Shown here: piece by piece, positions 1 through 64,000 of the stretch
How the letters are laid out: every line of letters starts with the position of its first letter
Numbering within the stretch: position 1 is the stretch's first letter
Origin: Pseudobutyrivibrio sp. YE44
Lineage (GTDB): Bacteria; Bacillota; Clostridia; Lachnospirales; Lachnospiraceae
DNA length: 64,000 bases
Direction: 5' to 3'
Assembly (NCBI RefSeq): GCF_900104335.1
Contig: NZ_FMXT01000006.1
Location: forward strand, 62,001 to 126,000
Made by a program: the position numbers and the translations under genes
Notes under the pieces: generated by a model
Seen by the model: only the letters and a program-made list of their open reading frames with translations
What the model was told of the DNA's origin: nothing
Database searches by the model: none

Positions 1-651
1 AAAGAAGAAATGGAACAGAACGGAATGGAGCTTGGTGATTTCGTCAGTGACCAGGAGAAAACCCAAAGCTTTATCCGGGATATATTAGCTGAGGCATGCG
101 AAACCTTAGGTATTGAAACCCATGCCAAGGCTTACAGCGTTCAAATGACAGTTATGCCACAGGGTGATGTTGCTTTACTCATATCCCCAGATTCAAGTTC
201 AGGTCTGGCTACAGCAATAGAAGAATTAAAGAAGCACTTAACAGGCTTGCAGGAAACCTTATCTACTACAAAGCAGGAAGCTCCAATTTCTGGTAGCACT
301 GCAGATGTTCCTGTTCAGCCAGCACAAGCACTCAGAGATGAGAAGGATGAGGTTACAAGCCAATATCTTAACACTCCTCTTTGGGCTATACTTCCAGACT
401 TAGATTCTTCTATTGAGCTTTGCAAACACATACCTAAGTTTGCTGGAATACAGAGCGTGCTCTATCGCTATGGCGATGACTACTACGTAAAGCTTAACTT
501 CGAGCTTACACGTCGTCAGATATCAGCAGTAATTCTTGTTATTGCTGAGTTCGCAACACAGATGTTTACAGAAAGCTTCGATGGAGCCTTCTTACTAGAG
601 CATGGCGATGTAATCTGCGAGGACTGCGTAAATGTACTTTCACAGATTTAA
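1..651 (+). CDS. MecA-like adaptor protein, 5' end outside window
   Basis: The protein resembles the adaptor MecA, which hands substrates to the ClpC/ClpP protease. The reading frame is open from base 1, and the first in-frame ATG at base 10 lies inside the usual N-terminal domain, so the true start is upstream of the window. An N-terminal part (to about residue 75) is followed by a Ser/Thr/Pro-rich linker (about 80-120). The C-terminal domain then runs from LWAILPDLDSSIELCKH to the family-like FLLEHGDVICED near the end. It is followed directly by a strong terminator. Family assignment is by recognised motifs; which substrates it delivers cannot be read from here. Confidence 0.8.
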   Translation, partial: KEEMEQNGMELGDFVSDQEKTQSFIRDILAEACETLGIETHAKAYSVQMTVMPQGDVALLISPDSSSGLATAIEELKKHLTGLQETLSTTKQEAPISGSTADVPVQPAQALRDEKDEVTSQYLNTPLWAILPDLDSSIELCKHIPKFAGIQSVLYRYGDDYYVKLNFELTRRQISAVILVIAEFATQMFTESFDGAFLLEHGDVICEDCVNVLSQI

Positions 652-663
652 TCAGATAATAAT

Positions 664-699
664 AAATCCTAGGTGCTAATTTGCACCTAGGATTTTTTT
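664..699 (+). terminator. Rho-independent terminator, copy 1 of a duplicated hairpin
   Basis: A 13-bp perfect stem (AAATCCTAGGTGC / GCACCTAGGATTT) with a TAATTT loop is followed by a T run. It lies 13 bases after the MecA-like stop codon. The same 38 bases recur at 2066-2103. Confidence 0.9.
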
Positions 700-886
700 G
701 TTGAATGAAGGTATCTCCTAGGAATTCAAAATGTTGAATACTTTAAAAATTTAATATTTTTTCACAATCATTATTCAAATAGTAAATATAATTTAAGGTA
801 AGTATTATTATATTTGGAAACAGATGGAAAGGAAATCCTGTATATGAATGAAACACAGGACTATAATTAATCTCGAGGATATAAAG

Positions 887-2053
887 ATGAATAAAAAAAG
901 ACTGTGTGTGGCAGTGCTTATATTATTTGCTATGGTGCTTGGAATCTATGGTCTCTGGAAAATAAGCCGTGAAGGAAAAATTGTTCCAGCAGAAGATGGT
1001 TCTGCATATTATTTTATTGATACTAATGGTGATATTGTCTGTGATACACCTTTTCAATATGTGTATTGGAAAAAAATAGGATATGTAGAATTTTATAAAA
1101 TTGAAAATGGAACCCGTCAAAAAAAATATGGTTACATTGATAGTTCTTTTGACTTAATTAAAAACAAGTGCTGGAGTACATTTGCAGATTATGAAATGGT
1201 TAATATTAGAGATGGGTATATAGTTACAATAGATAGATATCCCTCTTCAACTTTAAAAATTCTTGATTATGATTTAAATGTAAAGACTATAATCAAGGAT
1301 GTTCAGATTAATAGCCCATATTCTTTCTTTTCGTCTGATGATATTATTAGTGTAAAGGCTAAAAATGGATTATGGGGAGCTGTAGATATAGATGGAAATT
1401 GGATTCTAGAACCGAAATATGATGAATTGAGCTGGTTTAAAGATGGTTATGTAGGTGCAAGAATAGAGGATTTATGGGGGGTGCTTGATTTGTCTGGAAA
1501 CTGGGTTATCCCTCCTCAATTTTATAGCCAAATATTCCCTAATAAAGCATATTTTCCGGTAGATGTTAATGAAAATTATTGGGAGGCCTGTACTATTTTT
1601 ATTAATATAAATGGTAAAAGATTAAATGATGAAATGTATTATTCTTTATATACAGGACATGAATTTAATGAAGGTTTAGTAAATGTTGCTGTAGGTGATC
1701 GAGTAAATCATTTAGTTGGTTTTATAAATGAAACAGGTGAAGAAATCATCAAGCCACAATATGAAGAAGTATTTGGTTTCTGCAATGGTTGCGCAGCAGT
1801 TTCAAAAATAATTGATGGGAAAGAAAAGTGGGCATATATCGACAAAAATGGGAATAATATAACAGATTTTATATTTGATAAGGCTTACGCGTTCAGTGAT
1901 GATGGGTATGCAAAGGTAAAGCTTAATGGAAAATATGGGTTTATAAAACGAGATGGCTCTTGGCTTCTTGAACCCCAGTTTGATGATGTTACATCATTTT
2001 CGTACGGATATGCAACAGTTAAGCTCACTAAAGGACAAAAGATAAAGAAGTAA
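887..2053 (+). CDS. Membrane-anchored WG-repeat protein
   Basis: The product has 388 residues from the chosen ATG at 887. That ATG has a GAGGA site 8 bases upstream; an ATG 13 codons earlier lacks one. Residues about 6-27 form one hydrophobic segment after a Lys/Arg-rich start, so the rest is probably outside the membrane. The body has at least four WG-type repeats, seen as GLWGAVDIDGNWILEPKYDE, LWGVLDLSGNWVIPPQF, GFINETGEEIIKPQYEE and YGFIKRDGSWLLEPQFDD. WG repeats usually serve binding rather than catalysis, and no function is known here. The gene is more AT-rich than its neighbours and sits between two copies of one terminator, which suggests a late insertion. Confidence 0.8.
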   Translation: MNKKRLCVAVLILFAMVLGIYGLWKISREGKIVPAEDGSAYYFIDTNGDIVCDTPFQYVYWKKIGYVEFYKIENGTRQKKYGYIDSSFDLIKNKCWSTFADYEMVNIRDGYIVTIDRYPSSTLKILDYDLNVKTIIKDVQINSPYSFFSSDDIISVKAKNGLWGAVDIDGNWILEPKYDELSWFKDGYVGARIEDLWGVLDLSGNWVIPPQFYSQIFPNKAYFPVDVNENYWEACTIFININGKRLNDEMYYSLYTGHEFNEGLVNVAVGDRVNHLVGFINETGEEIIKPQYEEVFGFCNGCAAVSKIIDGKEKWAYIDKNGNNITDFIFDKAYAFSDDGYAKVKLNGKYGFIKRDGSWLLEPQFDDVTSFSYGYATVKLTKGQKIKK

Positions 2054-2068
2054 ACAAGATTTTCAAAT

Positions 2069-2105
2069 AAATCCTAGGTGCTAATTTGCACCTAGGATTT
2101 TTTTT
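2069..2105. terminator. Bidirectional terminator, copy 2 of the duplicated hairpin
   Basis: The hairpin is identical to that at 664-699 (13-bp stem, TAATTT loop), with a T run on the plus strand and A-rich flank that gives a T run on the minus strand. It can end both the WG-repeat gene and pflA. The pflA stop codon (2081-2083) lies inside the stem. Confidence 0.85.
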
Positions 2106-2815
2106 GCATTCTCAATACGTTCAGCTGATGGTGATTCCACGCCTTCAAGACGATATGGAATTCCAAGCTCGTCATACTTTGGAACACCTAAGGTATGATA
2201 TGGAAGTACTTCTACCTTTTCTACGGTTTTAAGAGTATCAATGAACTCTCGAGTATGTTTTAGATAATCATCGTTGTCACTGCCACCTGGAACAAGCACG
2301 TGTCGAATCCAAATTGGAATGCCCATGTCGGAAATTTCACGGGCCATCTCAAGAATATTTTCATTAGAGACACCAGTCAGCTCTTTATGAGCTGCTGGGT
2401 CTATATTTTTGATATCAAGTAAAACTGTATCTGTGAGGCTCATAAGCTCCTTCCACTTGGTGTAGAAAGGCTCGTCATGGGTGAAAGGCTGGCCTGCTGT
2501 GTCGATGCAGGTGTTGATTCCTTTTGATTTAGCCTGTCTGAATAAATCTAGCATGAAATCAATCTGAAGCAATGGCTCGCCACCACTGACAGTGATGCCG
2601 CCTCCATTTTTCCAGTAAGGTTTAAAACGAAGTGCTTTTTTTAAAAGCTCCTCAGCGGTGAACTCTTGTCCTTGCGCCTCAGCCCAAGTCTCAGGGTTGT
2701 GACAAAAGGCGCATCTCATCTTGCAACCATTAAGGAAAATAAGGTAGCGCACACCCGGACCATCCACAGCCCCAAAACTTTCCAATTTATTAATATATCC
2801 TATTATTTCACTCAT
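2081..2815 (-). CDS. pflA: Pyruvate formate-lyase activating enzyme
   Basis: This radical-SAM enzyme installs the glycyl radical on pyruvate formate-lyase, using an iron-sulfur cluster and S-adenosylmethionine. The 244-residue protein carries the cluster motif CxxxCxxC as C31, C35 and C38 (GCKMRCAFCHNPETW). The SAM-binding region includes VSGGEPLLQ, and GVRYLIFLNGC is typical of the family. Length matches the E. coli enzyme (about 246). It lies downstream of pflB on the same strand, separated by a 111-bp structured spacer. The site GATGAGGTG just upstream of its ATG is the end of that spacer element. The stop codon overlaps a bidirectional terminator. Confidence 0.95.
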   Translation of the reverse strand: MSEIIGYINKLESFGAVDGPGVRYLIFLNGCKMRCAFCHNPETWAEAQGQEFTAEELLKKALRFKPYWKNGGGITVSGGEPLLQIDFMLDLFRQAKSKGINTCIDTAGQPFTHDEPFYTKWKELMSLTDTVLLDIKNIDPAAHKELTGVSNENILEMAREISDMGIPIWIRHVLVPGGSDNDDYLKHTREFIDTLKTVEKVEVLPYHTLGVPKYDELGIPYRLEGVESPSAERIENAKKILGAN

Positions 2816-2829
2816 TTAACACCTCATCA

Positions 2830-2926
2830 AAACGGGAAAGCAGGGCCCATGCAAATTGCCTTCGGCAATGGGCCCGCTGTGGCAGACGCGCAACTCCCAC
2901 TAAAGTGGGACCCTCCCGTCTGCGCT
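2830..2926 (-). repeat. Structured palindromic spacer between pflB and pflA
   Basis: Two nested hairpins fill the spacer. One is GGGCCC (2843-2848) with GGGCCC (2870-2875), enclosing ATTGCC / GGCAAT around a three-base loop. The other is GCAGACG (2882-2888) with CGTCTGC (2917-2923), enclosing TCCCAC / GTGGGA. A further stem ACGGGA (2832-2837) with TCCCGT (2914-2919) would compete with the second. It is far more GC-rich than the flanking genes. It could be an mRNA processing or stability element between pflB and pflA, or an inserted palindromic repeat. A related hairpin is at 37235-37275. Confidence 0.7.
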
Positions 2927-5185
2927 TTATAAAGCCTCGTGGCAAGTACGAGAAATTACATCAAGCTGCTGCTCCTTTGTTAAGTCGATGAACTTAACAG
3001 CGTATCCAGAAACGCGGATAGTAAAGTTTGCGTACTCAGGCTTCTCTGGATGCTCCATAGCATCAATAAGTTTCTCTTTACCAAATACGTTAACGTTAAG
3101 GTGATGAGCACCCTGATCGAAGTAACCATCAAGAACGTTAACAAGGTTTGCAGTACGCTCCTCATCTGTGTGACCAAGAGCTCCAGGGTTGATGGTCTGT
3201 GTATTTGAAATACCATCAAGTGCCTCTTCATATGGAAGCTTAGCAACAGAGTTGAGGGAAGCGATAAGTCCGTTTACTTCTGCGCCGTATGATGGGTTAG
3301 CACCTGGTGAAAGTGGTTCACCAGCTGGACGTCCATCTGGAAGAGCACCTGTAGCCTTACCATAAACAACGTTTGATGTAATAGTAAGGATTGATGTTGT
3401 AGGCTCTGAGTCACGGTATGTATGGATATGACGAAGCTTGCCCATGAATGTACGAAGAAGCCAGATTGCGATTTCATCAGCTCTGTCATCATCGTTACCG
3501 TAGCGTGGGAAGTCTCCCTCGATTTCAAAGTCCTTTGTAACACCGTTCTCATCACGGATAGCCTTAACCTTTGCATACTTAATAGCTGAAAGTGAGTCTA
3601 CACAGTGTGAGAATCCAGCGATACCTGTTGCAAATGAACGGCGTACATGTGTATCGATGAGAGCCATCTGGCATGCCTCATAGTAGTACTTGTCGTGCAT
3701 GTAGTGAATCATGTTAAGTGTACCAACATAAAGGTGTGCAAGCCAATCCATCATCTGATCGAACTTCTGCATAACCTCATCATAGTCAAGGTACTCAGAA
3801 GTGATTGCCTTGTATTCTGGTCCAACCTGGTCTCCAGATTTCTCGTCAACACCACCGTTGATAGCGTAAAGAAGACACTTAGCAAGGTTTGCTCTTGCAC
3901 CGAAGAACTGAAGCTCCTTACCTGTCTCTGTAGCAGATACACAGCAGCAGATTGAGTAATCATCGCCCCATGTAACACGCATTACATCATCGTTCTCATA
4001 CTGGATTGAAGATGTAGTAACAGAAATCTTTGAAGCGTACTTCTTGAATGACTCAGGAAGACGGCTTGAGTACATAACTGTAAGGTTTGGCTCTGGTGAA
4101 GGTCCCATGTTCTCAAGTGTGTGAAGGAATCTGTAGCAAGTCTTTGTAACCTGGTGACGACCGTCAAGACCGATACCACCAACCTCGAGAGTAGCCCAAA
4201 CTGGGTCACCTGAGAAGAGCTGGTTGTAAGACTCGATACGAGCAAACTTGACCATACGGCACTTCATTGTGAAGTGATCGATGATTTCCTGTGCCTCTGA
4301 CTCTGTGATGATTCCCTTTGCAAGGTCACGTGTGAAGTAGATATCAAGGAAGGTAGAAACACGACCTACTGACATAGCAGCACCGTTCTGTGTCTTGATA
4401 GCTGCAAGGTAACCGAAGTATAACCACTGAACAGCTTCCTTTGCGTTTCCAGCTGGCTTTGAAATGTCGATGCCATAGATAGCAGCCATTTCCTTCATGC
4501 CCTTAAGAGCATTAATCTGATCTGTGATTTCCTCACGAAGCTGGAAGTCGTAACGACGCATACCCTGACGCTCTGTTGCAGCGAAATCTGCCTGCTTCTT
4601 TTCAATAAGGTAATCGATACCGTAAAGAGCAACACGACGATAATCGCCTACGATACGTCCACGTCCGTATGTATCTGGAAGACCAGTAAGAATCTTGTTG
4701 TGACGTGCCTTCTTCATCTCTGGTGTGTAGATGTCGAATACGCCCTGATTGTGTGTCTTGTGATATTTAGTAAAGATTTCGTGAAGCTTCTCACTTGGCT
4801 CGTAACCGTACATTCTGCATGACTGCTCAGCCATTGTGATACCACCGAAAGGCATGAATGCTCTCTTAAGTGGCTTGTCAGTCTGAAGACCAACAATCTG
4901 CTCAAGGTTCTTTGTCTCTTCTGAGATGTAACCTGCACCGTGAGAAGTAAGAGATGAAACGATATCAGTGTCCATATCAAGAACACCGCCCTTAGCACGC
5001 TCAGCTGCCTGAAGCTCCTGAAGCTTGCCCCAAAGAGTGTTTGTTGCCTCTGTAGGGTCTGCTAAGAAAGACTCGTCTCCATCGTATGGAGTGTAGTTTT
5101 TCTGGATGAAGTCGCGGACATCAATATTGTCTCTCCAAACGCGACCTTCAAAACCGTCCCATTGTTCGAAATCGTGATTTGCCAT
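2927..5185 (-). CDS. pflB: Formate acetyltransferase (pyruvate formate-lyase)
   Basis: This glycyl-radical enzyme converts pyruvate and CoA to acetyl-CoA and formate in anaerobic sugar fermentation. With the start at 5185 it has 752 residues; the upstream ATG at 5203 is in frame, but AAAGGGA lies at the right distance only for 5185. The active-site cysteines lie in [12 protein letters not shown], about residue 415, and the radical glycine is in RVSGYAVKF, 26 residues from the end. Both match the family, so the protein looks intact. The activase gene pflA follows. A TTGACA-like promoter and an inverted repeat (5390-5406) lie upstream. PflB and pta in this window supply the acetyl-CoA to acetyl-phosphate route. 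Confidence 0.97.
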
Positions 5186-5294
5186 TATTATTTCCCTTTC
5201 CATTGTAAATAAAAATGAAGTGTTAATAACTACTAGCTAGGGGGTATGTTAAATCAGTCTATGGACAGTAAGACGTATCTAACAGTCTAGCCGT

Positions 5295-5320
5295 TGTATA
5301 CTATACCATATAGTTGTCAA
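5295..5320 (-). promoter_or_regulatory. Candidate pflB promoter
   Basis: Read on the minus strand, TTGACA (5320-5315) is followed by TATAGT and TATACA boxes; TATACA ends at 5295. The spacing from TTGACA to TATACA is 14, shorter than ideal, so the -35 may be the overlapping T-rich hexamer three bases upstream. It would give a leader of about 100 nt for pflB. Confidence 0.35.
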
Positions 5321-5389
5321 AAAATTAACAAGCCTATTAATAATTTTTCTCATTACTTGTATTTATATAAAGACAATGACGCATACCAT

Positions 5390-5406
5390 TATTGTTGGTA
5401 ACAATA
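5390..5406. promoter_or_regulatory. Inverted repeat TATTGTT-GGT-AACAATA
   Basis: A perfect 7+7 inverted repeat with a 3-base centre lies in the pflB upstream region. The half-site resembles TTGTTA-type redox-repressor (Rex) half-sites, but the 3-base centre is shorter than usual. The role is inferred from position only. Confidence 0.35.
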
Positions 5407-5560
5407 GAACAATTTGTTGTACTCATTTCCTTATTTAAATCTGCACCTATGTCTTTATTTTTAATTGAATTAATTTAAAGTTTTTTCACATATTCTGGGG
5501 CGAAAACGTTTAGAATGAACAATTGAAAACATATATTTTTGAAGGGAGTAGAGATAGAAT

Positions 5561-6487
5561 ATGAGAAAAGAATGGAAAAAGGTATTAGCATTATCAGCTG
5601 CCATTGCAATGACTTCAGGAATGCTTGCTGGATGTGGTGACAAGACAGAAGAGGCTGCAACAGAAAACACCCAGGCGACAACAGAAACTACAGAGACTAC
5701 TGAAGCAAAGACCGGAGCACCTTACTTTATTAAGGGTGTATATGCAAACTATTCAGCAGAGCTTGAGAATCCTACAAAGGACTACTTCTATGTTTTTAAC
5801 GACGAAGGAGCAGGACATACTGAGGATGCTACAACAGGATTACCATTTTCTTGTACACAGGAAGAGGGCAAGGTTATATTTACCTTTGGTGGCGAAGGTG
5901 AGTCTGAAGAGAACCTTATTATTACAGATGTAAAAGATGATTTTATCTATGGTTATTTTGAGGATGTGAAGGATAAACCTCTTGTGTTTGAATTTTTACC
6001 AGACGTAGATCCTGACACATTTGTTGCAGAGAACTATTTGAGTGATGGCACAAGTAATGTTTATAGCGATGCAAATGGTTGGAGTGTTCATTACAATCCA
6101 GATCTTATAACAGTAAACACTCAGGGGAATGTAACTACCTTCGTTTACACTGGAGATTGCCCAGGAACTTGCATGGTATCAGTAACCTATGATGTAGATA
6201 TGAAGGCAAAGGAAAAGAGCGAGGCTCTTGCAAAGGATTACGGGGAAGGTTCAAATGTTAGCGAAGGTATCTTCCCAGGCACAGAGGATGTAAAGGGATA
6301 CTGGGTAACTAACGGTCCATCAGAAGGTGGCCCTGGCATGTACAACACAGCAATCTTAAGAGACTACATGGATGGATATCTTGTATTCGAAGACATCACT
6401 CATGTAGGCGGTGACGAAGAACAGGATATGGCAATATCTGATGCTTTGGCTGGTATTATTGATTCACTGGAGTTTACTAATAACTAG
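5561..6487 (+). CDS. Lipoprotein of unknown function
   Basis: The 308-residue protein has a lipoprotein signal (MRKEWKK, a hydrophobic stretch, then LAGC with the lipid cysteine at residue 25). A Thr/Glu-rich linker follows (about 28-50). The rest is acidic, without membrane segments, and ends in an alternating beta-like region (YWVTNGPSEGGPGMY...DYMDGYLVFEDITHV). I do not recognise a named family. It should sit on the outer face of the membrane. It stands alone, divergent from pflB, with GAAGGGAG before the start and its own terminator behind it. Confidence 0.75.
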   Translation: MRKEWKKVLALSAAIAMTSGMLAGCGDKTEEAATENTQATTETTETTEAKTGAPYFIKGVYANYSAELENPTKDYFYVFNDEGAGHTEDATTGLPFSCTQEEGKVIFTFGGEGESEENLIITDVKDDFIYGYFEDVKDKPLVFEFLPDVDPDTFVAENYLSDGTSNVYSDANGWSVHYNPDLITVNTQGNVTTFVYTGDCPGTCMVSVTYDVDMKAKEKSEALAKDYGEGSNVSEGIFPGTEDVKGYWVTNGPSEGGPGMYNTAILRDYMDGYLVFEDITHVGGDEEQDMAISDALAGIIDSLEFTNN

Positions 6488-6531
6488 AACAAGTTCGCAA
6501 TTTGTATATTAATTATTCTTAAATAATGAAG

Positions 6532-6562
6532 AAGGTGACGTTTGAGGACGTCACCTTTTTTT
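6532..6562 (+). terminator. Rho-independent terminator
   Basis: AAGGTGACGT and ACGTCACCTT form a 10-bp perfect stem with a 6-base loop, followed by a T run. It ends the lipoprotein gene. Confidence 0.9.
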
Positions 6563-6831
6563 ATTGTCTTAGTTGCTAACGTGTTTTGACTTCATAGGAC
6601 TTCTTTTGAGACTGCTTAGGGCATATAAGATTCCTTTGGACATCCTCATTTATCGCGGCAAGACGAAAGTATGCGGGGCCGGGAGATATCCATTGATAAA
6701 AAATGGTAATTTTGGAGGAAATTTTATCAATCATAAAATGGAGTTATTGGGTTTAAGGGGCATGCCGCGATAAAAAAATTCCCAAAAACATGATTTTTTA
6801 TCAATGGCCTAACGGAAAATAGGGCTTTTTA
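6563..6831. other. Gene-free region with interlocked inverted repeats
   Basis: The space between two convergent genes has no believable gene. It contains a 12-bp arm pair (TTTATCGCGGCA at 6649-6660, TGCCGCGATAAA at 6763-6774). A 15-bp pair (6690-6704 with 6793-6807, CCATTGATAAAAAAT and its complement) crosses it. A third arm at 6721-6730 (ATTTTATCAA) could pair with 6693-6704 instead. The arrangement is a pseudoknot or two alternative folds, or the decayed ends of a small mobile element. Confidence 0.6.
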
Positions 6832-8061
6832 TTACTGTCGATAGAATACATATCCTTGTATGCTTCCGTAGAAATAATTATCGGTAGCACCTGCAATATA
6901 GTAAGTGATTCCTGGCTGATCAGCTCCAAAGGTATGAACTACTAGCATTGGACATAATCCGTTGGCAGATCTGTCTGTAACATCCCAGGTATATAAAGTG
7001 TCACCATAGTAATCTAACAATGGATAATACAAATATGCTCCTTCTGCTGTCAATCGCATAGCGCAATTATCTTCTGGTGAATACCAAGTTCCTGTATAAT
7101 CTCGCTTCATTAAATCTGCAAAATTCATGAATTTGTTAGTATTCTTTGGGCCTTCACAAGTCTTCTTAAAGGTTGCAAATTCCTCTGCTGTAATTGGACC
7201 TGTTTTTGCTGTGCTTTGAACAGATGCTTCTTTGTTTTCTTGTACTTCATTTTGAGTGTCTGTTTGAGCATCCGCTTGAGTATCTATATCCTCTGTGTAT
7301 AAGTTTTCATCAACAGATTTAATAGATGAAATGCTATAACCACTAAAACAGCTATATGGATTCTTAGTCAGCATTACATCATAGTACTGTGTGTCACTTG
7401 CAACTACAATATCTTCCCCATTTGACGTGGTATGTTCAACGCCGATTGTTGCATGCACAATGACATCATCGCCCTCAAGTTCATAAGCATAATCTTCAAA
7501 ATATGCATCGTTAAGGTATGACGCAGCATCATTATAATCAAGAGGCTTATCAAACTTAAAATCAACCTTTTTTCCTGTTAGAGAAAACTGCATATATTCA
7601 GCCTGCTCTTCGCTAATCTTATTATCATTTTGCTCTGTTATAAAATTCAAATAATCAAAAGCATAATGCGAATTCAAAAGAAAATGTGATACAAAGTATT
7701 CTTGCCAATCATCCTTGTTAGTATCATTTGTATTAAAGTTTTGATATGAATATGCTAGTAAAGCAATGGCTCCTTTTAAATCCTCTGAAAGCTTAAACTT
7801 TTCAGGATATACATATTCCTTCACACCTATCTTTTCAAAATCAAATTCATCTTCAGGTGCAGTTGAAGTGCTTTCTTCTAAGTTACCTTCTGAATTACTT
7901 TCTGTGGTAACGGTTGCTTCCTGCTCAGCTTTTTGTTCTACATTTGCATCGTTCAGTCTGCTGACCATCCAATACACAAGTAAGCCTATCAATAGTACAA
8001 ATGCTATGCCAATTAATACTAGTGAAATAAATCTTTTTTGTCTCTTCTTTTTGTGTCTCAT
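6832..8061 (-). CDS. Membrane-anchored protein of unknown function
   Basis: With the ATG at 8061 (weak AAGAG site upstream) the product has 409 residues. An in-frame TTG at 8097 and ATG at 8079 lack ribosome-binding sites. The N-terminus MRHKKKRQKRF is strongly basic, followed by one hydrophobic helix (about 11-32). Then come a Glu/Ser/Thr-rich linker, a folded region (about 60-240), a second Asp/Gln/Thr-rich linker, and a C-terminal domain with many aromatic residues (CAMRLTAEGAYLYYPLLDYYGD...GSIQGYVFYRQ). I do not recognise the family. It is probably exposed outside the cell; the two linkers suggest two separate globular parts. Confidence 0.7.
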   Translation of the reverse strand: MRHKKKRQKRFISLVLIGIAFVLLIGLLVYWMVSRLNDANVEQKAEQEATVTTESNSEGNLEESTSTAPEDEFDFEKIGVKEYVYPEKFKLSEDLKGAIALLAYSYQNFNTNDTNKDDWQEYFVSHFLLNSHYAFDYLNFITEQNDNKISEEQAEYMQFSLTGKKVDFKFDKPLDYNDAASYLNDAYFEDYAYELEGDDVIVHATIGVEHTTSNGEDIVVASDTQYYDVMLTKNPYSCFSGYSISSIKSVDENLYTEDIDTQADAQTDTQNEVQENKEASVQSTAKTGPITAEEFATFKKTCEGPKNTNKFMNFADLMKRDYTGTWYSPEDNCAMRLTAEGAYLYYPLLDYYGDTLYTWDVTDRSANGLCPMLVVHTFGADQPGITYYIAGATDNYFYGSIQGYVFYRQ

Positions 8062-8153
8062 TATTATTACTCTTTTCATATATTTTATGGTGTTCAAGAA
8101 CCAGATTTGATTTTACTACTTCAGGAAGATTATTCAACAAAAATAATAAAGAA

Positions 8154-8177
8154 GGACTAGTGGATTTTCACTAGCCC
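8154..8177 (-). terminator. Terminator of the GH43 operon
   Basis: On the minus strand GGGCTAGTG and CACTAGTCC flank a 6-base loop, followed by a T-rich stretch. It lies 8 bases after the GH43 stop codon. Confidence 0.8.
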
Positions 8178-8184
8178 TTAAATC

Positions 8185-9159
8185 TTACTTATATTCAGGT
8201 GTGATAGTCTGGATAGTTCCATCAGCATTGAAGTTAAGCTCGCAATACTTTACATTGCGGCGGTGGTTGATTCCGTTTGAAAGCTCACAATCATGATAGA
8301 AGAGATATGTCTTTCCATGGTAATCAACAATTGAGTGATGAGTGGTCCAGCCAAGTACTGGCTCAAGGATACGACCTTGATATGTGAAAGGTCCATATGG
8401 TGAGTCTGATACCGCATATACGATATAGTGTGTTGTACCTGTTGAGTAAGTGAAGTAATACTTATCACCGCGCTTGTACATCCATGGATCTTCGAAGTAT
8501 CTTCTATCCTCATCTCCGGCTAAAAGTTCTTTGCCATTTTCATCAAGGATAACAAGGTCTCTTGGTTCTTCAGCAAAGCCTGTCATATCATCCTTCATAA
8601 GTGCAACCTTTGGCCATACAGCATGCTCATTCTTTGGTGGCTCTGTGCCGTTTGGATCAAAGCTTCCTGTGCGGTATTTCTCAAGCTGGCCGCCCCATAA
8701 TCCTCCGAAATAGAAGTACACCTTTTCATCATCATCGATGAAAGAGCAAGGATCGATAGAGAAGCTTCCCTCGATGCATTCCTTTCTAGGAGTGAATGGT
8801 CCTTCAGGTGATTTGCCTTCAGCAATACCAAGTCTGAAGTTTCCGTCCTTGTCTCTTGCAGGGAATACTAAGTGATAAATTCCATTTTTAAATACGCAAT
8901 CTGGAGCCCACATTTGGTTGCTTACCCATTCTACATCGTCCTGATGTAAAACCATTCCATGGTCAGTGACTTCATCACTGTTTTCATCCATAGAGAAAAT
9001 GTGGTAATCCTCCATTTGATATTCGTCGCCGTTGTCGTTGTCTTCCCCGTTGTGTGGGATGTCATGTGATGGATAGATGTAAATCTTATCCAAGTAGACA
9101 TGTGCAGATGGGTCTGCAGTAAAAAGATTAGTAACAATTGGGGTGTTTTGTGCTTTCAT
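8185..9159 (-). CDS. Glycoside hydrolase family 43 protein
   Basis: The 324-residue protein has the three acidic residues expected of GH43: Asp16 in TADP (base), Asp136 in SIDPCSF (pKa modulator) and Glu223 in FEDPWM (acid). GH43 members cleave xylose- or arabinose-containing side chains and oligosaccharides. There is no signal peptide, so it should act in the cytoplasm on imported oligosaccharides. It is the last gene of a four-gene minus-strand operon, 17 bp after an ABC permease. Its exact substrate cannot be read from the sequence; arabino-xylo-oligosaccharides are a reasonable guess. The family call is firm. Confidence 0.9.
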   Translation of the reverse strand: MKAQNTPIVTNLFTADPSAHVYLDKIYIYPSHDIPHNGEDNDNGDEYQMEDYHIFSMDENSDEVTDHGMVLHQDDVEWVSNQMWAPDCVFKNGIYHLVFPARDKDGNFRLGIAEGKSPEGPFTPRKECIEGSFSIDPCSFIDDDEKVYFYFGGLWGGQLEKYRTGSFDPNGTEPPKNEHAVWPKVALMKDDMTGFAEEPRDLVILDENGKELLAGDEDRRYFEDPWMYKRGDKYYFTYSTGTTHYIVYAVSDSPYGPFTYQGRILEPVLGWTTHHSIVDYHGKTYLFYHDCELSNGINHRRNVKYCELNFNADGTIQTITPEYK

Positions 9160-9176
9160 TTTCTATTCTATTCTCC

Positions 9177-10004
9177 TTATCCCTTCACAGCACCTGCAGT
9201 CAATCCATCTACAATCTGGTTAGAGAAAGCGCAATATACAATGATAGTTGGTATGATTGCGATGATGATGGCTGCAAACATTTGTGAGTAGTTTGTATTA
9301 TAAGGTCCGACGAATTTTGAAAGAGAAACAGGAAGTGTTTTCTTCATATCGTCAGATATAAATACCATTGCAAGTAAGAGTTCGTTCCAGTTACCGACGA
9401 AGGTCATAAGACCTGTTACGAACAAACCGGTTTTGCCAAGTGGAAGGCAAACCTTAAAGAAAATTTGGTAGATTGATGCGCCGTCGATGCAGGCACTTTC
9501 AATCAATTCGTTAGGCATTCCTTCAAAGAAACCAACCATAATAAAGATGGTGATTGGAAGAGCGAAGGTAAGGTATGGAAGAATCAAACCTGTAAGGCTG
9601 TTTGAAAGTCCAACCTTCGCAAAACGTGTGAAAAGTGGAATAAGTACGCAGTGTACTGGAATCATCATTCCTGTAAGGAAATATACAAGTGCAAGATGTG
9701 CACCTCTCCAGCGAAGTCTTGCGATTCCAAAGGCTGCCATTGAGCCGATAATCATGCTAAGCACTAAGGTTATAACGCACACAAGGAATGAGTTAAGTGT
9801 TGCGATACCAAGCTTGCCGGCTGTCCATGCAAAGGTGAAGTTTTCAAAGGTTGGATTCTGTGGTAGCGCAAATGGTGCGGTGAAAATCTCTTTGTTGGTT
9901 TTGAAGGCTACGTTGAAGGTCCAAAGCAATGGAGCTAAATAAACTACAGCCATAACCACCAAGAAGATATATATAATAATTTTCCATATAGAAACTTTTT
10001 TCAT
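9177..10004 (-). CDS. Carbohydrate ABC transporter permease, MalG type
   Basis: This 275-residue inner-membrane permease begins with a hydrophobic helix (IIIYIFLVVMAVVYLAPLLWTF) typical of MalG/LacG proteins and has about six membrane helices. The ATPase-contact EAA loop is seen as ESACIDGASIYQIFFKVCLPL. It should pair with the permease at 10159-11043 to import an oligosaccharide delivered by the binding protein at 11134-12411. It follows that permease after a 154-bp spacer holding a hairpin and one structured repeat, and has GGAGATTAG before its ATG. Confidence 0.92.
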   Translation of the reverse strand: MKKVSIWKIIIYIFLVVMAVVYLAPLLWTFNVAFKTNKEIFTAPFALPQNPTFENFTFAWTAGKLGIATLNSFLVCVITLVLSMIIGSMAAFGIARLRWRGAHLALVYFLTGMMIPVHCVLIPLFTRFAKVGLSNSLTGLILPYLTFALPITIFIMVGFFEGMPNELIESACIDGASIYQIFFKVCLPLGKTGLFVTGLMTFVGNWNELLLAMVFISDDMKKTLPVSLSKFVGPYNTNYSQMFAAIIIAIIPTIIVYCAFSNQIVDGLTAGAVKG

Positions 10005-10014
10005 GCTAATCTCC

Positions 10015-10110
10015 TAGTCCGTCAGTTACGCCTACAAGCCATAGATATCTTCTGCTCAACTGAAGAAAGTTTCACAGAAGACATCTATGAGCTTGATGTC
10101 TACTGACTCA
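10015..10110 (-). repeat. Structured repeat R, copy 1
   Basis: One of five copies of a 90-95 nt imperfect palindrome. On the minus strand it starts GAGTCAGTAG and ends TAACTGACGGACTA, so the outer arms GTCAGT / ACTGAC pair. A long middle stem (CATAGATGTCTTCTG with CAGAAGATATCTATG) has one G-T pair. The tip is GAAACTTTC..AGTTGA. It lies between the two sugar permease genes and ends just before the ribosome-binding site of the second. Confidence 0.85.
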
Positions 10111-10122
10111 TCTAAAATCCTC

Positions 10123-10151
10123 AGATTCATATAGACTTTTTATATGAATCT
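10123..10151. other. Perfect hairpin between permease genes
   Basis: AGATTCATATA and TATATGAATCT pair perfectly around a 7-base loop. The T-rich flank is on the plus strand, so it is not a terminator for the minus-strand operon. It may protect or separate the two parts of the mRNA. Confidence 0.5.
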
Positions 10152-10158
10152 ATTATTT

Positions 10159-11043
10159 TTACATCTCGTATGGTTCTGTTTTTACTACCTTGTTAATAAA
10201 TAATGTAACGGCCAAGCAAAGTACCAAGAGCAACACGCCGATGGCGCTGGCATAGCCATACTTAAAATATTTAAAGCCTTGCTGGTAAAGGTGAGTAGCA
10301 AGAACCTCTGTCTTGTGGTTTGGTCCACCTTCTGTCATGTTGAAAATCATATCGAAGAATTTTAAAGAACCAATTGCATTTAGTGACATTGCGGTTGCAA
10401 CCATAGGTCGTATGAGCGGGAGAGTGATATATCGGAAGCTCTTGACCTTGTTACAACCATCAATGTAACTAGCTTCATAAAGTGATTTGCTTATGCCGGA
10501 AATCTGTGCCATGTAAAGCATCATTGACTGTCCAACATATTGCCATAACGCAACAAAGGCGATTACCCACATTGGAAGGATGATGAAACCTTTTGTATCC
10601 ATCAGCCATAAAGGTCCTTCAATACCAAACTTCTGGATAAGCTGGTTGATACCAAGCTTTGGGCTGAAGATGAACATCCACAAAAGACCTAAAGCTGCAG
10701 ATGAAAGAACACATGGAAGATAAATAATGTTTTTGAACAGGTTTCTTCCTTTATCTATATTTGTTAGAAGAGCCGCTAAGAAGAGGCCCATAATAAGCTG
10801 TGTCACACAGGAATAAATCAGAAAGAAAATTGAATTCTTTAAAGCGATGTGAAGTGTTTTATCCTGAATTAATCCTTTATAGTTTTTTAATCCTACAAAC
10901 TTTGCAGGAGTCAGAGCATTGTAATCGCAGAAGGAATAATACACTGACTGTAAAATAGGAATGAACAATATAAACGTAAATAATATTAATGCTGGTGCCA
11001 TGAATATAACGATGGCTTTTTTGTTTCTTAATAATTTATCCAT
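10159..11043 (-). CDS. Carbohydrate ABC transporter permease, MalF type
   Basis: The 294-residue permease has a first helix (AIVIFMAPALILFTFILFIPIL) and further helices typical of MalF/UgpA proteins. The EAA motif reads YEASYIDGCNKVKSFRYITL. It forms the channel together with the MalG-type partner encoded downstream. It lies between the binding protein gene and the MalG-type gene in an operon ending with GH43. No ATP-binding subunit is encoded in the operon, so a shared sugar ATPase (MsmK/UgpC type) elsewhere on the chromosome is likely to energise it. Confidence 0.92.
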   Translation of the reverse strand: MDKLLRNKKAIVIFMAPALILFTFILFIPILQSVYYSFCDYNALTPAKFVGLKNYKGLIQDKTLHIALKNSIFFLIYSCVTQLIMGLFLAALLTNIDKGRNLFKNIIYLPCVLSSAALGLLWMFIFSPKLGINQLIQKFGIEGPLWLMDTKGFIILPMWVIAFVALWQYVGQSMMLYMAQISGISKSLYEASYIDGCNKVKSFRYITLPLIRPMVATAMSLNAIGSLKFFDMIFNMTEGGPNHKTEVLATHLYQQGFKYFKYGYASAIGVLLLVLCLAVTLFINKVVKTEPYEM

Positions 11044-11133
11044 AACTTGTTTTCCTTACATGATTTTTGGTAAAAGAAGTGGGGCGCAGGGAAGTTGCGC
11101 CCCATATAATAAAGGTATTGAAGAAAAAGAATG

Positions 11134-12411
11134 TTATCGGCAGTTTGCCTGGTAGTACTCTTCCATGTCTTTTGCGGCATCAGCAGGTGTTAAATCACCA
11201 AGGAATACTGAAACCATTGTGTCATCGAAGTGTGCACCTGTTTCTGTTGTAGGCATTGACTCGTTGTAGAATCCGAATGTGCCCTTTGCATTTTCAAAGA
11301 TATCCATTACATATGAAAGCTGAGCTGGAGCAGCTGATGCATCGTACTCAACCTTTGTTACAGGAATCTTTCCACCAACTTCTGCTGTATACTTCTGAGC
11401 TGTGTCATCTGTGAAGTACTTCATGAATGCTGCGCAAGCTTCAGGATTCTTTGTTGATGAGCTCATGCAAAGTGAATCTGACTTAGCAATAAGTCTTTCA
11501 ACACCTGGGAACTGGAATACGCCACACTTAGACTCGAACTCTGGGTTCTCACCGTTGATCTGACCGATTGCCCATGAACCCTGGATAAGGATTGCAGCTT
11601 CTTCGTTGTAGAAGTTTGCTGTAGCAACGTCGTTTGTATCACCAGCAGCTGTTGTCTGGAAGTACTTAGAAAGGTCTAAAAGCTTATTAGCAGCAGCTTC
11701 AAGTTTTCCATCCTCCCATGAAGCAGAACCATCTGCAAGCTTAGCAAGGTCAACGCCTTCAGCTTCGCAAAGGTAACCAGCTACCATTGAAAGACACCAA
11801 GCTGTACCAGCTGAGATAGTGATTGGTGTGTAACCAGCCTTCTGGAGCTTGTCGCAAGCGTCAAGCATTTCGTCCCAGTTTGTAGGAACCTTTGCGCCGG
11901 CCTTTTCAAACATCTCTGTGTTATAGAAGCAGCAAGCTGCAGCTGTGTTAAGAGGTACAGCGTAAATCTTGCCGTCATATGTCTGCTGTGTAAATACTGC
12001 ATCACTTGTGAAGGTATCCTTCCAACCATCTGCAAGATAGTCATCAAGTGGAGCTGCGATACCAGGAGCTACATAATCTGTAAGCTGTGGACCTGGGCTG
12101 ACGATGAATACATCAGGTGTCTCACCTGCAGCAACTAAAGCATTTAATTTGTCGTAGTACTCTTCAAGGTTTGTTGTAACAACGTTTACGTGATACTGAC
12201 CTTCATAATCTTTGTTGAATCTCTCAACGTTCTCTTTGTATCCAAGAGATATAAGATCCTGAGTAGCATCAAGGTCATCCCAGAACATCCAAGTGATTTC
12301 TTGAACGCCGTCGCCTGACGCTGAATCAGATGAAGATGATGAACCGCAACCAGTGAAGACTGATGCGACCATCAATGCTGACATTAAAGTCGCGATGAGT
12401 TTCTTTTTCAT
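11134..12411 (-). CDS. Sugar ABC transporter substrate-binding lipoprotein
   Basis: This 425-residue protein is the extracellular receptor of the sugar transporter. It has a lipoprotein signal with FTGC and the lipid cysteine at residue 22, followed by a Ser-rich stretch. The body matches family 1 solute-binding proteins (EITWMFWDD near the start, LDDYLADGWKDTFTSDAV, ILIQGSWAIGQI later). It is the first gene of the GH43 operon, with GGAGGAGAC before the ATG, and lies divergent from the AraC-type regulator. The ligand is probably the oligosaccharide later cut by the GH43 enzyme. Confidence 0.93.
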   Translation of the reverse strand: MKKKLIATLMSALMVASVFTGCGSSSSSDSASGDGVQEITWMFWDDLDATQDLISLGYKENVERFNKDYEGQYHVNVVTTNLEEYYDKLNALVAAGETPDVFIVSPGPQLTDYVAPGIAAPLDDYLADGWKDTFTSDAVFTQQTYDGKIYAVPLNTAAACCFYNTEMFEKAGAKVPTNWDEMLDACDKLQKAGYTPITISAGTAWCLSMVAGYLCEAEGVDLAKLADGSASWEDGKLEAAANKLLDLSKYFQTTAAGDTNDVATANFYNEEAAILIQGSWAIGQINGENPEFESKCGVFQFPGVERLIAKSDSLCMSSSTKNPEACAAFMKYFTDDTAQKYTAEVGGKIPVTKVEYDASAAPAQLSYVMDIFENAKGTFGFYNESMPTTETGAHFDDTMVSVFLGDLTPADAAKDMEEYYQANCR

Positions 12412-12763
12412 TACGTCTCCTCCTTTTTTGACAAATGATAATCCCCCGATTTTGCTTCATTTGTCTGTTAACTTTTTTATTAATTTAAATCTATCACACA
12501 ATTTGTTCACATTCTTTAAAATTGTTGTTAGTTGATTATCAAATCTTGCTCTTGTTTTAATAATCGGAAACTGCCGTTTGTGAATAATCTATGAATTGGA
12601 TAGCTGGATATAGTGTATTATTGACAAAAATGGTGCTGAAAAGAGAAAACTACTTGTGCATCCTCTTGATTTTTTTTAGTATAAGCGCAAAAATTGTATG
12701 AGCAATATTTTTCAATTATTGCTCTGGGGTTAGGACATCAAGCATCATAGAAAGGGAGAAGAA
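12412..12763. other. Divergent control region, sugar operon / araC-type gene
   Basis: This 352-bp AT-rich gap contains no credible gene. It must hold both promoters; a TTGACA on the plus strand near 12623 lacks a good -10. A hairpin (GAGCAATA at 12700-12707, TATTGCTC at 12717-12724) lies in the probable leader of the regulator gene. I could not define an operator with confidence. Confidence 0.5.
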
Positions 12764-13642
12764 ATGATAGAAAACCTTGATGGCATTTTTGAGACTGTAA
12801 ACTATAAGCAGAGTACTAGTATTAAGCTCTATGATAATACTCAGTACGAGGATTATCCTATGCATTGGCATCCTGCAATTGAGATAGTTATGCCAGTCGA
12901 AAACAACTATAAGATGATATTTTCAAACGGGGAGGTTGTTCTGAAAGAGGGGGATATTTGTATCATTTGTCCAGGCTGTGTTCATTCTATTGTGGCACCG
13001 CCTACAGGTCGACGTATTATTTTTCAGCCAAACACAACCACTCTTAGATTTATGAGAGAGGTGGAAGTGCTGTTTTCAATTATGTCGCCATATTGTGTAA
13101 TCACTCCTGAGGAGTACCCAACAATTCACCATACTATTAAAGATATGCTGGTGGAGATTAGGGAAGAGTATATGTCAAGTGCTCCATTTTCAGAGGTGAA
13201 CATTTATAGTAAACTATTGGAGATGCTTGTTCTTATTGGGCAGAATTATTCCAACACAAGTAATAAGAGTGCAGATTACAGTCCTATTGTAAAGGAAGAG
13301 TATGCGCCAAAGTTTTTGGAAATCTGTGATTATATAAACGAGCATTGTTCAGAGGACTTAAAGCTAGATGCCATTGCTGATATGAGTGGCTTTAGCAAGT
13401 TCTATTTTGAGAGATTGTTCAAACAGTTTACAGGTACAAGCTTTTACAAATATGTTAATCAAAAACGTATAGCTAAGGCACAGGAGCTTCTTGTAGAGCC
13501 TGGTATTTCTGTAACTGATGTGGCAATCAATTGTGGTTTTACATCCATATCTTCGTTTATACGAATGTTTAAACTTCAAAAGGGATGTACACCTACAGAG
13601 TTCAAGAGCATGTATTGGACTACAGAAGTTAAGAAAGCATAG
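12764..13642 (+). CDS. AraC-family transcriptional regulator
   Basis: The 292-residue protein has an N-terminal sugar-sensing cupin (YPMHWHPAIEIVMPVENNYK, then LKEGDICIICPGCVHSI) and a C-terminal AraC DNA-binding domain with two helix-turn-helix motifs (LDAIADMSGFSKFYFERLFK and VTDVAINCGFTSISSFIRMF). It is divergent from the sugar ABC/GH43 operon and is its likely activator. AAAGGGAG precedes the start. The next gene begins 13 bp later. The inducer is not known. Confidence 0.92.
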   Translation: MIENLDGIFETVNYKQSTSIKLYDNTQYEDYPMHWHPAIEIVMPVENNYKMIFSNGEVVLKEGDICIICPGCVHSIVAPPTGRRIIFQPNTTTLRFMREVEVLFSIMSPYCVITPEEYPTIHHTIKDMLVEIREEYMSSAPFSEVNIYSKLLEMLVLIGQNYSNTSNKSADYSPIVKEEYAPKFLEICDYINEHCSEDLKLDAIADMSGFSKFYFERLFKQFTGTSFYKYVNQKRIAKAQELLVEPGISVTDVAINCGFTSISSFIRMFKLQKGCTPTEFKSMYWTTEVKKA

Positions 13643-13655
13643 GTAAAGATTTGTA

Positions 13656-14327
13656 ATGAGATTAATTTTGGTAAGACATGGACAGACGGATTTGAATGTT
13701 CAGAAACGACTTCAGGGAAGCTCGGAGATTCCTTTAAATGAAAGGGGCCGTCAGCAGGCTGCTGAGACTCATCAGTTTGTAGTAAAAAATGGTTTAGTTC
13801 CAACAAAAATTATATCAAGTCCTTTGGGACGCGCCATTGAAACAGGATGTGTGGTGGCTGGAATCGACATTAGTCAGTATGCTATAGACTCAATATCAGC
13901 AGAGAATAAACCGTCTCAAGTGGAAATCGATGATAATCTCATTGAGATGGCCTTTGGCATATATGAGCAGAAAAATATGGATGAAGAGAATCCTGCATTT
14001 ATAGCAGAGTGTTTTGATCATCCTGAAACTTATAATCCTCCAGAGGGTGGAGAGAACTATGACCAGGTTGTTGCCAGGGCGGCTGCCGTTGTAGAAAAGC
14101 TTCGCAGTCGTATTGCCTCAGGCGAGTTTGGGGATAGCGACATTGTCATGCTTGTAAGCCACGGGGCTCTTAGTCATGGTATGTTTGAATACCTGAAAAA
14201 GACTCCTAGATCGGCTTACTGGGATGTAGATTTCAATAACTGTGCTATAGCAGAAATTTTCTTATCTGAAGATGGCAAATCGGACGATTACAAGTTTATA
14301 TCTGACGGATTTGAGAAGAACTGGTAA
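13656..14327 (+). CDS. Histidine phosphatase family protein
   Basis: The 223-residue protein belongs to the phosphoglycerate-mutase-like histidine phosphatases. The catalytic motif is LVRHGQTD with His8 as phosphate acceptor. NERGRQQA and the second histidine in LVSHGALSHGM are also present. These enzymes hydrolyse small phosphate esters or act as mutases, and the substrate cannot be read from the sequence. It follows the AraC-type gene by 13 bp and may be cotranscribed with it. Confidence 0.88.
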   Translation: MRLILVRHGQTDLNVQKRLQGSSEIPLNERGRQQAAETHQFVVKNGLVPTKIISSPLGRAIETGCVVAGIDISQYAIDSISAENKPSQVEIDDNLIEMAFGIYEQKNMDEENPAFIAECFDHPETYNPPEGGENYDQVVARAAAVVEKLRSRIASGEFGDSDIVMLVSHGALSHGMFEYLKKTPRSAYWDVDFNNCAIAEIFLSEDGKSDDYKFISDGFEKNW

Positions 14328-14419
14328 AATAGAGGTATAGTATTGAGGTCTATTGGAAAAATAATTTAGGAAGTTCTAGAAGATAAAGCTGGAAGATATA
14401 GCTGGGGAAGAGAGTTTAC

Positions 14420-15253
14420 ATGAAGAAAACACAGGGGATTTTAGAATACTTCTTTATCATCTTGGGAGCGGTTATGGCTAGTTTTTCTGTTGCCTTGATT
14501 TTGCTTCCAAACGATGCTATAGACTATGGAACTGCAGGGGTGGCAATCATAATTAGTAAGTTGACTGGGCTGTCCTTGTCATTATGCGTAGTTTTTGTCT
14601 TTGTGCCTTTCATATTTGCAGGTTTTTTGGTGCTTGGAAAGAAGTTTACCTTGAAGGCAGCTATAGGCTCTTTATTCTATACTATTGGCCTGGATTTTTT
14701 TGAGAAGATTCCTTTTGAGCTGAATACAGAGCACTTTTTGGCAGTTGCCTTTGGTGGAGCAATCCTTGGGGCAGGCCTGTCATTGATTCTTCGAAACGGA
14801 GGCTGCATAGACGGTTCAGAAATCTTAGCAAACATCATCATAAAGAAACTATCTGATAAGACTGGCCGCAACTACAGTATGACACCGGTGTTACTTTTGT
14901 TCAACGCTATGGTTTACGCTACGGTGTTTGTGGTAATTGATGTGACAGCAGCCCTTCTAAGCTTGCTGGTTTATGTGGTGGCAACAGCAATCATCGACCA
15001 TTACACCGACCACTTTGAAGCTATCAAGCAGGTCACAATTATCACCCAAGATCCTGATAACATCATTGCTGACATCAAAGAACAGCTAAACAAAACCTGT
15101 ACCATCATGGATTCCAGAGGTGCCATCGCAGGAGAGAACAACACACTTATTTGCTACATAAGCTACTTTGAACTTCCTATTATGAAGGACATTATATCCG
15201 CTCATGCAGGAAGCTTCAGCACCGTGTCTACTATTGATGAGATATTGAGGTAG
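14420..15253 (+). CDS. YitT family membrane protein
   Basis: The 277-residue protein has about five membrane helices in the first 190 residues. A soluble C-terminal DUF2179 domain follows (VTIITQDPDNIIADIKEQLN...TLICYISYFELPIMKDII). This is the standard layout of the YitT/YpjC family, whose transport role is unsettled. The motif GGCIDGSEILANII in the membrane part is typical. It has its own terminator downstream. Confidence 0.9.
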   Translation: MKKTQGILEYFFIILGAVMASFSVALILLPNDAIDYGTAGVAIIISKLTGLSLSLCVVFVFVPFIFAGFLVLGKKFTLKAAIGSLFYTIGLDFFEKIPFELNTEHFLAVAFGGAILGAGLSLILRNGGCIDGSEILANIIIKKLSDKTGRNYSMTPVLLLFNAMVYATVFVVIDVTAALLSLLVYVVATAIIDHYTDHFEAIKQVTIITQDPDNIIADIKEQLNKTCTIMDSRGAIAGENNTLICYISYFELPIMKDIISAHAGSFSTVSTIDEILR

Positions 15254-15316
15254 AGGATATGGTATAATCTTGGCAGGAGGACAGATTATATGACCTTCTA
15301 AGAGAGGGTATGGAAA

Positions 15317-15365
15317 AACAGGAGCATCAAATCCATTTTGGAAGTGTTGTTCCTGTTATTTTTTT
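15317..15365 (+). terminator. Probable terminator after the yitT-like gene
   Basis: AACAGGA (15317-15323) pairs with TCCTGTT (15351-15357), followed by ATTTTTTTT. The loop is long (27 bases), so strength is uncertain. Confidence 0.5.
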
Positions 15366-15399
15366 ACATAGGTGACAATATCCTCAATATATCACTTCT

Positions 15400-16452
15400 T
15401 TACAGCTCCCCCTCAAAGAATTCAATTAACCTGTTTACGTTAATATCTGAATGTTCTACTTCCCTAGAATATAAGTAAATAATCTGTTGAAGTGATGCAT
15501 CCTTGTCAGCTCCGTGGAGCATCATAAGCCAGCGGGTGCTCTGTACAGCAATCATTGTACGGGCGTAAATCTGACCATCGTAGGCAGCACCGCAGAAATA
15601 AGTAAACAATAAACATTCTAAAATCTTTTGGAACTTAAACTCTACATCAGCTTCAGGATACATAGCAGATTTCCAAGCTACAAAATCCAAGGTGTGATTC
15701 TTCCAGAAATCTTGGGCATACTTGATAGATTCACGCCATGATTCTTCAAGCACTTCCATTCCAAGAAGCACATCCATGGTGTTGGTACAATGCTCTAAGG
15801 ATAAAAGTGCGCTTGTTCCGGCGCAATCAAATTCATCATCAAAGTCCACATCATCCATATCAAATATAGCTCCATTGTCGTAAAGTCGCTGAAGCTTTAA
15901 TCCCATTCCAGCAATTAGACTCATTCTGTCTTGTAAAGATAATTCCTTGGCTGCAGCCAATTGAAGCATTTTATCTCTGGCATAATCCAATCTATCAAAT
16001 AATAAAAGATCAAATTCCTCAAATTCATCTGGATCATCAAAGGTTTCATCTTCCGACTCATCCACATCAAACTCATAATCAGGTTCTAAAATCATGCGAG
16101 TAACCTCTGGGCATGAAAGCGAAAGTGAATATTCTCTAATATCCTGGAATTCTTCCACATGTCTAGGAAACATTTTACAGGTATAACAAAGCTTGTCCTC
16201 ACCTAAAGTGGAATGAAGGTCGCAGAGTCCATTGTCATTTAACATTGAGCAACGGGTATTATTCTGACGGAAGCACTTTTCATCAAAGTTGATGCCACCT
16301 TTTAGTCTATCGCCAAAAGAACTTTTTTCTGCGCTGTATCGATCAAGACTTTCGTCATCTATCATAATCTGCCATCCAATACAGCAGCTTTTTGGACATT
16401 TATCAGCTATACATTTAAAATCGTCATAGCCAGTTTGTTTTCTATAAATCAT
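15400..16452 (-). CDS. fliB: Flagellin lysine-N-methylase (FliB family)
   Basis: The 350-residue protein has the cysteine-rich start of FliB proteins: C14, C19, C23 and C24 in CIADKCPKSCCIGWQ. A second set lies in CDLHSTLGEDKLCYTCKMFPRH. In Salmonella FliB methylates lysines on flagellin; the cysteines probably bind a metal cluster. No flagellin gene lies in the window, so the target is inferred from family. An Asp/Glu-rich loop (about residues 128-150) is unusual in density. It is convergent with the yitT-like gene and stands alone. Confidence 0.85.
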   Translation of the reverse strand: MIYRKQTGYDDFKCIADKCPKSCCIGWQIMIDDESLDRYSAEKSSFGDRLKGGINFDEKCFRQNNTRCSMLNDNGLCDLHSTLGEDKLCYTCKMFPRHVEEFQDIREYSLSLSCPEVTRMILEPDYEFDVDESEDETFDDPDEFEEFDLLLFDRLDYARDKMLQLAAAKELSLQDRMSLIAGMGLKLQRLYDNGAIFDMDDVDFDDEFDCAGTSALLSLEHCTNTMDVLLGMEVLEESWRESIKYAQDFWKNHTLDFVAWKSAMYPEADVEFKFQKILECLLFTYFCGAAYDGQIYARTMIAVQSTRWLMMLHGADKDASLQQIIYLYSREVEHSDINVNRLIEFFEGEL

Positions 16453-16578
16453 ATATGATTCCTTTCATTAATAAACCTAAAAATATGGTAGCACGGAACT
16501 TACTTTGTATACAATGGGATTTTTGGTGGATTATATGATAGAATACAAAAGTTGAATTATAGAATTGAGGTTTAAACG

Positions 16579-16755
16579 ATGAAATTTCCAAAAGATCCAG
16601 TAATGCTGCTTTCAGCGGTTAACACAGCATTACGTGATTATTATAAGAGTTTTCAAGAATTAGTGGAGGATAATGAAGTAGATGGTGACGAGATAATCGC
16701 AAAGTTAGCCAGCATCGATTATCACTATGACCCAGCTATGAATAAGTTCAGATAA
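16579..16755 (+). CDS. DUF4250 family small protein
   Basis: This 58-residue protein begins MKFPKDPVMLLSAVNTALRD and ends IDYHYDPAMNKFR, which fits the small clostridial DUF4250 family. It may be a small DNA-binding or adaptor protein; its role is unknown. A GAGG site lies upstream of the ATG. The stop codon is 2 bp before the CapA-family start, so the two genes are probably translated together. Confidence 0.8.
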   Translation: MKFPKDPVMLLSAVNTALRDYYKSFQELVEDNEVDGDEIIAKLASIDYHYDPAMNKFR

Positions 16756-16757
16756 TT

Positions 16758-17936
16758 ATGAAAAAATTTTTCGCAGCTTTAATTAAAACTTTATTAGTAC
16801 TTGTGATTATAGGGGCCGTGGGCTGGTATGCTTTTGGCGCTGATGGACCATTTTCAGAACAGGGGCAACAACTCTTAGCCAAGATTAAAGGCACACAAGG
16901 TGTTGAAACTGAAGCACAGCTGGAAGAAACTTCTGATGACACTGCATTGATTGAAGAAAATAATCAAGAGGCTTCAGAAGTTGAACCTGAAATCACCGAC
17001 CAGAATATGACTACAAAAATCGTATTTACCGGTGATGTAGAGCTTAGTGAGTATGTTCAGTCAAATTACACCGCAAGCGGAGTTAATGGGGTTTGTGCCC
17101 CTGAAATCCAGCAGTTGATGCAAGATGCAACTTACACAATGATTAACAATGAGTTCTGTTTTTCAGAGCGTGGACAGCAGGCTCCTGACAAACAGTATAC
17201 CTTCAGAGTTAATCCTTCATATGTCAGCTTGCTAAATGACCTTGGTGTGGATATTGCTGGTCTTGCCAACAATCATGTGCTTGATTACGGAAAAGATGCA
17301 CTTACAGATACCTTCACCACTTTGTCTAATGCAGGTATTGATTACACCGGAGCAGGAAACAGTCTAGAGGATGCCAGCAAGCTTATTGTAAAGACTGATG
17401 CCAAGGGGCGCACCTTCGGATTCCTTGCAGCTAGCCATGTTATTCCTGTTGGAAGTTGGAACGTTCTTAACTCACAGCCTGGTGAGTTTTGTTTCTACGA
17501 TGAAACTGATTTATTAAACTCAATTACTGCAGCCAAGCAGCAAGTGGATTATTTATTTGTAATGGTTCACTGGGGCGTGGAGCACACCATAGAGCTTACT
17601 GACTATCAGCCAAACGATGCTCACAAGTTTATTGATGCAGGTGCAGATGCGGTCATCGGTATGCACAGCCACTGCCTACAGCCAATTGAAATGTACAATG
17701 GCAAGCCAATTTTCTACAGCCTTGGAAACTTCATATTCAATCAGACAATAAAATCTGGTGGTGGCGGAGCTGTGGAAATCACCTTCCAAGAAAATGATGA
17801 TGTGACCTATAGAATTATTCCTATTACAGCCAGTGGCGCATGCACCAGCATAGACCCAGCCGGCTACAGCTATATGGAGAGTATTTCTAATAATATTAAG
17901 ATTTACGACGACGGATTAATCACTGAAGTGCAGTGA
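16758..17936 (+). CDS. CapA-family (PGA_cap) metallophosphatase-like protein
   Basis: The 392-residue protein has an N-terminal membrane anchor (about 6-25) and an acidic linker. The CapA domain starts at KIVFTGDVELS. Its metal-site signatures include LANNHVLDYG, MVHWGVEH, GMHSHCLQPIE and YSLGNFIFNQ. CapA proteins take part in poly-gamma-glutamate export or cell-surface polymer metabolism and have a calcineurin-like fold. No capBC genes are nearby, so a general cell-envelope role is more likely. It is coupled to the DUF4250 gene. Confidence 0.9.
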   Translation: MKKFFAALIKTLLVLVIIGAVGWYAFGADGPFSEQGQQLLAKIKGTQGVETEAQLEETSDDTALIEENNQEASEVEPEITDQNMTTKIVFTGDVELSEYVQSNYTASGVNGVCAPEIQQLMQDATYTMINNEFCFSERGQQAPDKQYTFRVNPSYVSLLNDLGVDIAGLANNHVLDYGKDALTDTFTTLSNAGIDYTGAGNSLEDASKLIVKTDAKGRTFGFLAASHVIPVGSWNVLNSQPGEFCFYDETDLLNSITAAKQQVDYLFVMVHWGVEHTIELTDYQPNDAHKFIDAGADAVIGMHSHCLQPIEMYNGKPIFYSLGNFIFNQTIKSGGGGAVEITFQENDDVTYRIIPITASGACTSIDPAGYSYMESISNNIKIYDDGLITEVQ

Positions 17937-18088
17937 GTAATAATTGACAATAAATTAACAAAAATACAAAAAAGTACAAAATCAAAAACAATGCTCAAAA
18001 CCACTGTTTTTTCATAAAAAAGTAGTATCATAACTATTGGTTTTAGAAAACTAACAATCTTTTAAAGAAAGAAAAGAGGAAATAAATT

Positions 18089-19072
18089 ATGGCAGGATTT
18101 GGAGCATTAATTGACATCCTTAAAAAGGATCCTAAGAAAATCGTTTTTACAGAGGGTACAGACCCACGTATTATTGAGGCATCTAGCCGTCTTCTCGGTT
18201 CAGATTTCCTTCAGCCAATTCTTATTGGTAACGAGGCAGAGATTAAGGCAGCTGCAGAGGATGCTGGTTTTAACATCCGCGGTGCAGTTATCATCGATCC
18301 AGCAAACTATGATAGATTCGATGAGATGTGCGAGCTTTTCTGTGAGCTTAGAAAATCAAAGGGCGTTACAATGGAGCAGGCTAAGGCTACATGCTCAGCA
18401 GCAAACTACTTTGGTACAATGCTTGTAAAGATGGGCGTTGCAGATGCACTTCTTGGTGGTGCTACATACTCAACAGCTGATACAGTTCGTCCAGCACTTC
18501 AGGTTATTAAGACAAAGCCAGGCAACAGCATTGTTTCTTCATGCTTCATCATGGTTCGTAATCATGCAACAGGTGATCGTGAAGTTCTTGCTATGGGTGA
18601 TTGCGCTATTAATATTAAACCAAACGCTGAGGAGCTTGCTGAAATCGCAGGTGAGACAGCAGCTTGTGCTAAAATTTTTGGTATTGATCCAAAGATTGCT
18701 ATGCTTTCATACTCAACACTTGGCTCAGGTAAGGGCGAGGATGTTGATAAGATGAATCAGGCAACAAAGCTTGCTAAGGAAAGATATCCTGAGCTTGATA
18801 TCGATGGAGAGCTTCAGTTTGATGCAGCAGTTTCTCCACGTGTTGCTAAGACAAAGTGTCCAGACTCCCCAGTAGCTGGTCATGCAAACACATTCATCTT
18901 CCCAGATATTAATGCTGGTAACATCGGATACAAGATTGCACAGCGTCTTGGTGGATTTGATGCTTACGGCCCAATCCTTCTTGGACTTAATGCACCAATC
19001 AACGATCTTTCAAGAGGATGTAATGCACAGGAAGTTTATTCAATGGCAATTATTACAGCTGCTCTTGCATAA
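18089..19072 (+). CDS. pta: Phosphate acetyltransferase
   Basis: The enzyme exchanges acetyl-CoA and phosphate for acetyl-phosphate and CoA, the first step of acetate formation with ATP gain. The 327-residue length is that of the short, single-domain Pta. Family signatures include VFTEGTDPRIIEAS, ADALLGGATYSTADTVRPALQ and FPDINAGNIGYKIAQRLGG. AGAAAAGAGG precedes the ATG. It works downstream of pflB. The partner ackA is not adjacent; a transporter gene follows after a terminator. Confidence 0.96.
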   Translation: MAGFGALIDILKKDPKKIVFTEGTDPRIIEASSRLLGSDFLQPILIGNEAEIKAAAEDAGFNIRGAVIIDPANYDRFDEMCELFCELRKSKGVTMEQAKATCSAANYFGTMLVKMGVADALLGGATYSTADTVRPALQVIKTKPGNSIVSSCFIMVRNHATGDREVLAMGDCAINIKPNAEELAEIAGETAACAKIFGIDPKIAMLSYSTLGSGKGEDVDKMNQATKLAKERYPELDIDGELQFDAAVSPRVAKTKCPDSPVAGHANTFIFPDINAGNIGYKIAQRLGGFDAYGPILLGLNAPINDLSRGCNAQEVYSMAIITAALA

Positions 19073-19102
19073 TTGTAAATAATAAGATATAAAATATCTT
19101 GG

Positions 19103-19134
19103 CCCCTATCCGTTTGGGTAGGGGTTATTTTATT
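19103..19134 (+). terminator. Terminator after pta
   Basis: CCCCTATCC and GGGTAGGGG pair (one G-T) around GTTT, followed by a T-rich tail. Confidence 0.85.
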
Positions 19135-19157
19135 GAAATTAAGAGAGGATTTTAGTT

Positions 19158-20516
19158 TTGGAAGAAAAGAGAGGTAGCTTTGGATCCCGCTTGGGCTTCA
19201 TATTAGTTAGTGCAGGATGTGCAATTGGAATTGGAAACGTTTGGAAGTTTCCATACGTGACAGGAGAAAACGGAGGTGCAGTGTTTGTATTGTTTTACCT
19301 TTTGTTTTTGGTTGTTATGGGTCTTCCAGTTGTGACCATGGAGCTAGCAGTTGGTAGAGCTAGTGGGAAGACAATCCTTCAGGGATACAAAAAGCTTGAA
19401 AAGCCAGGCTCAAAATGGCATATCCACGGATGGTTTGCCATGGCAGGCTGTTATATATTGATGATGTATTACACAACTGTAGCAGGTTGGATGGTGAATT
19501 ATTTCTTTAAATTTGCTTCAGGTCAGTTTGAGGGCGTGAAGACTGATGCGGTAGGTGATGTTTTTGAAAAGATGTTAGCTAATCCTATAGAGATGGGATT
19601 ATTTATGGCAATCACAGTTATCTTAGGTTTCTGTGTACTTTCACTTGGTGTTGAAAAGGGCTTGGAGCGTGTAACTTCAGTGATGATGTTGGGGCTTTTA
19701 TTCTTGATTATTATTCTGGCTGTTCATTCTTTAACACTTCCAGGTGCAGCCAAAGGTGTAAGCTTCTACCTTCTTCCAGATTGGAAAAAAGCTACTGATG
19801 TAGGCCTATGGAAGGTGATTAGCTCAGCTATGAACCAGGCATTTTTCACCTTAAGTATTGGTATTGGTAGTCTTGAGATATTTGGTAGTTATATGTCAAA
19901 GGATCATGCTCTTACAGGTGAATCTATCAGAATTTGTGCGTTGGATACCTTTGTAGCATTGATTTCAGGACTAATTATTTTCCCTGCTTGTTTCAGCTAC
20001 AATGTTGAGCCATCTCAGGGACCTTCACTTATCTTCGTCACATTGCCTAGAATCTTTATTAACATGCAGTGGGGCAGATTATGGGGAACCATGTTTTTTG
20101 TTTTCATGACCTTCGCAAGCTTCTCAACTGTTACAGCGGTATTTGAGAATCTTATTGCAATTCTTTCGGATAACTGGGGATGGTCAAGAAAGAAATCAAT
20201 TATCGTAAATGCGATATTCATTCTTGTGGCAAGCTTACCTTGTGTGCTTGGTTATAATGTATGGAGCAACGTTCACCTTATTGGCGCAAGAGACGTGCTT
20301 GATTCAGAGGATTTTATTGTTAGTAATTTACTTCTTCCAATCGGTTCTCTTATTTTCCTTCTTTTCTGTGTTACAAAAGCAGGATGGGGATTTGATAAAT
20401 ATATGGAAGAAACAAACACTGGTGCAGGAATGAAAATGCCAGGAATATTCAAGAATTACTTTAGATTTGTTCTACCTGTTTTAATTATGATTATTATCCT
20501 TCAGGGGTTAATCTAG
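19158..20516 (+). CDS. Sodium-dependent NSS (SNF) family transporter
   Basis: The 452-residue membrane protein has the NSS signature in its first helix (AGCAIGIGNVWKFPYVTGENGG) and about 11 helices. NSS proteins import amino acids or related compounds with sodium; LeuT is the model. The shortened 11-helix type is common in bacteria. The start is TTG at 19158, with AGAGAGG about 9 bases upstream. The gene is 16 bp before recJ, so the two are probably cotranscribed, without evident functional link. Confidence 0.93.
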   Translation: MEEKRGSFGSRLGFILVSAGCAIGIGNVWKFPYVTGENGGAVFVLFYLLFLVVMGLPVVTMELAVGRASGKTILQGYKKLEKPGSKWHIHGWFAMAGCYILMMYYTTVAGWMVNYFFKFASGQFEGVKTDAVGDVFEKMLANPIEMGLFMAITVILGFCVLSLGVEKGLERVTSVMMLGLLFLIIILAVHSLTLPGAAKGVSFYLLPDWKKATDVGLWKVISSAMNQAFFTLSIGIGSLEIFGSYMSKDHALTGESIRICALDTFVALISGLIIFPACFSYNVEPSQGPSLIFVTLPRIFINMQWGRLWGTMFFVFMTFASFSTVTAVFENLIAILSDNWGWSRKKSIIVNAIFILVASLPCVLGYNVWSNVHLIGARDVLDSEDFIVSNLLLPIGSLIFLLFCVTKAGWGFDKYMEETNTGAGMKMPGIFKNYFRFVLPVLIMIIILQGLI

Positions 20517-20532
20517 ATTTTGGAGATTTTAA

Positions 20533-22299
20533 ATGAGTAAGTGGTTATTGCAAAGAAAAAGTGCAGATTATGCAGGTCTTAGCGCAAAGCTTGGGGTGGA
20601 TCCAGTTATAGTTCGCCTCATGGTTAATAGGGGACTAAATACCTATGAGGAGATGGAGGAATATCTTCATCCATCGCTTAATAGCTGTGGAGATCCACAT
20701 TTATTTGCAGATATGGATTTAGCCTGTGAGCTTCTCATGGAGGCCATTGATGAAGGGCAGAAGATTCGCGTGGTAGGTGATTACGACGTGGATGGAATAA
20801 TGTCTACCTACATTCTCACAAGCGCAATTAGAGAGGTTGGTGGTGATGTGGACTATGCTGTACCTCATCGAATGGTGGATGGCTACGGTATTAATCCTGA
20901 CATGGTGCAGCAGGCCTATGACGAGGGTGTGAGATTCATCATCACCTGTGATAATGGAATTGCTGCAGCGCCAGCTATTGATCTTGCAAAAGAGCTTGGT
21001 ATGACTTTTGTTGTTACTGACCATCATGAGGTTCCTTTTGAGGTTGCCGAAGACGGTGAGACCAAAATCCAGAAGCTTCCAAATGCAGATGCAGTTGTTG
21101 ATCCTAAACGTGATGATTGCCAATATCCTTTCAAGGGGATTTGTGGTGCCCAGGTGGCTTGGAAGCTGACAGAGGTTCTTTTTGAGTTCCTTGGCTTGGA
21201 AAAGGAACAGTCAGACGCATATCTTCAGTTTGCCAGCATTGCCACCGTATGCGATGTTATGGAACTGAAAGGTGAAAACAGGGCGACAGTTTATCACGGC
21301 ATCAAAGCCATAGAGCACACTGATAATATTGGTATCAATGCTCTTTTGGCGCGAAATGAGCTAAAAGGAAAGCCACTTAGCTGTTACCATCTTGGATTTA
21401 TTATTGGACCTTGTCTTAACGCCAGCGGTCGTCTTGATACTGCAGGTCGTGCTATTGAGCTTTTGATGGAGGAAGATCAGGCCAAGGCTCTTGCAATGGC
21501 AAACGAGCTTGTTGAGCTTAATGCTCAGAGAAAGAACATGACTCAAATTGGCATTGATAAGGCCAGAGATATGATTGAAAATAGCGATTTGATTAATGAC
21601 CGCGTTCTTGTAGTTTACATTCCAGAGCTTCATGAGTCTCTTGCTGGAATTGTAGCAGGAAGAATTCGCGAGGCATACTGTAAGCCTGTGCTTGTAATCA
21701 CAGATGCAGAAGAAGGTGCGAAGGGAAGTGGTCGTTCAATTCCTGCTTATAATATGTTTGAAGAACTTACTGGCGTGAAGGATGTGTTCACCAAATTTGG
21801 CGGTCATCCTATGGCAGCAGGCGTTTCTCTTCCTACTGAAAAGATTGATGAATTGCGTCAGCGCTTGAATGAGAGATGCACTCTAACTGAGGATGATATG
21901 CAGGAGGTTATAAAGATTGACTGTGACATGCCTCTTTCATATATCACTGAAGAATTGGTGGATAGCTTAGATATGCTGGCGCCTTTTGGAACAGGAAATA
22001 CAAAGCCATTGTTTGCCTTGAAGGATGTGGCGATTTTGAAAGCGGCCTACATCGGAAAAGAAGGCCAGTATTTAAGACTTACCGTTGGAACAGAAAACGG
22101 TGGCACAATGACTGCAATGTTGTTTAGAAATGTACCTGAATTCGAAAATCTTGTAGATGAAAAATATGGTGCTGGTACCTGGGATGACCTTTGTGCGGGT
22201 CACAATCCAGGCGTTAAAATGAGCATCATCTACGAACCATCAATAAATGAATTCCGTGGCAACCGTAGCATACAAATTATGCTAGAAAACTTTAGGTAA
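20533..22299 (+). CDS. recJ: Single-stranded-DNA-specific exonuclease RecJ
   Basis: RecJ degrades single-stranded DNA 5' to 3' in recombination and mismatch repair. The 588-residue protein has the DHH-family motifs VGDYDVDGIMSTYIL, ITCDNGIAA and VTDHHEVP in the N-terminal half. The DHHA1 part follows (KGSGRSIPAYNMFE, KFGGHPMAAGVSL), then a C-terminal OB-like region. Length matches the E. coli enzyme. A structured repeat begins 6 bp after its stop codon. Confidence 0.95.
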   Translation: MSKWLLQRKSADYAGLSAKLGVDPVIVRLMVNRGLNTYEEMEEYLHPSLNSCGDPHLFADMDLACELLMEAIDEGQKIRVVGDYDVDGIMSTYILTSAIREVGGDVDYAVPHRMVDGYGINPDMVQQAYDEGVRFIITCDNGIAAAPAIDLAKELGMTFVVTDHHEVPFEVAEDGETKIQKLPNADAVVDPKRDDCQYPFKGICGAQVAWKLTEVLFEFLGLEKEQSDAYLQFASIATVCDVMELKGENRATVYHGIKAIEHTDNIGINALLARNELKGKPLSCYHLGFIIGPCLNASGRLDTAGRAIELLMEEDQAKALAMANELVELNAQRKNMTQIGIDKARDMIENSDLINDRVLVVYIPELHESLAGIVAGRIREAYCKPVLVITDAEEGAKGSGRSIPAYNMFEELTGVKDVFTKFGGHPMAAGVSLPTEKIDELRQRLNERCTLTEDDMQEVIKIDCDMPLSYITEELVDSLDMLAPFGTGNTKPLFALKDVAILKAAYIGKEGQYLRLTVGTENGGTMTAMLFRNVPEFENLVDEKYGAGTWDDLCAGHNPGVKMSIIYEPSINEFRGNRSIQIMLENFR

Positions 22300-22304
22300 T
22301 AAAT

Positions 22305-22398
22305 GAGCCGGTAGGCATCAAGCTCTTATATCTCTTAAGTGAAGCTTTCTATAGCTGAGCGGAGAGATATAAGGCTTGTAGCTGTAACCGGCGGATTA
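22305..22398 (+). repeat. Structured repeat R, copy 2
   Basis: It starts GAGCCGGTAG and ends TAACCGGCGGATTA. The outer arms are GCCGGT / ACCGGC, the inner arms CAAGC / GCTTG, the middle stem CTTATATCTCT / AGAGATATAAG, and the tip GAAGCTTTC..AGCTGA. It lies between convergent genes. Its final TTA is the stop codon, read on the minus strand, of the membrane protein gene at 22396-22791. Confidence 0.88.
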
Positions 22399-22791
22399 GC
22401 GGTCTTTTATTAGGTGGATTATTCCAATTATGATTCCCCTTATCAATGCAAAGATGAGGAACATCAGCATAAATCCCCATATACCAAAGACTATGTCCTT
22501 GAAATCCATCACACCTGAGTGTGATACCTTCTGCCCAATTTCTATTGCAAAGGTTATCAAAAGTACAAGTGTGAATACATAAATCCATGTGATGACAAGC
22601 ACATGGTCTGTCTTGGCAAGGAGGGTGAATAGTGGATGAATCAGAAATACCATAATCATTCCTATTGCTCCAATTACAATAAAGTGAAGTTCCTTGTCGG
22701 TGAAATATGTTTCATATGCATCATTCAATGACAAAATATATGTATGTGCCCGTGCAATTATGTTTAAAATGCCATATAAAAATGTGTTCAT
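22396..22791 (-). CDS. Small membrane protein, possibly VanZ-like
   Basis: The 131-residue protein has three to four hydrophobic helices. The segment FAIEIGQKVSHSGVMDFKDIVFGIWGF resembles the E-x-x-Q...D-x-x-D...G pattern of VanZ-like proteins, but this is a weak match. The function is unknown. Its stop codon falls inside structured repeat R copy 2. It is divergent from the phosphofructokinase gene. Confidence 0.65.
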   Translation of the reverse strand: MNTFLYGILNIIARAHTYILSLNDAYETYFTDKELHFIVIGAIGMIMVFLIHPLFTLLAKTDHVLVITWIYVFTLVLLITFAIEIGQKVSHSGVMDFKDIVFGIWGFMLMFLIFALIRGIIIGIIHLIKDR

Positions 22792-22828
22792 AAAATGTCT
22801 CCTCTGTGTTAAAATTGTGAATAGATGT

Positions 22829-22847
22829 AAACAAGATAGGCTTGTTT
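22829..22847. promoter_or_regulatory. Inverted repeat upstream of phosphofructokinase gene
   Basis: AAACAAG and CTTGTTT flank ATAGG, and a TATAAC follows at once. The position suits an operator overlapping the promoter of the phosphofructokinase gene. This is inferred from position only. Confidence 0.3.
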
Positions 22848-22884
22848 TATAACGAATTTCTTCTTAAGGGAGGTACGAATTAAA

Positions 22885-24096
22885 ATGGGTAACGTATTAG
22901 TAGCGCAATCTGGTGGCCCAACAGTGGCAATCAATGCTAGTCTTGCAGGTGTTATCGAGGGCACCTTAGGTTCTAGATATGATAAGATTTACGGTTCTAT
23001 TAATGGCATTCTTGGAATTAAGAATGACAATGTACTTGACCTAACTGCCGTTGTGGCAAACGATCCTCGTTTTTTAAAACGTCTTAAAACAACTCCTGCT
23101 ATGTATCTTGGCTCATGCCGTTTCAAACTTCCTAGTGTCGACTCAAATGATCCTATCTATGATAACTTATTCGAACAATTTAAAAAATACCAAATCGAAG
23201 CATTTTTCTATATCGGTGGAAATGATTCCATGGATACAGTTGATAAGCTTTCTGCATACGCAGCAAAGATTGGTTCTGATATTAGATTCGTAGGCGTTCC
23301 AAAGACAGTAGATAATGATTTGTGCATTACAGATCATACTCCAGGATTTGGTTCTGCAGCTAAATATATTGCGACTTCTACAATGGAAGTTATCTTTGAT
23401 GCTCAGATTTATGACAATCCTAGCGTTACAATCATCGAGGTTATGGGAAGAGATGCAGGCTGGCTTACAGCGGCTACAGCTCTTGCAAAGAACGAGTGCT
23501 GTGATGGCCCAGACCTTATCTACTTACCAGAGGTTCCTTTTGATAAGGAAAAGTTCATCAGCGATTTGAAAGCACTTCTTGATGAAAAGACAAATGTTGT
23601 TGTTGCTGTTTCTGAGGGAATCAGAGATGCAGCAGGTGAATATATTTCAGCATCTACAGGCACTCTTGACAACTTTGGTCATGCACAGCTTTCTGGTGCA
23701 GGCAAAACTTTGGAATATCTTGTAAAAGAAAAGCTTGGCGTAAAGGTTCGTTCTATCGAGGTGAATGTTCTTCAACGAGCAGCAGCTCATATGTCCAGCC
23801 TTACAGATATCAATGAGTCAGAGGCTATTGGTAAAAAAGCTGTGGATATTGCTGAAGAGGGTGTTACAGGTGCCATGGTTACAATGGAACGAATCAGCAA
23901 CGCTCCATACGAAATCAGATTTGATTATGCAAAGATTCATGACATAGCTAATGAGGCTAAGGAGGTTCCAAAGGATTGGATTAATCCTGAGCACAATGGT
24001 GTTACCTCTGATATGGTTAAATACCTTCAGCCACTTGTTATTGGATTGCCAGATGTTGAATATAAGGATGGTCTTCCAGTATATGTTTCTCGTTAA
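22885..24096 (+). CDS. 6-phosphofructokinase, probably pyrophosphate-dependent
   Basis: This glycolytic enzyme phosphorylates fructose 6-phosphate. The 403-residue length and the motifs GGNDSMDT and PKTVDNDL point to the PPi-using branch, where G-G-x-D-S and P-K-T-[IV]-D-N-D replace the GGDGS and PGTIDND of ATP-dependent enzymes. MGNVLVAQSGGPTVAINASLAG is the N-terminal phosphate-binding loop. Donor choice is a motif-based inference. The start is supported by AAGGGAGG. A terminator follows. Confidence 0.9.
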   Translation: MGNVLVAQSGGPTVAINASLAGVIEGTLGSRYDKIYGSINGILGIKNDNVLDLTAVVANDPRFLKRLKTTPAMYLGSCRFKLPSVDSNDPIYDNLFEQFKKYQIEAFFYIGGNDSMDTVDKLSAYAAKIGSDIRFVGVPKTVDNDLCITDHTPGFGSAAKYIATSTMEVIFDAQIYDNPSVTIIEVMGRDAGWLTAATALAKNECCDGPDLIYLPEVPFDKEKFISDLKALLDEKTNVVVAVSEGIRDAAGEYISASTGTLDNFGHAQLSGAGKTLEYLVKEKLGVKVRSIEVNVLQRAAAHMSSLTDINESEAIGKKAVDIAEEGVTGAMVTMERISNAPYEIRFDYAKIHDIANEAKEVPKDWINPEHNGVTSDMVKYLQPLVIGLPDVEYKDGLPVYVSR

Positions 24097-24130
24097 TGGG
24101 ATGATTGTAATTTTATAAAGAAACAGATTT

Positions 24131-24161
24131 AAAAGAGGCAAAGGAGATTTGCCTCTTTTAT
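24131..24161 (+). terminator. Terminator after phosphofructokinase gene
   Basis: AAAAGAGGCAAA and TTTGCCTCTTTT form a 12-bp perfect stem around GGAGA. Tail bases are TTTTA within the stem end. Confidence 0.85.
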
Positions 24162-24192
24162 CAAATGTAAAAATTCTAGAAAGGGCAGCATT

Positions 24193-25149
24193 ATGGGAAT
24201 TAAAGAAATAAAGCTAAGTGAAATTGGCGATTTTAAAATTGGGCAGGCAGAAAATAAGGAAGCTGCAACAGGTGTAACTGTTATTGTGGCTCCACAGGGA
24301 GCGCCTGTAGGTCTTGATATTCGTGGTGGTGGCCCAGCAAGTAGAGAATCTGGCCTTATGGACCCACTGGCAGCAGCTGAGATTGTCCATGGGGTGGTTC
24401 TTGGTGGCGGCTCTGCCTTTGGTCTTGATGCAGCAGGTGGTGTCATGAAATATCTTTCAGAACATGGCATTGGTTTTCCAGTAGGGGATGTGGTTGTTCC
24501 ACTGGTATGTCAATCAGATATCTTTGATCTTGGAATTGGTCGCAGTGATGTATATCCTGATAAGGAAATGGGGTATCAGGCTGCCAAAAATGCCTTTGAG
24601 ATAGGAGATTTTGGAAATTACAAGGATGGAGATTTCGGCTGTGGCTGTGGAGCTACTGTTGGAAAAATCCTTGGAATGGAACGATGCACCAAAACCGGCG
24701 TAGGCTCTTATGCTGTTCAGTTAGGTGAATTAAAGGTTGGAGCAATTGTTTGCACTAATGCAATTGGGGATATATACGATTATGAAACTGGAAAGAGGAT
24801 TGCAGGGATAATGTCCGAGGACGGAAAGAGCATGAATGATTTATCCTGCGAGGATATTCTTCTTTCAATGGCAGAGAGTCCAGCTGCAACTCAGAATGAT
24901 ACAAAGCCTGTAACAAATACAACAATTGGTATTGTTATCACCAACGCTAGCTTCAACAAGACTCAGCTGTGCAAGCTGGCGGGCATGACTCACGATGGAT
25001 ATGCGAGATGTATTCGACCAATTCATACATCCATGGATGGAGATAGCATCTACGCAATGTCTGTTGGACAAGTGGAATCAACCTTGGATATTGTTGGAAC
25101 ATTAGCTAATCAGGTTATGTGCGAAGCAATTCGTAGAACAGTAAAATAA
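24193..25149 (+). CDS. P1 family (DmpA/NylC-type) peptidase
   Basis: The 318-residue protein belongs to the self-processing N-terminal nucleophile hydrolases of family P1. The expected cleavage site and nucleophile are in TNTTIG (Asn242/Thr243). The N-terminal half carries VIVAPQGAPVGLDIRGGGPA and the Gly-rich HGVVLGGGSAFGLDAAGGV. Family members act on beta-peptides, D-amino-acid amides or 6-aminohexanoate oligomers; the natural substrate here is unknown. It should mature into two chains by cleavage before Thr243. AGAAAGGG precedes the start. Confidence 0.9.
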   Translation: MGIKEIKLSEIGDFKIGQAENKEAATGVTVIVAPQGAPVGLDIRGGGPASRESGLMDPLAAAEIVHGVVLGGGSAFGLDAAGGVMKYLSEHGIGFPVGDVVVPLVCQSDIFDLGIGRSDVYPDKEMGYQAAKNAFEIGDFGNYKDGDFGCGCGATVGKILGMERCTKTGVGSYAVQLGELKVGAIVCTNAIGDIYDYETGKRIAGIMSEDGKSMNDLSCEDILLSMAESPAATQNDTKPVTNTTIGIVITNASFNKTQLCKLAGMTHDGYARCIRPIHTSMDGDSIYAMSVGQVESTLDIVGTLANQVMCEAIRRTVK

Positions 25150-25160
25150 GGTATAAAAAG

Positions 25161-25193
25161 GGCTTCCTGGAAAGTGATTCAGGAAGCCTTGTT
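25161..25193. terminator. Terminator between convergent genes
   Basis: GGCTTCCTG (25161-25169) and CAGGAAGCC (25180-25188) form a stem with a T-rich tail on the plus strand and an A-rich 5' flank. It probably serves the P1 peptidase gene and perhaps the minus-strand module too. Confidence 0.8.
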
Positions 25194-25201
25194 TATTAGG
25201 A

Positions 25202-25486
25202 TTAGATAACATTTAAAGATAATCGATTGTAATCGTGTTCTTCCAATAGGGATAATACTCTGCGAGCGTGAGAGTATTGAGTTCTGTTAATGGAAAAAAC
25301 GTATATTATGTCAGCACCATTATAGTTGTGTCTCAAGAATAATGGAACTCTGTGATAAGTCTTTGAAAATGGAACTGACTGCTCCAGTAGAAGACTTGTG
25401 GTTCGTCTAGATACGATTCGATTTGTTGTTTTGCATAAAACTATATCTTTACCGACATTTTTTGATAACTTTGGTTTCTTTCTCAT
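25202..25486 (-). CDS. Unknown basic protein paired with an HTH gene
   Basis: The 94-residue protein is rich in Arg, Lys and Ser at the N-terminus (KTTNRIVSRRTTSLLLEQS). It has a compact C-terminal half (VPLFLRHNYNGADIIYVFSINRTQYSHARRVLSLLEEHDYNRL). I recognise no named family. It lies 12 bp behind a small HTH gene, with AGAAGG before its ATG overlapping that gene's stop. The pair looks like a toxin-antitoxin or autoregulated two-gene module, but no toxin motif was found. Confidence 0.7.
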   Translation of the reverse strand: MRKKPKLSKNVGKDIVLCKTTNRIVSRRTTSLLLEQSVPFSKTYHRVPLFLRHNYNGADIIYVFSINRTQYSHARRVLSLLEEHDYNRLSLNVI

Positions 25487-25498
25487 TTCTATAACCTT

Positions 25499-25744
25499 CT
25501 AATTTATGTGAATATCCACCCTTTTACCCATAGATTCAGCAACCTTAACCAAGAAATCCAAGGATGGATTATATTTCCCGCTCTCCATCCGGGAGATGTT
25601 GGATTTTTTGGTGCCCACAAGATCTGCAAGAGATTCTTGAGTCAAATTTAACTGATGACGGGTGTCACGAAGCTCTTTGGCAATGGAATGTCGTGCCGCT
25701 AAAGCCTGGGGCGTGACAACTCCATTTTCGTATCGATTCTTCAT
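25499..25744 (-). CDS. XRE-family HTH regulator
   Basis: This 81-residue DNA-binding protein starts MKNRYENGVVTPQAL; the ATG has GAGGTGG upstream. A longer open frame extends upstream but has no support. The helix-turn-helix is LTQESLADLVGTKKSNISRMESGKYNPSLDFLVKVAESMGK, typical of HigA/XRE proteins. An 18-bp perfect palindrome lies 22 bases before the start, as expected for self-repression. The unknown basic protein follows in the same transcript. Confidence 0.88.
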   Translation of the reverse strand: MKNRYENGVVTPQALAARHSIAKELRDTRHQLNLTQESLADLVGTKKSNISRMESGKYNPSLDFLVKVAESMGKRVDIHIN

Positions 25745-25766
25745 GCCTACCACCTCATGCTTATAA

Positions 25767-25784
25767 GTTATCATATATGATAAC
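25767..25784. promoter_or_regulatory. 18-bp palindromic operator of the HTH module
   Basis: GTTATCATATATGATAAC is a perfect palindrome. It sits just upstream of the HTH gene and overlaps the likely -10 region. It is the probable binding site of that regulator (inference). It may also affect the divergent GH5 gene, 100 bp away. Confidence 0.6.
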
Positions 25785-25886
25785 AGAAAGCAAGGAGTTT
25801 CACAATATCCACATACTAATTCTTTCAAAAAAAGAGGGAATGTACTAAAATAGTAGCTAAAAGGAAAATGACATAAGGGGGACACT

Positions 25887-27389
25887 ATGGTTTCAAAAAA
25901 ACAACGTTTCATTACATTTCTTTTTGTGATTATTCTTGCAGCAGCTATCGTAGGTGGCGTGTTTGCAATTACTTATTTTAAAGGCGGTGTTACATTCCCT
26001 TGGCAGGTAACAGTGTCAACTACTGAAGAAAAAGAGACAGCTAGCGAGCCTAAGGAAGAACCAAAGCTCGTAGTTAAGGAAAAGGCTAAAGATACAGAAA
26101 AAAAGACTGAAGAAACTAAGCCTAAAAAAGAAACTAAGGTAGAGAAAAAGGAAGAGGAGCCAGCTCCAACTTACCTTGGTAACGGAACAAAGCTTAAGTA
26201 TTATGGTCAGCTTTCTGTTGACGGTACAAAGCTTGTTGATGAAAATGGTGACGATGCACTTCTTATGGGCGTCAGCACACATGGAATCAACTGGTACCCA
26301 GATTATGCTTCACCTGAGACTATCAAGTCTTTAAGAGAGGACTGGGGTATCAATGTAATTCGTCTTGCTATGTACACCAGCGACTACAATGGATACTGTG
26401 TTGGTGGCAAGGAAAACCAGGAAAATCTTAAGAATATTATTGATGATGCAGTAAAGGCTGCCACAGATAATGATATGTATGTTATCATTGATTGGCATAT
26501 CTTAAATGACAACAATCCTAACGAATACAAATCAGAGGCTATTCAGTTCTTTGGTGAGATGGTTCGTAAATACGAATCAAATGAAAACGTTATCTATGAG
26601 ATTTGCAACGAGCCAAATGGTGATACCACTTGGGAAGATATTAGAGATTATGCTAATGAGGTTATCCCTGTTATCAGAAATGTAAACGAGGATGCTATTA
26701 TTTTGGTGGGTACACCAAAGTGGTCTAGCGACCTTTACTCAGTGCTTGATGATCCACTTGAGTTTGATAACATTATGTACACTTATCATTTCTATGCAGC
26801 AACACATGGTGCTCGTGAAAGAGATAAGCTTAGAACAGCTCTTGAAGAGGGCTTGCCAGTATTCATCTCAGAGTATGGTCTTGTTTCAGCTGATGGCAAT
26901 GGAGAAGCTGATTTAGATGAAGCTGATGATTGGTATGACTTAATGCAGGAAACAGAATTCAATCTTTCATCTTGCATGTGGAACTTCTCCAACAAAGATG
27001 AAGGTTCTGCTATGATTAATTCTGATTGTGATAAGCTTGAAGGCTTCACAGAGGATGAGATTTCTGAGTCAGCACAATTCTTGTTAGATACTATTGGAAA
27101 CTATCATGATTCCACTTTTGAAGATGGTGTATATTTGAACAAAAATGGTCAGAAGACAGATAAAGAAAAAGTCTCTGATAGTAAAAACAATAAAAGTAAA
27201 AAATCAGAGAAGCTTTCTCAGTATGAAGATGAGAAGGAAGATATAGAGGAAGACTTAGAAGAAGATTCTAGGGAATCCTTAAACAAAGATTCTAAGAGTG
27301 ACAGCTCAAAGGACAAAGATTCTAAGAGCAATAGCTCTAAAGATAAAAATTCAAAAAAGACTAGCAATAGTCAGAAGAATAGAAGATAG
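25887..27389 (+). CDS. Membrane-anchored GH5 endoglucanase-like enzyme
   Basis: The 500-residue protein has an uncleaved-looking N-terminal helix (about 8-32) and a Lys/Glu-rich linker (about 45-95). A GH5 catalytic domain follows (about 105-415) with the acid/base Glu242 in EICNEPNG and the nucleophile Glu329 in FISEYGLV. GH5 enzymes of this subtype cut cellulose or other beta-glucans. The C-terminal 80 residues are Lys/Asp/Ser-rich and contain a duplicated 10-residue unit (KDSKSDSSKD, bases 27285-27344). A charged tail of this kind could hold the enzyme at the wall. AAGGGGG precedes the start. The aminopeptidase gene follows 15 bp later. Confidence 0.92.
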   Translation: MVSKKQRFITFLFVIILAAAIVGGVFAITYFKGGVTFPWQVTVSTTEEKETASEPKEEPKLVVKEKAKDTEKKTEETKPKKETKVEKKEEEPAPTYLGNGTKLKYYGQLSVDGTKLVDENGDDALLMGVSTHGINWYPDYASPETIKSLREDWGINVIRLAMYTSDYNGYCVGGKENQENLKNIIDDAVKAATDNDMYVIIDWHILNDNNPNEYKSEAIQFFGEMVRKYESNENVIYEICNEPNGDTTWEDIRDYANEVIPVIRNVNEDAIILVGTPKWSSDLYSVLDDPLEFDNIMYTYHFYAATHGARERDKLRTALEEGLPVFISEYGLVSADGNGEADLDEADDWYDLMQETEFNLSSCMWNFSNKDEGSAMINSDCDKLEGFTEDEISESAQFLLDTIGNYHDSTFEDGVYLNKNGQKTDKEKVSDSKNNKSKKSEKLSQYEDEKEDIEEDLEEDSRESLNKDSKSDSSKDKDSKSNSSKDKNSKKTSNSQKNRR

Positions 27390-27404
27390 GAGTAATATTT
27401 AGTA

Positions 27405-29198
27405 ATGACAACAAATGAGAAAATCGCAGCATTGCGTAATTTAATGAATGAGAGAGGTATCGATATGTACCTCATTCCTACAGACGATTTTCATTCATCA
27501 GAATATGTTGGAGAGCATTTTAAGGCTCGTAGCTTTATGACAGGCTTTACAGGTTCAGCAGGAACCGCAATCATCACACAGAAGGAAGCTCATCTTTGGG
27601 CAGACGGACGTTATTTCGTTCAGGCTGCAAAGCAGATTAAGGATTCTGAGGTTATTTTGGAGCGTATTGGTGAGCCTGGTGTTCCAGAGGTTGACGAGTT
27701 TATTGAAAAGAATTTCTTGGATGGTGGTTGTCTTGGCTTTGACGGTCGCTGTGTTTCAGCTAAGAATGCTGCAAAGTATTTCGAGATAGCTCAGAACAAG
27801 GGTGGTGAGCTTTACACTACAGAAGATTTGGTGGATATGATTTGGGAAGATAGACCACCTCTTCCAAAAGCTACTACATGGGTTCTTGAGGAGCAGTACT
27901 CAGGCGAGAGCATGCAGGCAAAAATCTATCGAATTCGTGAAAAGATGAAAAATAATAAGGCAGATGCACATCTTCTTACTAGTCTTTACGACATTGCCTA
28001 TGTGCTTAACATCAGAGGAAATGATATTGCAAACGTACCAGTTTTCCTTTCTTTCCTCCTTATTACAGATGAGACAATTATCCTGTTTACAGATACCACA
28101 AATTGGCCAGAGGAGGTAATGCAGTACCTCAATGATAACAGCGTTAAGCTTTATCCTTACGATATGATTTATCATTATCTTCAGAGTGCTGATTTGGCAG
28201 ATAGAAGCGTACTTCTTGACCAGTCAATTGTTAACTACAACATGGTTAAGGCTTTGAAGGGATCAGCTAAGATTATCGACGGAAAGAATCCTTCTGAGCT
28301 TATGCGCGCAATCAAAAATGAAACAGAAATTAAGAATACAAAGCTTGCTCACATCAAGGATGGTGTAGCATGTACAAAGGCTATCAAGTGGGTAAAGGAA
28401 AACATCGGCAAGACTCCTATGACAGAAATCACTGTTTCTGATTATTATGAGGCAAGACGTAAGGATCAGGAAAACTTTGTTGACCTTTCCTTTGATACTA
28501 TTTCAGCTTATGGTCCTAATGCAGCAATGATGCATTACAGTGCTAAGCCAGGTTCAGAAGCAACACTTAAGCCAGAGGGCTTCTTACTTGTTGATTCAGG
28601 TGCTCACTTCCTTGAAGGTACAACTGATATTACACGTACCATTGCCCTTGGACCTCTTACACAGCAGATGAAGGAGTATTACACTGTAGTTCTTCGTTGT
28701 CACTTAAGACTTCTTGCAGCAAACTTCCCTAAGGGAGTTACTGGTGCAAACCTTGATATTCTTTCTCGTGGCCCAGTATGGGATATGGGACTTGATTACC
28801 GTTGTGGAACAGGTCACGGTGTTGGACATATTCTTAATGTTCACGAGGGACCAAACCGTTTCCACTGGAGAGTACTTGAGGGACAGAATTCTGCAGAGAT
28901 TAAGCCAGGCATGATTACAACTGATGAGCCAGGTTTATATATTGAAGATGGTTTTGGAATCAGAATCGAAAACGAGCTTCTTTGTGTGGCAGGTGAAACT
29001 ACAGAGTATGGCGACTTCCGTCATTTCGAAGCAATCACTTACTGCCCAATCGACCTTGATCCAGTTATCCCAGAAATGATGACTGAGGCAGAAAAGAAGA
29101 CTCTCAACGAGTACCACGCCTTGGTACGCGAAACATTAAAACCATATTTAACAGATGAGGAGAATGACTGGTTAGCTAAAGAAACCAGAGATATCTAA
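27405..29198 (+). CDS. Xaa-Pro aminopeptidase (M24B family)
   Basis: The 597-residue enzyme removes an N-terminal residue before proline. It has the three-domain layout of long aminopeptidase P proteins: two creatinase-like domains (to about 300) and a pita-bread catalytic domain. Metal ligands are visible in VDSGAHFLEGTTDITRTI (two Asp), GTGHGVGHILNVHEGP (His), TTDEPGLYIEDGFGIRIENEL (two Glu). There is no signal peptide, so it is cytoplasmic. It lies between the GH5 gene and polA. Confidence 0.95.
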   Translation: MTTNEKIAALRNLMNERGIDMYLIPTDDFHSSEYVGEHFKARSFMTGFTGSAGTAIITQKEAHLWADGRYFVQAAKQIKDSEVILERIGEPGVPEVDEFIEKNFLDGGCLGFDGRCVSAKNAAKYFEIAQNKGGELYTTEDLVDMIWEDRPPLPKATTWVLEEQYSGESMQAKIYRIREKMKNNKADAHLLTSLYDIAYVLNIRGNDIANVPVFLSFLLITDETIILFTDTTNWPEEVMQYLNDNSVKLYPYDMIYHYLQSADLADRSVLLDQSIVNYNMVKALKGSAKIIDGKNPSELMRAIKNETEIKNTKLAHIKDGVACTKAIKWVKENIGKTPMTEITVSDYYEARRKDQENFVDLSFDTISAYGPNAAMMHYSAKPGSEATLKPEGFLLVDSGAHFLEGTTDITRTIALGPLTQQMKEYYTVVLRCHLRLLAANFPKGVTGANLDILSRGPVWDMGLDYRCGTGHGVGHILNVHEGPNRFHWRVLEGQNSAEIKPGMITTDEPGLYIEDGFGIRIENELLCVAGETTEYGDFRHFEAITYCPIDLDPVIPEMMTEAEKKTLNEYHALVRETLKPYLTDEENDWLAKETRDI

Positions 29199-29251
29199 AA
29201 GGCTTCCCCTTGAGGGGAAGCTGGCAGCTTTAGCTGACTGATGAGGTGTTT
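29199..29251 (+). repeat. Palindromic element ahead of polA
   Basis: The whole spacer is made of two hairpins, GGCTTCCCC-TTGA-GGGGAAGCT and CAGCT-TT-AGCTG. The tail TGATGAGGTG acts as the polA ribosome-binding site. The same tail precedes pflA. It looks like an inserted intergenic palindrome of a kind I recall from Lachnospiraceae genomes, but this was not checked. Confidence 0.65.
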
Positions 29252-31954
29252 ATGAAATTATTACTAATGGATGGCCACAGCATTGCCAACCGAGCATTTT
29301 ATGGAGTTCCAGATCTTACAAATAGCGCCGGAGAACACACCGGCGCCATTTTTGGTTTCCTAAACATGATGTTTAAGTTTATTGAAGATGAGCAGCCAGA
29401 CAACTTTGCAGTTGCCTTTGATGTTCACGCTCCAACCTTTAGACATAAAATGTACGAGGCATACAAGGGCACTCGTAAGCCTATGCAACCAGAATTGAAG
29501 GAACAGATTCCTCGTATTCAGGAAATGCTTAAGGCAATGGGCGTACCGGTAATCACTAAAGAGGGCTGGGAGGCTGACGACATCCTTGGCACTCTTGCCA
29601 GAATGGGCGAAGAAAAGGGCTTTGATGTTACTATTGTTTCTGGAGATAGAGATCTTCTTCAGCTTGCAACTGACAAGGTCAAGATTTCCATTCCAAAGAC
29701 AAAAAAAGGTGGCACAGAAATTGAAAACTATTATGCTGCAGATGTAAAGTCGACATATGATGTTACACCAAAGCAGTTTATTGATGTAAAGGCTCTTCAG
29801 GGAGATGCCAGCGATAACATCCCTGGTGTAGAAGGCATCGGACCAAAGACTGCTCAGAAATGGATTGCAGAATATGGTTCAATCGAGGAATGCCATGCTC
29901 ACGTTGATGAAATGAAAAAGGGCAAGGTCCTCGACAATTTTATTGCACAGTGGGATATTGCAGTTCTTTCTAAGGAGCTTGCAACTATAAATGTGAATGC
30001 GCCTATAGAGCTTGAAGAAGGCAGTACAAAGCTTGAAAATCTATTTACAGAAGAGGCATATCTTCTTTGTAAACGCTATGAGTTGAAGAAGTTATTGCCT
30101 AGATTTGAAAGCACAGACACTTCAAAGGTCCAGGATAATACATCTGAATCCTTTAAACGTATATACGAATTATCTGATGTAGAGGATTTCTTTTCAAAGC
30201 TTAAGGCAGCTGGCAAAGATTTTGTTGGTGCAAGTATTATGGCTGGCGATGATAGGAAAATCAAAGGCGCAGCCCTTTCAGTAGGAGACGCTACAATCTA
30301 TGTGGATTGTGCGGGCCTTATTACTCCAGATTATCTTGCTCACAAGCTTATTGAGGTTAGCAAGGCTGGTGTGAAGCTGTGCTTCTGGGATTTAAAGAAT
30401 GCTATGCATTTGATTTTCGACCTTTTAGCTGATAGCGAAAAAGAACAGGTGCTTGCATTGGGAGGAAAGGCAGAAATCTTTCCAACAGCAGTTGATGTAG
30501 CTGTGGCTGCATATCTTCTTAATCCTACTAAAAAGGAATATACAGCAGACGATATTGCAAACGAGATTCTTGGAATCCTTATTCCAGCCCAGGCAGATTT
30601 GTTCGGAAAGAAAAAGCTTTCTGCAGCTTTAGAGGATGACAGCCTTCTTGAGGCAGTTACAACCTATGCTTGCTATAATGCTTATGTTGCCTATGCAGCT
30701 TTTGAAAAGGTGATAGCAGAGATTAAAGAAGAGGGAATGCTTGATATTTATGAGAAAATCGAGATGCCTCTGGCTTACACCTTATTTGATATGGAGCTTC
30801 AGGGTATTGCTATGGATGCAAAGGCCTTGGCGGAATATGGAGACAAGCTTCAAATTCGTATAAACGAATTAGAGCAAAGCATATACAGTCAGGCAGGTGA
30901 GGAGTTTAATATCAACTCACCAAAGCAGCTGGGTGTCATTCTTTTTGAAAAGCTTGGAATAGAAGGTGGAAAGAAAACAAAGACTGGATATTCAACAGCT
31001 GCAGATGTTTTAGAAGAACTTTCTGCTACAAATCCGATAATATATGATATATTAGAGTACAGACAGTTGACAAAGCTGAAAAGCACCTACGCAGATGGAT
31101 TGGCTGCATGCTTAGATGAGGATGGAAGAATTCGTTCCACCTTTATGCAGACTGTGACAGCCACTGGAAGAATCAGCTCTACAGAGCCTAATCTCCAGAA
31201 TATTCCAATCAGAATGGAGCTTGGAAGAGAAATCCGTAAGGTATTCTATCCAAAGGATGGTTGCATTTTCCTTGATGCAGACTATTCTCAGATTGAGCTT
31301 AGAGTGCTTGCTCATATGTCAGGTGATGAAAATCTGATTAATGCCTTTAAGGCAGGGCAGGATATACATCGTTCCACTGCATCCTTGGTGTTTAATACTC
31401 CTTTTGAGGAGGTTACAGATTTACAGCGCCGCAGTGCAAAGGCAGTAAACTTTGGTATTGTTTATGGAATCAGCGCCTTTGGTCTTGCAAAGGATATCGG
31501 TGTTGGCAGAAAGGAAGCCCAGGAATATATCGATAATTATTTCAAGGCTTATCCTAAGATGCACCAATTCCTTGAAGGGCTTAAGACCTCTGCTACAGAG
31601 CAGGGATTTGCAACCACCATGTACGGTAGACGTCGCCCTGTGCCAGAGCTTAAATCATCTAATTTTATGACCAGACAGTTTGGTGAGAGAATTGCTATGA
31701 ATTCTCCTATCCAGGGAACGGCTGCTGACATAATCAAGATAGCTATGGTAAATGTTCACGATAGACTTTTAAAGGAAGGCTTGAAATCAAAGCTTTTACT
31801 TCAGGTTCATGATGAGCTTTTGGTGGAGACTTACGAGGATGAACGTTCTAAGGTGGAACAGCTTATAGCTGAAGAAATGCAAGGAGCAGCACAACTTTTA
31901 GTGCAACTTGAAATTGATATGAATTCTGGAAAGACTTGGGCGGAAGCTCACTAA
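29252..31954 (+). CDS. polA: DNA polymerase I
   Basis: The 900-residue enzyme repairs DNA and removes Okazaki RNA primers. The 5'-3' exonuclease domain (about 1-290) has DGHSIANRAFYG, EADDILGTLAR, VSGDRDLLQLA and the GDASDNIPGVEGIGPKTA loop. The middle 3'-5' exonuclease-like domain lacks the Asp-x-Glu catalytic motif, so proofreading is probably absent, as in Bacillus. Polymerase motifs A, B and C are DADYSQIELRVLAH, RSAKAVNFGIVYGIS and QVHDELLVE. A GTG two codons earlier is in frame, but GAGG spacing favours the ATG at 29252. Confidence 0.97.
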   Translation: MKLLLMDGHSIANRAFYGVPDLTNSAGEHTGAIFGFLNMMFKFIEDEQPDNFAVAFDVHAPTFRHKMYEAYKGTRKPMQPELKEQIPRIQEMLKAMGVPVITKEGWEADDILGTLARMGEEKGFDVTIVSGDRDLLQLATDKVKISIPKTKKGGTEIENYYAADVKSTYDVTPKQFIDVKALQGDASDNIPGVEGIGPKTAQKWIAEYGSIEECHAHVDEMKKGKVLDNFIAQWDIAVLSKELATINVNAPIELEEGSTKLENLFTEEAYLLCKRYELKKLLPRFESTDTSKVQDNTSESFKRIYELSDVEDFFSKLKAAGKDFVGASIMAGDDRKIKGAALSVGDATIYVDCAGLITPDYLAHKLIEVSKAGVKLCFWDLKNAMHLIFDLLADSEKEQVLALGGKAEIFPTAVDVAVAAYLLNPTKKEYTADDIANEILGILIPAQADLFGKKKLSAALEDDSLLEAVTTYACYNAYVAYAAFEKVIAEIKEEGMLDIYEKIEMPLAYTLFDMELQGIAMDAKALAEYGDKLQIRINELEQSIYSQAGEEFNINSPKQLGVILFEKLGIEGGKKTKTGYSTAADVLEELSATNPIIYDILEYRQLTKLKSTYADGLAACLDEDGRIRSTFMQTVTATGRISSTEPNLQNIPIRMELGREIRKVFYPKDGCIFLDADYSQIELRVLAHMSGDENLINAFKAGQDIHRSTASLVFNTPFEEVTDLQRRSAKAVNFGIVYGISAFGLAKDIGVGRKEAQEYIDNYFKAYPKMHQFLEGLKTSATEQGFATTMYGRRRPVPELKSSNFMTRQFGERIAMNSPIQGTAADIIKIAMVNVHDRLLKEGLKSKLLLQVHDELLVETYEDERSKVEQLIAEEMQGAAQLLVQLEIDMNSGKTWAEAH

Positions 31955-32024
31955 GCTTTCCCGCTTTCCGGAGTTTTATATAAACTAGGTAATATTAATT
32001 AATAATTTTTTTAGGAGGATAATT

Positions 32025-33227
32025 ATGAGTTTTCCAAGAAAACAGATTAAAGCCAATGCAAGAGCTGCTTTATCAGCTAACTATTGGCCAATTGTAGGAT
32101 ACCCATTTTTACTGGGACTTTTGTTAGAGGCAGCACTTTCTGTATTTTTTACAGTAGTCATTGTTGCTCTTTTAGCAGTTGTAGGTTTTAGCGCAGGCCT
32201 CGAAGGTTTATTTGATGGTTCTGCAGGAGTTGGATTCCTTGTAGGCTTCTATATTATTTATATGGTGTCTATAGTAATCATTTGCCTCTTTATGAATGTA
32301 ATCACTGTTGGTGAGTTGAAATTCTATTATGAATTCTATAGAGGTTCAAAGGGTGACTTCGGTACTTTCTTTGAAGGCTTCAAGAACCACAGAATGTGGA
32401 GAATCATCGGTGGTATGTTCCTTATGGCATTAAAGCTTATGCTTTGGCCTATTCCAGGATACATTCTTATGCTAGTTGGTATAGTTATGGCTGAGATGGA
32501 CACAATGTGGGTGATTTTAGCCGTAGTTGGTGGAATCCTTTACTTTGCAGGTTGTGTCATGACTATTATTAAGGGCTATCAGTACAGAATGATTCCTTAT
32601 CTTTTGATTGACCGTCCAGACCTTACTATCAAGGAATGCTTTAAGATGACAAAGCAGATGACAGATGGTTACAAGGGTGCTTTATTCGTAATGGACCTTT
32701 CATTCATCGGTTGGGTACTTTTATCACTTCTTACATGTGGTATCCTCATCATCTTCTATGTTGGACCATACATTCACTTAGCAGAGGCAGGATGCTATGA
32801 CTTCCTTAAGAGAACTCGTATGGGCCAGCCAGGACCAAGACCAGGTCAGCCAATGCCAGGCCAGCCAGTTCCAGGCCCACAGCAGTTTGGACAGGGATAT
32901 GTACCTAACGGAGTAGATAATGCTAATCAGGGACCAGTGTTCCAGTCAGCTTCATTTGAGCCACAGGCTCCTGCACAGAACAACTTTGCACAGCCTGTAG
33001 AAACAGTTGCACCACAGCAGCCAAGTTTTGAGCAGCCTGTAGAGCCAGTTGCACCACAGCAGCCAAGCTTTGAGCAGCCAGTTGAAACAGTTGCACCAGA
33101 ACAGCCAAGCTATGAGGCTCCAGTTGAGCCAGCACAGCCTGAGCAGACTTTTGACGCATCTTCACCTTCAGGTGAAAACACATACGGTCCTAAGGTTGTG
33201 GAGAACGACGATATTTTTGACGAGTAA
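32025..33227 (+). CDS. DUF975 membrane protein with a Pro/Gln/Glu repeat tail
   Basis: The 400-residue protein begins MSFPRKQIKANARAAL, typical of DUF975, and has about five to six membrane helices in residues 20-255. The C-terminal tail is soluble and low in complexity. It has a Pro/Gly/Gln stretch, then three 14-residue units like PVETVAPQQPSFEQ encoded by a 42-bp tandem repeat (32994-33119). The function of DUF975 is unknown. GGAGG precedes the ATG. coaE starts 3 bp after the stop. Confidence 0.85.
   Translation: MSFPRKQIKANARAALSANYWPIVGYPFLLGLLLEAALSVFFTVVIVALLAVVGFSAGLEGLFDGSAGVGFLVGFYIIYMVSIVIICLFMNVITVGELKFYYEFYRGSKGDFGTFFEGFKNHRMWRIIGGMFLMALKLMLWPIPGYILMLVGIVMAEMDTMWVILAVVGGILYFAGCVMTIIKGYQYRMIPYLLIDRPDLTIKECFKMTKQMTDGYKGALFVMDLSFIGWVLLSLLTCGILIIFYVGPYIHLAEAGCYDFLKRTRMGQPGPRPGQPMPGQPVPGPQQFGQGYVPNGVDNANQGPVFQSASFEPQAPAQNNFAQPVETVAPQQPSFEQPVEPVAPQQPSFEQPVETVAPEQPSYEAPVEPAQPEQTFDASSPSGENTYGPKVVENDDIFDE
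32994..33119 (+). repeat. Three tandem 42-bp coding repeats
   Basis: Units start at 32994, 33036 and 33078, each beginning CC(T/A)GT(A/T)GA. They encode P-V-E-x-V-A-P-x-Q-P-S-x-E-x. The number of copies may vary between strains. Confidence 0.85.
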
Positions 33228-33230
33228 AAC

Positions 33231-33830
33231 ATGAAATTTATAGGAATTACAGGGGGCATCGGCGCTGGCAAAAGCACGGTGCTCTCTTTGCTAAAGGAAA
33301 ATTTTAATTGTAAGGTTTTATTAGCTGATGAGGTGGCTGCCCAGCTTATGACGCCAGGTCATCAGTGTTTTGATGAGGTGGTTGCTTTGCCGTGGCCAAC
33401 CTCTATTTTGGATGAAAAGGGACAGATTGACAGGCCACTTATGGCTAAGTATATGTATGCCTCAGATTCTCTTAGAGAAGGGGTTAATAAAATCGTCCAT
33501 CCTGCTGTTGAAAAAGAGGTACTAAATCAAGTAGAGACCGAGAAGAAACAGCACAATATAGAGTACTTTTTCTTTGAGGCTGCATTGCTCATAGAATGTG
33601 GATATGGTAAACTTGTTGATGAGATGTGGTATATCTTTGCGAGCCCTCAGGCCCGTGAAAAACGCCTGATGGAATCACGAGGATACACCAAAGAACGTAT
33701 TCAGAATACCTTTAAGGTTCAGCGTGGGGATGAGAGCTTTCGAGAGCACTGTGACCGTGTTATCGACAACAGTGGCTCAAAGGAAGAAACACTCAAACAG
33801 CTTAGAGCCATACTAAAGGCATCTTACTAA
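33231..33830 (+). CDS. coaE: Dephospho-CoA kinase
   Basis: CoaE makes the last step of CoA synthesis, phosphorylating the 3' hydroxyl of dephospho-CoA. The 199-residue protein has the P-loop GITGGIGAGKST (residues 5-16). LADEVAAQLMTPG carries the catalytic Asp region, and the lid region is near ASPQAREKRLMESRGYTKE. The family's length is about 200. It lies between the DUF975 and FtsA-like genes, with short spacers suggesting one operon. Confidence 0.93.
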   Translation: MKFIGITGGIGAGKSTVLSLLKENFNCKVLLADEVAAQLMTPGHQCFDEVVALPWPTSILDEKGQIDRPLMAKYMYASDSLREGVNKIVHPAVEKEVLNQVETEKKQHNIEYFFFEAALLIECGYGKLVDEMWYIFASPQAREKRLMESRGYTKERIQNTFKVQRGDESFREHCDRVIDNSGSKEETLKQLRAILKASY

Positions 33831-33844
33831 GGGGAAGTGTTACT

Positions 33845-35932
33845 ATGGAAAAGAAGGACATTGTATTTGGGTTGGATATTGGAACTAGAAATGTCATTGG
33901 TACAGTGGGGTACCTTGACGGAGAGGAGTTCCACGTTATTGCACAGACTATTCGCGAGCATGATACACGTGCCATGCTGGATGGTCAGATTCACGATATT
34001 GGGCGCGTTGGTGCCACCTGTGATGAGGTGAAAAAAGAGCTGGAGGAAATGACCGGACTCACTCTCACAGAAGTATGTATCGCTGCCGCTGGTCGTGTGC
34101 TTCGTACAATCACCACTCATGTGGAATTGGAGTTCCCTGAGGAGACAGTGGTTACAGGCGAAGATCTTCACACTCTTGATATGCTTGGAATTGAACAGGC
34201 TGGAAAGGAGATTAAGGGTGAGGAGGATAACAAATACAAGTTTTTCTGCGTAGGATATTCTACCGTTAAATATTATTTGAATGGTGATCTGTTTTCTTCA
34301 CTAGAAGATCACAAGGCTGATGTTATTGGTGAAGATATTATTGTTACCTTCCTTCCAGAGGATGTAGTTGATGGTCTTTATTCGGCTGTAGGTAAGGCAG
34401 GTCTTACTGTTGCAAATCTTACCTTGGAGCCTATTGCTGCTATCAATGTTGCAATTCCTCAGAACTTTAGAATGCTTAACATCGCTCTTATTGATGTTGG
34501 CGCAGGTACCTCCGATATTTGTGTAACCAGAGACGGAAGTATCATTGCCTATGGTATGATTCCAATGGCAGGTGACGAGCTGACAGAGGTTCTTGTTCAC
34601 GAGTTCTTGGTTGATTTCGCCACAGCTGAACAGATAAAGAGAGCATCCACTGAAGGTGGCAACATCACATATGAAGATATTATGGGAATCAGCCACACCA
34701 TCAAATCAGAGGATGTTTACAAGCTTACAGATCCTGTTATGAAAAAGATATCAGGAGAGGTTGCTTCAAAAATCAAAGAGCTTAATGGTGACAAATCAGT
34801 TTCTGCTGCCTTTGTTGTTGGCGGTGGCGGAAAGATTCATGGCTTCACAGAGGCTCTTTCAAAAGACCTTGATATCGTTAGCGAGCGTGTTGCACTTCGT
34901 GGCGAGGAGGTCATGAAAAACATTGTCTTCGAGCAGAATGATATTCAGAAGGATTCACTCCTTGTTACTCCTATTGGAATCTGCTTGAACTATTACGAGA
35001 CAAAGAACAACTTCATCATGATTCATTTCAATGGAGAGATGATGAAGCTTTATGATAATGGTCAGCTTACAATTGTAGATGCTGCTATGCAGGCAGGCTT
35101 CTCAGCTGATCAGCTATTCCCACGTCGTGGACGTGAGATTAATTTTACAGTCAATGGTGTAGCGCGAATGATTCGTGGTACAGAGGGAGAGTCAGCTGTG
35201 GTTACTATGAATGGTCGCCCAGTTGGAATTAACACACCTCTTGAGTTCAACTGTGAAGTTGAGCTTACTCCTTCCACAGTTGGTGAGGGTGGTAACGGCA
35301 CCATTGCAGATTTGGCAGAGTTCACCACCGAATATATTTACTTCAATGTTTGTGGTCACAGAGTAAAGTGTCCAAAGTTTGTTGAAGTAAATGGTTCAAT
35401 GGAGCCACCAACTTATTCAGTTAGGGATGGAGATGTTATTGAGACACGTCCATTCTATACAGTTGGACAGTTGGCAGAATTTATGGATGTCACTATTGAT
35501 GATAGATATGAGATTCTTGTGAATAATCGACCAGCTAGTGTTGATTCACTGGTATATGAGAACTTTGTTATTTACTGGACCACCACAAGTCCTGTTGCGT
35601 ATGCTGGGGACTACTTGGCTGAAGACGGCGAAGGACTTCCAGGGGATTATGAGGCTGAGCCAGTGGAGCCAGAGTCAGTTTCAGATGTTCACACAAGAAT
35701 GAAGATTGAATCTGTAGATATTCCAATTGTTGTTAATGGCAAACGAATGACTCTTTCTGGAAAGAAGGAATACATTTTTGTAGATATTTACAAACTTATT
35801 AATTTTGACCCAAGCGAGGGTAATGGACGTCCGCTTATCATAAAGATTAATGGACAGAAATGTGGTTACTCAGATGAGCTTAGAGCCAATGATGAGGTTG
35901 AGTGTTATTGGTATGGCGAAGCGCAAGCTTAA
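33845..35932 (+). CDS. Long FtsA-like ATPase with C-terminal extension
   Basis: Residues 1 to about 380 form an actin-like FtsA/PilM ATPase: phosphate loop 1 in FGLDIGTRNVIG, loop 2 in IDVGAGTSDICV, adenosine site in AFVVGGGGKIHGF. True FtsA is about 400-420 residues, while this protein has 695. The extra 310 residues are beta-rich and include repeat-like small domains (INFTVNGVARMI, DIPIVVNGKRMTLSG, PLIIKINGQKCGYSDEL) that resemble ubiquitin-like folds. No C-terminal amphipathic membrane helix typical of FtsA is seen. No ftsZ is nearby. A role in division or in a surface-assembly machine is possible. Confidence 0.8.
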   Translation: MEKKDIVFGLDIGTRNVIGTVGYLDGEEFHVIAQTIREHDTRAMLDGQIHDIGRVGATCDEVKKELEEMTGLTLTEVCIAAAGRVLRTITTHVELEFPEETVVTGEDLHTLDMLGIEQAGKEIKGEEDNKYKFFCVGYSTVKYYLNGDLFSSLEDHKADVIGEDIIVTFLPEDVVDGLYSAVGKAGLTVANLTLEPIAAINVAIPQNFRMLNIALIDVGAGTSDICVTRDGSIIAYGMIPMAGDELTEVLVHEFLVDFATAEQIKRASTEGGNITYEDIMGISHTIKSEDVYKLTDPVMKKISGEVASKIKELNGDKSVSAAFVVGGGGKIHGFTEALSKDLDIVSERVALRGEEVMKNIVFEQNDIQKDSLLVTPIGICLNYYETKNNFIMIHFNGEMMKLYDNGQLTIVDAAMQAGFSADQLFPRRGREINFTVNGVARMIRGTEGESAVVTMNGRPVGINTPLEFNCEVELTPSTVGEGGNGTIADLAEFTTEYIYFNVCGHRVKCPKFVEVNGSMEPPTYSVRDGDVIETRPFYTVGQLAEFMDVTIDDRYEILVNNRPASVDSLVYENFVIYWTTTSPVAYAGDYLAEDGEGLPGDYEAEPVEPESVSDVHTRMKIESVDIPIVVNGKRMTLSGKKEYIFVDIYKLINFDPSEGNGRPLIIKINGQKCGYSDELRANDEVECYWYGEAQA

Positions 35933-35995
35933 GTGTACACAAAAATAGTTAGTAATTAAGCCTGGTAAATAGGCTGATAAGGAAGTAATAAATTA

Positions 35996-36796
35996 ATGGA
36001 TTTTTTTAGTATTGCAAGTGGTAGTAGTGGTAATTGCATTTGTGTTGGAGATGACAACACACATGTAATGATTGATGCAGGTATTTCAGGTAAGAGAATA
36101 GAGGCGGGAATGAATCAATATGATTACACCACCGCTGATATGGCAGGCGTTTTGGTTACTCATGAGCATTCAGATCATGTGTCAGGCCTGGGAGTAATCG
36201 CTAGAAAATACCACATTCCAATTTATGGAACTGCTGCTACCATCAGAGCAATACGTTCTATGAAAAGCCTTGGGGCTATAGACGACACACTTTTTCACGT
36301 TGTTAGGCCTGACGAGGATTTCTCTATAGGTAGTCTTAATATTCACCCATTTCATATTAGTCATGATGCTGCAGACCCAGTTGCATATCGTATAGAAAAT
36401 TCAAAATCTAAGGTTGCAGTATGTACCGACTTAGGTTATTATGATGGCTATATTGTAGAAAATTTAACAAATTTGGATGCCTTATTACTTGAGGCAAATC
36501 ATGATATTCACATGCTGGAGGTGGGTTCATATCCTTATCCTCTCAAACAAAGAATTTTAGGGGATTATGGTCATCTTTCAAACGAGGCCAGTGGAAAGCT
36601 TTTAAGCTCTGTCCTCCATGATAATATTAAGCATGTCTTCTTAGGCCATTTGTCTCACGAAAACAACTATCCAGATTTGGCGTACGAGACCGTGCGCTTA
36701 GAGGTTACAATGGATGAAACCACCCCATACAATGCGAAGGATTTCAACATTACCGTAGCCTCCCGCAGCGACGTATCGGAGCGCGTTATCTTGTAA
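35996..36796 (+). CDS. MBL-fold hydrolase, YycJ/WalJ-like
   Basis: The 266-residue protein starts MDFFSIASGSSGNCICVG, the classical YycJ/WalJ beginning. It has the metal-binding motif THEHSDHVSGL (H-x-H-x-D-H) and later ligands in CTDLGYYDG and FLGHLSHENN. WalJ-type proteins are linked to DNA repair or cell-wall control in Firmicutes. The usual walRK genes are not adjacent. The structured repeat R copy 3 follows. Confidence 0.9.
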   Translation: MDFFSIASGSSGNCICVGDDNTHVMIDAGISGKRIEAGMNQYDYTTADMAGVLVTHEHSDHVSGLGVIARKYHIPIYGTAATIRAIRSMKSLGAIDDTLFHVVRPDEDFSIGSLNIHPFHISHDAADPVAYRIENSKSKVAVCTDLGYYDGYIVENLTNLDALLLEANHDIHMLEVGSYPYPLKQRILGDYGHLSNEASGKLLSSVLHDNIKHVFLGHLSHENNYPDLAYETVRLEVTMDETTPYNAKDFNITVASRSDVSERVIL

Positions 36797-36811
36797 GTAA
36801 TTATTTTAAGT

Positions 36812-36901
36812 GAGCTGGTAAGTAACAATCTCTTAGGTTTCTGAATGAAGCGTGTTAGCTGAATGAAGAAACTCTAAGGATTGTTACAGTAACCAGCGGA
36901 C
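36812..36901 (+). repeat. Structured repeat R, copy 3
   Basis: It begins GAGCTGGTAA and ends TAACCAGCGGAC. The second stem is a perfect 9 bp here (GTAACAATC / GATTGTTAC) where other copies have CAAGC / GCTTG. This is the most diverged copy. It ends 8 bases before the GGAG ribosome-binding site of the ACT gene. Confidence 0.85.
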
Positions 36902-36919
36902 CAGAAAAGGAGAACTCAT

Positions 36920-37195
36920 ATGGAAAACAAAGTAATTATTACCGTAGTAGGTAAAGACACTGTAGGTATCATCGCTAGAATCTGCACATACTTAGCAGGA
37001 AGCGGAGTTAATGTTTTAGATATTACTCAGACTATCGTCCAGGGGTTCTTCAACATGATGATGATTGTTGACATTGAGAAGGCTTCTAAAAACTTCGGCG
37101 AGATCCAGAAGGATCTTGAGACTCTTGGTGAGGAAATCGGAGTTCAGGTAAAGGCTCAAAAAGAAGAAATTTTTGAGAAGATGCATCGTCTATAA
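36920..37195 (+). CDS. ACT domain protein (UPF0237 type)
   Basis: The 91-residue protein consists of one ACT-like regulatory domain (IITVVGKDTVGIIARICTYLAGSGVNVLDITQTIVQGFF). ACT domains bind amino acids. It is encoded next to a DUF711 gene, a conserved pairing in many bacteria and archaea. AAAGGAGAA precedes the ATG. Ligand and partner are not known. Confidence 0.93.
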   Translation: MENKVIITVVGKDTVGIIARICTYLAGSGVNVLDITQTIVQGFFNMMMIVDIEKASKNFGEIQKDLETLGEEIGVQVKAQKEEIFEKMHRL

Positions 37196-37197
37196 GT

Positions 37198-37280
37198 ACT
37201 TTGCCGAGCTTGTTAAGGCAAAGTGCTTATGATAGCACACCCCTCTTTGCCGTAGGCAATCATTCATGGGTGTGCTTTCT
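37198..37280 (+). repeat. Double-hairpin spacer between ACT and DUF711 genes
   Basis: The first hairpin is ACTTTGCC (37198-37205) with GGCAAAGT (37217-37224). The second is GCACACCC (37235-37242) with GGGTGTGC (37268-37275), enclosing TTGCC-GTA-GGCAA and then CATTCAT. The second has the same plan as the pflB-pflA spacer hairpin read on the minus strand. It may weaken or stabilise the transcript between the two genes. Confidence 0.65.
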
Positions 37281-37300
37281 CGTAATATTAGGAGGATAAC

Positions 37301-38665
37301 ATGGTCAATATAAAAGAAGTAATCGAAACAAACAAAATGGTGGAAGAGCAGACACTTGATGTTCGTACCATCACCATCGGTATCAGCCTTCTCGAGTGCA
37401 TCGATTCCGATTTAAAGCTTGTTAATGAAAAGGTTTACAATCGCATTACAACGGTTGCAAAGGATTTAGATAAAGTAGCAAAGGAAATTGAGCGTGATTA
37501 TGGTATTCCAATCGTAAATCGTCGTATCTCAGTTACTCCTATTGCTTTAGTTGGTGGCGCTGCTTGCAAGTGCCCTGCTGATTTTGTTTCTTTGGCACAC
37601 ACTCTTGATAAGGCAGCTGAGGCTGTTGGTGCCAACCTCATTGGTGGTTATTCTGCCCTTGTTTCAAAAGGTATGACCACTGCTGATGAGATGCTTATTC
37701 GTTCTATTCCACAGGCTCTTTGCGAGACACAGAGGGTTTGTAGTTCTGTAAATTTGGCTTCCACAAAGACTGGTATTAATATGGATGCAGTCCGTCTTAT
37801 GGGCGACATTTTATTACAGGTAGCTGATCGTTCGAAGGACAGAGATTCTGTTGATTGTATGAAGCTTGTTGTGTTCTGTAATGCTCCAGACGACAACCCA
37901 TTTATGGCTGGTGCCTTCCACGGTGTAACAGAGGCAGATGCAATTATCAACGTTGGTGTTTCTGGACCAGGTGTTGTAAAGAAAGCCCTTGAGCAAGTTC
38001 GTGGTGAGAGCTTCGAGGTTCTTTGCGAGACTATCAAAAAGACAGCCTTCAAGGTTACTCGTGTTGGTCAGCTTGTTGCACAGGAAGCGTCAAAGCGTCT
38101 TGGCATTCCATTTGGTATTATTGATTTATCACTGGCTCCAACTCCTGCAATTGGAGATTCAGTTGCTGATATTCTTTGCGAGATTGGTCTTGAATATGCT
38201 GGTGCTCCTGGTACTACAGCTGCTCTCGCAATGCTCAACGACCAGGTTAAGAAGGGCGGCGTTATGGCCAGCTCTTATGTAGGTGGTCTTTCTGGTGCTT
38301 TCATTCCTGTATCTGAGGATCAGGGAATGATTAACTCAGTAGAGGCAGGTGCAATCACTCTTGAAAAGCTTGAGGCCATGACTTGCGTATGTTCAGTTGG
38401 TCTTGATATGATTGCCATTCCTGGTGATACACCAGCCACAACAATCTCTGGTATGATTGCAGATGAGATGGCTCTTGGTATGGTAAACCAGAAGACAACA
38501 GCAGCTCGTCTTATCCCTGTTATCGGCAAGGGTGTGGGCGATACAGTTGAGTTTGGTGGATTATTTGGTTATGCACCAATCATGCCTGTGAATAAGTTCT
38601 CTTGTGCAGATTTTATTAATCGTCAGGGACGCATTCCAGCTCCAATTCATTCATTCAAGAATTAA
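37301..38665 (+). CDS. DUF711 (UPF0210, PFL family) protein
   Basis: The 454-residue protein fits the DUF711 family ([44 protein letters not shown], and later [20 protein letters not shown]). A structural relation to glycyl-radical-like barrels has been proposed, but no radical glycine motif is present. The enzymatic role is unknown. It is downstream of the ACT gene, with GGAGG before the ATG and a strong terminator after it. Confidence 0.92.
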
Positions 38666-38680
38666 ATAAGATTATATTTT

Positions 38681-38724
38681 GACACCGCATCTGTCAGCTT
38701 GCTGACGGATGCGGTGTCTTTTTT
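38681..38724 (+). terminator. Terminator after DUF711 gene
   Basis: GACACCGCATC and GATGCGGTGTC form an 11-bp stem, with an inner GTCAGC / GCTGAC stem and a T run. Confidence 0.95.
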
Positions 38725-38804
38725 ATTTACATTTTTTTCATAAAAATCTAGTATAATCACATTGTTATATGTTTAGTCTTTTATTTTCCATTTAGAGGAT
38801 AATT

Positions 38805-39725
38805 ATGAATAAAAAGAGATTATTGATTGGACTAGTTTCATTGCTGATATTCATTCTATTGATGGTTTTTATCAATAATAAATATCAAAAGTTTGAAAAC
38901 AATCAAAATAATATTTCAAAAGAAGATGAAATACCGCAGGATATCATTGATGCAGCAAAGGGATATAAGGTAACTGAGTATGGTGGAGCCTATTCAATTT
39001 ATAATAGCTACAATGCTTCTGATGCTGTTGACTTGTCAGATAAAAATGGTAAGACCACAGAGCTAGAATTGCTAGATGCTTTAATTTTTGGATTGGGACA
39101 GAATAGAAAATTCCTTGATGAAAGAATGTTGTTTAAGGGATATGTGGTGGCTATCAAGGAATTAGACAAAACAAATCACTACAATACAGAAGTTACTATT
39201 TCAGATACAAAAGATGATACAAACAATACCATTGAGGTGTATTTTAACTGGTATGATGAACAGCCTATTCATCCGGGAGACATTCTGTTTGGAAAAGGCA
39301 TGCTTAGATACGAATTTGATAAAGATTATAATATTTCAAACGTATACATTAATGTTGAATTTAGCAGTGAAGTATGCTTCTTTTCAGAGGACGATGACAC
39401 TATAAATTATGATGAAAAGAAGGTTGAAATAAAGGGAGAAGGTCTTGAATTAGTAACGGTAAAGGGTTGCAGGAGCATTATTGGCGAAAAACTAGATAGA
39501 CCTGTAATAAAGACAGAAGGTAATTTATATTTGGTGGATAAGGAGTACAGATTATATTATGACATCAAACATTTTCCATATGACTATATAAGTCTAAGAT
39601 ACAGGGGAAATAATGGAAATGATGATTGGCTACTTTCTGAAATTGGAAAGAAAGTTACTGTACGGGGAATATTGTATTCAAACCATAAAGGTCAGATTTG
39701 GATGTATGGTACAAGGATTAAGTAA
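38805..39725 (+). CDS. Membrane-anchored protein of unknown function
   Basis: The 306-residue protein starts MNKKRLLIGLVSLLIFILLMVF, a basic end plus one helix. The rest is rich in Asp, Asn and Tyr and should be outside the membrane. It includes a possible OB-like part (MLFKGYVVAIKELDKTNHYN ... GKKVTVRGILYSNHKGQIW). No family was recognised. It is AT-rich and forms a pair with the next unknown gene, 12 bp downstream. Confidence 0.7.
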   Translation: MNKKRLLIGLVSLLIFILLMVFINNKYQKFENNQNNISKEDEIPQDIIDAAKGYKVTEYGGAYSIYNSYNASDAVDLSDKNGKTTELELLDALIFGLGQNRKFLDERMLFKGYVVAIKELDKTNHYNTEVTISDTKDDTNNTIEVYFNWYDEQPIHPGDILFGKGMLRYEFDKDYNISNVYINVEFSSEVCFFSEDDDTINYDEKKVEIKGEGLELVTVKGCRSIIGEKLDRPVIKTEGNLYLVDKEYRLYYDIKHFPYDYISLRYRGNNGNDDWLLSEIGKKVTVRGILYSNHKGQIWMYGTRIK

Positions 39726-39737
39726 TAGGGATTATAT

Positions 39738-40511
39738 ATGGATAAAAATAGATTGAGCGTACCAAAGAAAATAGCCGTTTGTCTTGTAGTTATTTTATTG
39801 CTACATGTGATTTCTTGTTTTCATTTTCAACTATATCGAGTTTTTTGTGCGAAAATATACTATAAGGTAAAATACAATATATCTCTTGATTATGCTGGCA
39901 GTATTACAAGTGATTCTATTCTTCTTAAGATGGAAGATGGCAATGATATATGCTGCATTCAAAATATATTTGGTATTGTCAAATATGATAGTTATGTTTC
40001 CTACAAATATGGTATGGAAGCAGCGGAAGAAATCCAAGAAATTGCTGATAATTATTTTGATGAAAGCCATACAGTTTACGGAGCTTTTGCAGATGGAGCG
40101 GCTGCATTTTATATGTATCCAATTAGAAAATGTAAAACCTTGGAAGGTTATATTTCACAGGATGAGGTGGAGGAAAATCATGTTATCTTTCTTCAACTTC
40201 CAAATGATAAAGATGATATAGATGACAGCACAATTGATGCCTTTTGGGAGGAGTGTAAAGACTTATATTCTGGTAGCACCTATAAAATTTATATTACAAG
40301 AATTCCTAGGAAGATATACGATGGAACTAAGGATTTAAAAGCTTATCCAATGGAAAAAGAAGCAATGTTTGTTCCAGAAAAATCTCAGTTGTTCTTAGAA
40401 AGTATCGATAAATATGGAACAGCAGATTATATGTGTGGGCATGATATAAATGATTATAATGGATTTATCATAAAACGATGTAATTTCAAAGATGGTGAAA
40501 TCTGGGACTAA
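39738..40511 (+). CDS. Membrane-anchored protein of unknown function
   Basis: The 257-residue protein has a helix at about 12-32 after a basic start (MDKNRLSVPKKIAV). The remainder is acidic and rich in Tyr, with no recognisable domain. It lies 12 bp after another unknown anchored protein and 19 bp before the precorrin-2 dehydrogenase-like gene. The anchor and AT-rich coding resemble its upstream partner, suggesting they entered together. Confidence 0.68.
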   Translation: MDKNRLSVPKKIAVCLVVILLLHVISCFHFQLYRVFCAKIYYKVKYNISLDYAGSITSDSILLKMEDGNDICCIQNIFGIVKYDSYVSYKYGMEAAEEIQEIADNYFDESHTVYGAFADGAAAFYMYPIRKCKTLEGYISQDEVEENHVIFLQLPNDKDDIDDSTIDAFWEECKDLYSGSTYKIYITRIPRKIYDGTKDLKAYPMEKEAMFVPEKSQLFLESIDKYGTADYMCGHDINDYNGFIIKRCNFKDGEIWD

Positions 40512-40530
40512 TTTTATATGAGGAGGGGTT

Positions 40531-41103
40531 ATGGCATATTTTCCAATGTTTGTAAATTTAACTGGGGCAAATTGTTTGGTTATTGGTAGTAGTGATGCGG
40601 TGTTGCGCAGGTCCGATGCGCTTCTTGATTTTGGGGCTAAGGTGAGAGTAATTGATAAGGATGAGTTTACGACCGATGATTTAAAGGGAAAGAAGGTTGT
40701 CCTTGTTGATACTGAAGATGAGGAAATTAATCTTCAGATTTCTATGCTTTGCAAAGATGCAGGTATTCCTGTTAATATATTAGGTAGACCGGATCTGGGC
40801 ACCTTTAGTTTTCCATCTTATGTAAAGGAAAGAGATTTGGTGGGGGCATTTTCTAGCAGTGGCAAGAGCACAGCTTTGGCAAAGTTTCTTGCAAATAAAG
40901 AAAAGGAAACTCTCACTCCAAAGCTTGGTGAATTAAACGAAATGCTTGGAAAGTGGAAGCAGCCAATTGAGGAGCTATTTCCACTTAAAGCTAGTCAGAA
41001 TAGTGCCTTTGAGCAGCTAATTGACTATGCATTATGCTACGATGGAATTCCTACCGATGAAGAAGTAGAGGAACTTCTAGGTGCTATTTCCATGACATTA
41101 TAG
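40531..41103 (+). CDS. Precorrin-2 dehydrogenase / ferrochelatase-like protein
   Basis: The 190-residue protein resembles the NAD-binding half of siroheme synthase (CysG-N/Met8). It starts MAYFPMFVNLTGANCLVIGSSDAVLRRSDALLDFGAKVRVI. The GAFSSSGKSTALAKFL motif corresponds to the family's STGGKSPALAK. These enzymes oxidise precorrin-2 and may insert iron to make siroheme. No other tetrapyrrole gene is in the window. The stop codon is the first three bases of structured repeat R copy 4. Confidence 0.85.
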   Translation: MAYFPMFVNLTGANCLVIGSSDAVLRRSDALLDFGAKVRVIDKDEFTTDDLKGKKVVLVDTEDEEINLQISMLCKDAGIPVNILGRPDLGTFSFPSYVKERDLVGAFSSSGKSTALAKFLANKEKETLTPKLGELNEMLGKWKQPIEELFPLKASQNSAFEQLIDYALCYDGIPTDEEVEELLGAISMTL

Positions 41104-41195
41104 TCCGCTGGTTACGGCTACAAGCATTATATTTCTACATTCAGCTGAAGAAAGCTTCATTTAAGAAATATAATAGCTTGATGCCTACCAGCTCA
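41101..41195 (-). repeat. Structured repeat R, copy 4
   Basis: On the minus strand it starts GAGCTGGTAG and ends TAACCAGCGGACTA. The middle stem is ATTATATTTCT / AGAAATATAAT and the tip GAAGCTTTC..AGCTGA. It is inserted in the opposite sense to both flanking genes. On the plus strand its TAG forms the stop codon of the upstream gene. Confidence 0.9.
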
Positions 41196-41225
41196 TTTTA
41201 ATATCTTAAGGAGAATAATAGAATT

Positions 41226-42260
41226 ATGAAATTTCCAAACTTCCTCCACGAGGGGGATACGATTGGGCTGGTGGCGCCTTCCTTCGGGTGCGCTGATGAG
41301 CCTTACAAAAGCTGTATGGATGCAGCAATAAAGAGATTTGAAGGAATGGGCTACAAGCTTGTGGAGGGTCCTAACTGTCGAAGAAATGATGGTATTGGAA
41401 TCAGCTCTACCCCTGAAAACTGCGGCAAGGAGCTTACAGATTTTTATTGCAGTGACGACAATGATATGCTCATTGCCTGTGGTGGCGGAGAGCTTATGTG
41501 TGAGACCCTTGATCATGTGGATTTTGAGGCAGTAAAGGCTGCCAAGCCTAAGTGGTATATGGGCTATTCTGATAACACCAATTTCACTTTTTTGCTTAAT
41601 ACAATTTGTGATACTGCGGCAATCTATGGGCCAAGCATTGGAGCCTTTGGAATGGAAAAACTTGAACCAGCCCTAGAAGATGTCCTTCAGGTTATCACCG
41701 GAAAGAAAACTACAGTTTCGGGCTATGATAGGTTCGAGGTAGAGTCCTTAAAGGATGGGGCCCATCCATTTGTAGGCTACAATCTTACAGAGAAAAAAGA
41801 ACTTCGATTGTTTATGGGTGAATCTGAAACCAATCGAGTGCCAGAATTCTCAGGAATTATTACAGGAGGATGCTTGGATTGTTTGGCAAATCTTGTAGGT
41901 ACCAAGTATGACAAGGTGGCATCCTTCAATGAGAAATATAAGAATCAAGGTGTGGTTTGGTTCCTAGAGGCTTGTGATTTAAATGTTATGTCTATTAGAC
42001 GTGCACTTTGGAATCTTGATAGAGCCGGTTGGTTCGTAAATACGAAGGGATTTATTATTGGTCGTCCGGCTTTTGCATGGAAACAGGAAATGATGGGCCT
42101 TGATCAGTATAACGCTGTGACAGGAATCCTTGGAAAGTATAATGTTCCTATTGTCATGGATGCAGACGTTGGACATTTAGCACCTGCTATGCCTATTATC
42201 TCAGGGGCACAGGTGTCCGTTGAGGCGGCAGAAAATATTACTTTGAAGTATCAGGTATAA
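41226..42260 (+). CDS. LD-carboxypeptidase (peptidase S66 family)
   Basis: The 344-residue protein starts FPNFLHEGDTIGLVAPSFG and carries the serine nucleophile in MGYSDNTNFTF, matching S66 enzymes. The family includes LdcA, which trims tetrapeptides in peptidoglycan recycling, and MccF, which cleaves microcin C. The absence of a signal peptide suits a cytosolic role in recycling or self-immunity. GGAG precedes the ATG after structured repeat R copy 4. Confidence 0.9.
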   Translation: MKFPNFLHEGDTIGLVAPSFGCADEPYKSCMDAAIKRFEGMGYKLVEGPNCRRNDGIGISSTPENCGKELTDFYCSDDNDMLIACGGGELMCETLDHVDFEAVKAAKPKWYMGYSDNTNFTFLLNTICDTAAIYGPSIGAFGMEKLEPALEDVLQVITGKKTTVSGYDRFEVESLKDGAHPFVGYNLTEKKELRLFMGESETNRVPEFSGIITGGCLDCLANLVGTKYDKVASFNEKYKNQGVVWFLEACDLNVMSIRRALWNLDRAGWFVNTKGFIIGRPAFAWKQEMMGLDQYNAVTGILGKYNVPIVMDADVGHLAPAMPIISGAQVSVEAAENITLKYQV

Positions 42261-42348
42261 CCACTGGCAAGCTGGGTTTGAGAATTGCCAGTCTAAATCT
42301 ATAAAGCTGAATAATTGTCAAAAAATTCTCTCTCTTTTGCGTAATGAG

Positions 42349-42357
42349 TGTTATAAT
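42349..42357 (+). promoter_or_regulatory. Extended -10 promoter of the dha operon
   Basis: TGTTATAAT is a perfect TGn-TATAAT extended -10. No consensus -35 lies 17 bases upstream. It is 37 bases before the dhaL start, so the leader is short. Confidence 0.6.
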
Positions 42358-42393
42358 TGAAATAACAATTTACGTTTAGGAGGGGGAATTTTT

Positions 42394-43014
42394 ATGTCTA
42401 CAAGAATTTATGATTGCTTGAAGGCCATTGGTGAAAGAATCATTGAGAATAAAGACTTTCTCACTGATTTAGACCGAGAGATTGGTGATGCGGATCACGG
42501 TGTCAATATGGCCAGAGGTTTTCAGGGAGTAATCGAAAAGGTGCCAGAGGATGAGGCTGATATTGGGGCAGCCTTAAAGAAAGCAGGTATGACTTTGCTT
42601 TCCACTGTTGGTGGTGCTTCTGGACCATTATATGGAACAGCTTATATGGAGGCAGCAAAGGTGTTTGCTGGCAAAACTGAAGTTACTGGGGAGGACTTCA
42701 AAGCGTCGCTGGCTGCGGCTATAGAGGGTATCAAAAAGAGAGGTCATGCTGAAAAAGGCGAAAAGACCATGCTTGATGCATTGATTCCAGCTTATGACAC
42801 TTTGTCTGAAAAGCTGAGTGGGGGCTCAGAATTTTTAGAAGCGTTAGAGGCTGCATGTCAGGCTGCAAATGAGGGAGTAGAGTTTACAAAGACAATAGCG
42901 GCAACAAAGGGACGTGCAAGCTACTTGGGAGAGAGAAGTATAGGCCATCAGGATCCTGGTGCAACCTCTCTTACTATCACATTGGAAACGATCAGAGACT
43001 TCCTTAAAGGTTAA
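42394..43014 (+). CDS. dhaL: Dihydroxyacetone kinase, ADP-binding subunit DhaL
   Basis: DhaL holds ADP, receives phosphate from DhaM and passes it to dihydroxyacetone bound to DhaK. The 206-residue protein has the magnesium-binding aspartates D27, D32 and D34 in DREIGDADHG. The nucleotide-loop GGASGPLYGTAYM follows, and later RASYLGERSIGHQDPGATS. It is first in a dhaL-dhaM-dhaK cluster. GGAGGGGG precedes the ATG. Confidence 0.95.
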   Translation: MSTRIYDCLKAIGERIIENKDFLTDLDREIGDADHGVNMARGFQGVIEKVPEDEADIGAALKKAGMTLLSTVGGASGPLYGTAYMEAAKVFAGKTEVTGEDFKASLAAAIEGIKKRGHAEKGEKTMLDALIPAYDTLSEKLSGGSEFLEALEAACQAANEGVEFTKTIAATKGRASYLGERSIGHQDPGATSLTITLETIRDFLKG

Positions 43015-43079
43015 AGGAATAGCTAAAATAGGGTTTTTACAAGATACAATGTACAAAGATTAATTGGGGGATTTTTGTT

Positions 43080-43475
43080 ATGGTAGGACTTGTTCTTGTT
43101 TCTCACAGCGCTAAAATCGCTGAGGGATTAAAGGATTTAACCGCCGAAATTGCACCAGATCACAAGGGAATTATAAGTGCAGGTGGAATGGAAGACGGTT
43201 CTATTGGTACAGATGCAGTTCGTATTTCCGAAGCAATTCGTCAGGCTAATGACGGAGACGGGGTAGTTGTGATGGCAGATCTTGGCAGCGGAGTTATGAG
43301 TTCAGAGACAGCAATTGAGCTTTTGGAAGACGAAGATATTAAAGTAAAGCTTGCAGATGCGCCAATTGTAGAAGGCACTATCGCAGCGGCTGTTAGCGCT
43401 ATGGTGGGCAGCGACCTGGAGGCTGTCCTGAAAGCGGCTGAAGACTGCCGTGGTGTGCGTAAGATAAATAATTAA
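43080..43475 (+). CDS. dhaM: PTS-dependent dihydroxyacetone kinase subunit DhaM
   Basis: DhaM relays phosphate from HPr to DhaL. This is the short form (131 residues) with only the mannose-type EIIA domain. The phosphorylated histidine is His9 in VLVSHSAKIAEG, and ADLGSGVMSSETAIELL is typical. The fused HPr/EI domains of the E. coli protein are absent, so general PTS proteins encoded elsewhere must supply phosphate. Confidence 0.94.
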   Translation: MVGLVLVSHSAKIAEGLKDLTAEIAPDHKGIISAGGMEDGSIGTDAVRISEAIRQANDGDGVVVMADLGSGVMSSETAIELLEDEDIKVKLADAPIVEGTIAAAVSAMVGSDLEAVLKAAEDCRGVRKINN

Positions 43476-43502
43476 ATATTTTATTACTTGGGGGCTTTTG
43501 AT

Positions 43503-43592
43503 GAGCTGGTAGCCATCAAGCTCTTATGTCTCTCAAGTGAAGCATTCTTAGCTGAGCTGAGAGATATAAGGCTTGTAGGTGTAACCAGCAGT
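43503..43592 (+). repeat. Structured repeat R, copy 5
   Basis: It starts GAGCTGGTAG and ends GTAACCAGCAGTT. The middle stem is CTTATGTCTCTCA / TGAGAGATATAAG and the tip GAAGCATTC..AGCTGA. It lies between dhaM and dhaK, in the gene direction. The 3' end departs from the GGAC of other copies. Confidence 0.88.
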
Positions 43593-43627
43593 TTAAAGGC
43601 AAAGAATTATCTAGGAGGAGATTATTT

Positions 43628-44623
43628 ATGAAGAAATTAATTAATGGGGTTGATAATATTGTTGATGAAATGCTTGAGGGTATGGTAGCGGCTTATCCTC
43701 AGTACGTTAAGAGACTTGACGGTTTTGACGTACTTGTTAGAGCAGGTGGTTCAAAGGGAAAAGTAGCTCTTGTTTCTGGTGGCGGTAGCGGACACGAGCC
43801 AGCACATGGTGGCTATGTTGGAAAGGGAATGCTTGATGGAGCTATCGCAGGTGCTGTGTTTACATCTCCTACACCTGACCAGGTATATGAAGCCATTAAG
43901 GCAGCTGATGGTGGCAAGGGTGTTCTTCTTGTAATCAAGAACTACACTGGTGATGTTATGAACTTTGAAATGGCTGCTGACATGGCCCGTGACGAGGGTA
44001 TCGAGGTTGAGCAGGTTATTACAGCTGATGATGTTGCTGTTGAAAACAGTACATGGACAACAGGTCGTCGTGGTATTGCAGGAACTATTTTCGTTCACAA
44101 GATTGCAGGCGCTTGTGCAGAGGCTGGTGGAAGTCTTGCTGAGGTTAAGAAGGTTGCTGAGAAGGTAATCGAAAATGTTCGTTCAATGGGTATGGCTATT
44201 GACGCTTGTACCGTTCCTGCAGCAGGAAAGCCAAGCTTTGACTTAGCTGAAGATGAAATCGAAATTGGTATCGGTATCCATGGTGAGCCTGGTGTAAACC
44301 GTGAAAAGATTAGCTCAGTAAACGAAATTGCTGACAAGCTTCTTAATAAGATTTTTGCAGAGGGAATTTATAATTCTGGAGACGAGGTTGCTGTGATGGT
44401 TAACGGCATGGGCGGAACTCCTCTTATGGAATTGCTTGTAGCCAACAAACATGTTAAGGAGGTTCTTGATTCCAAGGGCATTAAGATTGCAAAGACCTTA
44501 GTTGGAAACTACATGACATCTCTTGATATGGAAGGCTTCTCAATCACCTTACTTAAGGTTGACGATGAACTTAAGAAGTATTTGGCTGCTCCAGCAGATA
44601 CACCTGCTTTTGTTCAGGCATAG
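43628..44623 (+). CDS. dhaK: Dihydroxyacetone kinase, substrate-binding subunit DhaK
   Basis: DhaK binds dihydroxyacetone covalently through a histidine and presents it for phosphorylation by DhaL. The 331-residue protein carries that histidine at His218 in IGIGIHGEPGVNR, the same number as in E. coli. The substrate loop LVSGGGSGHEPAHGGYVG is intact. The gene lies 152 bp after dhaM with repeat R copy 5 between them. A terminator follows, so the operon ends here. Confidence 0.96.
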   Translation: MKKLINGVDNIVDEMLEGMVAAYPQYVKRLDGFDVLVRAGGSKGKVALVSGGGSGHEPAHGGYVGKGMLDGAIAGAVFTSPTPDQVYEAIKAADGGKGVLLVIKNYTGDVMNFEMAADMARDEGIEVEQVITADDVAVENSTWTTGRRGIAGTIFVHKIAGACAEAGGSLAEVKKVAEKVIENVRSMGMAIDACTVPAAGKPSFDLAEDEIEIGIGIHGEPGVNREKISSVNEIADKLLNKIFAEGIYNSGDEVAVMVNGMGGTPLMELLVANKHVKEVLDSKGIKIAKTLVGNYMTSLDMEGFSITLLKVDDELKKYLAAPADTPAFVQA

Positions 44624-44654
44624 ACCGCCGTAACTAGATAATCTAAATAGCATT

Positions 44655-44687
44655 CCGGCTTCTCTATTATAGGGAGGCCGGTTTTTT
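44655..44687 (+). terminator. Terminator of the dha operon
   Basis: CCGGCTTCTCT and AGGGAGGCCGG pair with G-T wobbles around ATTAT, followed by six T. Confidence 0.9.
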
Positions 44688-44768
44688 GATGGTTTTTTAT
44701 TGTGGTAAAACAAAAGACAAAAAGAAGGGGATAAGCTATAATTGAGACACTGAAAGATGTGAAATAGT

Positions 44769-45209
44769 ATGAATAAAAAGATTAATTTTGATATAAAAAG
44801 AATTTTTGAGGCCCTTTCATTTATAGCTGCTGTTGTTTTGCTATATGCTTTTTTCGATTTTGTAGGAATAGGGTGTCCAATTAAATATGCTACAGGAATA
44901 TCCTGTGCTGGATGTGGAATGACCAGGGCTTGGATTGCTCTAATTAGAGGTGATATCACAGGAGCATTTCACTATCATCCGCTGTTTCCACTGCCACCGG
45001 TGGTTTTGCTTATGATTATCTACAGGAAAAAGATAAATTCAAGGGTTTTTAAAGGTGTTATAGCCCTTATTGTGGTGGCGGCGTTTGTGGTTTACATTAT
45101 TCGAATGATGTCTCCGGCAGATACTATTGTTGTGTTTCATCCTCAGGATGGAGCTATTGCAAGGTTAATTAAAAAGTCTATTGAGCTAACTAAAAACATC
45201 ATCAATTAA
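44769..45209 (+). CDS. DUF2752 membrane protein
   Basis: The 146-residue protein has three hydrophobic segments (about 13-35, 72-90 and 97-115). The DUF2752 core reads GCPIKYATGISCAGCGMTRAWIALIRGDITGAFHYHPL. The paired cysteines suggest metal or redox chemistry, but the function is unknown. The zinc-ribbon gene starts 12 bp later, after GGAGGGGG. Confidence 0.88.
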   Translation: MNKKINFDIKRIFEALSFIAAVVLLYAFFDFVGIGCPIKYATGISCAGCGMTRAWIALIRGDITGAFHYHPLFPLPPVVLLMIIYRKKINSRVFKGVIALIVVAAFVVYIIRMMSPADTIVVFHPQDGAIARLIKKSIELTKNIIN

Positions 45210-45221
45210 GGAGGGGGAACT

Positions 45222-45380
45222 ATGGCAGTTTACAGATGTAAGGCTTGTGGGTACATTTTTGATGAGGAAAAGGAAGGCAAAAGTATCAGGGATATCGATT
45301 ATTGTCCAAGATGTAAACAGCCTGACGACAGGTTCGAACTAGTTGAAGAAGACAAGAAAGAAGAGAAAGAAAATGACTAA
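45222..45380 (+). CDS. Rubredoxin-like zinc ribbon small protein
   Basis: This 52-residue protein has two Cys pairs, YRCKACGY (C6, C9) and DYCPRCK (C28, C31), in a rubredoxin-like arrangement, then a Lys/Glu tail. True rubredoxins have an additional WxCPxCG pattern, so this is a related metal-binding ribbon. GGAGGGGG precedes the ATG. Its last 8 bases overlap the next gene (ATGACTAA), so the two should be translationally coupled. Confidence 0.85.
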   Translation: MAVYRCKACGYIFDEEKEGKSIRDIDYCPRCKQPDDRFELVEEDKKEEKEND

Positions 45381-45825
45381 TATTTTATTTGTATGTCACG
45401 GCAGCATATGCCGTTCGCCAATGGCAAAGTATGTTTTACAGGATATGGTGGAAAAAAGAGGGATTGCACAGGATTTTTTTATAGACTGCGCAGCAATGAC
45501 CTACGAGGAAATTGGAAATCCAGTGTATCCTCCAGTGAGACAGGTGCTGAATGCTCATGGAATTAATTGTGAGGGCTACGCAGCCCGTCATGTTCGTAAA
45601 GACGAATATAGAGACTATGATTACATCATTGGAATGGATGCAGAAAATATGCATGACCTGGCCTATGAATTTGGACCAGACCCAGATAGAAAGATTTATA
45701 GACTCTTGGATTTTACGGACAGGCCGCGAGATATAGCAGATCCTTGGTATACACGTAAGTTTGATGTTTGCTATGAGGATGTTATCAGAGGCTGTGATGG
45801 CTTGTTAAAGGAATTAGGATATTAA
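45373..45825 (+). CDS. Low-molecular-weight protein-tyrosine phosphatase
   Basis: The 150-residue protein has the CX5R phosphate loop as C8-H-G-S-I-C-R14 followed by SP at the start, and the catalytic aspartate region near LLDFTDRPRDIADPW. The chosen ATG at 45373 puts this motif in the standard place; an upstream in-frame TTG at 45343 would add a basic tail of no evident value. Such enzymes dephosphorylate tyrosine or, in some cases, arginine residues. The gene overlaps the zinc-ribbon gene by 8 bp. Confidence 0.92.
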   Translation: MTNILFVCHGSICRSPMAKYVLQDMVEKRGIAQDFFIDCAAMTYEEIGNPVYPPVRQVLNAHGINCEGYAARHVRKDEYRDYDYIIGMDAENMHDLAYEFGPDPDRKIYRLLDFTDRPRDIADPWYTRKFDVCYEDVIRGCDGLLKELGY

Positions 45826-45900
45826 AATTATTATAAGAGAGAATTCCCTATACACTAAGAGCTTCCACAAGAAGATAAGTAGAAGAGAGGATAAAAGGTT

Positions 45901-46860
45901 ATGAAACTTGGAATAGCAGGAAACGGAGTGATAGTACAGGAAGTATTATCCTTCATAGATGAGATAGGCTTTGAGGAAATTTGTATATGCGGTAGAAAGC
46001 AGAGTATGGAAAAGCTTCAGGCTCTTGCAAAGCAGTACAAGCTAAGTACCGTATATACGGATTACGATCAAATGCTTTCATCTGATATAGATGTGGTTTA
46101 TATTGGCGTGTTAAATGATTTACATGTGGAGTACACCAAAAAAGCCCTAGAGGCTGGAAAGCATGTAATATGCGAAAAGCCAATGACAATCACTGCAGCA
46201 GAACTACAGGAGCTTGAAGCCCTTGCAAAGGATAATCAGGTTATGCTTTTTGAGGCAATGAGCATCTATCATATGCCAGCCTACAAGCAGCTTCAAAAGG
46301 ATGTTAAGCTTGCTGGTGATTTGAAGATTTGTAACTTCAATTATAGTCAGATGTCTCGACGCTATAAGGCCTTTCATGAGGGAACATCCACACCAGCAGT
46401 ATTTGATGCAGCTCATAATGGTGGCGCGCTTAGAGACTTAAATGTTTACAATATTTCCGCTATGGTTGGATTGTTTGGCAAGCCAAAGAATGTAAGCTAC
46501 ACTCCTAATATGGAAAAGGACGTTGATACAAGTGGTATTCTTGTGGCTGACTATGGTGAGTTTAAATGCCTTTGCACGGCGGCTAAGGATTGTGCTGCGC
46601 CTGGTCCTGCTACAATCCAGGGAGTAGATGCTACAATCTGCATTTATCCTCATGTAAATGGCATGACTGAGTACGACGTGCTTTTCAATGACGCCGATAC
46701 AGACACAAAAGAAGTGGATATGGGAGATGGTAGTCATCGCCTGTTCTTTGAGTTTAAGGAATTCAAACGCATTATTGAAGAAAAGGATGTTAAGACTCAG
46801 GAACAAATCATGCAGTATAGCAAATGGGTGGCAGAAATCATAGACCAGGCTACTGCATAG
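45901..46860 (+). CDS. Gfo/Idh/MocA family oxidoreductase
   Basis: The 319-residue protein has an N-terminal Rossmann NAD(P)-binding part (LGIAGNGVIVQEVLSFI), the EKP signature in HVICEKPMTITAAELQELE, and a C-terminal substrate domain with HNGGALRDLNVYNISAMVGLFG. Family members oxidise sugars or related polyols. The specific substrate cannot be read. It has AGAGAGG before the start and a strong terminator after it. Confidence 0.92.
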   Translation: MKLGIAGNGVIVQEVLSFIDEIGFEEICICGRKQSMEKLQALAKQYKLSTVYTDYDQMLSSDIDVVYIGVLNDLHVEYTKKALEAGKHVICEKPMTITAAELQELEALAKDNQVMLFEAMSIYHMPAYKQLQKDVKLAGDLKICNFNYSQMSRRYKAFHEGTSTPAVFDAAHNGGALRDLNVYNISAMVGLFGKPKNVSYTPNMEKDVDTSGILVADYGEFKCLCTAAKDCAAPGPATIQGVDATICIYPHVNGMTEYDVLFNDADTDTKEVDMGDGSHRLFFEFKEFKRIIEEKDVKTQEQIMQYSKWVAEIIDQATA

Positions 46861-46895
46861 AGTCAGTTTTTACTATAAATATTTGGTTTTATTAG

Positions 46896-46926
46896 GGCAG
46901 TTGTTCAAAAGAACAGCTGCCTTTTT
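46896..46926 (+). terminator. Terminator after oxidoreductase gene
   Basis: GGCAGTTGTTC and GAACAGCTGCC (one G-T pair) with an AAAA loop, followed by TTTTT. Confidence 0.93.
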
Positions 46927-47045
46927 GTATAATTTCACCATTAAGAACAGCTCTAATTCTCCGATATAACTTATGAATTCTAGGCACAGGGATGTGTGTA
47001 AATATATTGTGGATAGTTTATAGCAGTTACAAGGAGGTACAGGCT

Positions 47046-47795
47046 ATGGTTGGAATTAATGGAATATCGAATCTGTATAATCAGTATGATTCAAGCAGAT
47101 TGAATAAAAACAAGAAAACTGAAAATGCTTCGACATCTGAAGTAAAGAAGTCTGAAGCTGCTAAGCCTGAGAACAGTGAAGGAAAACTTTCTACTAAGGG
47201 CAAGGATTTTTTAAATAGTCTTCGTGAAAAATACAAGGACTATGACTTTATCGTTGCAGATTCAGATAACGATAAAAAGGCCTTGGCAGATGCCAGTGAT
47301 AAGGAAATTGCAGTTCTTTTATCTAGCTCAGAGCTAGAGCGTATGGCGGAAGATGATGACTATGCAAAGGAAAAGCTAAGTCAGATGGAAACAGCCATTG
47401 ATATGGCAAAGAAGATTAATGAGCAATTGGCTGAGGACCCAGAGTTTGCAGAGGACGCTGGAATTAATAAGATTACTATCGAGCTTGGTGATGATGGCTC
47501 TATGAAGCTGTTTGCAGAGTTGGAAAAATCTTCTGCAAAGCAGCGTGAGCGTATAGAGGCCAACAGGCAGAAGAATAGAGAAGCTGAAAAGGCCGAAGCT
47601 AAAGAGGCTGAAGAAAAGCGAATTGAGGATAGAAGAACAAATCCTTATGAAAAGGCTGCTGAGGAATATCGTCAGAGAACAACAGTGGAGGCTAGTTCCT
47701 TTGAAGAGCTAATAGCAAAAATAAAAGGTGTTGATTGGGAAAGCATTCCATTTGATGAAATCAAAGCCGGGGATAGAATCGATTTTGCAGTATAA
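47046..47795 (+). CDS. Charged, coiled-coil protein of unknown function (perhaps DUF6033)
   Basis: The 249-residue product from the ATG at 47046 has AAGGAGG upstream; an in-frame start at 46992 has none. The protein starts MVGINGISNLYNQYDSS and is rich in Lys, Glu and Ala. A likely coiled coil covers about residues 165-215 (KQRERIEANRQKNREAEKAEAKEAEEKRIEDRR). No membrane segment or signal is seen. I recall similar proteins in Lachnospiraceae under DUF6033, but am not sure. The function is unknown. Confidence 0.7.
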   Translation: MVGINGISNLYNQYDSSRLNKNKKTENASTSEVKKSEAAKPENSEGKLSTKGKDFLNSLREKYKDYDFIVADSDNDKKALADASDKEIAVLLSSSELERMAEDDDYAKEKLSQMETAIDMAKKINEQLAEDPEFAEDAGINKITIELGDDGSMKLFAELEKSSAKQRERIEANRQKNREAEKAEAKEAEEKRIEDRRTNPYEKAAEEYRQRTTVEASSFEELIAKIKGVDWESIPFDEIKAGDRIDFAV

Positions 47796-47808
47796 CCAGA
47801 ATATTATG

Positions 47809-47848
47809 ATAGACCTAAATCTTCAAAAAAGGTTTAGGTCTATTTTTT
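47809..47848 (+). terminator. Terminator after coiled-coil protein gene
   Basis: ATAGACCTAAA and TTTAGGTCTAT form an 11-bp perfect stem with a T run. Confidence 0.9.
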
Positions 47849-47849
47849 G

Positions 47850-47879
47850 TTGAAAAAAGGTCATATATTTGAATATAAT
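47850..47879 (+). promoter_or_regulatory. Promoter of the sensor/transport locus
   Basis: TTGAAA at 47850-47855 and TATAAT at 47874-47879 are separated by 18 bases. The predicted start of transcription is within a few bases of the ATG at 47889. Confidence 0.6.
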
Positions 47880-47888
47880 GTATTCACT

Positions 47889-48950
47889 ATGGGTTTTATA
47901 AAGAATGTATTTGGTAAGAAAAGAATTATGATAGCCACAATAGTGGTTGCAACTATAGCATTAATAGGAATTCTTGTGGGAGTATTTGGTTTTGGTTCGA
48001 GAAATACCAGCCACAAGGAAAGATTGGTGGTAGCATCACCCCATCCGGTGGACTTTGTTAAGCCTCTTATTCATGAGTTTGAATTGGAGACAGGAATTGA
48101 AGTTGAGCTTATAAGCTGTAGCTCTTCTGAGGCAATTTCCCTTATAGAGGAGGATGAGTCTGTTGATGTTATGTGGGGTGGTTCGGTGCTTTCTGTAGGA
48201 AAGAACACTGATAATTTCTATGATTATAGATGCAAATCTTATGACAACATCTATCCAGCATATCAGAATATCGCTCCTGGAGTTACATGTTTTTCAGATG
48301 TCCCAAGTATACTTATCGTAAATACGGATATTGCAGGTAATATCATCATAAACGGTTATGAGGATCTACTTAATCCTAAGTTGAAGGGGAAGATTGCCTT
48401 TGCAAATCCTGCTCATTCATCTTCGTCCTTTGAGCACCTGGTGAACATGCTATATGCCATGGGGCAAGGAAAGCCAGAGAAGGGCTGGGATTATGTAGGG
48501 AAGCTTGTTAATCAGCTTGATGGCAATATCTGCGGAAGCTCCTCAGAGGTGTATGAGGGTGTTGCCAACGGAAAATATGTGGTTGGGCTCACCTTTGAAG
48601 AGGCGGCTATAACCATGCTTAACTCAGATAAGCATGTAAGGATTGTCTACATGGATGAAGGCGTGGTTTCTACCTGTGATGGTATTTATATAAACAAGAA
48701 CACAAAGGCCTTGGATAAAGCTGAGACCTTTGTAGATTTTATGACTAGCTATGACACCCAATCCTTCATGGCTAAGAATTTGGGCAGACGTTCCGTTCGT
48801 ACGGATGTATCTAATTCTGTTTCTGTACTTTCAAAAGATCAGATTAATATGCTTGAAGTAGACAGAGATGAAATTATCTCTAACAAGAGCCAGTGGATTG
48901 ATAAGTTTAATCAGCTGATAGGGGAGGATAACCATGGAAAAAGAGATTAA
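47889..48950 (+). CDS. Anchored solute-binding protein, HptA-like sensor
   Basis: The 353-residue protein has a basic start and one hydrophobic helix (IMIATIVVATIALIGILVG) but no lipobox. The body belongs to the 'iron' family of binding proteins (RLVVASPHPVDFVKPLIHEFELETGIEVELI, later GVANGKYVVGLTFEEAAI). Binding proteins encoded right before a YesM-type kinase, as Staphylococcus HptA and Salmonella PgtC are, sense phosphorylated sugars for it. Its stop codon overlaps the start of the kinase gene by 17 bp. The upstream TTG at 47847 is unlikely because it would lie in the promoter. Confidence 0.8.
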   Translation: MGFIKNVFGKKRIMIATIVVATIALIGILVGVFGFGSRNTSHKERLVVASPHPVDFVKPLIHEFELETGIEVELISCSSSEAISLIEEDESVDVMWGGSVLSVGKNTDNFYDYRCKSYDNIYPAYQNIAPGVTCFSDVPSILIVNTDIAGNIIINGYEDLLNPKLKGKIAFANPAHSSSSFEHLVNMLYAMGQGKPEKGWDYVGKLVNQLDGNICGSSSEVYEGVANGKYVVGLTFEEAAITMLNSDKHVRIVYMDEGVVSTCDGIYINKNTKALDKAETFVDFMTSYDTQSFMAKNLGRRSVRTDVSNSVSVLSKDQINMLEVDRDEIISNKSQWIDKFNQLIGEDNHGKRD

Positions 48951-50601
48951 ATCCTTCCAGGAAAACATACGTAGAAGCTTTATTGTTTATTCCATTACAC
49001 CTGTAATTGCTATAACAATGGTGGCTATGGTTATGTTCATAGCAACTTGGTTTATAAACGTTAGAAAAACCACTATTGAAGAGAATCGACAGGTTACCGG
49101 ACAGATTCAAACTGTCATGGAAAACTATTGCGACATTATAGATGAAGCTGGAAATCTAATAGATGGTAAGAATGCTTTTAAAATCAAAAATGAATTATAT
49201 TCGTTGATTTATGAGAAAACCTGCGAATATGATGACATTGGAGATTTGATTATCATGACCAATACCTTGGACGTGGTTTTCTCCAGCAAGGATACTTCAT
49301 ATAGATTCTTAACAGATAGAGAATTTATAAACTGGGGTGTGCTTAAGGCTGCCAAAACTAATTTAGGTGAAATTCAGACTGTACTCATTAATGACAAGCT
49401 TTGTCTTGTGAAGGGGGTAGGGGATGAAGGTTTGCTTAAATACTATGTGGCCTATGTGGTGCCAAAGGAGGTGCTGCAGCAGTACGTGACCAGCGATGAA
49501 AATATGGTATGTGTTACCGACCAGGTAGGTTGGTATTATGTTTTAAATAACAGAAGTATTGTTGATAGTTTGGGGCAAATTAAAACTGAGCTGGAAGATA
49601 ATAATGGGGTAACCTCTATTGATGGTCACAGATACTATAACATTTGTAGCCAGCTTGAAAATGGCTTAAAAATCTACACCGTAGCTGACATAGAAAAGAG
49701 CCTTAGGTTGATTGAAATACTTATTGGCATACTGGCAATTCTTTTCATTATCATCATATTTGCCTCTTACAAAAATGCTGGTCGAAGCTCGGTGGAATAC
49801 ACTAGAGATGTAAAGAAGATTGAAAATGCTTTTGAGGCAGTACAGCAGGGAGATTTTGACGTCAGCCTAAACATAGATAGCAGCAAGGAGCTGCAGACCA
49901 TTGGCAAGGATTTTAACGAGATGCTTGAAGGTCTAAAGACTCAGATTGCTCAGAATCAAGAGCTTGCAGAAAATGCTGCGTTTTCTCAGGTGAAACAGCT
50001 GGAAAGTCAGTTCAATCCACACTTTTTATACAACACTTTGGATAACATCCGCTTTATGGCAAAGATAGATGCCAAGGCCGCTGACAAAATGATTGTGTCC
50101 TTATCAGGACTATTGCGATACAGTATTGGCGGTACCAATGAAGAGGTTACAGTAGCAGAGGATCTACAAAATCTTCAGTATTATCTTAATATACTACAGA
50201 TAAGATTTAACAAGAGATTTGCTTACAGCATCCATGTGTCGGAGGATATATATGACTGCCTGATTCCAAAGCTTGTGGTTCAGCCTCTTCTTGAGAATGC
50301 CATCAAATATGGTTTCGGAACAAAAGAAAAGCTTACAGTAAAAATATCTGGTTATCAGATACAGGATAAGATAGTTTTCGCCTGTGTAGATGATGGTGTC
50401 GGAATAGAACCTGATTTATTGGAGGAGATAAAGGCGCAGCTTGAAAGCAATCAAAATATATCTTCTCATTTGGGACTATATAATATCCATCGAAGAATTC
50501 ACCTTATGTATAAGGGGGATTACGGCTTGGATATTACAAGCGAGAAAAATATTGGAACTACGGTTAGAATAACCATTCCAAAGCATAAACAAGATATTTA
50601 A
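48934..50601 (+). CDS. Sensor histidine kinase, YesM/HptS type
   Basis: The 555-residue membrane kinase has two helices (about 15-38 and 262-282) enclosing an extracytoplasmic sensor domain. HAMP-like and HisKA_7TM-independent 'His_kinase' parts follow. The phosphorylated histidine is His363 in QFNPHFLYNTLDNIRFM, and the ATPase part has NAIKYGFG and VDDGVGIEPD. It should work with the anchored binding protein encoded before it and the regulator after it. GGGGAGG precedes the ATG. Confidence 0.92.
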   Translation: MEKEIKSFQENIRRSFIVYSITPVIAITMVAMVMFIATWFINVRKTTIEENRQVTGQIQTVMENYCDIIDEAGNLIDGKNAFKIKNELYSLIYEKTCEYDDIGDLIIMTNTLDVVFSSKDTSYRFLTDREFINWGVLKAAKTNLGEIQTVLINDKLCLVKGVGDEGLLKYYVAYVVPKEVLQQYVTSDENMVCVTDQVGWYYVLNNRSIVDSLGQIKTELEDNNGVTSIDGHRYYNICSQLENGLKIYTVADIEKSLRLIEILIGILAILFIIIIFASYKNAGRSSVEYTRDVKKIENAFEAVQQGDFDVSLNIDSSKELQTIGKDFNEMLEGLKTQIAQNQELAENAAFSQVKQLESQFNPHFLYNTLDNIRFMAKIDAKAADKMIVSLSGLLRYSIGGTNEEVTVAEDLQNLQYYLNILQIRFNKRFAYSIHVSEDIYDCLIPKLVVQPLLENAIKYGFGTKEKLTVKISGYQIQDKIVFACVDDGVGIEPDLLEEIKAQLESNQNISSHLGLYNIHRRIHLMYKGDYGLDITSEKNIGTTVRITIPKHKQDI

Positions 50602-50618
50602 GGGGTATTGGGGAAATA

Positions 50619-51359
50619 ATGTACAGAGTATTAATAGCAGAAGACGAGGATATCATTCGTAAGGGAATTGCCTATACCATGGATTGGGTGTCTATGGGCT
50701 GCACCATTGTAGGTGAGGCTGCCAACGGTAAGGAAGGCATAGATAAAATCAAGGAGCTTGAGCCGGATATTGTTTTGGCAGATATAATGATGCCACTTAT
50801 GGATGGCATTGAAATGATTCGTACAGGAAATGATATAGCAGATTTTAAGTCTATCATTATGACTAGCTACGCTGATTTTGAATATGCAAAGCAAGCCATC
50901 GATATGGGGGTTAGTGCATATTTGATGAAGCCGGTAGATGAGGATGAATTAAAAAAGAACATCCAAAAGGTTACCACAGAAATTGAAAAGGAAAGACAGC
51001 TAAAGCAGATTTCAGAAAAGAATACGGTGTACATAAAAACAGATAATGTGAACGACTACGTTCAGCACATTATTGATGCCACCAAGGAAAACTATGCTGA
51101 CAAGATTTCCATCGAAAGCTTTTCTGAGGAGCTTGGTGTTTCTGCCAGCTACTTATCAAGAAAATTTAAAGAATCCACAGGTGCAACATATCTTGATTTC
51201 TTAAACAAGTACAGGGTGCAGCAGGCTATCAAGCTTTTGGAGACTGGCAAGTACAAAATTTATCAGGTCTCAGATATGACAGGCTTTACAGATTACAAGC
51301 ACTTCAACACTGTATTTAAGAGATATACTGGAAGTGCTCCATCAGATTTTTTGAACTAG
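50619..51359 (+). CDS. AraC-type response regulator, YesN/HptR type
   Basis: The 246-residue protein has a receiver domain with Asp55 in LADIMMPLMDG and the conserved Lys in AYLMKPVDEDEL. A C-terminal AraC domain follows (IESFSEELGVSASYLSRKFK, VSDMTGFTDYKHFNTVFKR). It is much shorter than B. subtilis YesN (about 370) and close to HptR. It starts 17 bp after the kinase. Its likely target is the ABC operon that begins 100 bp downstream. Confidence 0.93.
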   Translation: MYRVLIAEDEDIIRKGIAYTMDWVSMGCTIVGEAANGKEGIDKIKELEPDIVLADIMMPLMDGIEMIRTGNDIADFKSIIMTSYADFEYAKQAIDMGVSAYLMKPVDEDELKKNIQKVTTEIEKERQLKQISEKNTVYIKTDNVNDYVQHIIDATKENYADKISIESFSEELGVSASYLSRKFKESTGATYLDFLNKYRVQQAIKLLETGKYKIYQVSDMTGFTDYKHFNTVFKRYTGSAPSDFLN

Positions 51360-51458
51360 TTCAGAAATTCGGATAATAAAACAGAAAATTGGGTATTTGA
51401 AGAAAGCGATTTTTCTTATCATCTTTTTATCAAGTGAAACACGAAAGGAGAAGAAAGG

Positions 51459-52592
51459 ATGAAAAGAAAAATCGCTTTAGCTTTAGCGGGGGTTATGGCA
51501 CTTGGTTTAGTTGGTTGTGGTAGCGGCTCAGATGGTGGCGCTAAGACAACTGATGAGGCAGCACAGGCTGTTGTAGATGAGTCAGGTGAGCTTGACGATT
51601 TAATTTCAGCAGCACAGGAGGAAGGAACATTAGTCGTTTATGGTTCTTGCGAGGAGGATTATCTTGCAGCAGCATGTGATCACTTTGAAGAGCTTTATGG
51701 AATTGATGTTCAGTATCAGCGCCTTTCAACAGGTGAGGTACAAAGTAAGATTGAAGAGGAAAATGGAAATCCATCAGGTGATGTTTGGTTTGGTGGAACA
51801 ACAGATCCTTATAACGTTGCTGCATCAGAAGGCTTATTAGAGCCATATGAGGCAATTAATGCAAAGCACTTATTAAGCGATGAGTACAAGGATGCCGATG
51901 GAAATTGGTATGGAATTTACAAAGGAATTCTTGGTTTCATGGTTAACAAGGATGAGTTAGAAAGAATGAAGGTAGATGCTCCAAAGGATTGGAAGGATTT
52001 ACTTGATTCTAAGTATCAGGGATTAGTTTGGATGTCAAACTACAATACAGCTGGTACAGCAAAGCTTGTTATTAATACAATGGTTCAGAAGTATGGACAT
52101 GATGAGGGTGTTAAGTATCTTACAGATCTTGATAAGAATATCGAAGTATATACAAAGTCAGGATCAGGCCCTTCTAAGAATGTAGGAACAGGTGAGTGTG
52201 TTGTTGGTATCGGATTCTTACATGATGCATTAGCACAGATCGTTGATAACGGATATGGAAACATCGATTTGATTATTCCTTCATCAGGTACATCTTTTGA
52301 GATTGGTGCAACAGCAATCTTCAAGGGTTGCCAGCACCCAAATGCTGCTAAGCTCTGGATTGAGTATGCACTTAGTCCAGAGTGTGTAGAGCTTGCAGCT
52401 CAGAACGGTTCATATCAGTTCTTATTACTTGACAATGCTAAGCAGCCAGAGGTTGCAGAAGAGTTCGGTCTTGATCCAGACAACGTTATGGATTATGACT
52501 TCGAAGATGCAAAGGAAAATACAGCTCAGTATGTTGAGGACGTTATGAATGCTCTTGGCAGCGCAGCAGATGATCGTTTCGAGACAGAATAA
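51459..52592 (+). CDS. ABC transporter substrate-binding lipoprotein (AfuA/FbpA-like)
   Basis: The 377-residue lipoprotein has its lipid cysteine at residue 20 (GLVGCG). The body resembles ferric-ion binding proteins (LVVYGSCEEDYLAAACDHFEELYGIDVQYQRLSTGEV, DVWFGGTTDPYNVAASEGLL). Where FbpA-type proteins have two adjacent tyrosines for iron, it reads GFLHDA (His255, Asp256). This argues against iron and, from what I recall of sugar-phosphate-binding AfuA, for a phosphorylated sugar. It heads the transport operon, with AAGGAGAAG before the start. Confidence 0.85.
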   Translation: MKRKIALALAGVMALGLVGCGSGSDGGAKTTDEAAQAVVDESGELDDLISAAQEEGTLVVYGSCEEDYLAAACDHFEELYGIDVQYQRLSTGEVQSKIEEENGNPSGDVWFGGTTDPYNVAASEGLLEPYEAINAKHLLSDEYKDADGNWYGIYKGILGFMVNKDELERMKVDAPKDWKDLLDSKYQGLVWMSNYNTAGTAKLVINTMVQKYGHDEGVKYLTDLDKNIEVYTKSGSGPSKNVGTGECVVGIGFLHDALAQIVDNGYGNIDLIIPSSGTSFEIGATAIFKGCQHPNAAKLWIEYALSPECVELAAQNGSYQFLLLDNAKQPEVAEEFGLDPDNVMDYDFEDAKENTAQYVEDVMNALGSAADDRFETE

Positions 52593-52610
52593 TTAAACAT
52601 AAGATTTTTC

Positions 52611-52640
52611 AAGGCGGATGCTTAAGTTCATCCGCCTTGT
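52611..52640 (+). terminator. Attenuating hairpin after the binding-protein gene
   Basis: AAGGCGGATG and CATCCGCCTT form a 10-bp perfect stem with 8-base loop, but the T run is only GTT. It probably reduces read-through, giving more binding protein than permease. Confidence 0.65.
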
Positions 52641-52663
52641 TAAAAGCATAGGAGGGAGATAAG

Positions 52664-54373
52664 ATGGCAAAAAGTCAAAGCGCCAGCCTTGAAAGGAAAA
52701 AGCTTTTAGCGGATCCTATCCTGGTTTCGACCATTATCTTGCTGGTAGTATTTCTTACAGTATTTATTTTATATCCTCTTGCAATTTTGCTGGTGGATAG
52801 TTTTGTTACAGAGGACGGAATCACTTTAGATGTATTTAAGAGAATTATGGAATTGTCCAATTTTAGAAGGGCAATCACAAACACATTAAAGGTTGGTTTT
52901 TTAGTTGGAATAGCATCAGCTTTAATCGGCTTGCTATTTGCTTATGTAGAGGTATATGTAAAGCTTAGGACAAGATTTATTGAGGGATTATTTAAATTGG
53001 TTTCTATGCTTCCTGTAGTATCACCACCATTTGTATTATCACTTTCAATGATAATGCTTTTTGGTAAGGCAGGAATCATCACACGATTCATATTTAAGAT
53101 TTATGACAACAGCGTGTATGGTTTCTGGGGAATCGCAATCGTTCAGACACTTACCTTTTTCCCAGTCTGCTACATGATGCTTAAGGGATTGCTTAAGAAT
53201 ATAGATCCATCCTTGGAAGAAGCAGCTAGAGATATGGGTGCTTCAAGATTTAAGGTTTTCATGACAGTAACATTCCCATTAATTCTTCCAGGTTTAGGAA
53301 ATGCTTTCTTGGTAACATTCATTGAGTCGATTGCAGATTTTGCAAACCCAATGATTATCGGTGGTTCTTACGATACACTTGCAACCACAATTTACTTACA
53401 GATTACAGGTGCCTATGACAAGCAGGGTGCAGCTGCTATGGCGGTAGTTCTTCTTTGCATCACACTTTGCATGTTTATGGTTCAGAAATATTACTTAGAG
53501 GCAAAGAGTACAGCAACTCTTTCAGGAAAGGCTTCTCGAGAGAGAATGCTTATTACAGACAAGAGTGTAACAGTTCCTCTTACAGTTGCTTGCTCAGCAC
53601 TTGCTCTTTTTGTAATCGTTATGTACATTTGCGTTCCATTTGGCGCAATGTTCAAAACTTGGGGATATGATTTCCACTTAACTACAAAGTGGTTTGAACA
53701 GGTATTCACAAGATATAAAGGCTTTAAGACCTTTAAGGATAGTTTTGTATTATCACTTATATCAGCACCAATCACGGCCTTGCTTTCAATGATTATCTCT
53801 TACTTGGTTGTAAAGAGAAAATTCAAGGCTAAGGGATTTATTGAGGCAGTTTCAATGCTTGCTATGGCAGTGCCTGGAACAGTTCTTGGTATTGGTTATA
53901 TCCGTGGTTTCTCAGGAGGACTTTTCGGTTCTGGATTTTTACAGGGATTATATGGTACAGGAACAATCCTTGTAATCGTATTTATTGTACGAAGCCTTCC
54001 AACAGGAACACGAAGCGGTATCTCAGCTCTTAGACAGATTGATAAGAGTATTGAGGAATCTGCATATGATATGGGCGCAGACAGCTTCAAGGTATTTATG
54101 ACAGTTACATTACCACTTATTAAGGATAGCTTCCTTAGTGGATTTATTACTTCGTTTGTACGTAGTATCACAGCAATCAGTGCAATCATTCTTCTTGTAA
54201 CACCTTCATACTTGCTCATTACAGTTCAGATTAATGAGTTTGCAGAGAAGGGTGCATATGGAATTGCTTGTGCATTTGCTTCAATACTGATTCTTATTAC
54301 TTACGGTTCAGTACTGCTTATGAACATTCTAATGAAATATTTTGGAACTAGCCGAAAGGTAAAAATTGATTAA
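52664..54373 (+). CDS. ABC transporter permease, two fused domains
   Basis: The 569-residue protein has about 12 membrane helices in two permease halves. Each carries an EAA loop: EEAARDMGASRFKVFMTVTFP in the first and EESAYDMGADSFKVFMTVTLP in the second. This fused layout is that of FbpB/AfuB/ThiP proteins. It forms the channel for the solute brought by the binding protein at 51459-52592. GGAGGGAG precedes the start. The ATPase gene is 18 bp downstream. Confidence 0.95.
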   Translation: MAKSQSASLERKKLLADPILVSTIILLVVFLTVFILYPLAILLVDSFVTEDGITLDVFKRIMELSNFRRAITNTLKVGFLVGIASALIGLLFAYVEVYVKLRTRFIEGLFKLVSMLPVVSPPFVLSLSMIMLFGKAGIITRFIFKIYDNSVYGFWGIAIVQTLTFFPVCYMMLKGLLKNIDPSLEEAARDMGASRFKVFMTVTFPLILPGLGNAFLVTFIESIADFANPMIIGGSYDTLATTIYLQITGAYDKQGAAAMAVVLLCITLCMFMVQKYYLEAKSTATLSGKASRERMLITDKSVTVPLTVACSALALFVIVMYICVPFGAMFKTWGYDFHLTTKWFEQVFTRYKGFKTFKDSFVLSLISAPITALLSMIISYLVVKRKFKAKGFIEAVSMLAMAVPGTVLGIGYIRGFSGGLFGSGFLQGLYGTGTILVIVFIVRSLPTGTRSGISALRQIDKSIEESAYDMGADSFKVFMTVTLPLIKDSFLSGFITSFVRSITAISAIILLVTPSYLLITVQINEFAEKGAYGIACAFASILILITYGSVLLMNILMKYFGTSRKVKID

Positions 54374-54391
54374 TTATAAGGCGGTGGAAAA

Positions 54392-55453
54392 ATGGCAAAA
54401 GAGAAAAAGGGAGTTCGCTTAGAACATATCTCAAAAATATATAAAGACCCAAAGACAGGCAAAGATTTTTACGCAGTAAAAGATTGCAATTTGGAAATTG
54501 AACCAGGTACCTTTGTTACTTTACTTGGACCATCTGGTTGTGGTAAGACAACAACTCTTCGTATGATTGCTGGTTTTGAAAGCCCAGACGAAGGTGAGAT
54601 TTATCTTGGAGACGAGGCTATCAATGCCTTGACTCCAAACAAGAGAGATACAGCTATGGTTTTCCAGAGCTATGCACTTCTCCCACATTACAATATCTTT
54701 GATAATGTGGCCTATGGACTTAAGCTTAGAAAGCTTCCACAGGATGAGATTAAGAGAAAGGTTACTGATATTCTTAAACTTGTTGGCTTGGAGGGAATGG
54801 AAAATCGTATGACAAACCAGCTTTCTGGTGGACAGCAGCAGCGTGTTGCTTTGGCAAGAGCGCTTGTTATTGAGCCAGGTGTTTTGTTATTCGATGAGCC
54901 ACTTTCAAATCTTGATGCAAAGCTTCGTGTTTCAATGCGTACTGAGATTCGTAGAATCCAGCAGGAGGCAGGCATTACAGCTATCTACGTAACACATGAT
55001 CAGTCAGAGGCAATGGCTATCTCTGATAAGGTCATTATTATGAATGGCGGAAATGTTGAGCAGGTAGCGTCACCAAAGGAGGCTTACTATTATCCAAACA
55101 ATAAATTCGTAGCAGACTTTATTGGTGAAGTAAACTTCTTAGAGGCTGTGGTTGTAGCTCAGGATGAAGTTGATATTAACGGTGTAAGACTTAAGTGCGC
55201 TACAGGTGATATGGAGATTAACAAGCAGTGTAGCGTTGTTCTTAGACCAGAAGGAGCATCTCTTTCAGACGAAGGTGATTTATCTGGAACTGTTGAGTAT
55301 TCATGCTTCATGGGTGCATACCAGGATTATCACATTAAAGTTGGTGAGACTGTTGTTAAGATTCAGGAATACAATCCTAAGAACAAAAAGATTTACAATG
55401 TAGGAGACAAGGTATTCCTTAACTTTGAGGACAACACTTTATACGCTTTATAA
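54392..55453 (+). CDS. ABC transporter ATP-binding protein (FbpC/AfuC-like)
   Basis: The 353-residue ATPase has Walker A GPSGCGKTT, the Q-loop VFQSYALLPHYN, the signature LSGGQQQRVALARAL, Walker B VLLFDEPLSNLD, and the switch His in VTHDQ. A C-terminal TOBE-like domain follows after about residue 240. It energises the fused permease encoded just before. It is followed by an mgtC-like gene 21 bp later. Confidence 0.96.
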   Translation: MAKEKKGVRLEHISKIYKDPKTGKDFYAVKDCNLEIEPGTFVTLLGPSGCGKTTTLRMIAGFESPDEGEIYLGDEAINALTPNKRDTAMVFQSYALLPHYNIFDNVAYGLKLRKLPQDEIKRKVTDILKLVGLEGMENRMTNQLSGGQQQRVALARALVIEPGVLLFDEPLSNLDAKLRVSMRTEIRRIQQEAGITAIYVTHDQSEAMAISDKVIIMNGGNVEQVASPKEAYYYPNNKFVADFIGEVNFLEAVVVAQDEVDINGVRLKCATGDMEINKQCSVVLRPEGASLSDEGDLSGTVEYSCFMGAYQDYHIKVGETVVKIQEYNPKNKKIYNVGDKVFLNFEDNTLYAL

Positions 55454-55474
55454 AATCTGAAAATGGGGTAGGGG

Positions 55475-56167
55475 ATGAATAACTATTTAACTTATCTACA
55501 GGGAATGAGCGAAGGCGCTGTAGTAATTAGATTAGCTATAGCTACTTTGTTCGGAAGCCTTATTGGATGGGAGCGTGTTGTCAAACATCACAGCGCTGGT
55601 ATAAAGACCTTCTCACTTGTGAGCTTGGGTTCAGCAGCAGCCACGGTGTTGAATATATATTTGGCCATGATGCCAAATCTTAATGCAGATGTAAGTAGAA
55701 TCCCAGCTGGTGTAGTTAGTGGTATCGGCTTTTTGGGAGCGGGGACTATTCTTGTTACGGGGCGCAACCAAATAAAAGGTCTGTCAACCGCAGCTTCACT
55801 TTGGGTGACTTCTTGCATGGGCATGGTAATAGGTGGTGGCTATCTAATAATAGGCGTATCCTGCTTTTTATTAGTGTTACTGGCAAACATTGTACTTTTG
55901 AGATTTAGTACTGTTGTTGAAAATAATAGCAAGTACATGTGCATTTATGCTGAGGTTAGTAAAAACAAGGGGGTAACCTCCCTTACAAAGGAAATAACAG
56001 AATTAGGTTTTGCTATCAATAGCATGACAAAATGTCGAGAGAAAACTCTTCAAAACACAGATGTTGCAGTGATAATTGACATTGACTTGGACAGAAGACG
56101 TTCACACCAAGAAATTTTAAATACTATTGGGGATTTATCCTACGTATACTACGTGGAAGAAGTCTAA
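55475..56167 (+). CDS. MgtC/SapB family membrane protein
   Basis: The 230-residue protein has four to five helices with the MgtC signature (IATLFGSLIGWERVVKHHSAGIKTFSLVSLGSA and GIGFLGAGTI). A short cytoplasmic C-terminal domain follows (YAEVSKNKGVTSLTKEI). MgtC proteins modulate magnesium, phosphate and ATP balance in Gram-negative pathogens. As the last gene of an organophosphate-type transport operon, a role in phosphate balance is possible but inferred. Confidence 0.92.
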   Translation: MNNYLTYLQGMSEGAVVIRLAIATLFGSLIGWERVVKHHSAGIKTFSLVSLGSAAATVLNIYLAMMPNLNADVSRIPAGVVSGIGFLGAGTILVTGRNQIKGLSTAASLWVTSCMGMVIGGGYLIIGVSCFLLVLLANIVLLRFSTVVENNSKYMCIYAEVSKNKGVTSLTKEITELGFAINSMTKCREKTLQNTDVAVIIDIDLDRRRSHQEILNTIGDLSYVYYVEEV

Positions 56168-56173
56168 AAGAAA

Positions 56174-56208
56174 GAGGAGATATTGGTAATCAATATCTCC
56201 TCAATTTT
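56174..56208. terminator. Bidirectional terminator
   Basis: GAGGAGATATTG and CAATATCTCCTC form a 12-bp perfect stem around GTAAT. It lies between the convergent mgtC-like gene and the GGDEF gene. Confidence 0.88.
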
Positions 56209-56209
56209 G

Positions 56210-57346
56210 TTATTGTATAGAATTTACAACCTGGTTTTTACCGTGCTGCTTACCATAATATAATTTTTCATCAGCATCGTTCATTAAGTTGCTGAGGGAC
56301 ATGCCCGGCTTGTACTCGCACACGCCCATTGTCACTGTAACAGAGACTTGAACATCATTTTTATATGTTATGAAATCTTTTGCAATATCACATCTTATAC
56401 GATCTGCAGCCAGTGTCGCCTGTTCTAAAGGACACTTTAAAATAATGCAGATTTCCTCACCGCCCCATCTAAATACGTAGTCAGTTTTTTTGACACCAGT
56501 GAGGATGGTGTGAGCAACATACTTTAGCACCTCATCACCACAATCATGACCATAGGTATCGTTAACTTTCTTAAAGTCATCTATATCTGCCATTATCAAG
56601 CAGAAGGGTTGTCTTCCTTTGTCTGCATGTCTGCAGGCATCTCTTAAATAGCTGTCCATGCTTTTTCGGTTTAATAAGTGGGTTAAGGTGTCGTATTTTG
56701 CGTATTTTTCCAATTCCTCAATTAGATATTTACCACCTAAATGTGTAAGGGAAAGCAACAGTATTGCTGAAATAGTTAAATAGCTAATTCGAATTAGAAT
56801 ATCTGGAGTCTTATTAACACCATCAGCCACCCATAGAATTTCAGGTTTTATAAACCAGGACTGAACGGTTGAAACCATTATACCTATTGTTACCCAAGAG
56901 GTCAGTTTCATATCAAAGAAAAATACTGTGAAGAATATAAAGAATGGCGCAAAGGCCCACCATTGGTTAAATGGAATTAAATATATGGTGAAATTGTACT
57001 GAATTAAAATGACAACACCAACGGCGATTTTATGACGCTTCAGCTGCTCTTGTTTAACTAAGCTATCACCTTTCAAGCCTACTCTATAGAAATGAAGTGC
57101 AACTAAAAAATATATTACATTTGTAAGGTCAAAAAGCGCTAATCCTAAAGGAGGTACGGTTTCATAGCCTCCCATAAGCTTTGTAATGGTATAGGATACG
57201 GCCGAAAGTGCAGCCACAGAGGTAGGTGCTAAAATCACAAACTTATACACTCTGGTTAAATAAATATCCAGCGCAGAAAGCCCTATGGTAGTCTCATAGT
57301 CTTCGAATTCCTGTGTTTGGTTGTGACTCTTCAGAAGCTTAATCAT
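56210..57346 (-). CDS. Membrane-bound diguanylate cyclase (GGDEF)
   Basis: The 378-residue protein has about six membrane helices in residues 30-205 and a C-terminal GGDEF domain. The active site reads RWGGEEICII (GGEE, about residue 295), with the usual DIDDFKKVNDTYGHDCGDEVL before it. The fifth position is Ile where Phe is normal; the catalytic GGEE part is intact. The inhibitory RxxD site is KKTD here, so product inhibition is probably weak. It would make cyclic di-GMP in answer to an unknown membrane signal. Confidence 0.92.
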   Translation of the reverse strand: MIKLLKSHNQTQEFEDYETTIGLSALDIYLTRVYKFVILAPTSVAALSAVSYTITKLMGGYETVPPLGLALFDLTNVIYFLVALHFYRVGLKGDSLVKQEQLKRHKIAVGVVILIQYNFTIYLIPFNQWWAFAPFFIFFTVFFFDMKLTSWVTIGIMVSTVQSWFIKPEILWVADGVNKTPDILIRISYLTISAILLLSLTHLGGKYLIEELEKYAKYDTLTHLLNRKSMDSYLRDACRHADKGRQPFCLIMADIDDFKKVNDTYGHDCGDEVLKYVAHTILTGVKKTDYVFRWGGEEICIILKCPLEQATLAADRIRCDIAKDFITYKNDVQVSVTVTMGVCEYKPGMSLSNLMNDADEKLYYGKQHGKNQVVNSIQ

Positions 57347-57491
57347 ACCCCTCTCCTTTATACCATATACATATACTTACCTGTAATATAGCAGGATTTT
57401 GTTGGAATTCTGTGTATAAATGGTGATAAGACGGAGGTTACTTTTTTATAATTAAGAAAAATGCTAAAATTTATGGCAAAGGGGGGAAAAT

Positions 57492-58565
57492 ATGAGAAAG
57501 ACATACTTAGATAATATTCGTTGGATAACTGTAGTGCTAGTTGTCATATATCATGTGATTTACATATTTAATGGTGTAACCCAGCATGGCATAATCGGGC
57601 CCTTCAGTGAACATCAGCCTCAGGATACATATCAGTACATTGTATATCCCTGGTTTATGCTTATTCTGTTTGTTGTATCTGGCATGTCAGCTCGCTACGA
57701 ACTTGGTAGGCGAACAGAAAAGGAATTTATTAAAGTAAGAACGAGAAAATACCTAGTGCCATCAACAATCGGACTTTTGGTCTTCGGCTGGGTCCTTGGC
57801 TACTACAACATGCTGATATCAGGTGCATTCGATTCTATGGGCAATGTACCTAAGCCTATTCTTTTTCTGATAATGGCAGTAAGCGGTTGCGGCGTTCTGT
57901 GGTATGTTCAGATGCTTTGGATTTTTAGCTTGATTCTGGTACTAATCAGAAAGATTGAAAAGGACAGATTTTATGATATCTGTGGTAAAGCTAATCTTTT
58001 GATACTCATTTTATTTGTTCTACCTGTATATGGCGCTGCACAGATTTTTAATACACCTGTAGTAGTGGTATACAGATTCGGTATCTACGGCTTAGGCTTC
58101 CTCACCGGATATTTTGTATTGTCTCATGACGAAGTGATGGAACGAGTCGGTAAAAACTGGTTGATTTTAAGTATTCTTGCAGTCGCATCTTCCGTAACAT
58201 TTGTAATTCTATACATAGGTCAGCCTTATCCAGAGCATGTTGTCTTGGATACAATCATGTGTAACGTATACGCATGGTTTGGAACACTCGGTATTCTTGC
58301 TTTTATGAAAAAATGGGGTAATTTTGAGAATGCCTTCACAAAGTGGATGTGCAAAAAATCATGGGGCCTCTATGTATTCCACTATCTGATGATAGCAGTC
58401 AGCGGCTGGTACCTGCACACGTTATGTCCGACACTAGCATCTGTTGTTGTATACCTTCTGGTTACAATAGCAGCATTTTCTGGTTCATATCTCTTGTATG
58501 AGATTATGAGCCGCATACCTTTCTTAAGGTGGTGTGTTCTGGGAATAAAAAAGGAGAAAGAATAA
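57492..58565 (+). CDS. Acyltransferase family 3 membrane protein
   Basis: The 357-residue protein has about ten membrane helices and the acyltransferase 3 start (RKTYLDNIRWITVVLVVIYHVIYIFNG) with the family's catalytic His in YHV. These enzymes add acyl groups to sugars or peptidoglycan on the cell surface. The substrate is not readable. AAGGGGGG precedes the ATG. Confidence 0.9.
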   Translation: MRKTYLDNIRWITVVLVVIYHVIYIFNGVTQHGIIGPFSEHQPQDTYQYIVYPWFMLILFVVSGMSARYELGRRTEKEFIKVRTRKYLVPSTIGLLVFGWVLGYYNMLISGAFDSMGNVPKPILFLIMAVSGCGVLWYVQMLWIFSLILVLIRKIEKDRFYDICGKANLLILILFVLPVYGAAQIFNTPVVVVYRFGIYGLGFLTGYFVLSHDEVMERVGKNWLILSILAVASSVTFVILYIGQPYPEHVVLDTIMCNVYAWFGTLGILAFMKKWGNFENAFTKWMCKKSWGLYVFHYLMIAVSGWYLHTLCPTLASVVVYLLVTIAAFSGSYLLYEIMSRIPFLRWCVLGIKKEKE

Positions 58566-58671
58566 TATAATTGGGAGTAAGAGATTTTCTCCTAACAGGC
58601 GAGGTAATCTCCCAAACGCGACTATAAAATGGGTGATAAATGATTGCCTTGGGAGAAAGGAGTTTCAGTCA

Positions 58672-59738
58672 ATGAGACAATTTGATTATGCTTATCTTGC
58701 AGACAGAACATGGGATAACGAGATAATATCATATATATCAAAGATTCATGAGTATAAGGGCAAACAGGAACTATTCTTACGTCAAAGACCTGTGGAACTT
58801 AATAGACTCATTGAAATTGCCAAAATACAAAGTACCGAAGCGTCTAATAGGATTGAGGGTATCATCACTACAAATGCTAGATTAAAGCAGCTTGTGGCTG
58901 ACAAAACAAGCCTAAGAATCGTGATGAAGAGGAAATCTTAGGATATCGCAATGTGCTTAACCTTGTGCATGAAAACTACGAGGTGCTACCAATTCGCAGT
59001 AACTTCATTCTTCAAATGCATAGAGATTTGCTTAAATTTACGAATTATTCATATGGCGGTCAGTTCAAGACCACACCTAATGAGATAGATATGGTGCTTG
59101 CAAATGGAGAAAAGGTTGTTTTGTTCAAGCCACTTGAACCATACGAGACAGCTCCTGCAATCGAGGCGATTTGTAGTAAGTATCAAGAAGCTTTGGATAA
59201 GGAGCTTGTAGATGAATTAATCTTAATTCCGTGTTTTTTGCTTGATTTCCTTTGCATCCATCCGTTTAATGACGGTAATGGACGCATGAGCCGTTTGTTA
59301 ACATTGTTACTGCTATATAGAAGCGGATATTTGGTAGGTCAGTACATCAGTATTGAAAAAGCAATCGCTGATACCCAAGAAGCCTACTATGATGCTTTAC
59401 AACGTGCAGATCAAGGATGGCATGAGGGAACAAATGACCCGAAACCATTTATCAAATATATGCTGAGCATAATTCTTTCTTGCTACAAAGAATTTGAAGC
59501 TAGAGTTTCTATAGCGTATTCATCAGGAACCAAGAGCACATCTTATGATGTTGTTAAGGTATATGTTAGCGAACGCATTGGGAAATTTTCTAAACAGGAA
59601 GTTCTTATGGGATGCCCAAGTTTGGGAAGCTCATCAGTAGAGTCAGCGTTGAAGAAACTTGTTGAGGATGGAACGCTTGTCAGAATTGGCGCTGGTAGAA
59701 AAACTATGTATGCCAGAGCAGATTCAATCATGAGTTGA
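58672..59738 (+). pseudogene. Fic-domain protein, frameshifted
   Basis: Fic proteins transfer AMP to target proteins. The N-terminal part (58672-58941) has the inhibitory motif SNRIEG of class II Fic proteins. The C-terminal part holds the core HPFNDGNGRMSR and a winged-helix-like end. The two parts are in different frames. Adding one A near 58906-58910 would restore KPKNRDEEEILGYRNVLN, so a single-base loss is the likely cause. The gene is otherwise intact over its full length. It may be a recent pseudogene, a sequencing error, or two proteins. The ATG at 58672 has AAAGGAG upstream. Confidence 0.85.
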
Positions 59739-59923
59739 TGGATGGTTGCATTACCAGCATGGATTGTGATGATTACAAAAAATGTAGTATAAGTATAAAG
59801 AAGAAGGTCTATTTTCAGGATAACTTAGAAAGACAAATCGCAGTTTGTAGGGAAAATAATTAAAACCAGAGATGATATTATTGAACATGAACTAAAAAAT
59901 TATGGAATGTGAGGATAAAAACA

Positions 59924-60670
59924 ATGATTGCTTTAATAACAGGAGCAACAGGAGATATTGGCAGAGAGTTTGTTAAGGAAATACTTGATGAGGTGGATCA
60001 GATATGGGCTATAGGACGAAGCGAAGAAAGGCTAGCGGAACTTGTTAAGGAGTTTGGGCAGAAGATCGTTCCGATTAAATCGGATTTGTCTAAAGAGGCA
60101 GAAATACGATCTCTTTGTGAAAGAATAGAAAGGGAAAAACCTGAAATCCAATATTTGATAAATAACGCTGGAGTTGCAAAGATGGGAGGGTTCAGTGAGT
60201 TCTCGTATGATGAGGTAGCAACTATGCTGAATATCAATTGCGAAGCTGCAGCGCTTTTATGTAGGGTGTCCATTCCCTTTATGAAAAAGGGTTCGTTTAT
60301 CCTTAATATTGCATCGGCATCAGCATTTCAGCCAAATCCGTATATATCGTTGTATGCTGCAAGCAAAGCATATTTATTGTCGTTTACACGAGCTATAAAC
60401 AGAGAGTTGCGTGACGTAACCTGTACGGCTGTTTGTCCCGGATGGGTCGATACTAAGATGCTTCCAAAAGAAAAGGATGGAAAAAGAATACGTTATCCCG
60501 GCATAGTGACTCCGGAGAAAGTCGTAAAACAGGCACTTAAGGATTGTCATAAGGGTAAAGATGTTTCTATGAGTTCGTCTTTGTTTAAGTATACGAGATT
60601 TTACAGTAAAGTGATACCGCACAGATTTATCATGAACCAGTGGTTAAAAATGTTGAAGAAATACTTATAA
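59924..60670 (+). CDS. Short-chain dehydrogenase/reductase
   Basis: The 248-residue protein has the SDR nucleotide motif LITGATGDIGREF, the NNAG motif in LINNAGVAKMGG, and the catalytic Ser...Tyr-x-x-x-Lys in ASASAFQPNPYISLYAASKAYLL. The C-terminus (KYTRFYSKVIPHRFIMNQWLKML) is basic. The substrate is unknown. GAGG precedes the ATG at 59924; an in-frame GTG at 59909 overlaps that site and is not favoured. Confidence 0.92.
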   Translation: MIALITGATGDIGREFVKEILDEVDQIWAIGRSEERLAELVKEFGQKIVPIKSDLSKEAEIRSLCERIEREKPEIQYLINNAGVAKMGGFSEFSYDEVATMLNINCEAAALLCRVSIPFMKKGSFILNIASASAFQPNPYISLYAASKAYLLSFTRAINRELRDVTCTAVCPGWVDTKMLPKEKDGKRIRYPGIVTPEKVVKQALKDCHKGKDVSMSSSLFKYTRFYSKVIPHRFIMNQWLKMLKKYL

Positions 60671-60698
60671 GAGCGCGACAATTCAAGTTTGTCGGGAT

Positions 60699-60718
60699 AA
60701 AACTAAATAAAATCTTAC
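60699..60718 (+). repeat. 20-base direct repeat, copy 1
   Basis: The 20-mer beginning AAAACTAAATAAAATC recurs exactly at 61153-61172. Both copies are followed by RTAG and a hairpin. Confidence 0.8.
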
Positions 60719-60720
60719 GT

Positions 60721-60774
60721 AGACCAGTACCCTGAGGACCCCAGATTTGAGGACGCCCAGATTCGTGCTGGTCT
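60721..60774 (+). terminator. Hairpin after the SDR gene
   Basis: AGACCAGTAC and GTGCTGGTCT pair with one G-T. The loop holds a near-exact 15/16-base tandem duplication (TGAGGACCCCAGATT and TGAGGACGCCCAGATT, 60733-60763). The tail ATTATTG is a weak T run. Confidence 0.5.
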
Positions 60775-60861
60775 ATTATTGTCCATGAAAAAATCGTGGA
60801 TATCCGCAAAAATTTCATGTAAACGGGTAGCCAAACTTTGTAACTACTTCCAGAATAAGGC

Positions 60862-60968
60862 TGCTAAAAGGGGATTTCAGTGACTATTGATAAGATTTGA
60901 ATGGGGATTCGAGTTGATTTTTGGTTTACTTGAATGGGGATTTGAGTTATTTTTCTTACTTCAGTAGA
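60862..60968 (+). repeat. Array of three ~33-bp-period units ahead of the DUF4143 remnant
   Basis: GGGGATT occurs at 60870, 60903 and 60936, exactly 33 bp apart. The last two units share TTGAATGGGGATTYGAGTT; the first is more diverged. The array ends where the remnant reading frame becomes recognisable. Confidence 0.65.
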
Positions 60969-61146
60969 GGATAAAATATGTCCGATAGAAGTAAAGGCTG
61001 GGAATTACAGAGCGCATAAATCGTTGGATGTATTTTGTGATAAATTTAGTAGACGTATAAAAGATAAATATGTAGTTCATACGAAAGATTATAAGTGGGA
61101 GAATGGAATAAACTATATTCCTGTGTATATGGTGCCATTTATATAG
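60961..61146 (+). pseudogene. C-terminal remnant of a DUF4143-type ATPase
   Basis: About 61 codons are readable, containing CPIEVKAGNYRAHKSLDVF and ending YIPVYMVPFI. This matches the nuclease-like C-terminus of AAA/DUF4143 proteins (P-I-E-V-K, then H-K-S-L). The ATPase part and start are missing. An intact relative is encoded 274 bp downstream. The remnant's ending differs from that relative, so it is a separate paralogue that lost its front. Confidence 0.75.
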
Positions 61147-61152
61147 ATGAAC

Positions 61153-61205
61153 AAAACTAAATAAAATCTTACATAGCAGTTATCGAAGGATAGCTGTTCT
61201 TTTTC
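61153..61205 (+). terminator. Second direct repeat copy and terminator
   Basis: The 20-base repeat (61153-61172) is followed by a hairpin, CAGTTATC with GATAGCTG, and a T-rich tail. It starts 6 bases after the stop codon of the DUF4143 remnant. Confidence 0.75.
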
Positions 61206-61316
61206 ATTCAGATTTGAATAAAGAGGTATAGAGATATTGTCCTATAAATATATAACAATCGTGACAACAGGCACTTTTGTTTGCTGTGTTAGGGGAGTTA
61301 TGTCAAGATTTTAATA

Positions 61317-61397
61317 TTCATAAAATGTGTGATTACAATATAAAAGTGCCTCATAAAATGTGATACGCTGGTTGAAACTGCCTCATATTATGTGATA
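61317..61397 (+). repeat. Array of three 32-33-bp-period units ahead of the intact DUF4143 gene
   Basis: TCATAAAATGTG occurs at 61318 and 61351, and TCATATTATGTG at 61383. The last two are preceded by TGCC and followed by ATA. The last unit ends 10 bases before the GGAGG site of the ATPase gene. Such spacing puts the units on one face of the helix and suits cooperative protein binding. Confidence 0.65.
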
Positions 61398-61419
61398 ATA
61401 TTTGCTTGGAGGTAGAAAA

Positions 61420-62757
61420 ATGTATTACAGAAGAAAGATTGATGAGTATCTAAACAGTTGGAAAGCAGACCCGGCACATAAGCCTCTTATTGTGAAAGGT
61501 GCGCGACAGATTGGTAAGACAGAATCAATCATGCATTTTGCTAGGGAGAATTACGAAAATGTTGTGTATATCAATTTTGCTCTAGAGAAAAAATTCATGA
61601 AGATACTTGCAGATGGTTACGATGTCGAAAGTGTTATCAAGAATATTTCTTTGGCAGATCCATCTTTTAAGTTCATTCCTGATGAAACCATAATTATTTT
61701 TGATGAAATACAAGAAAATCCGGATGTCGCCACAACTCTTAAATCCTTTAAGATAGATAGAAAATACGATGTTATATGCAGTGGATCGATACTTGGAATT
61801 AATTATAAAAAGATTCACAGTAATAGCGTTGGCGCAAAGACAGATTATGAAATGCATTCGATGGATTTTGAAGAGTTTCTTTGGGCAAAAGGGTATAGTC
61901 AGGAACAGATTGATTCTATTCTGGTTCACATGATAGAAAATAAGCCTTTTAATGAGAATGAGTTGTCGATTTATAAGGGTCTATTCTTGGATTTCTGTGT
62001 GCTAGGAGGAATGCCCGATGTAGTTAAGCTCTATATTGAGACAGGTACTTTTTCTGGTACATTGGATGTGCAAGAACAAATTAGGCTTGATTATGAAGAG
62101 GATGTGAGAAAATACGCGGAGAGTCTTGATCAAGCCAAAATTATTAGCGTGTACAGAAGCATTCCTGCACAGCTTGCAAAAGAAAATAAGAAATTCCAGT
62201 TTAATAAAATCGAGAAGAATGCAAGATCAAGGGAATACACTGGATGTATTGAGTGGCTTATTGATGCAGGGGTTATTACAGAATGTAAGTGTTTACAGTT
62301 CCCTGAACTGCCACTAAAAGGCAATGTAGAGGAGAGCAAATATAAACTATATTATCCGGACACTGGATTGCTGGTATCTGCGTTAGATGAGGAAGCACAG
62401 GAAGATTTAAGAGTAAATAAGAATCTCGGAGTGTACAAAGGCGCGCTTTATGAGAACTTTGTAGCTGAGGCTTTTGTAAAGCAGGGACTTGGACTTTTCT
62501 ATTACAAGAAAGAAAATTCTACTCTTGAAGAAGACTTTTTTGTAAGAACACAAAATGATTTGATTCCTGTTGAAGTTAAGTCTAATAATGATCAGTCGAA
62601 ATCATTGTCTACACTAATTAAGAATAAGAACTATGGTGATATTTCATATGGAATAAAACTAGGTAATTTTAATGTGGGGCATGCAAATGATATTTATACA
62701 TTCCCATATTTTTGTGCGTTTAAGATAAAAGATTATTTGAAGAAAAAAGAATTATAA
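61420..62757 (+). CDS. AAA-type ATPase with DUF4143 domain
   Basis: The 445-residue protein has an AAA_14 ATPase part with Walker A VKGARQIGKTES (about 30-40) and Walker B IIIFDEIQENP. A DUF4143 C-terminal part follows, with a nuclease-like PVEVKSNNDQSKSL motif. These proteins are common in gut bacteria, and their function is unknown. The ATG at 61420 has GGAGG; the in-frame TTG at 61402 does not. A three-unit repeat array sits directly upstream. Confidence 0.88.
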   Translation: MYYRRKIDEYLNSWKADPAHKPLIVKGARQIGKTESIMHFARENYENVVYINFALEKKFMKILADGYDVESVIKNISLADPSFKFIPDETIIIFDEIQENPDVATTLKSFKIDRKYDVICSGSILGINYKKIHSNSVGAKTDYEMHSMDFEEFLWAKGYSQEQIDSILVHMIENKPFNENELSIYKGLFLDFCVLGGMPDVVKLYIETGTFSGTLDVQEQIRLDYEEDVRKYAESLDQAKIISVYRSIPAQLAKENKKFQFNKIEKNARSREYTGCIEWLIDAGVITECKCLQFPELPLKGNVEESKYKLYYPDTGLLVSALDEEAQEDLRVNKNLGVYKGALYENFVAEAFVKQGLGLFYYKKENSTLEEDFFVRTQNDLIPVEVKSNNDQSKSLSTLIKNKNYGDISYGIKLGNFNVGHANDIYTFPYFCAFKIKDYLKKKEL

Positions 62758-62888
62758 CAAATTATATATAGTGGAGATATTCCATGGATTATGGTAATAT
62801 ATTTTAGATTTTGAATAGTTTACGCTATATAAATATATAATATATTGAAGAAACCCTTATTTTAAGTTAAGGGGAAGAAGGAGAAATT

Positions 62889-63989
62889 ATGAAACTAGGA
62901 ATCGTTGGACTTCCAAACGTAGGTAAAAGTACACTTTTTAATTCATTAACAAAGGCTGGAGCACTTGCAGCAAACTATCCATTTGCTACAATCGATCCAA
63001 ATGTAGGTATCGTTTCAGTACCAGATAAGCGTCTCGACGCACTTACAAAGATGTACAACTCAAAGAAGACTGTTCCTGCAACAATCGAGTTTGTTGATAT
63101 TGCAGGTCTTGTAAAGGGTGCTTCAAAGGGTGAAGGTCTTGGAAACCAGTTCCTTGCAAACATCCGTGAGGTAGATGCTATTGTTCATGTTGTTCGTTGT
63201 TTTGAGGATGCAAACGTAGTTCACGTTGATGGTTCTATCGATTCACTTCGTGATATCGAGACAATCAACCTTGAGCTTCTTTTCTCAGATATGGAAGTTA
63301 TGGAGCGTCGCTACTCTAAGACAGAGCGTTCAGCTCGTATGGACAAGACACTTCAGAAGGAAGCTGCAATGCAGAAGCGCCTTATTGAGCATATGGAAGC
63401 TGGAAACATGGCTAAGACTTTTGAGCTTAACGATGAGGATGAGGAAGGTTACTTCAAGGAGTACAATCTTCTTACAGCAAAGCCAGTTATCTATGCTGCA
63501 AACGTTGAGGATGAAGATCTTGCAGACGACGGCGCAAACAATAAAAACGTTCAGGCTGTTCGCGAGTACGCTTCAAAGGAAGGTTCAGAGGTATTTGTAA
63601 TTTCAGCTCAGATTGAGCAGGAAATTTCAGAGCTTGAGTCTGAGGAAGAAAAGCAAGAGTTCCTTGAGGCAATGGGACTTTCTGAGTCAGGTCTTGATAA
63701 GCTTATCACAGCTTCATACAGACTTCTTGGCCTTATTTCTTACCTTACTTCAGGTGAGGATGAGACTCGTGCATGGACAATCAAGAAGGGTACAAAGGCT
63801 CCACAGGCAGCTGGAAAGATTCATACTGATTTCGAGCGTGGATTCATTAAGGCTGAGGTTGTTAGCTATGATGCACTTATGGAAAACGGTTCAATGACAG
63901 CAGCAAAGGAAAAAGGCCTTGTTCGTATGGAAGGAAAGGACTATGTTGTCGCTGACGGTGATGTAATTACCTTCAGATTTAACGTATAA
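62889..63989 (+). CDS. ychF: Redox-regulated ATPase YchF (Obg-like)
   Basis: This Obg-family P-loop protein hydrolyses ATP and binds ribosomes. The 366-residue product is complete, with GIVGLPNVGKSTLFN (G1), IDPNVGIVSVPD, FVDIAGLVKGASKGEGLGNQFL (G3), and a C-terminal TGS domain ending KDYVVADGDVITFRFNV. GGGAAGAAGGAG precedes the ATG. Its codon use is strongly biased (many GCA, CTT and GTT), which fits high expression. It ends 11 bases before the window edge. Confidence 0.97.
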   Translation: MKLGIVGLPNVGKSTLFNSLTKAGALAANYPFATIDPNVGIVSVPDKRLDALTKMYNSKKTVPATIEFVDIAGLVKGASKGEGLGNQFLANIREVDAIVHVVRCFEDANVVHVDGSIDSLRDIETINLELLFSDMEVMERRYSKTERSARMDKTLQKEAAMQKRLIEHMEAGNMAKTFELNDEDEEGYFKEYNLLTAKPVIYAANVEDEDLADDGANNKNVQAVREYASKEGSEVFVISAQIEQEISELESEEEKQEFLEAMGLSESGLDKLITASYRLLGLISYLTSGEDETRAWTIKKGTKAPQAAGKIHTDFERGFIKAEVVSYDALMENGSMTAAKEKGLVRMEGKDYVVADGDVITFRFNV

Positions 63990-64000
63990 TGTAGTCTGAA

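Follow-up and report, generated by a model that had tools for sequence, protein, structure and literature searches.

What keeps short palindromic repeats folded when they are scattered among unrelated genes, and what scattered them? The question is raised by a 64,000-nt stretch of the genome of Pseudobutyrivibrio sp. YE44 (hereafter the window), in which the original prediction placed five copies of a structured repeat; all five are present, each at its predicted position and on its predicted strand. In the literature searched the repeat is undescribed. Genomes of this rumen genus carry up to about 100 copies each, and the strand-specific covariation of the repeat is unusually clear. With so many naturally replicated copies one can ask whether dispersed palindromes act as selfish DNA, as RNA control elements, or as both, and what drives their spread in genomes in which a matching transposase is not found. 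The reading preferred here, with a probability of about one half, is that they are dispersed non-coding hairpin repeats of about 92 nt, so far found only in Pseudobutyrivibrio, which survive as co-transcribed RNA hairpins between co-directional genes or at gene ends.

Copies in the window and their orientation to genes

Each window copy, as originally delimited, folds as a single long hairpin with bulges (-36.7 to -45.9 kcal/mol). A covariance model built from the five retrieves those five in the window (E <= 2.3e-25), with three opposite-strand shadows. Copy 1 (10012..10112, minus strand, 104.8 bits) lies in sense between 10159-11043 and 9177-10004, which are ABC-transporter permease genes on the minus strand, each with PF00528, and its match stops 7 nt before the start codon of the latter. 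Copy 2 (22302..22401, plus strand, 118.4 bits) lies directly 3' of a recJ-like gene (20533-22299, RecJ_OB/DHH) and is sense to it; next downstream is a weak 131-aa open reading frame on the opposite strand, which has no Pfam match. Copy 3 (36809..36906, plus strand, 87.1 bits) is found in sense between genes assigned by Pfam to the metallo-beta-lactamase fold (35996-36796) and the ACT domain (36920-37195), and its match stops 13 nt before the start codon of the second. Copy 5 (43500..43598, plus strand, 105.8 bits) is also sense to both neighbours, which Pfam identifies as EIIA-man (43080-43475, dhaM-like) and Dak1 (43628-44623, dhaK-like) genes. The statement that copies lie in either sense holds only through copy 4 (41098..41197, minus strand, 117.4 bits), which is antisense to both of its neighbours, 40531-41103 (plus) and 41226-42260 (plus). 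No shared pathway was found among the neighbours of these five copies; the ten proteins, nine with a Pfam match, are unrelated.

The fetched stretches of the source genome hold 108 distinct copies (118 matches less 9 shadows and 1 duplicate). With genes called by a home-made gene caller, the sense to antisense ratio in co-directional gaps is 62:20 in this genome (p 3.7e-6) and 47:11 in other genomes (p 2e-6); because this genome-wide sense bias is strong, orientation is not a matter of indifference. Divergent-gene gaps hold 2 of the 108 own copies and none of the 68 placed copies elsewhere, compared with 13 of 123 background gaps. In 38 of 65 own copies and 32 of 47 in other genomes, no more than 25 nt separate the end of the copy from the start of a downstream gene on the same strand. 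The argument that the repeat occurs in either sense and so is probably not cis-regulatory is unsupported, given the sense bias, the near avoidance of divergent gaps and the 3' ends that often lie just ahead of a start codon.

Conserved fold and the strand that is folded

Of the 31 base pairs in the five-copy consensus, 12 show one or more two-sided changes, and the covariations first noticed in the outer arms, tip and inner stem are real. In a structure-blind alignment of the 108 copies, 21 of the top 26 among 4560 column pairs are predicted base pairs, the predicted list being the 29 of the 31 five-copy pairs that mapped onto that alignment, fixed after the ranking had been seen. The same list accounts for 15 of the top 20 column pairs in 74 copies from other genomes. 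Measured in this way, by an APC-corrected G statistic from our own script, without a tree-based null and in place of R-scape, covariation is strong, and the proposal that a folded structure is under constraint is borne out both within the source genome and outside it. In its favour, an orthologous copy in two genomes of about 93% identity differs by 12 substitutions, and in four base pairs both partners have changed. Against it, between copy 3 and its orthologue in genome G009 only one pair is changed on both sides and three are broken in one of the two.

Features that are not Watson-Crick paired rank among the most conserved parts of the hairpin. In copy 2 (plus strand), the GTA forming the 5' side of an A/GUA asymmetric internal loop is at 22311..22313 (columns 10-12, conserved 94/99/100% in the 108 copies), and GTAAC, the 3' side of this loop with its closing pairs, is at 22384..22388 (columns 82-86, 98/99/90/98/95%). 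A single bulged T (22324..22324) is T in 104 of the 108 copies. The tip (22341..22358) has tandem G.A pairs, GA at 22341-22342 facing GA at 22357-22358, an arrangement kept in 84 of 108. At the foot is GTAG, whose four bases are conserved at 94, 99, 100 and 79%, the first two being paired into the outer stem.

The 3111 pair cells comprise 2866 Watson-Crick pairs, 114 G.T, 18 A.C and 113 others. Since G.T exceeds A.C by 114 to 18, the strand as read is the strand kept folded. The ratio is 62:15 when three G.T-rich pairs are left out (bootstrap over copies 0.71-0.90) and 45:14 in other genomes.

These counts bear on the idea of a neutral quasipalindrome, with arms complementary only because template switching during replication copies one arm onto the other. 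For imperfect inverted repeats the process itself has been described in E. coli and in yeast, as seen in extracts from PMC7202029 and PMC3820800, and it has a trace here: where genome G012 has a full copy, its relative G019 carries GCCAGTAGCTTGATAGCTACTGGC, whose 3' side matches the reverse complement of the G012 5' arm exactly. One copy has thus given way, in a relative, to a perfect palindrome made from its 5' arm, so template switching does act on the hairpin arms. As the whole explanation it is highly improbable. It predicts strand symmetry, yet G.T is far above A.C; it should erase mismatches, yet the A/GUA loop, the bulged T and the G.A pairs are highly conserved; and it leaves the orientation and position of the copies unexplained. 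Pure template-switch neutrality was rejected on strand asymmetry, conserved mismatches, gene orientation and position.

An excess of G.T is equally expected if one DNA strand folds. As selection on RNA predicts, the excess is weaker in antisense copies of the source genome (18:8 versus 96:10, p 0.009); in other genomes the counts are few and this contrast is not repeated (3:1 versus 38:12, p 1), and in such comparisons the cells of one copy are not independent. On the RNA-hairpin reading, copies would have spread in the past, or would be spreading slowly, and would persist as intercistronic or gene-end hairpins in transcripts, the constraint presumably acting on RNA. Together, the bulged T, the A/GUA loop and the tip with its tandem G.A pairs would form a putative recognition site for a protein or RNase. 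The hairpin may affect mRNA processing, stability or termination, and would leave the ribosome-binding site, directly 3' of it, unobstructed.

Spread, empty sites and candidate movers

The family is present in 24 of 25 Pseudobutyrivibrio genomes and in none of 198 genomes from other genera of the same taxonomic family. The culturable strains Pseudobutyrivibrio xylanivorans MZ8 and sp. MD2005 both have copies. Identity among the 108 copies reaches 91.6% at most, with a median nearest neighbour of 84.5%, and none of the 108 are the near-identical copies that would signal recent transposition. Judged by this divergence and by orthologous sites that are often empty, the family is an old one of high turnover with no visible burst. 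Carriage by phage or plasmid was not found in searches with one exact pattern and with copy 2 as the sole query.

That the repeat is dispersed, its presence differing between orthologous loci, is seen directly at three sites: the copy-1 site is empty in seven of eight relatives, 10 of 25 genomes (own included) have a short copy-3 site with no repeat in it, and the copy at L232:10799 is missing from G019. At the copy-2 site, three of eight relatives have plain terminator-like hairpins, one has a 3'-half remnant and four could not be aligned. The copy at L098:17829 occurs in none of seven relatives, in which the nearest alignable left-flank sequence is 91-115 nt away; for L098:6727, three of seven relatives lack a copy at the site and four were not alignable. 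Since the sites are not tied to one kind of gene (among the ten window-copy neighbours) and are often empty, any regulatory role is dispensable. The word mobile, used in the original prediction, is borne out only in part: presence and absence are clear, but neither a target-site duplication nor a transposase or a recent copy could be established. Comparison of copy 3 in G009 with the empty site in G240 shows a nearly scarless left junction (TTTAA) and about three extra bases on the right. No target-site duplication could be fixed because several empty/filled pairs include extra flanking DNA.

One candidate history is a degenerate, now inactive family of IS630/Tc1-type MITEs that targeted TA, whose structure would be a relic of inverted ends and arm-to-arm correction. 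According to excerpts of PMC2229807, bacterial MITEs are about 100-200 bp long and form stable stem-loops, many ending in TA, and presence/absence at orthologous sites, as expected of MITEs, is found here. Flanks rich in TA also surround the 56 frame-1 matches (TTA-RRTGAGC...GCGGAY-TA; left T 89%/A 73%, right T 94%/A 73%); 91 of 169 matches, however, were not assigned to frames 1-3, no clean TA duplication was found in any empty/filled pair, and the conserved internal loops, tip and strand asymmetry are unexpected of a relic. The IS630 transposase domain PF13358 is absent from all 29 genus genomes searched, while the control matched in 3 of 14 named genomes; on this ground an IS630 mover was rejected. 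The MITE history is considered improbable.

Somewhat less improbable, though still doubtful, is a single-strand DNA element like REP or IS200-IS605, moved by a Y1 (HUH) transposase that recognises the GTAG foot, bulged stem T and conserved tip of the folded strand; the fold would then be kept for transposition and not for RNA function. A GTAG before a bulged imperfect palindrome, recognised strand-specifically, is given as a REP feature in the portion of PMC8266576 consulted; head-to-head copy pairs occur (L032, L034, L035, L104, L121, L140), frame-1 copies are mostly preceded by TTA, and the G.T excess fits a folded single strand. The Y1 family (PF01797) was matched in 8 of 16 genus genomes. 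It is absent from the other eight, six of which (G001, G005, G008, G012, G013, G014) have 42-89 copies, G012 having 71 on two contigs; the source genome has four matches, all partial, three at contig ends. Ten Y1-bearing loci of about 3 kb each, seven from the genus, contain no copy of the repeat. A copy is some two to four times as long as a REP, the 108 include no near-identical pair, and the bias in gene orientation is not predicted by this mechanism.

Some copies sit within terminator-like stems or within other copies. By a strict motif count, three of 108 are fully nested, seven on one half only and none inverted, compared with zero in displaced control windows. Further nested cases were read by eye at L015, L018, L054, L158 and L162. 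A second structured module of about 130 nt, with GCAAGCGCGAG...CGGGAGCATG and no evident sequence likeness to the core, occupies the same base frames and the same intergenic site, which suggests modular hairpins. It is conceivable, as a tentative extension, that short mobile RNA-forming modules insert at the tips of hairpins already present (terminators, TGAG...CGGAYTA frames or other copies), so that hairpins grow by nesting and the unit of spread is a hairpin cap targeting hairpin loops. If nesting and module swapping are true, they would show a way in which complex RNA hairpins can arise, by insertion at hairpin tips.

Comparison with known RNAs and repeat families

That the original prediction knew no named family for the repeat agrees with the Rfam searches. 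At the gathering threshold, Rfam release 15 gave no match in the window or in seven loci; under relaxed settings copy 5 had no match at all, and those of copy 2 were all below threshold (for example MIR7696 at 21.7 bits versus 83). A known Rfam RNA was rejected, the sub-threshold matches being mostly to eukaryotic microRNA models. Of the outcomes named beforehand as refuting, neither a loss of covariation with more copies nor an Rfam match above threshold occurred; as for insertion-sequence ends, the Y1 loci were those inspected. A tRNA was rejected, none being present in the window. Two further candidates were rejected by eye on their motifs: integron attC, since the arms here are 5' GT / 3' AC, opposite to attC, and a kink-turn at base or tip, since the three-base bulge is absent. 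The riboswitch pattern, genes of one pathway, is not seen around the five window copies. Among the literature matches listed, which exclude subscription papers, none appears to describe such a repeat in Butyrivibrio or Pseudobutyrivibrio.

REP elements are intergenic, high-copy imperfect palindromes of 20-50 nt that follow GTAG and contain a bulge (extracts of PMC8266576). The present repeat resembles REP/BIME/REPIN elements and their TnpAREP (RAYT) in its many intergenic copies, imperfect palindrome, GTAG, bulge and head-to-head pairs. In contrast to a 20-50 nt palindrome after GTAG, it is about 92 nt long, its GTAG is closed by the outer stem, its sense bias is strong, and several copy-rich genomes have no Y1 match, nor do the Y1 loci examined have a copy.

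BOX, RUP, SPRITE, ERIC and Correia/NEMIS are short dispersed repeats with folded transcripts and low current transposition, for which effects on co-transcribed genes have been proposed (extracts of PMC3049150 and PMC2229807). The likeness lies in short, dispersed elements that may be modular (BOX) or terminator-like (SPRITE). The Pseudobutyrivibrio repeat, in contrast, belongs to another genus, whose searched genomes lack the IS630 domain, and has very strong strand-specific covariation, conserved internal loops, and nested and terminator-embedded copies. The Rickettsia palindromic elements, 105-146 bp repeats of one genus with long stem-loops (PMC2229807, in part), are also similar; theirs enter genes as in-frame fusions (PMC10969869, in part), whereas the copies described here are intergenic.

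The hairpin and its covariation

The five copies of the ~92-nt repeat in the window lie at 10012-10112 (-), 22302-22401 (+), 36809-36906 (+), 41098-41197 (-) and 43500-43598 (+). The original prediction placed them correctly, and folding shows one long hairpin in each, with the outer, inner and middle stems and the GAAGC...GCTGA-type tip that had been described. The consensus of the five has 31 pairs, 12 with two-sided change. A covariance model built from them (R1) recovered all five copies from the window along with three shadows, i.e., opposite-strand matches to the palindrome. On 77 own-genome sources (the window, loci of the R1 genome search and further stretches), R1 gave 118 matches, which after removal of nine shadows and one duplicate left 108 copies.

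These copies were aligned with MAFFT, which is blind to structure, and 4560 column pairs were ranked, the yardstick being the remaining column pairs of the same alignment rather than a tree-based null. Among the best 26, 21 belong to a list of 29 pairs, namely those of the 31 that could be mapped to this alignment, fixed after its covariation ranking was inspected. The other five are frame positions (4-92 and 3-93), off-by-one pairs (15-78 and 5-90) and a helix extension (35-60). For 74 copies from other genomes, the same list accounts for 15 of the 20 best column pairs, and for 19 when the best 30 are taken.

The 3111 pair cells of the 108 copies comprise 2866 Watson-Crick, 114 G.T, 18 A.C and 113 other combinations. 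Without three G.T-rich pairs the G.T:A.C ratio is 62:15 (bootstrap over copies 0.71-0.90), and it is 45:14 in copies of other genomes. Since mutation is expected to yield G.T and A.C at equal frequency, the tolerance of G.T indicates that the folding strand is the strand as read. Unpaired positions rank with the most conserved: a bulged T is present in 104/108 copies, an A opposite GTA in 94/108, and GA opposite GA at the tip in 84/108. The paired CAA/TTG segment is 97-100% conserved.

Distribution, base frames and a second module

R1 found 109 matches, four of them shadows, in the own genome (3.24 Mb, 28 contigs). With Infernal's stricter filters in use, it matched 24 of 25 genomes of the genus (own counted; 1 to at least 99 copies each), none of 198 genomes from other genera of the family and none of 16 from other families. 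An exact pattern retrieved nine stretches from the GTDB collection, every one titled Pseudobutyrivibrio, and nothing from viral contigs; copy 2, used as the query, matched no phages or plasmids either. Pairwise identity among the 108 copies is at most 91.6% and thus shows no trace of a recent burst.

In 169 motif matches across the loci examined, the stem base reads TGA/GGA in 56, ATA/GAG in 14 and TAA/GTA in 8. Among the 91 unassigned matches are long stems that resemble terminators, a T-run following some of them. The own copy at L098:1543 (L marks fetched loci) is enclosed by the stem GAGCCCCTA...TAGGGGCT. Its counterpart in genome G017 is a plain terminator-like GAGCCCCTATTTTTTAGGGGCTC; G022 and G005 carry different copies, G009 has another terminator, and G010 is not alignable. 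Of five relatives compared at L098:10645, four carry a plain hairpin with a T-run in place of a copy, and the fifth has other sequence. Nested copies share the orientation of the outer copy (three by strict count, seven with one half only, and further cases by eye); no inverted nesting was seen.

The same base frames, and terminator-like stems, also surround a second structured module of ~130 nt, GGCAAGCGCGAG...GCGGGAGCATGA, found at L047:1630-1755, L145:3294-3419 (-), L161:1061-1186, L106:660-790 and elsewhere. Thirteen copies were seen, and a model from 10 of them (R2) has at least 17 matches in the own genome and four in G005; among 200 genomes searched, two other genera gave single weak matches (L247, E 9.7e-7; L248, E 1.7e-4). 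No Rfam family matched the module at gathering score.

A subfamily of the repeat has the same lower stem and a different, nearly invariant tip, GAGAGTATAGTGAAAACGATGA (L007:949, L094:1519, L097:10026, L138:1542, L139:1574, L140:7523, and L154 near 634 on the minus strand), in one case directly within a TGAGC...GCGGACT frame. The L138 copy matched nothing over threshold in Rfam. Four other dispersed repeats of the genus (L098:5845-6045, 6553-6696, 10152-10293 and 12849-13046) fold as hairpins and have multiple 72-94% matches across relatives.

Gene context and orthologous sites

By our own gene caller, 62 of the 108 own copies lie sense and 20 antisense in co-directional gaps, 23 in convergent and 2 in divergent gaps, and 1 has no upstream gene in its locus. 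The background, 123 gaps from the window and six stretches of genome G012 all picked because copy-bearing, has 101 co-directional, 9 convergent and 13 divergent. The 71 copies from other genomes, drawn mainly from best matches, divide into 47 co-directional sense, 11 co-directional antisense, 10 convergent, 0 divergent and 3 at a locus edge. The distance from the end of the repeat to the start of the same-strand downstream gene is 25 nt or less in 38/65 own copies and, with the end set 10 nt outside the core, in 32/47 from other genomes.

Copy 1 is missing in seven of eight relatives, where the aligned flanks are only 12-25 nt apart, so its gain in the own lineage is the simplest reading of the alignments; the eighth (G003) carries a different element. 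The copy-3 site, readable in 25 of 29 genomes (own and 24 relatives), holds the core of the repeat in 6, the second module in 3, other sequence in 4 and apparent remnants in 2, and is short and empty in 10. At this site G242 (L166) has tandem partial 5' halves followed by a complete copy. Between copy 3 and its G009 counterpart there are 10 substitutions, with one two-sided pair change and three pairs broken in one partner.

Seven of the 11 G012 copies from the six stretches were compared with G019 (~93% identity): three are shared, one is absent in G019 and three are reduced there. One shared copy is identical; the others differ by 12 substitutions (four pairs with two-sided change) and 21 (six pairs). 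G019 also has a ~1.8 kb stretch (L244, C16:26600-28850) and a separate 90-nt hairpin-like insertion (L237, C17:199550-200350), neither of which G012 has at the corresponding position.

In G019 L240 (C7:170900-171650), set against L231:9085-9181, all that is left of a copy is a perfect palindrome. Its 3' side matches the 5' arm of the full copy exactly in reverse complement, and it appears to have arisen naturally by template switching. Arm-to-arm switching of this sort may contribute to the covariation, but it cannot account for the conserved mismatches or the strand asymmetry.

Maintenance and likeness to known repeats

Maintenance of the repeat at the RNA level fits best, because folding is strand-specific, sense copies prevail, and copies occupy co-directional gaps and gene ends. 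In the own genome G.T:A.C is 18:8 for antisense copies versus 96:10 for the others (p 0.009), a contrast that favours RNA over single-strand DNA but was not repeated in the smaller set from other genomes (3:1 versus 38:12).

Transposase searches found the IS630 domain (PF13358) in none of 29 genomes and the Y1 transposase (PF01797) in 8 of 16, with no repeat copy beside Y1 in any of 10 loci examined. Partial Y1 matches stand at own-genome contig ends (C6:5-130, C12:5-115, C21:28369-28494), as would be expected of a multi-copy IS200-like element at which assembly breaks off.

As far as searches of Rfam and the literature can tell, what is new is the repeat family, the degree to which its covariation is strong and strand-specific, and its sharing of base frames with the second module. 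Small folded repeats with a possible effect on co-transcribed genes are a known kind, according to passages in PMC2229807, PMC3049150 and PMC10969869. The repeat also resembles the GTAG and bulge of REP recognition, as outlined in PMC8266576, a likeness that is a lead rather than membership.
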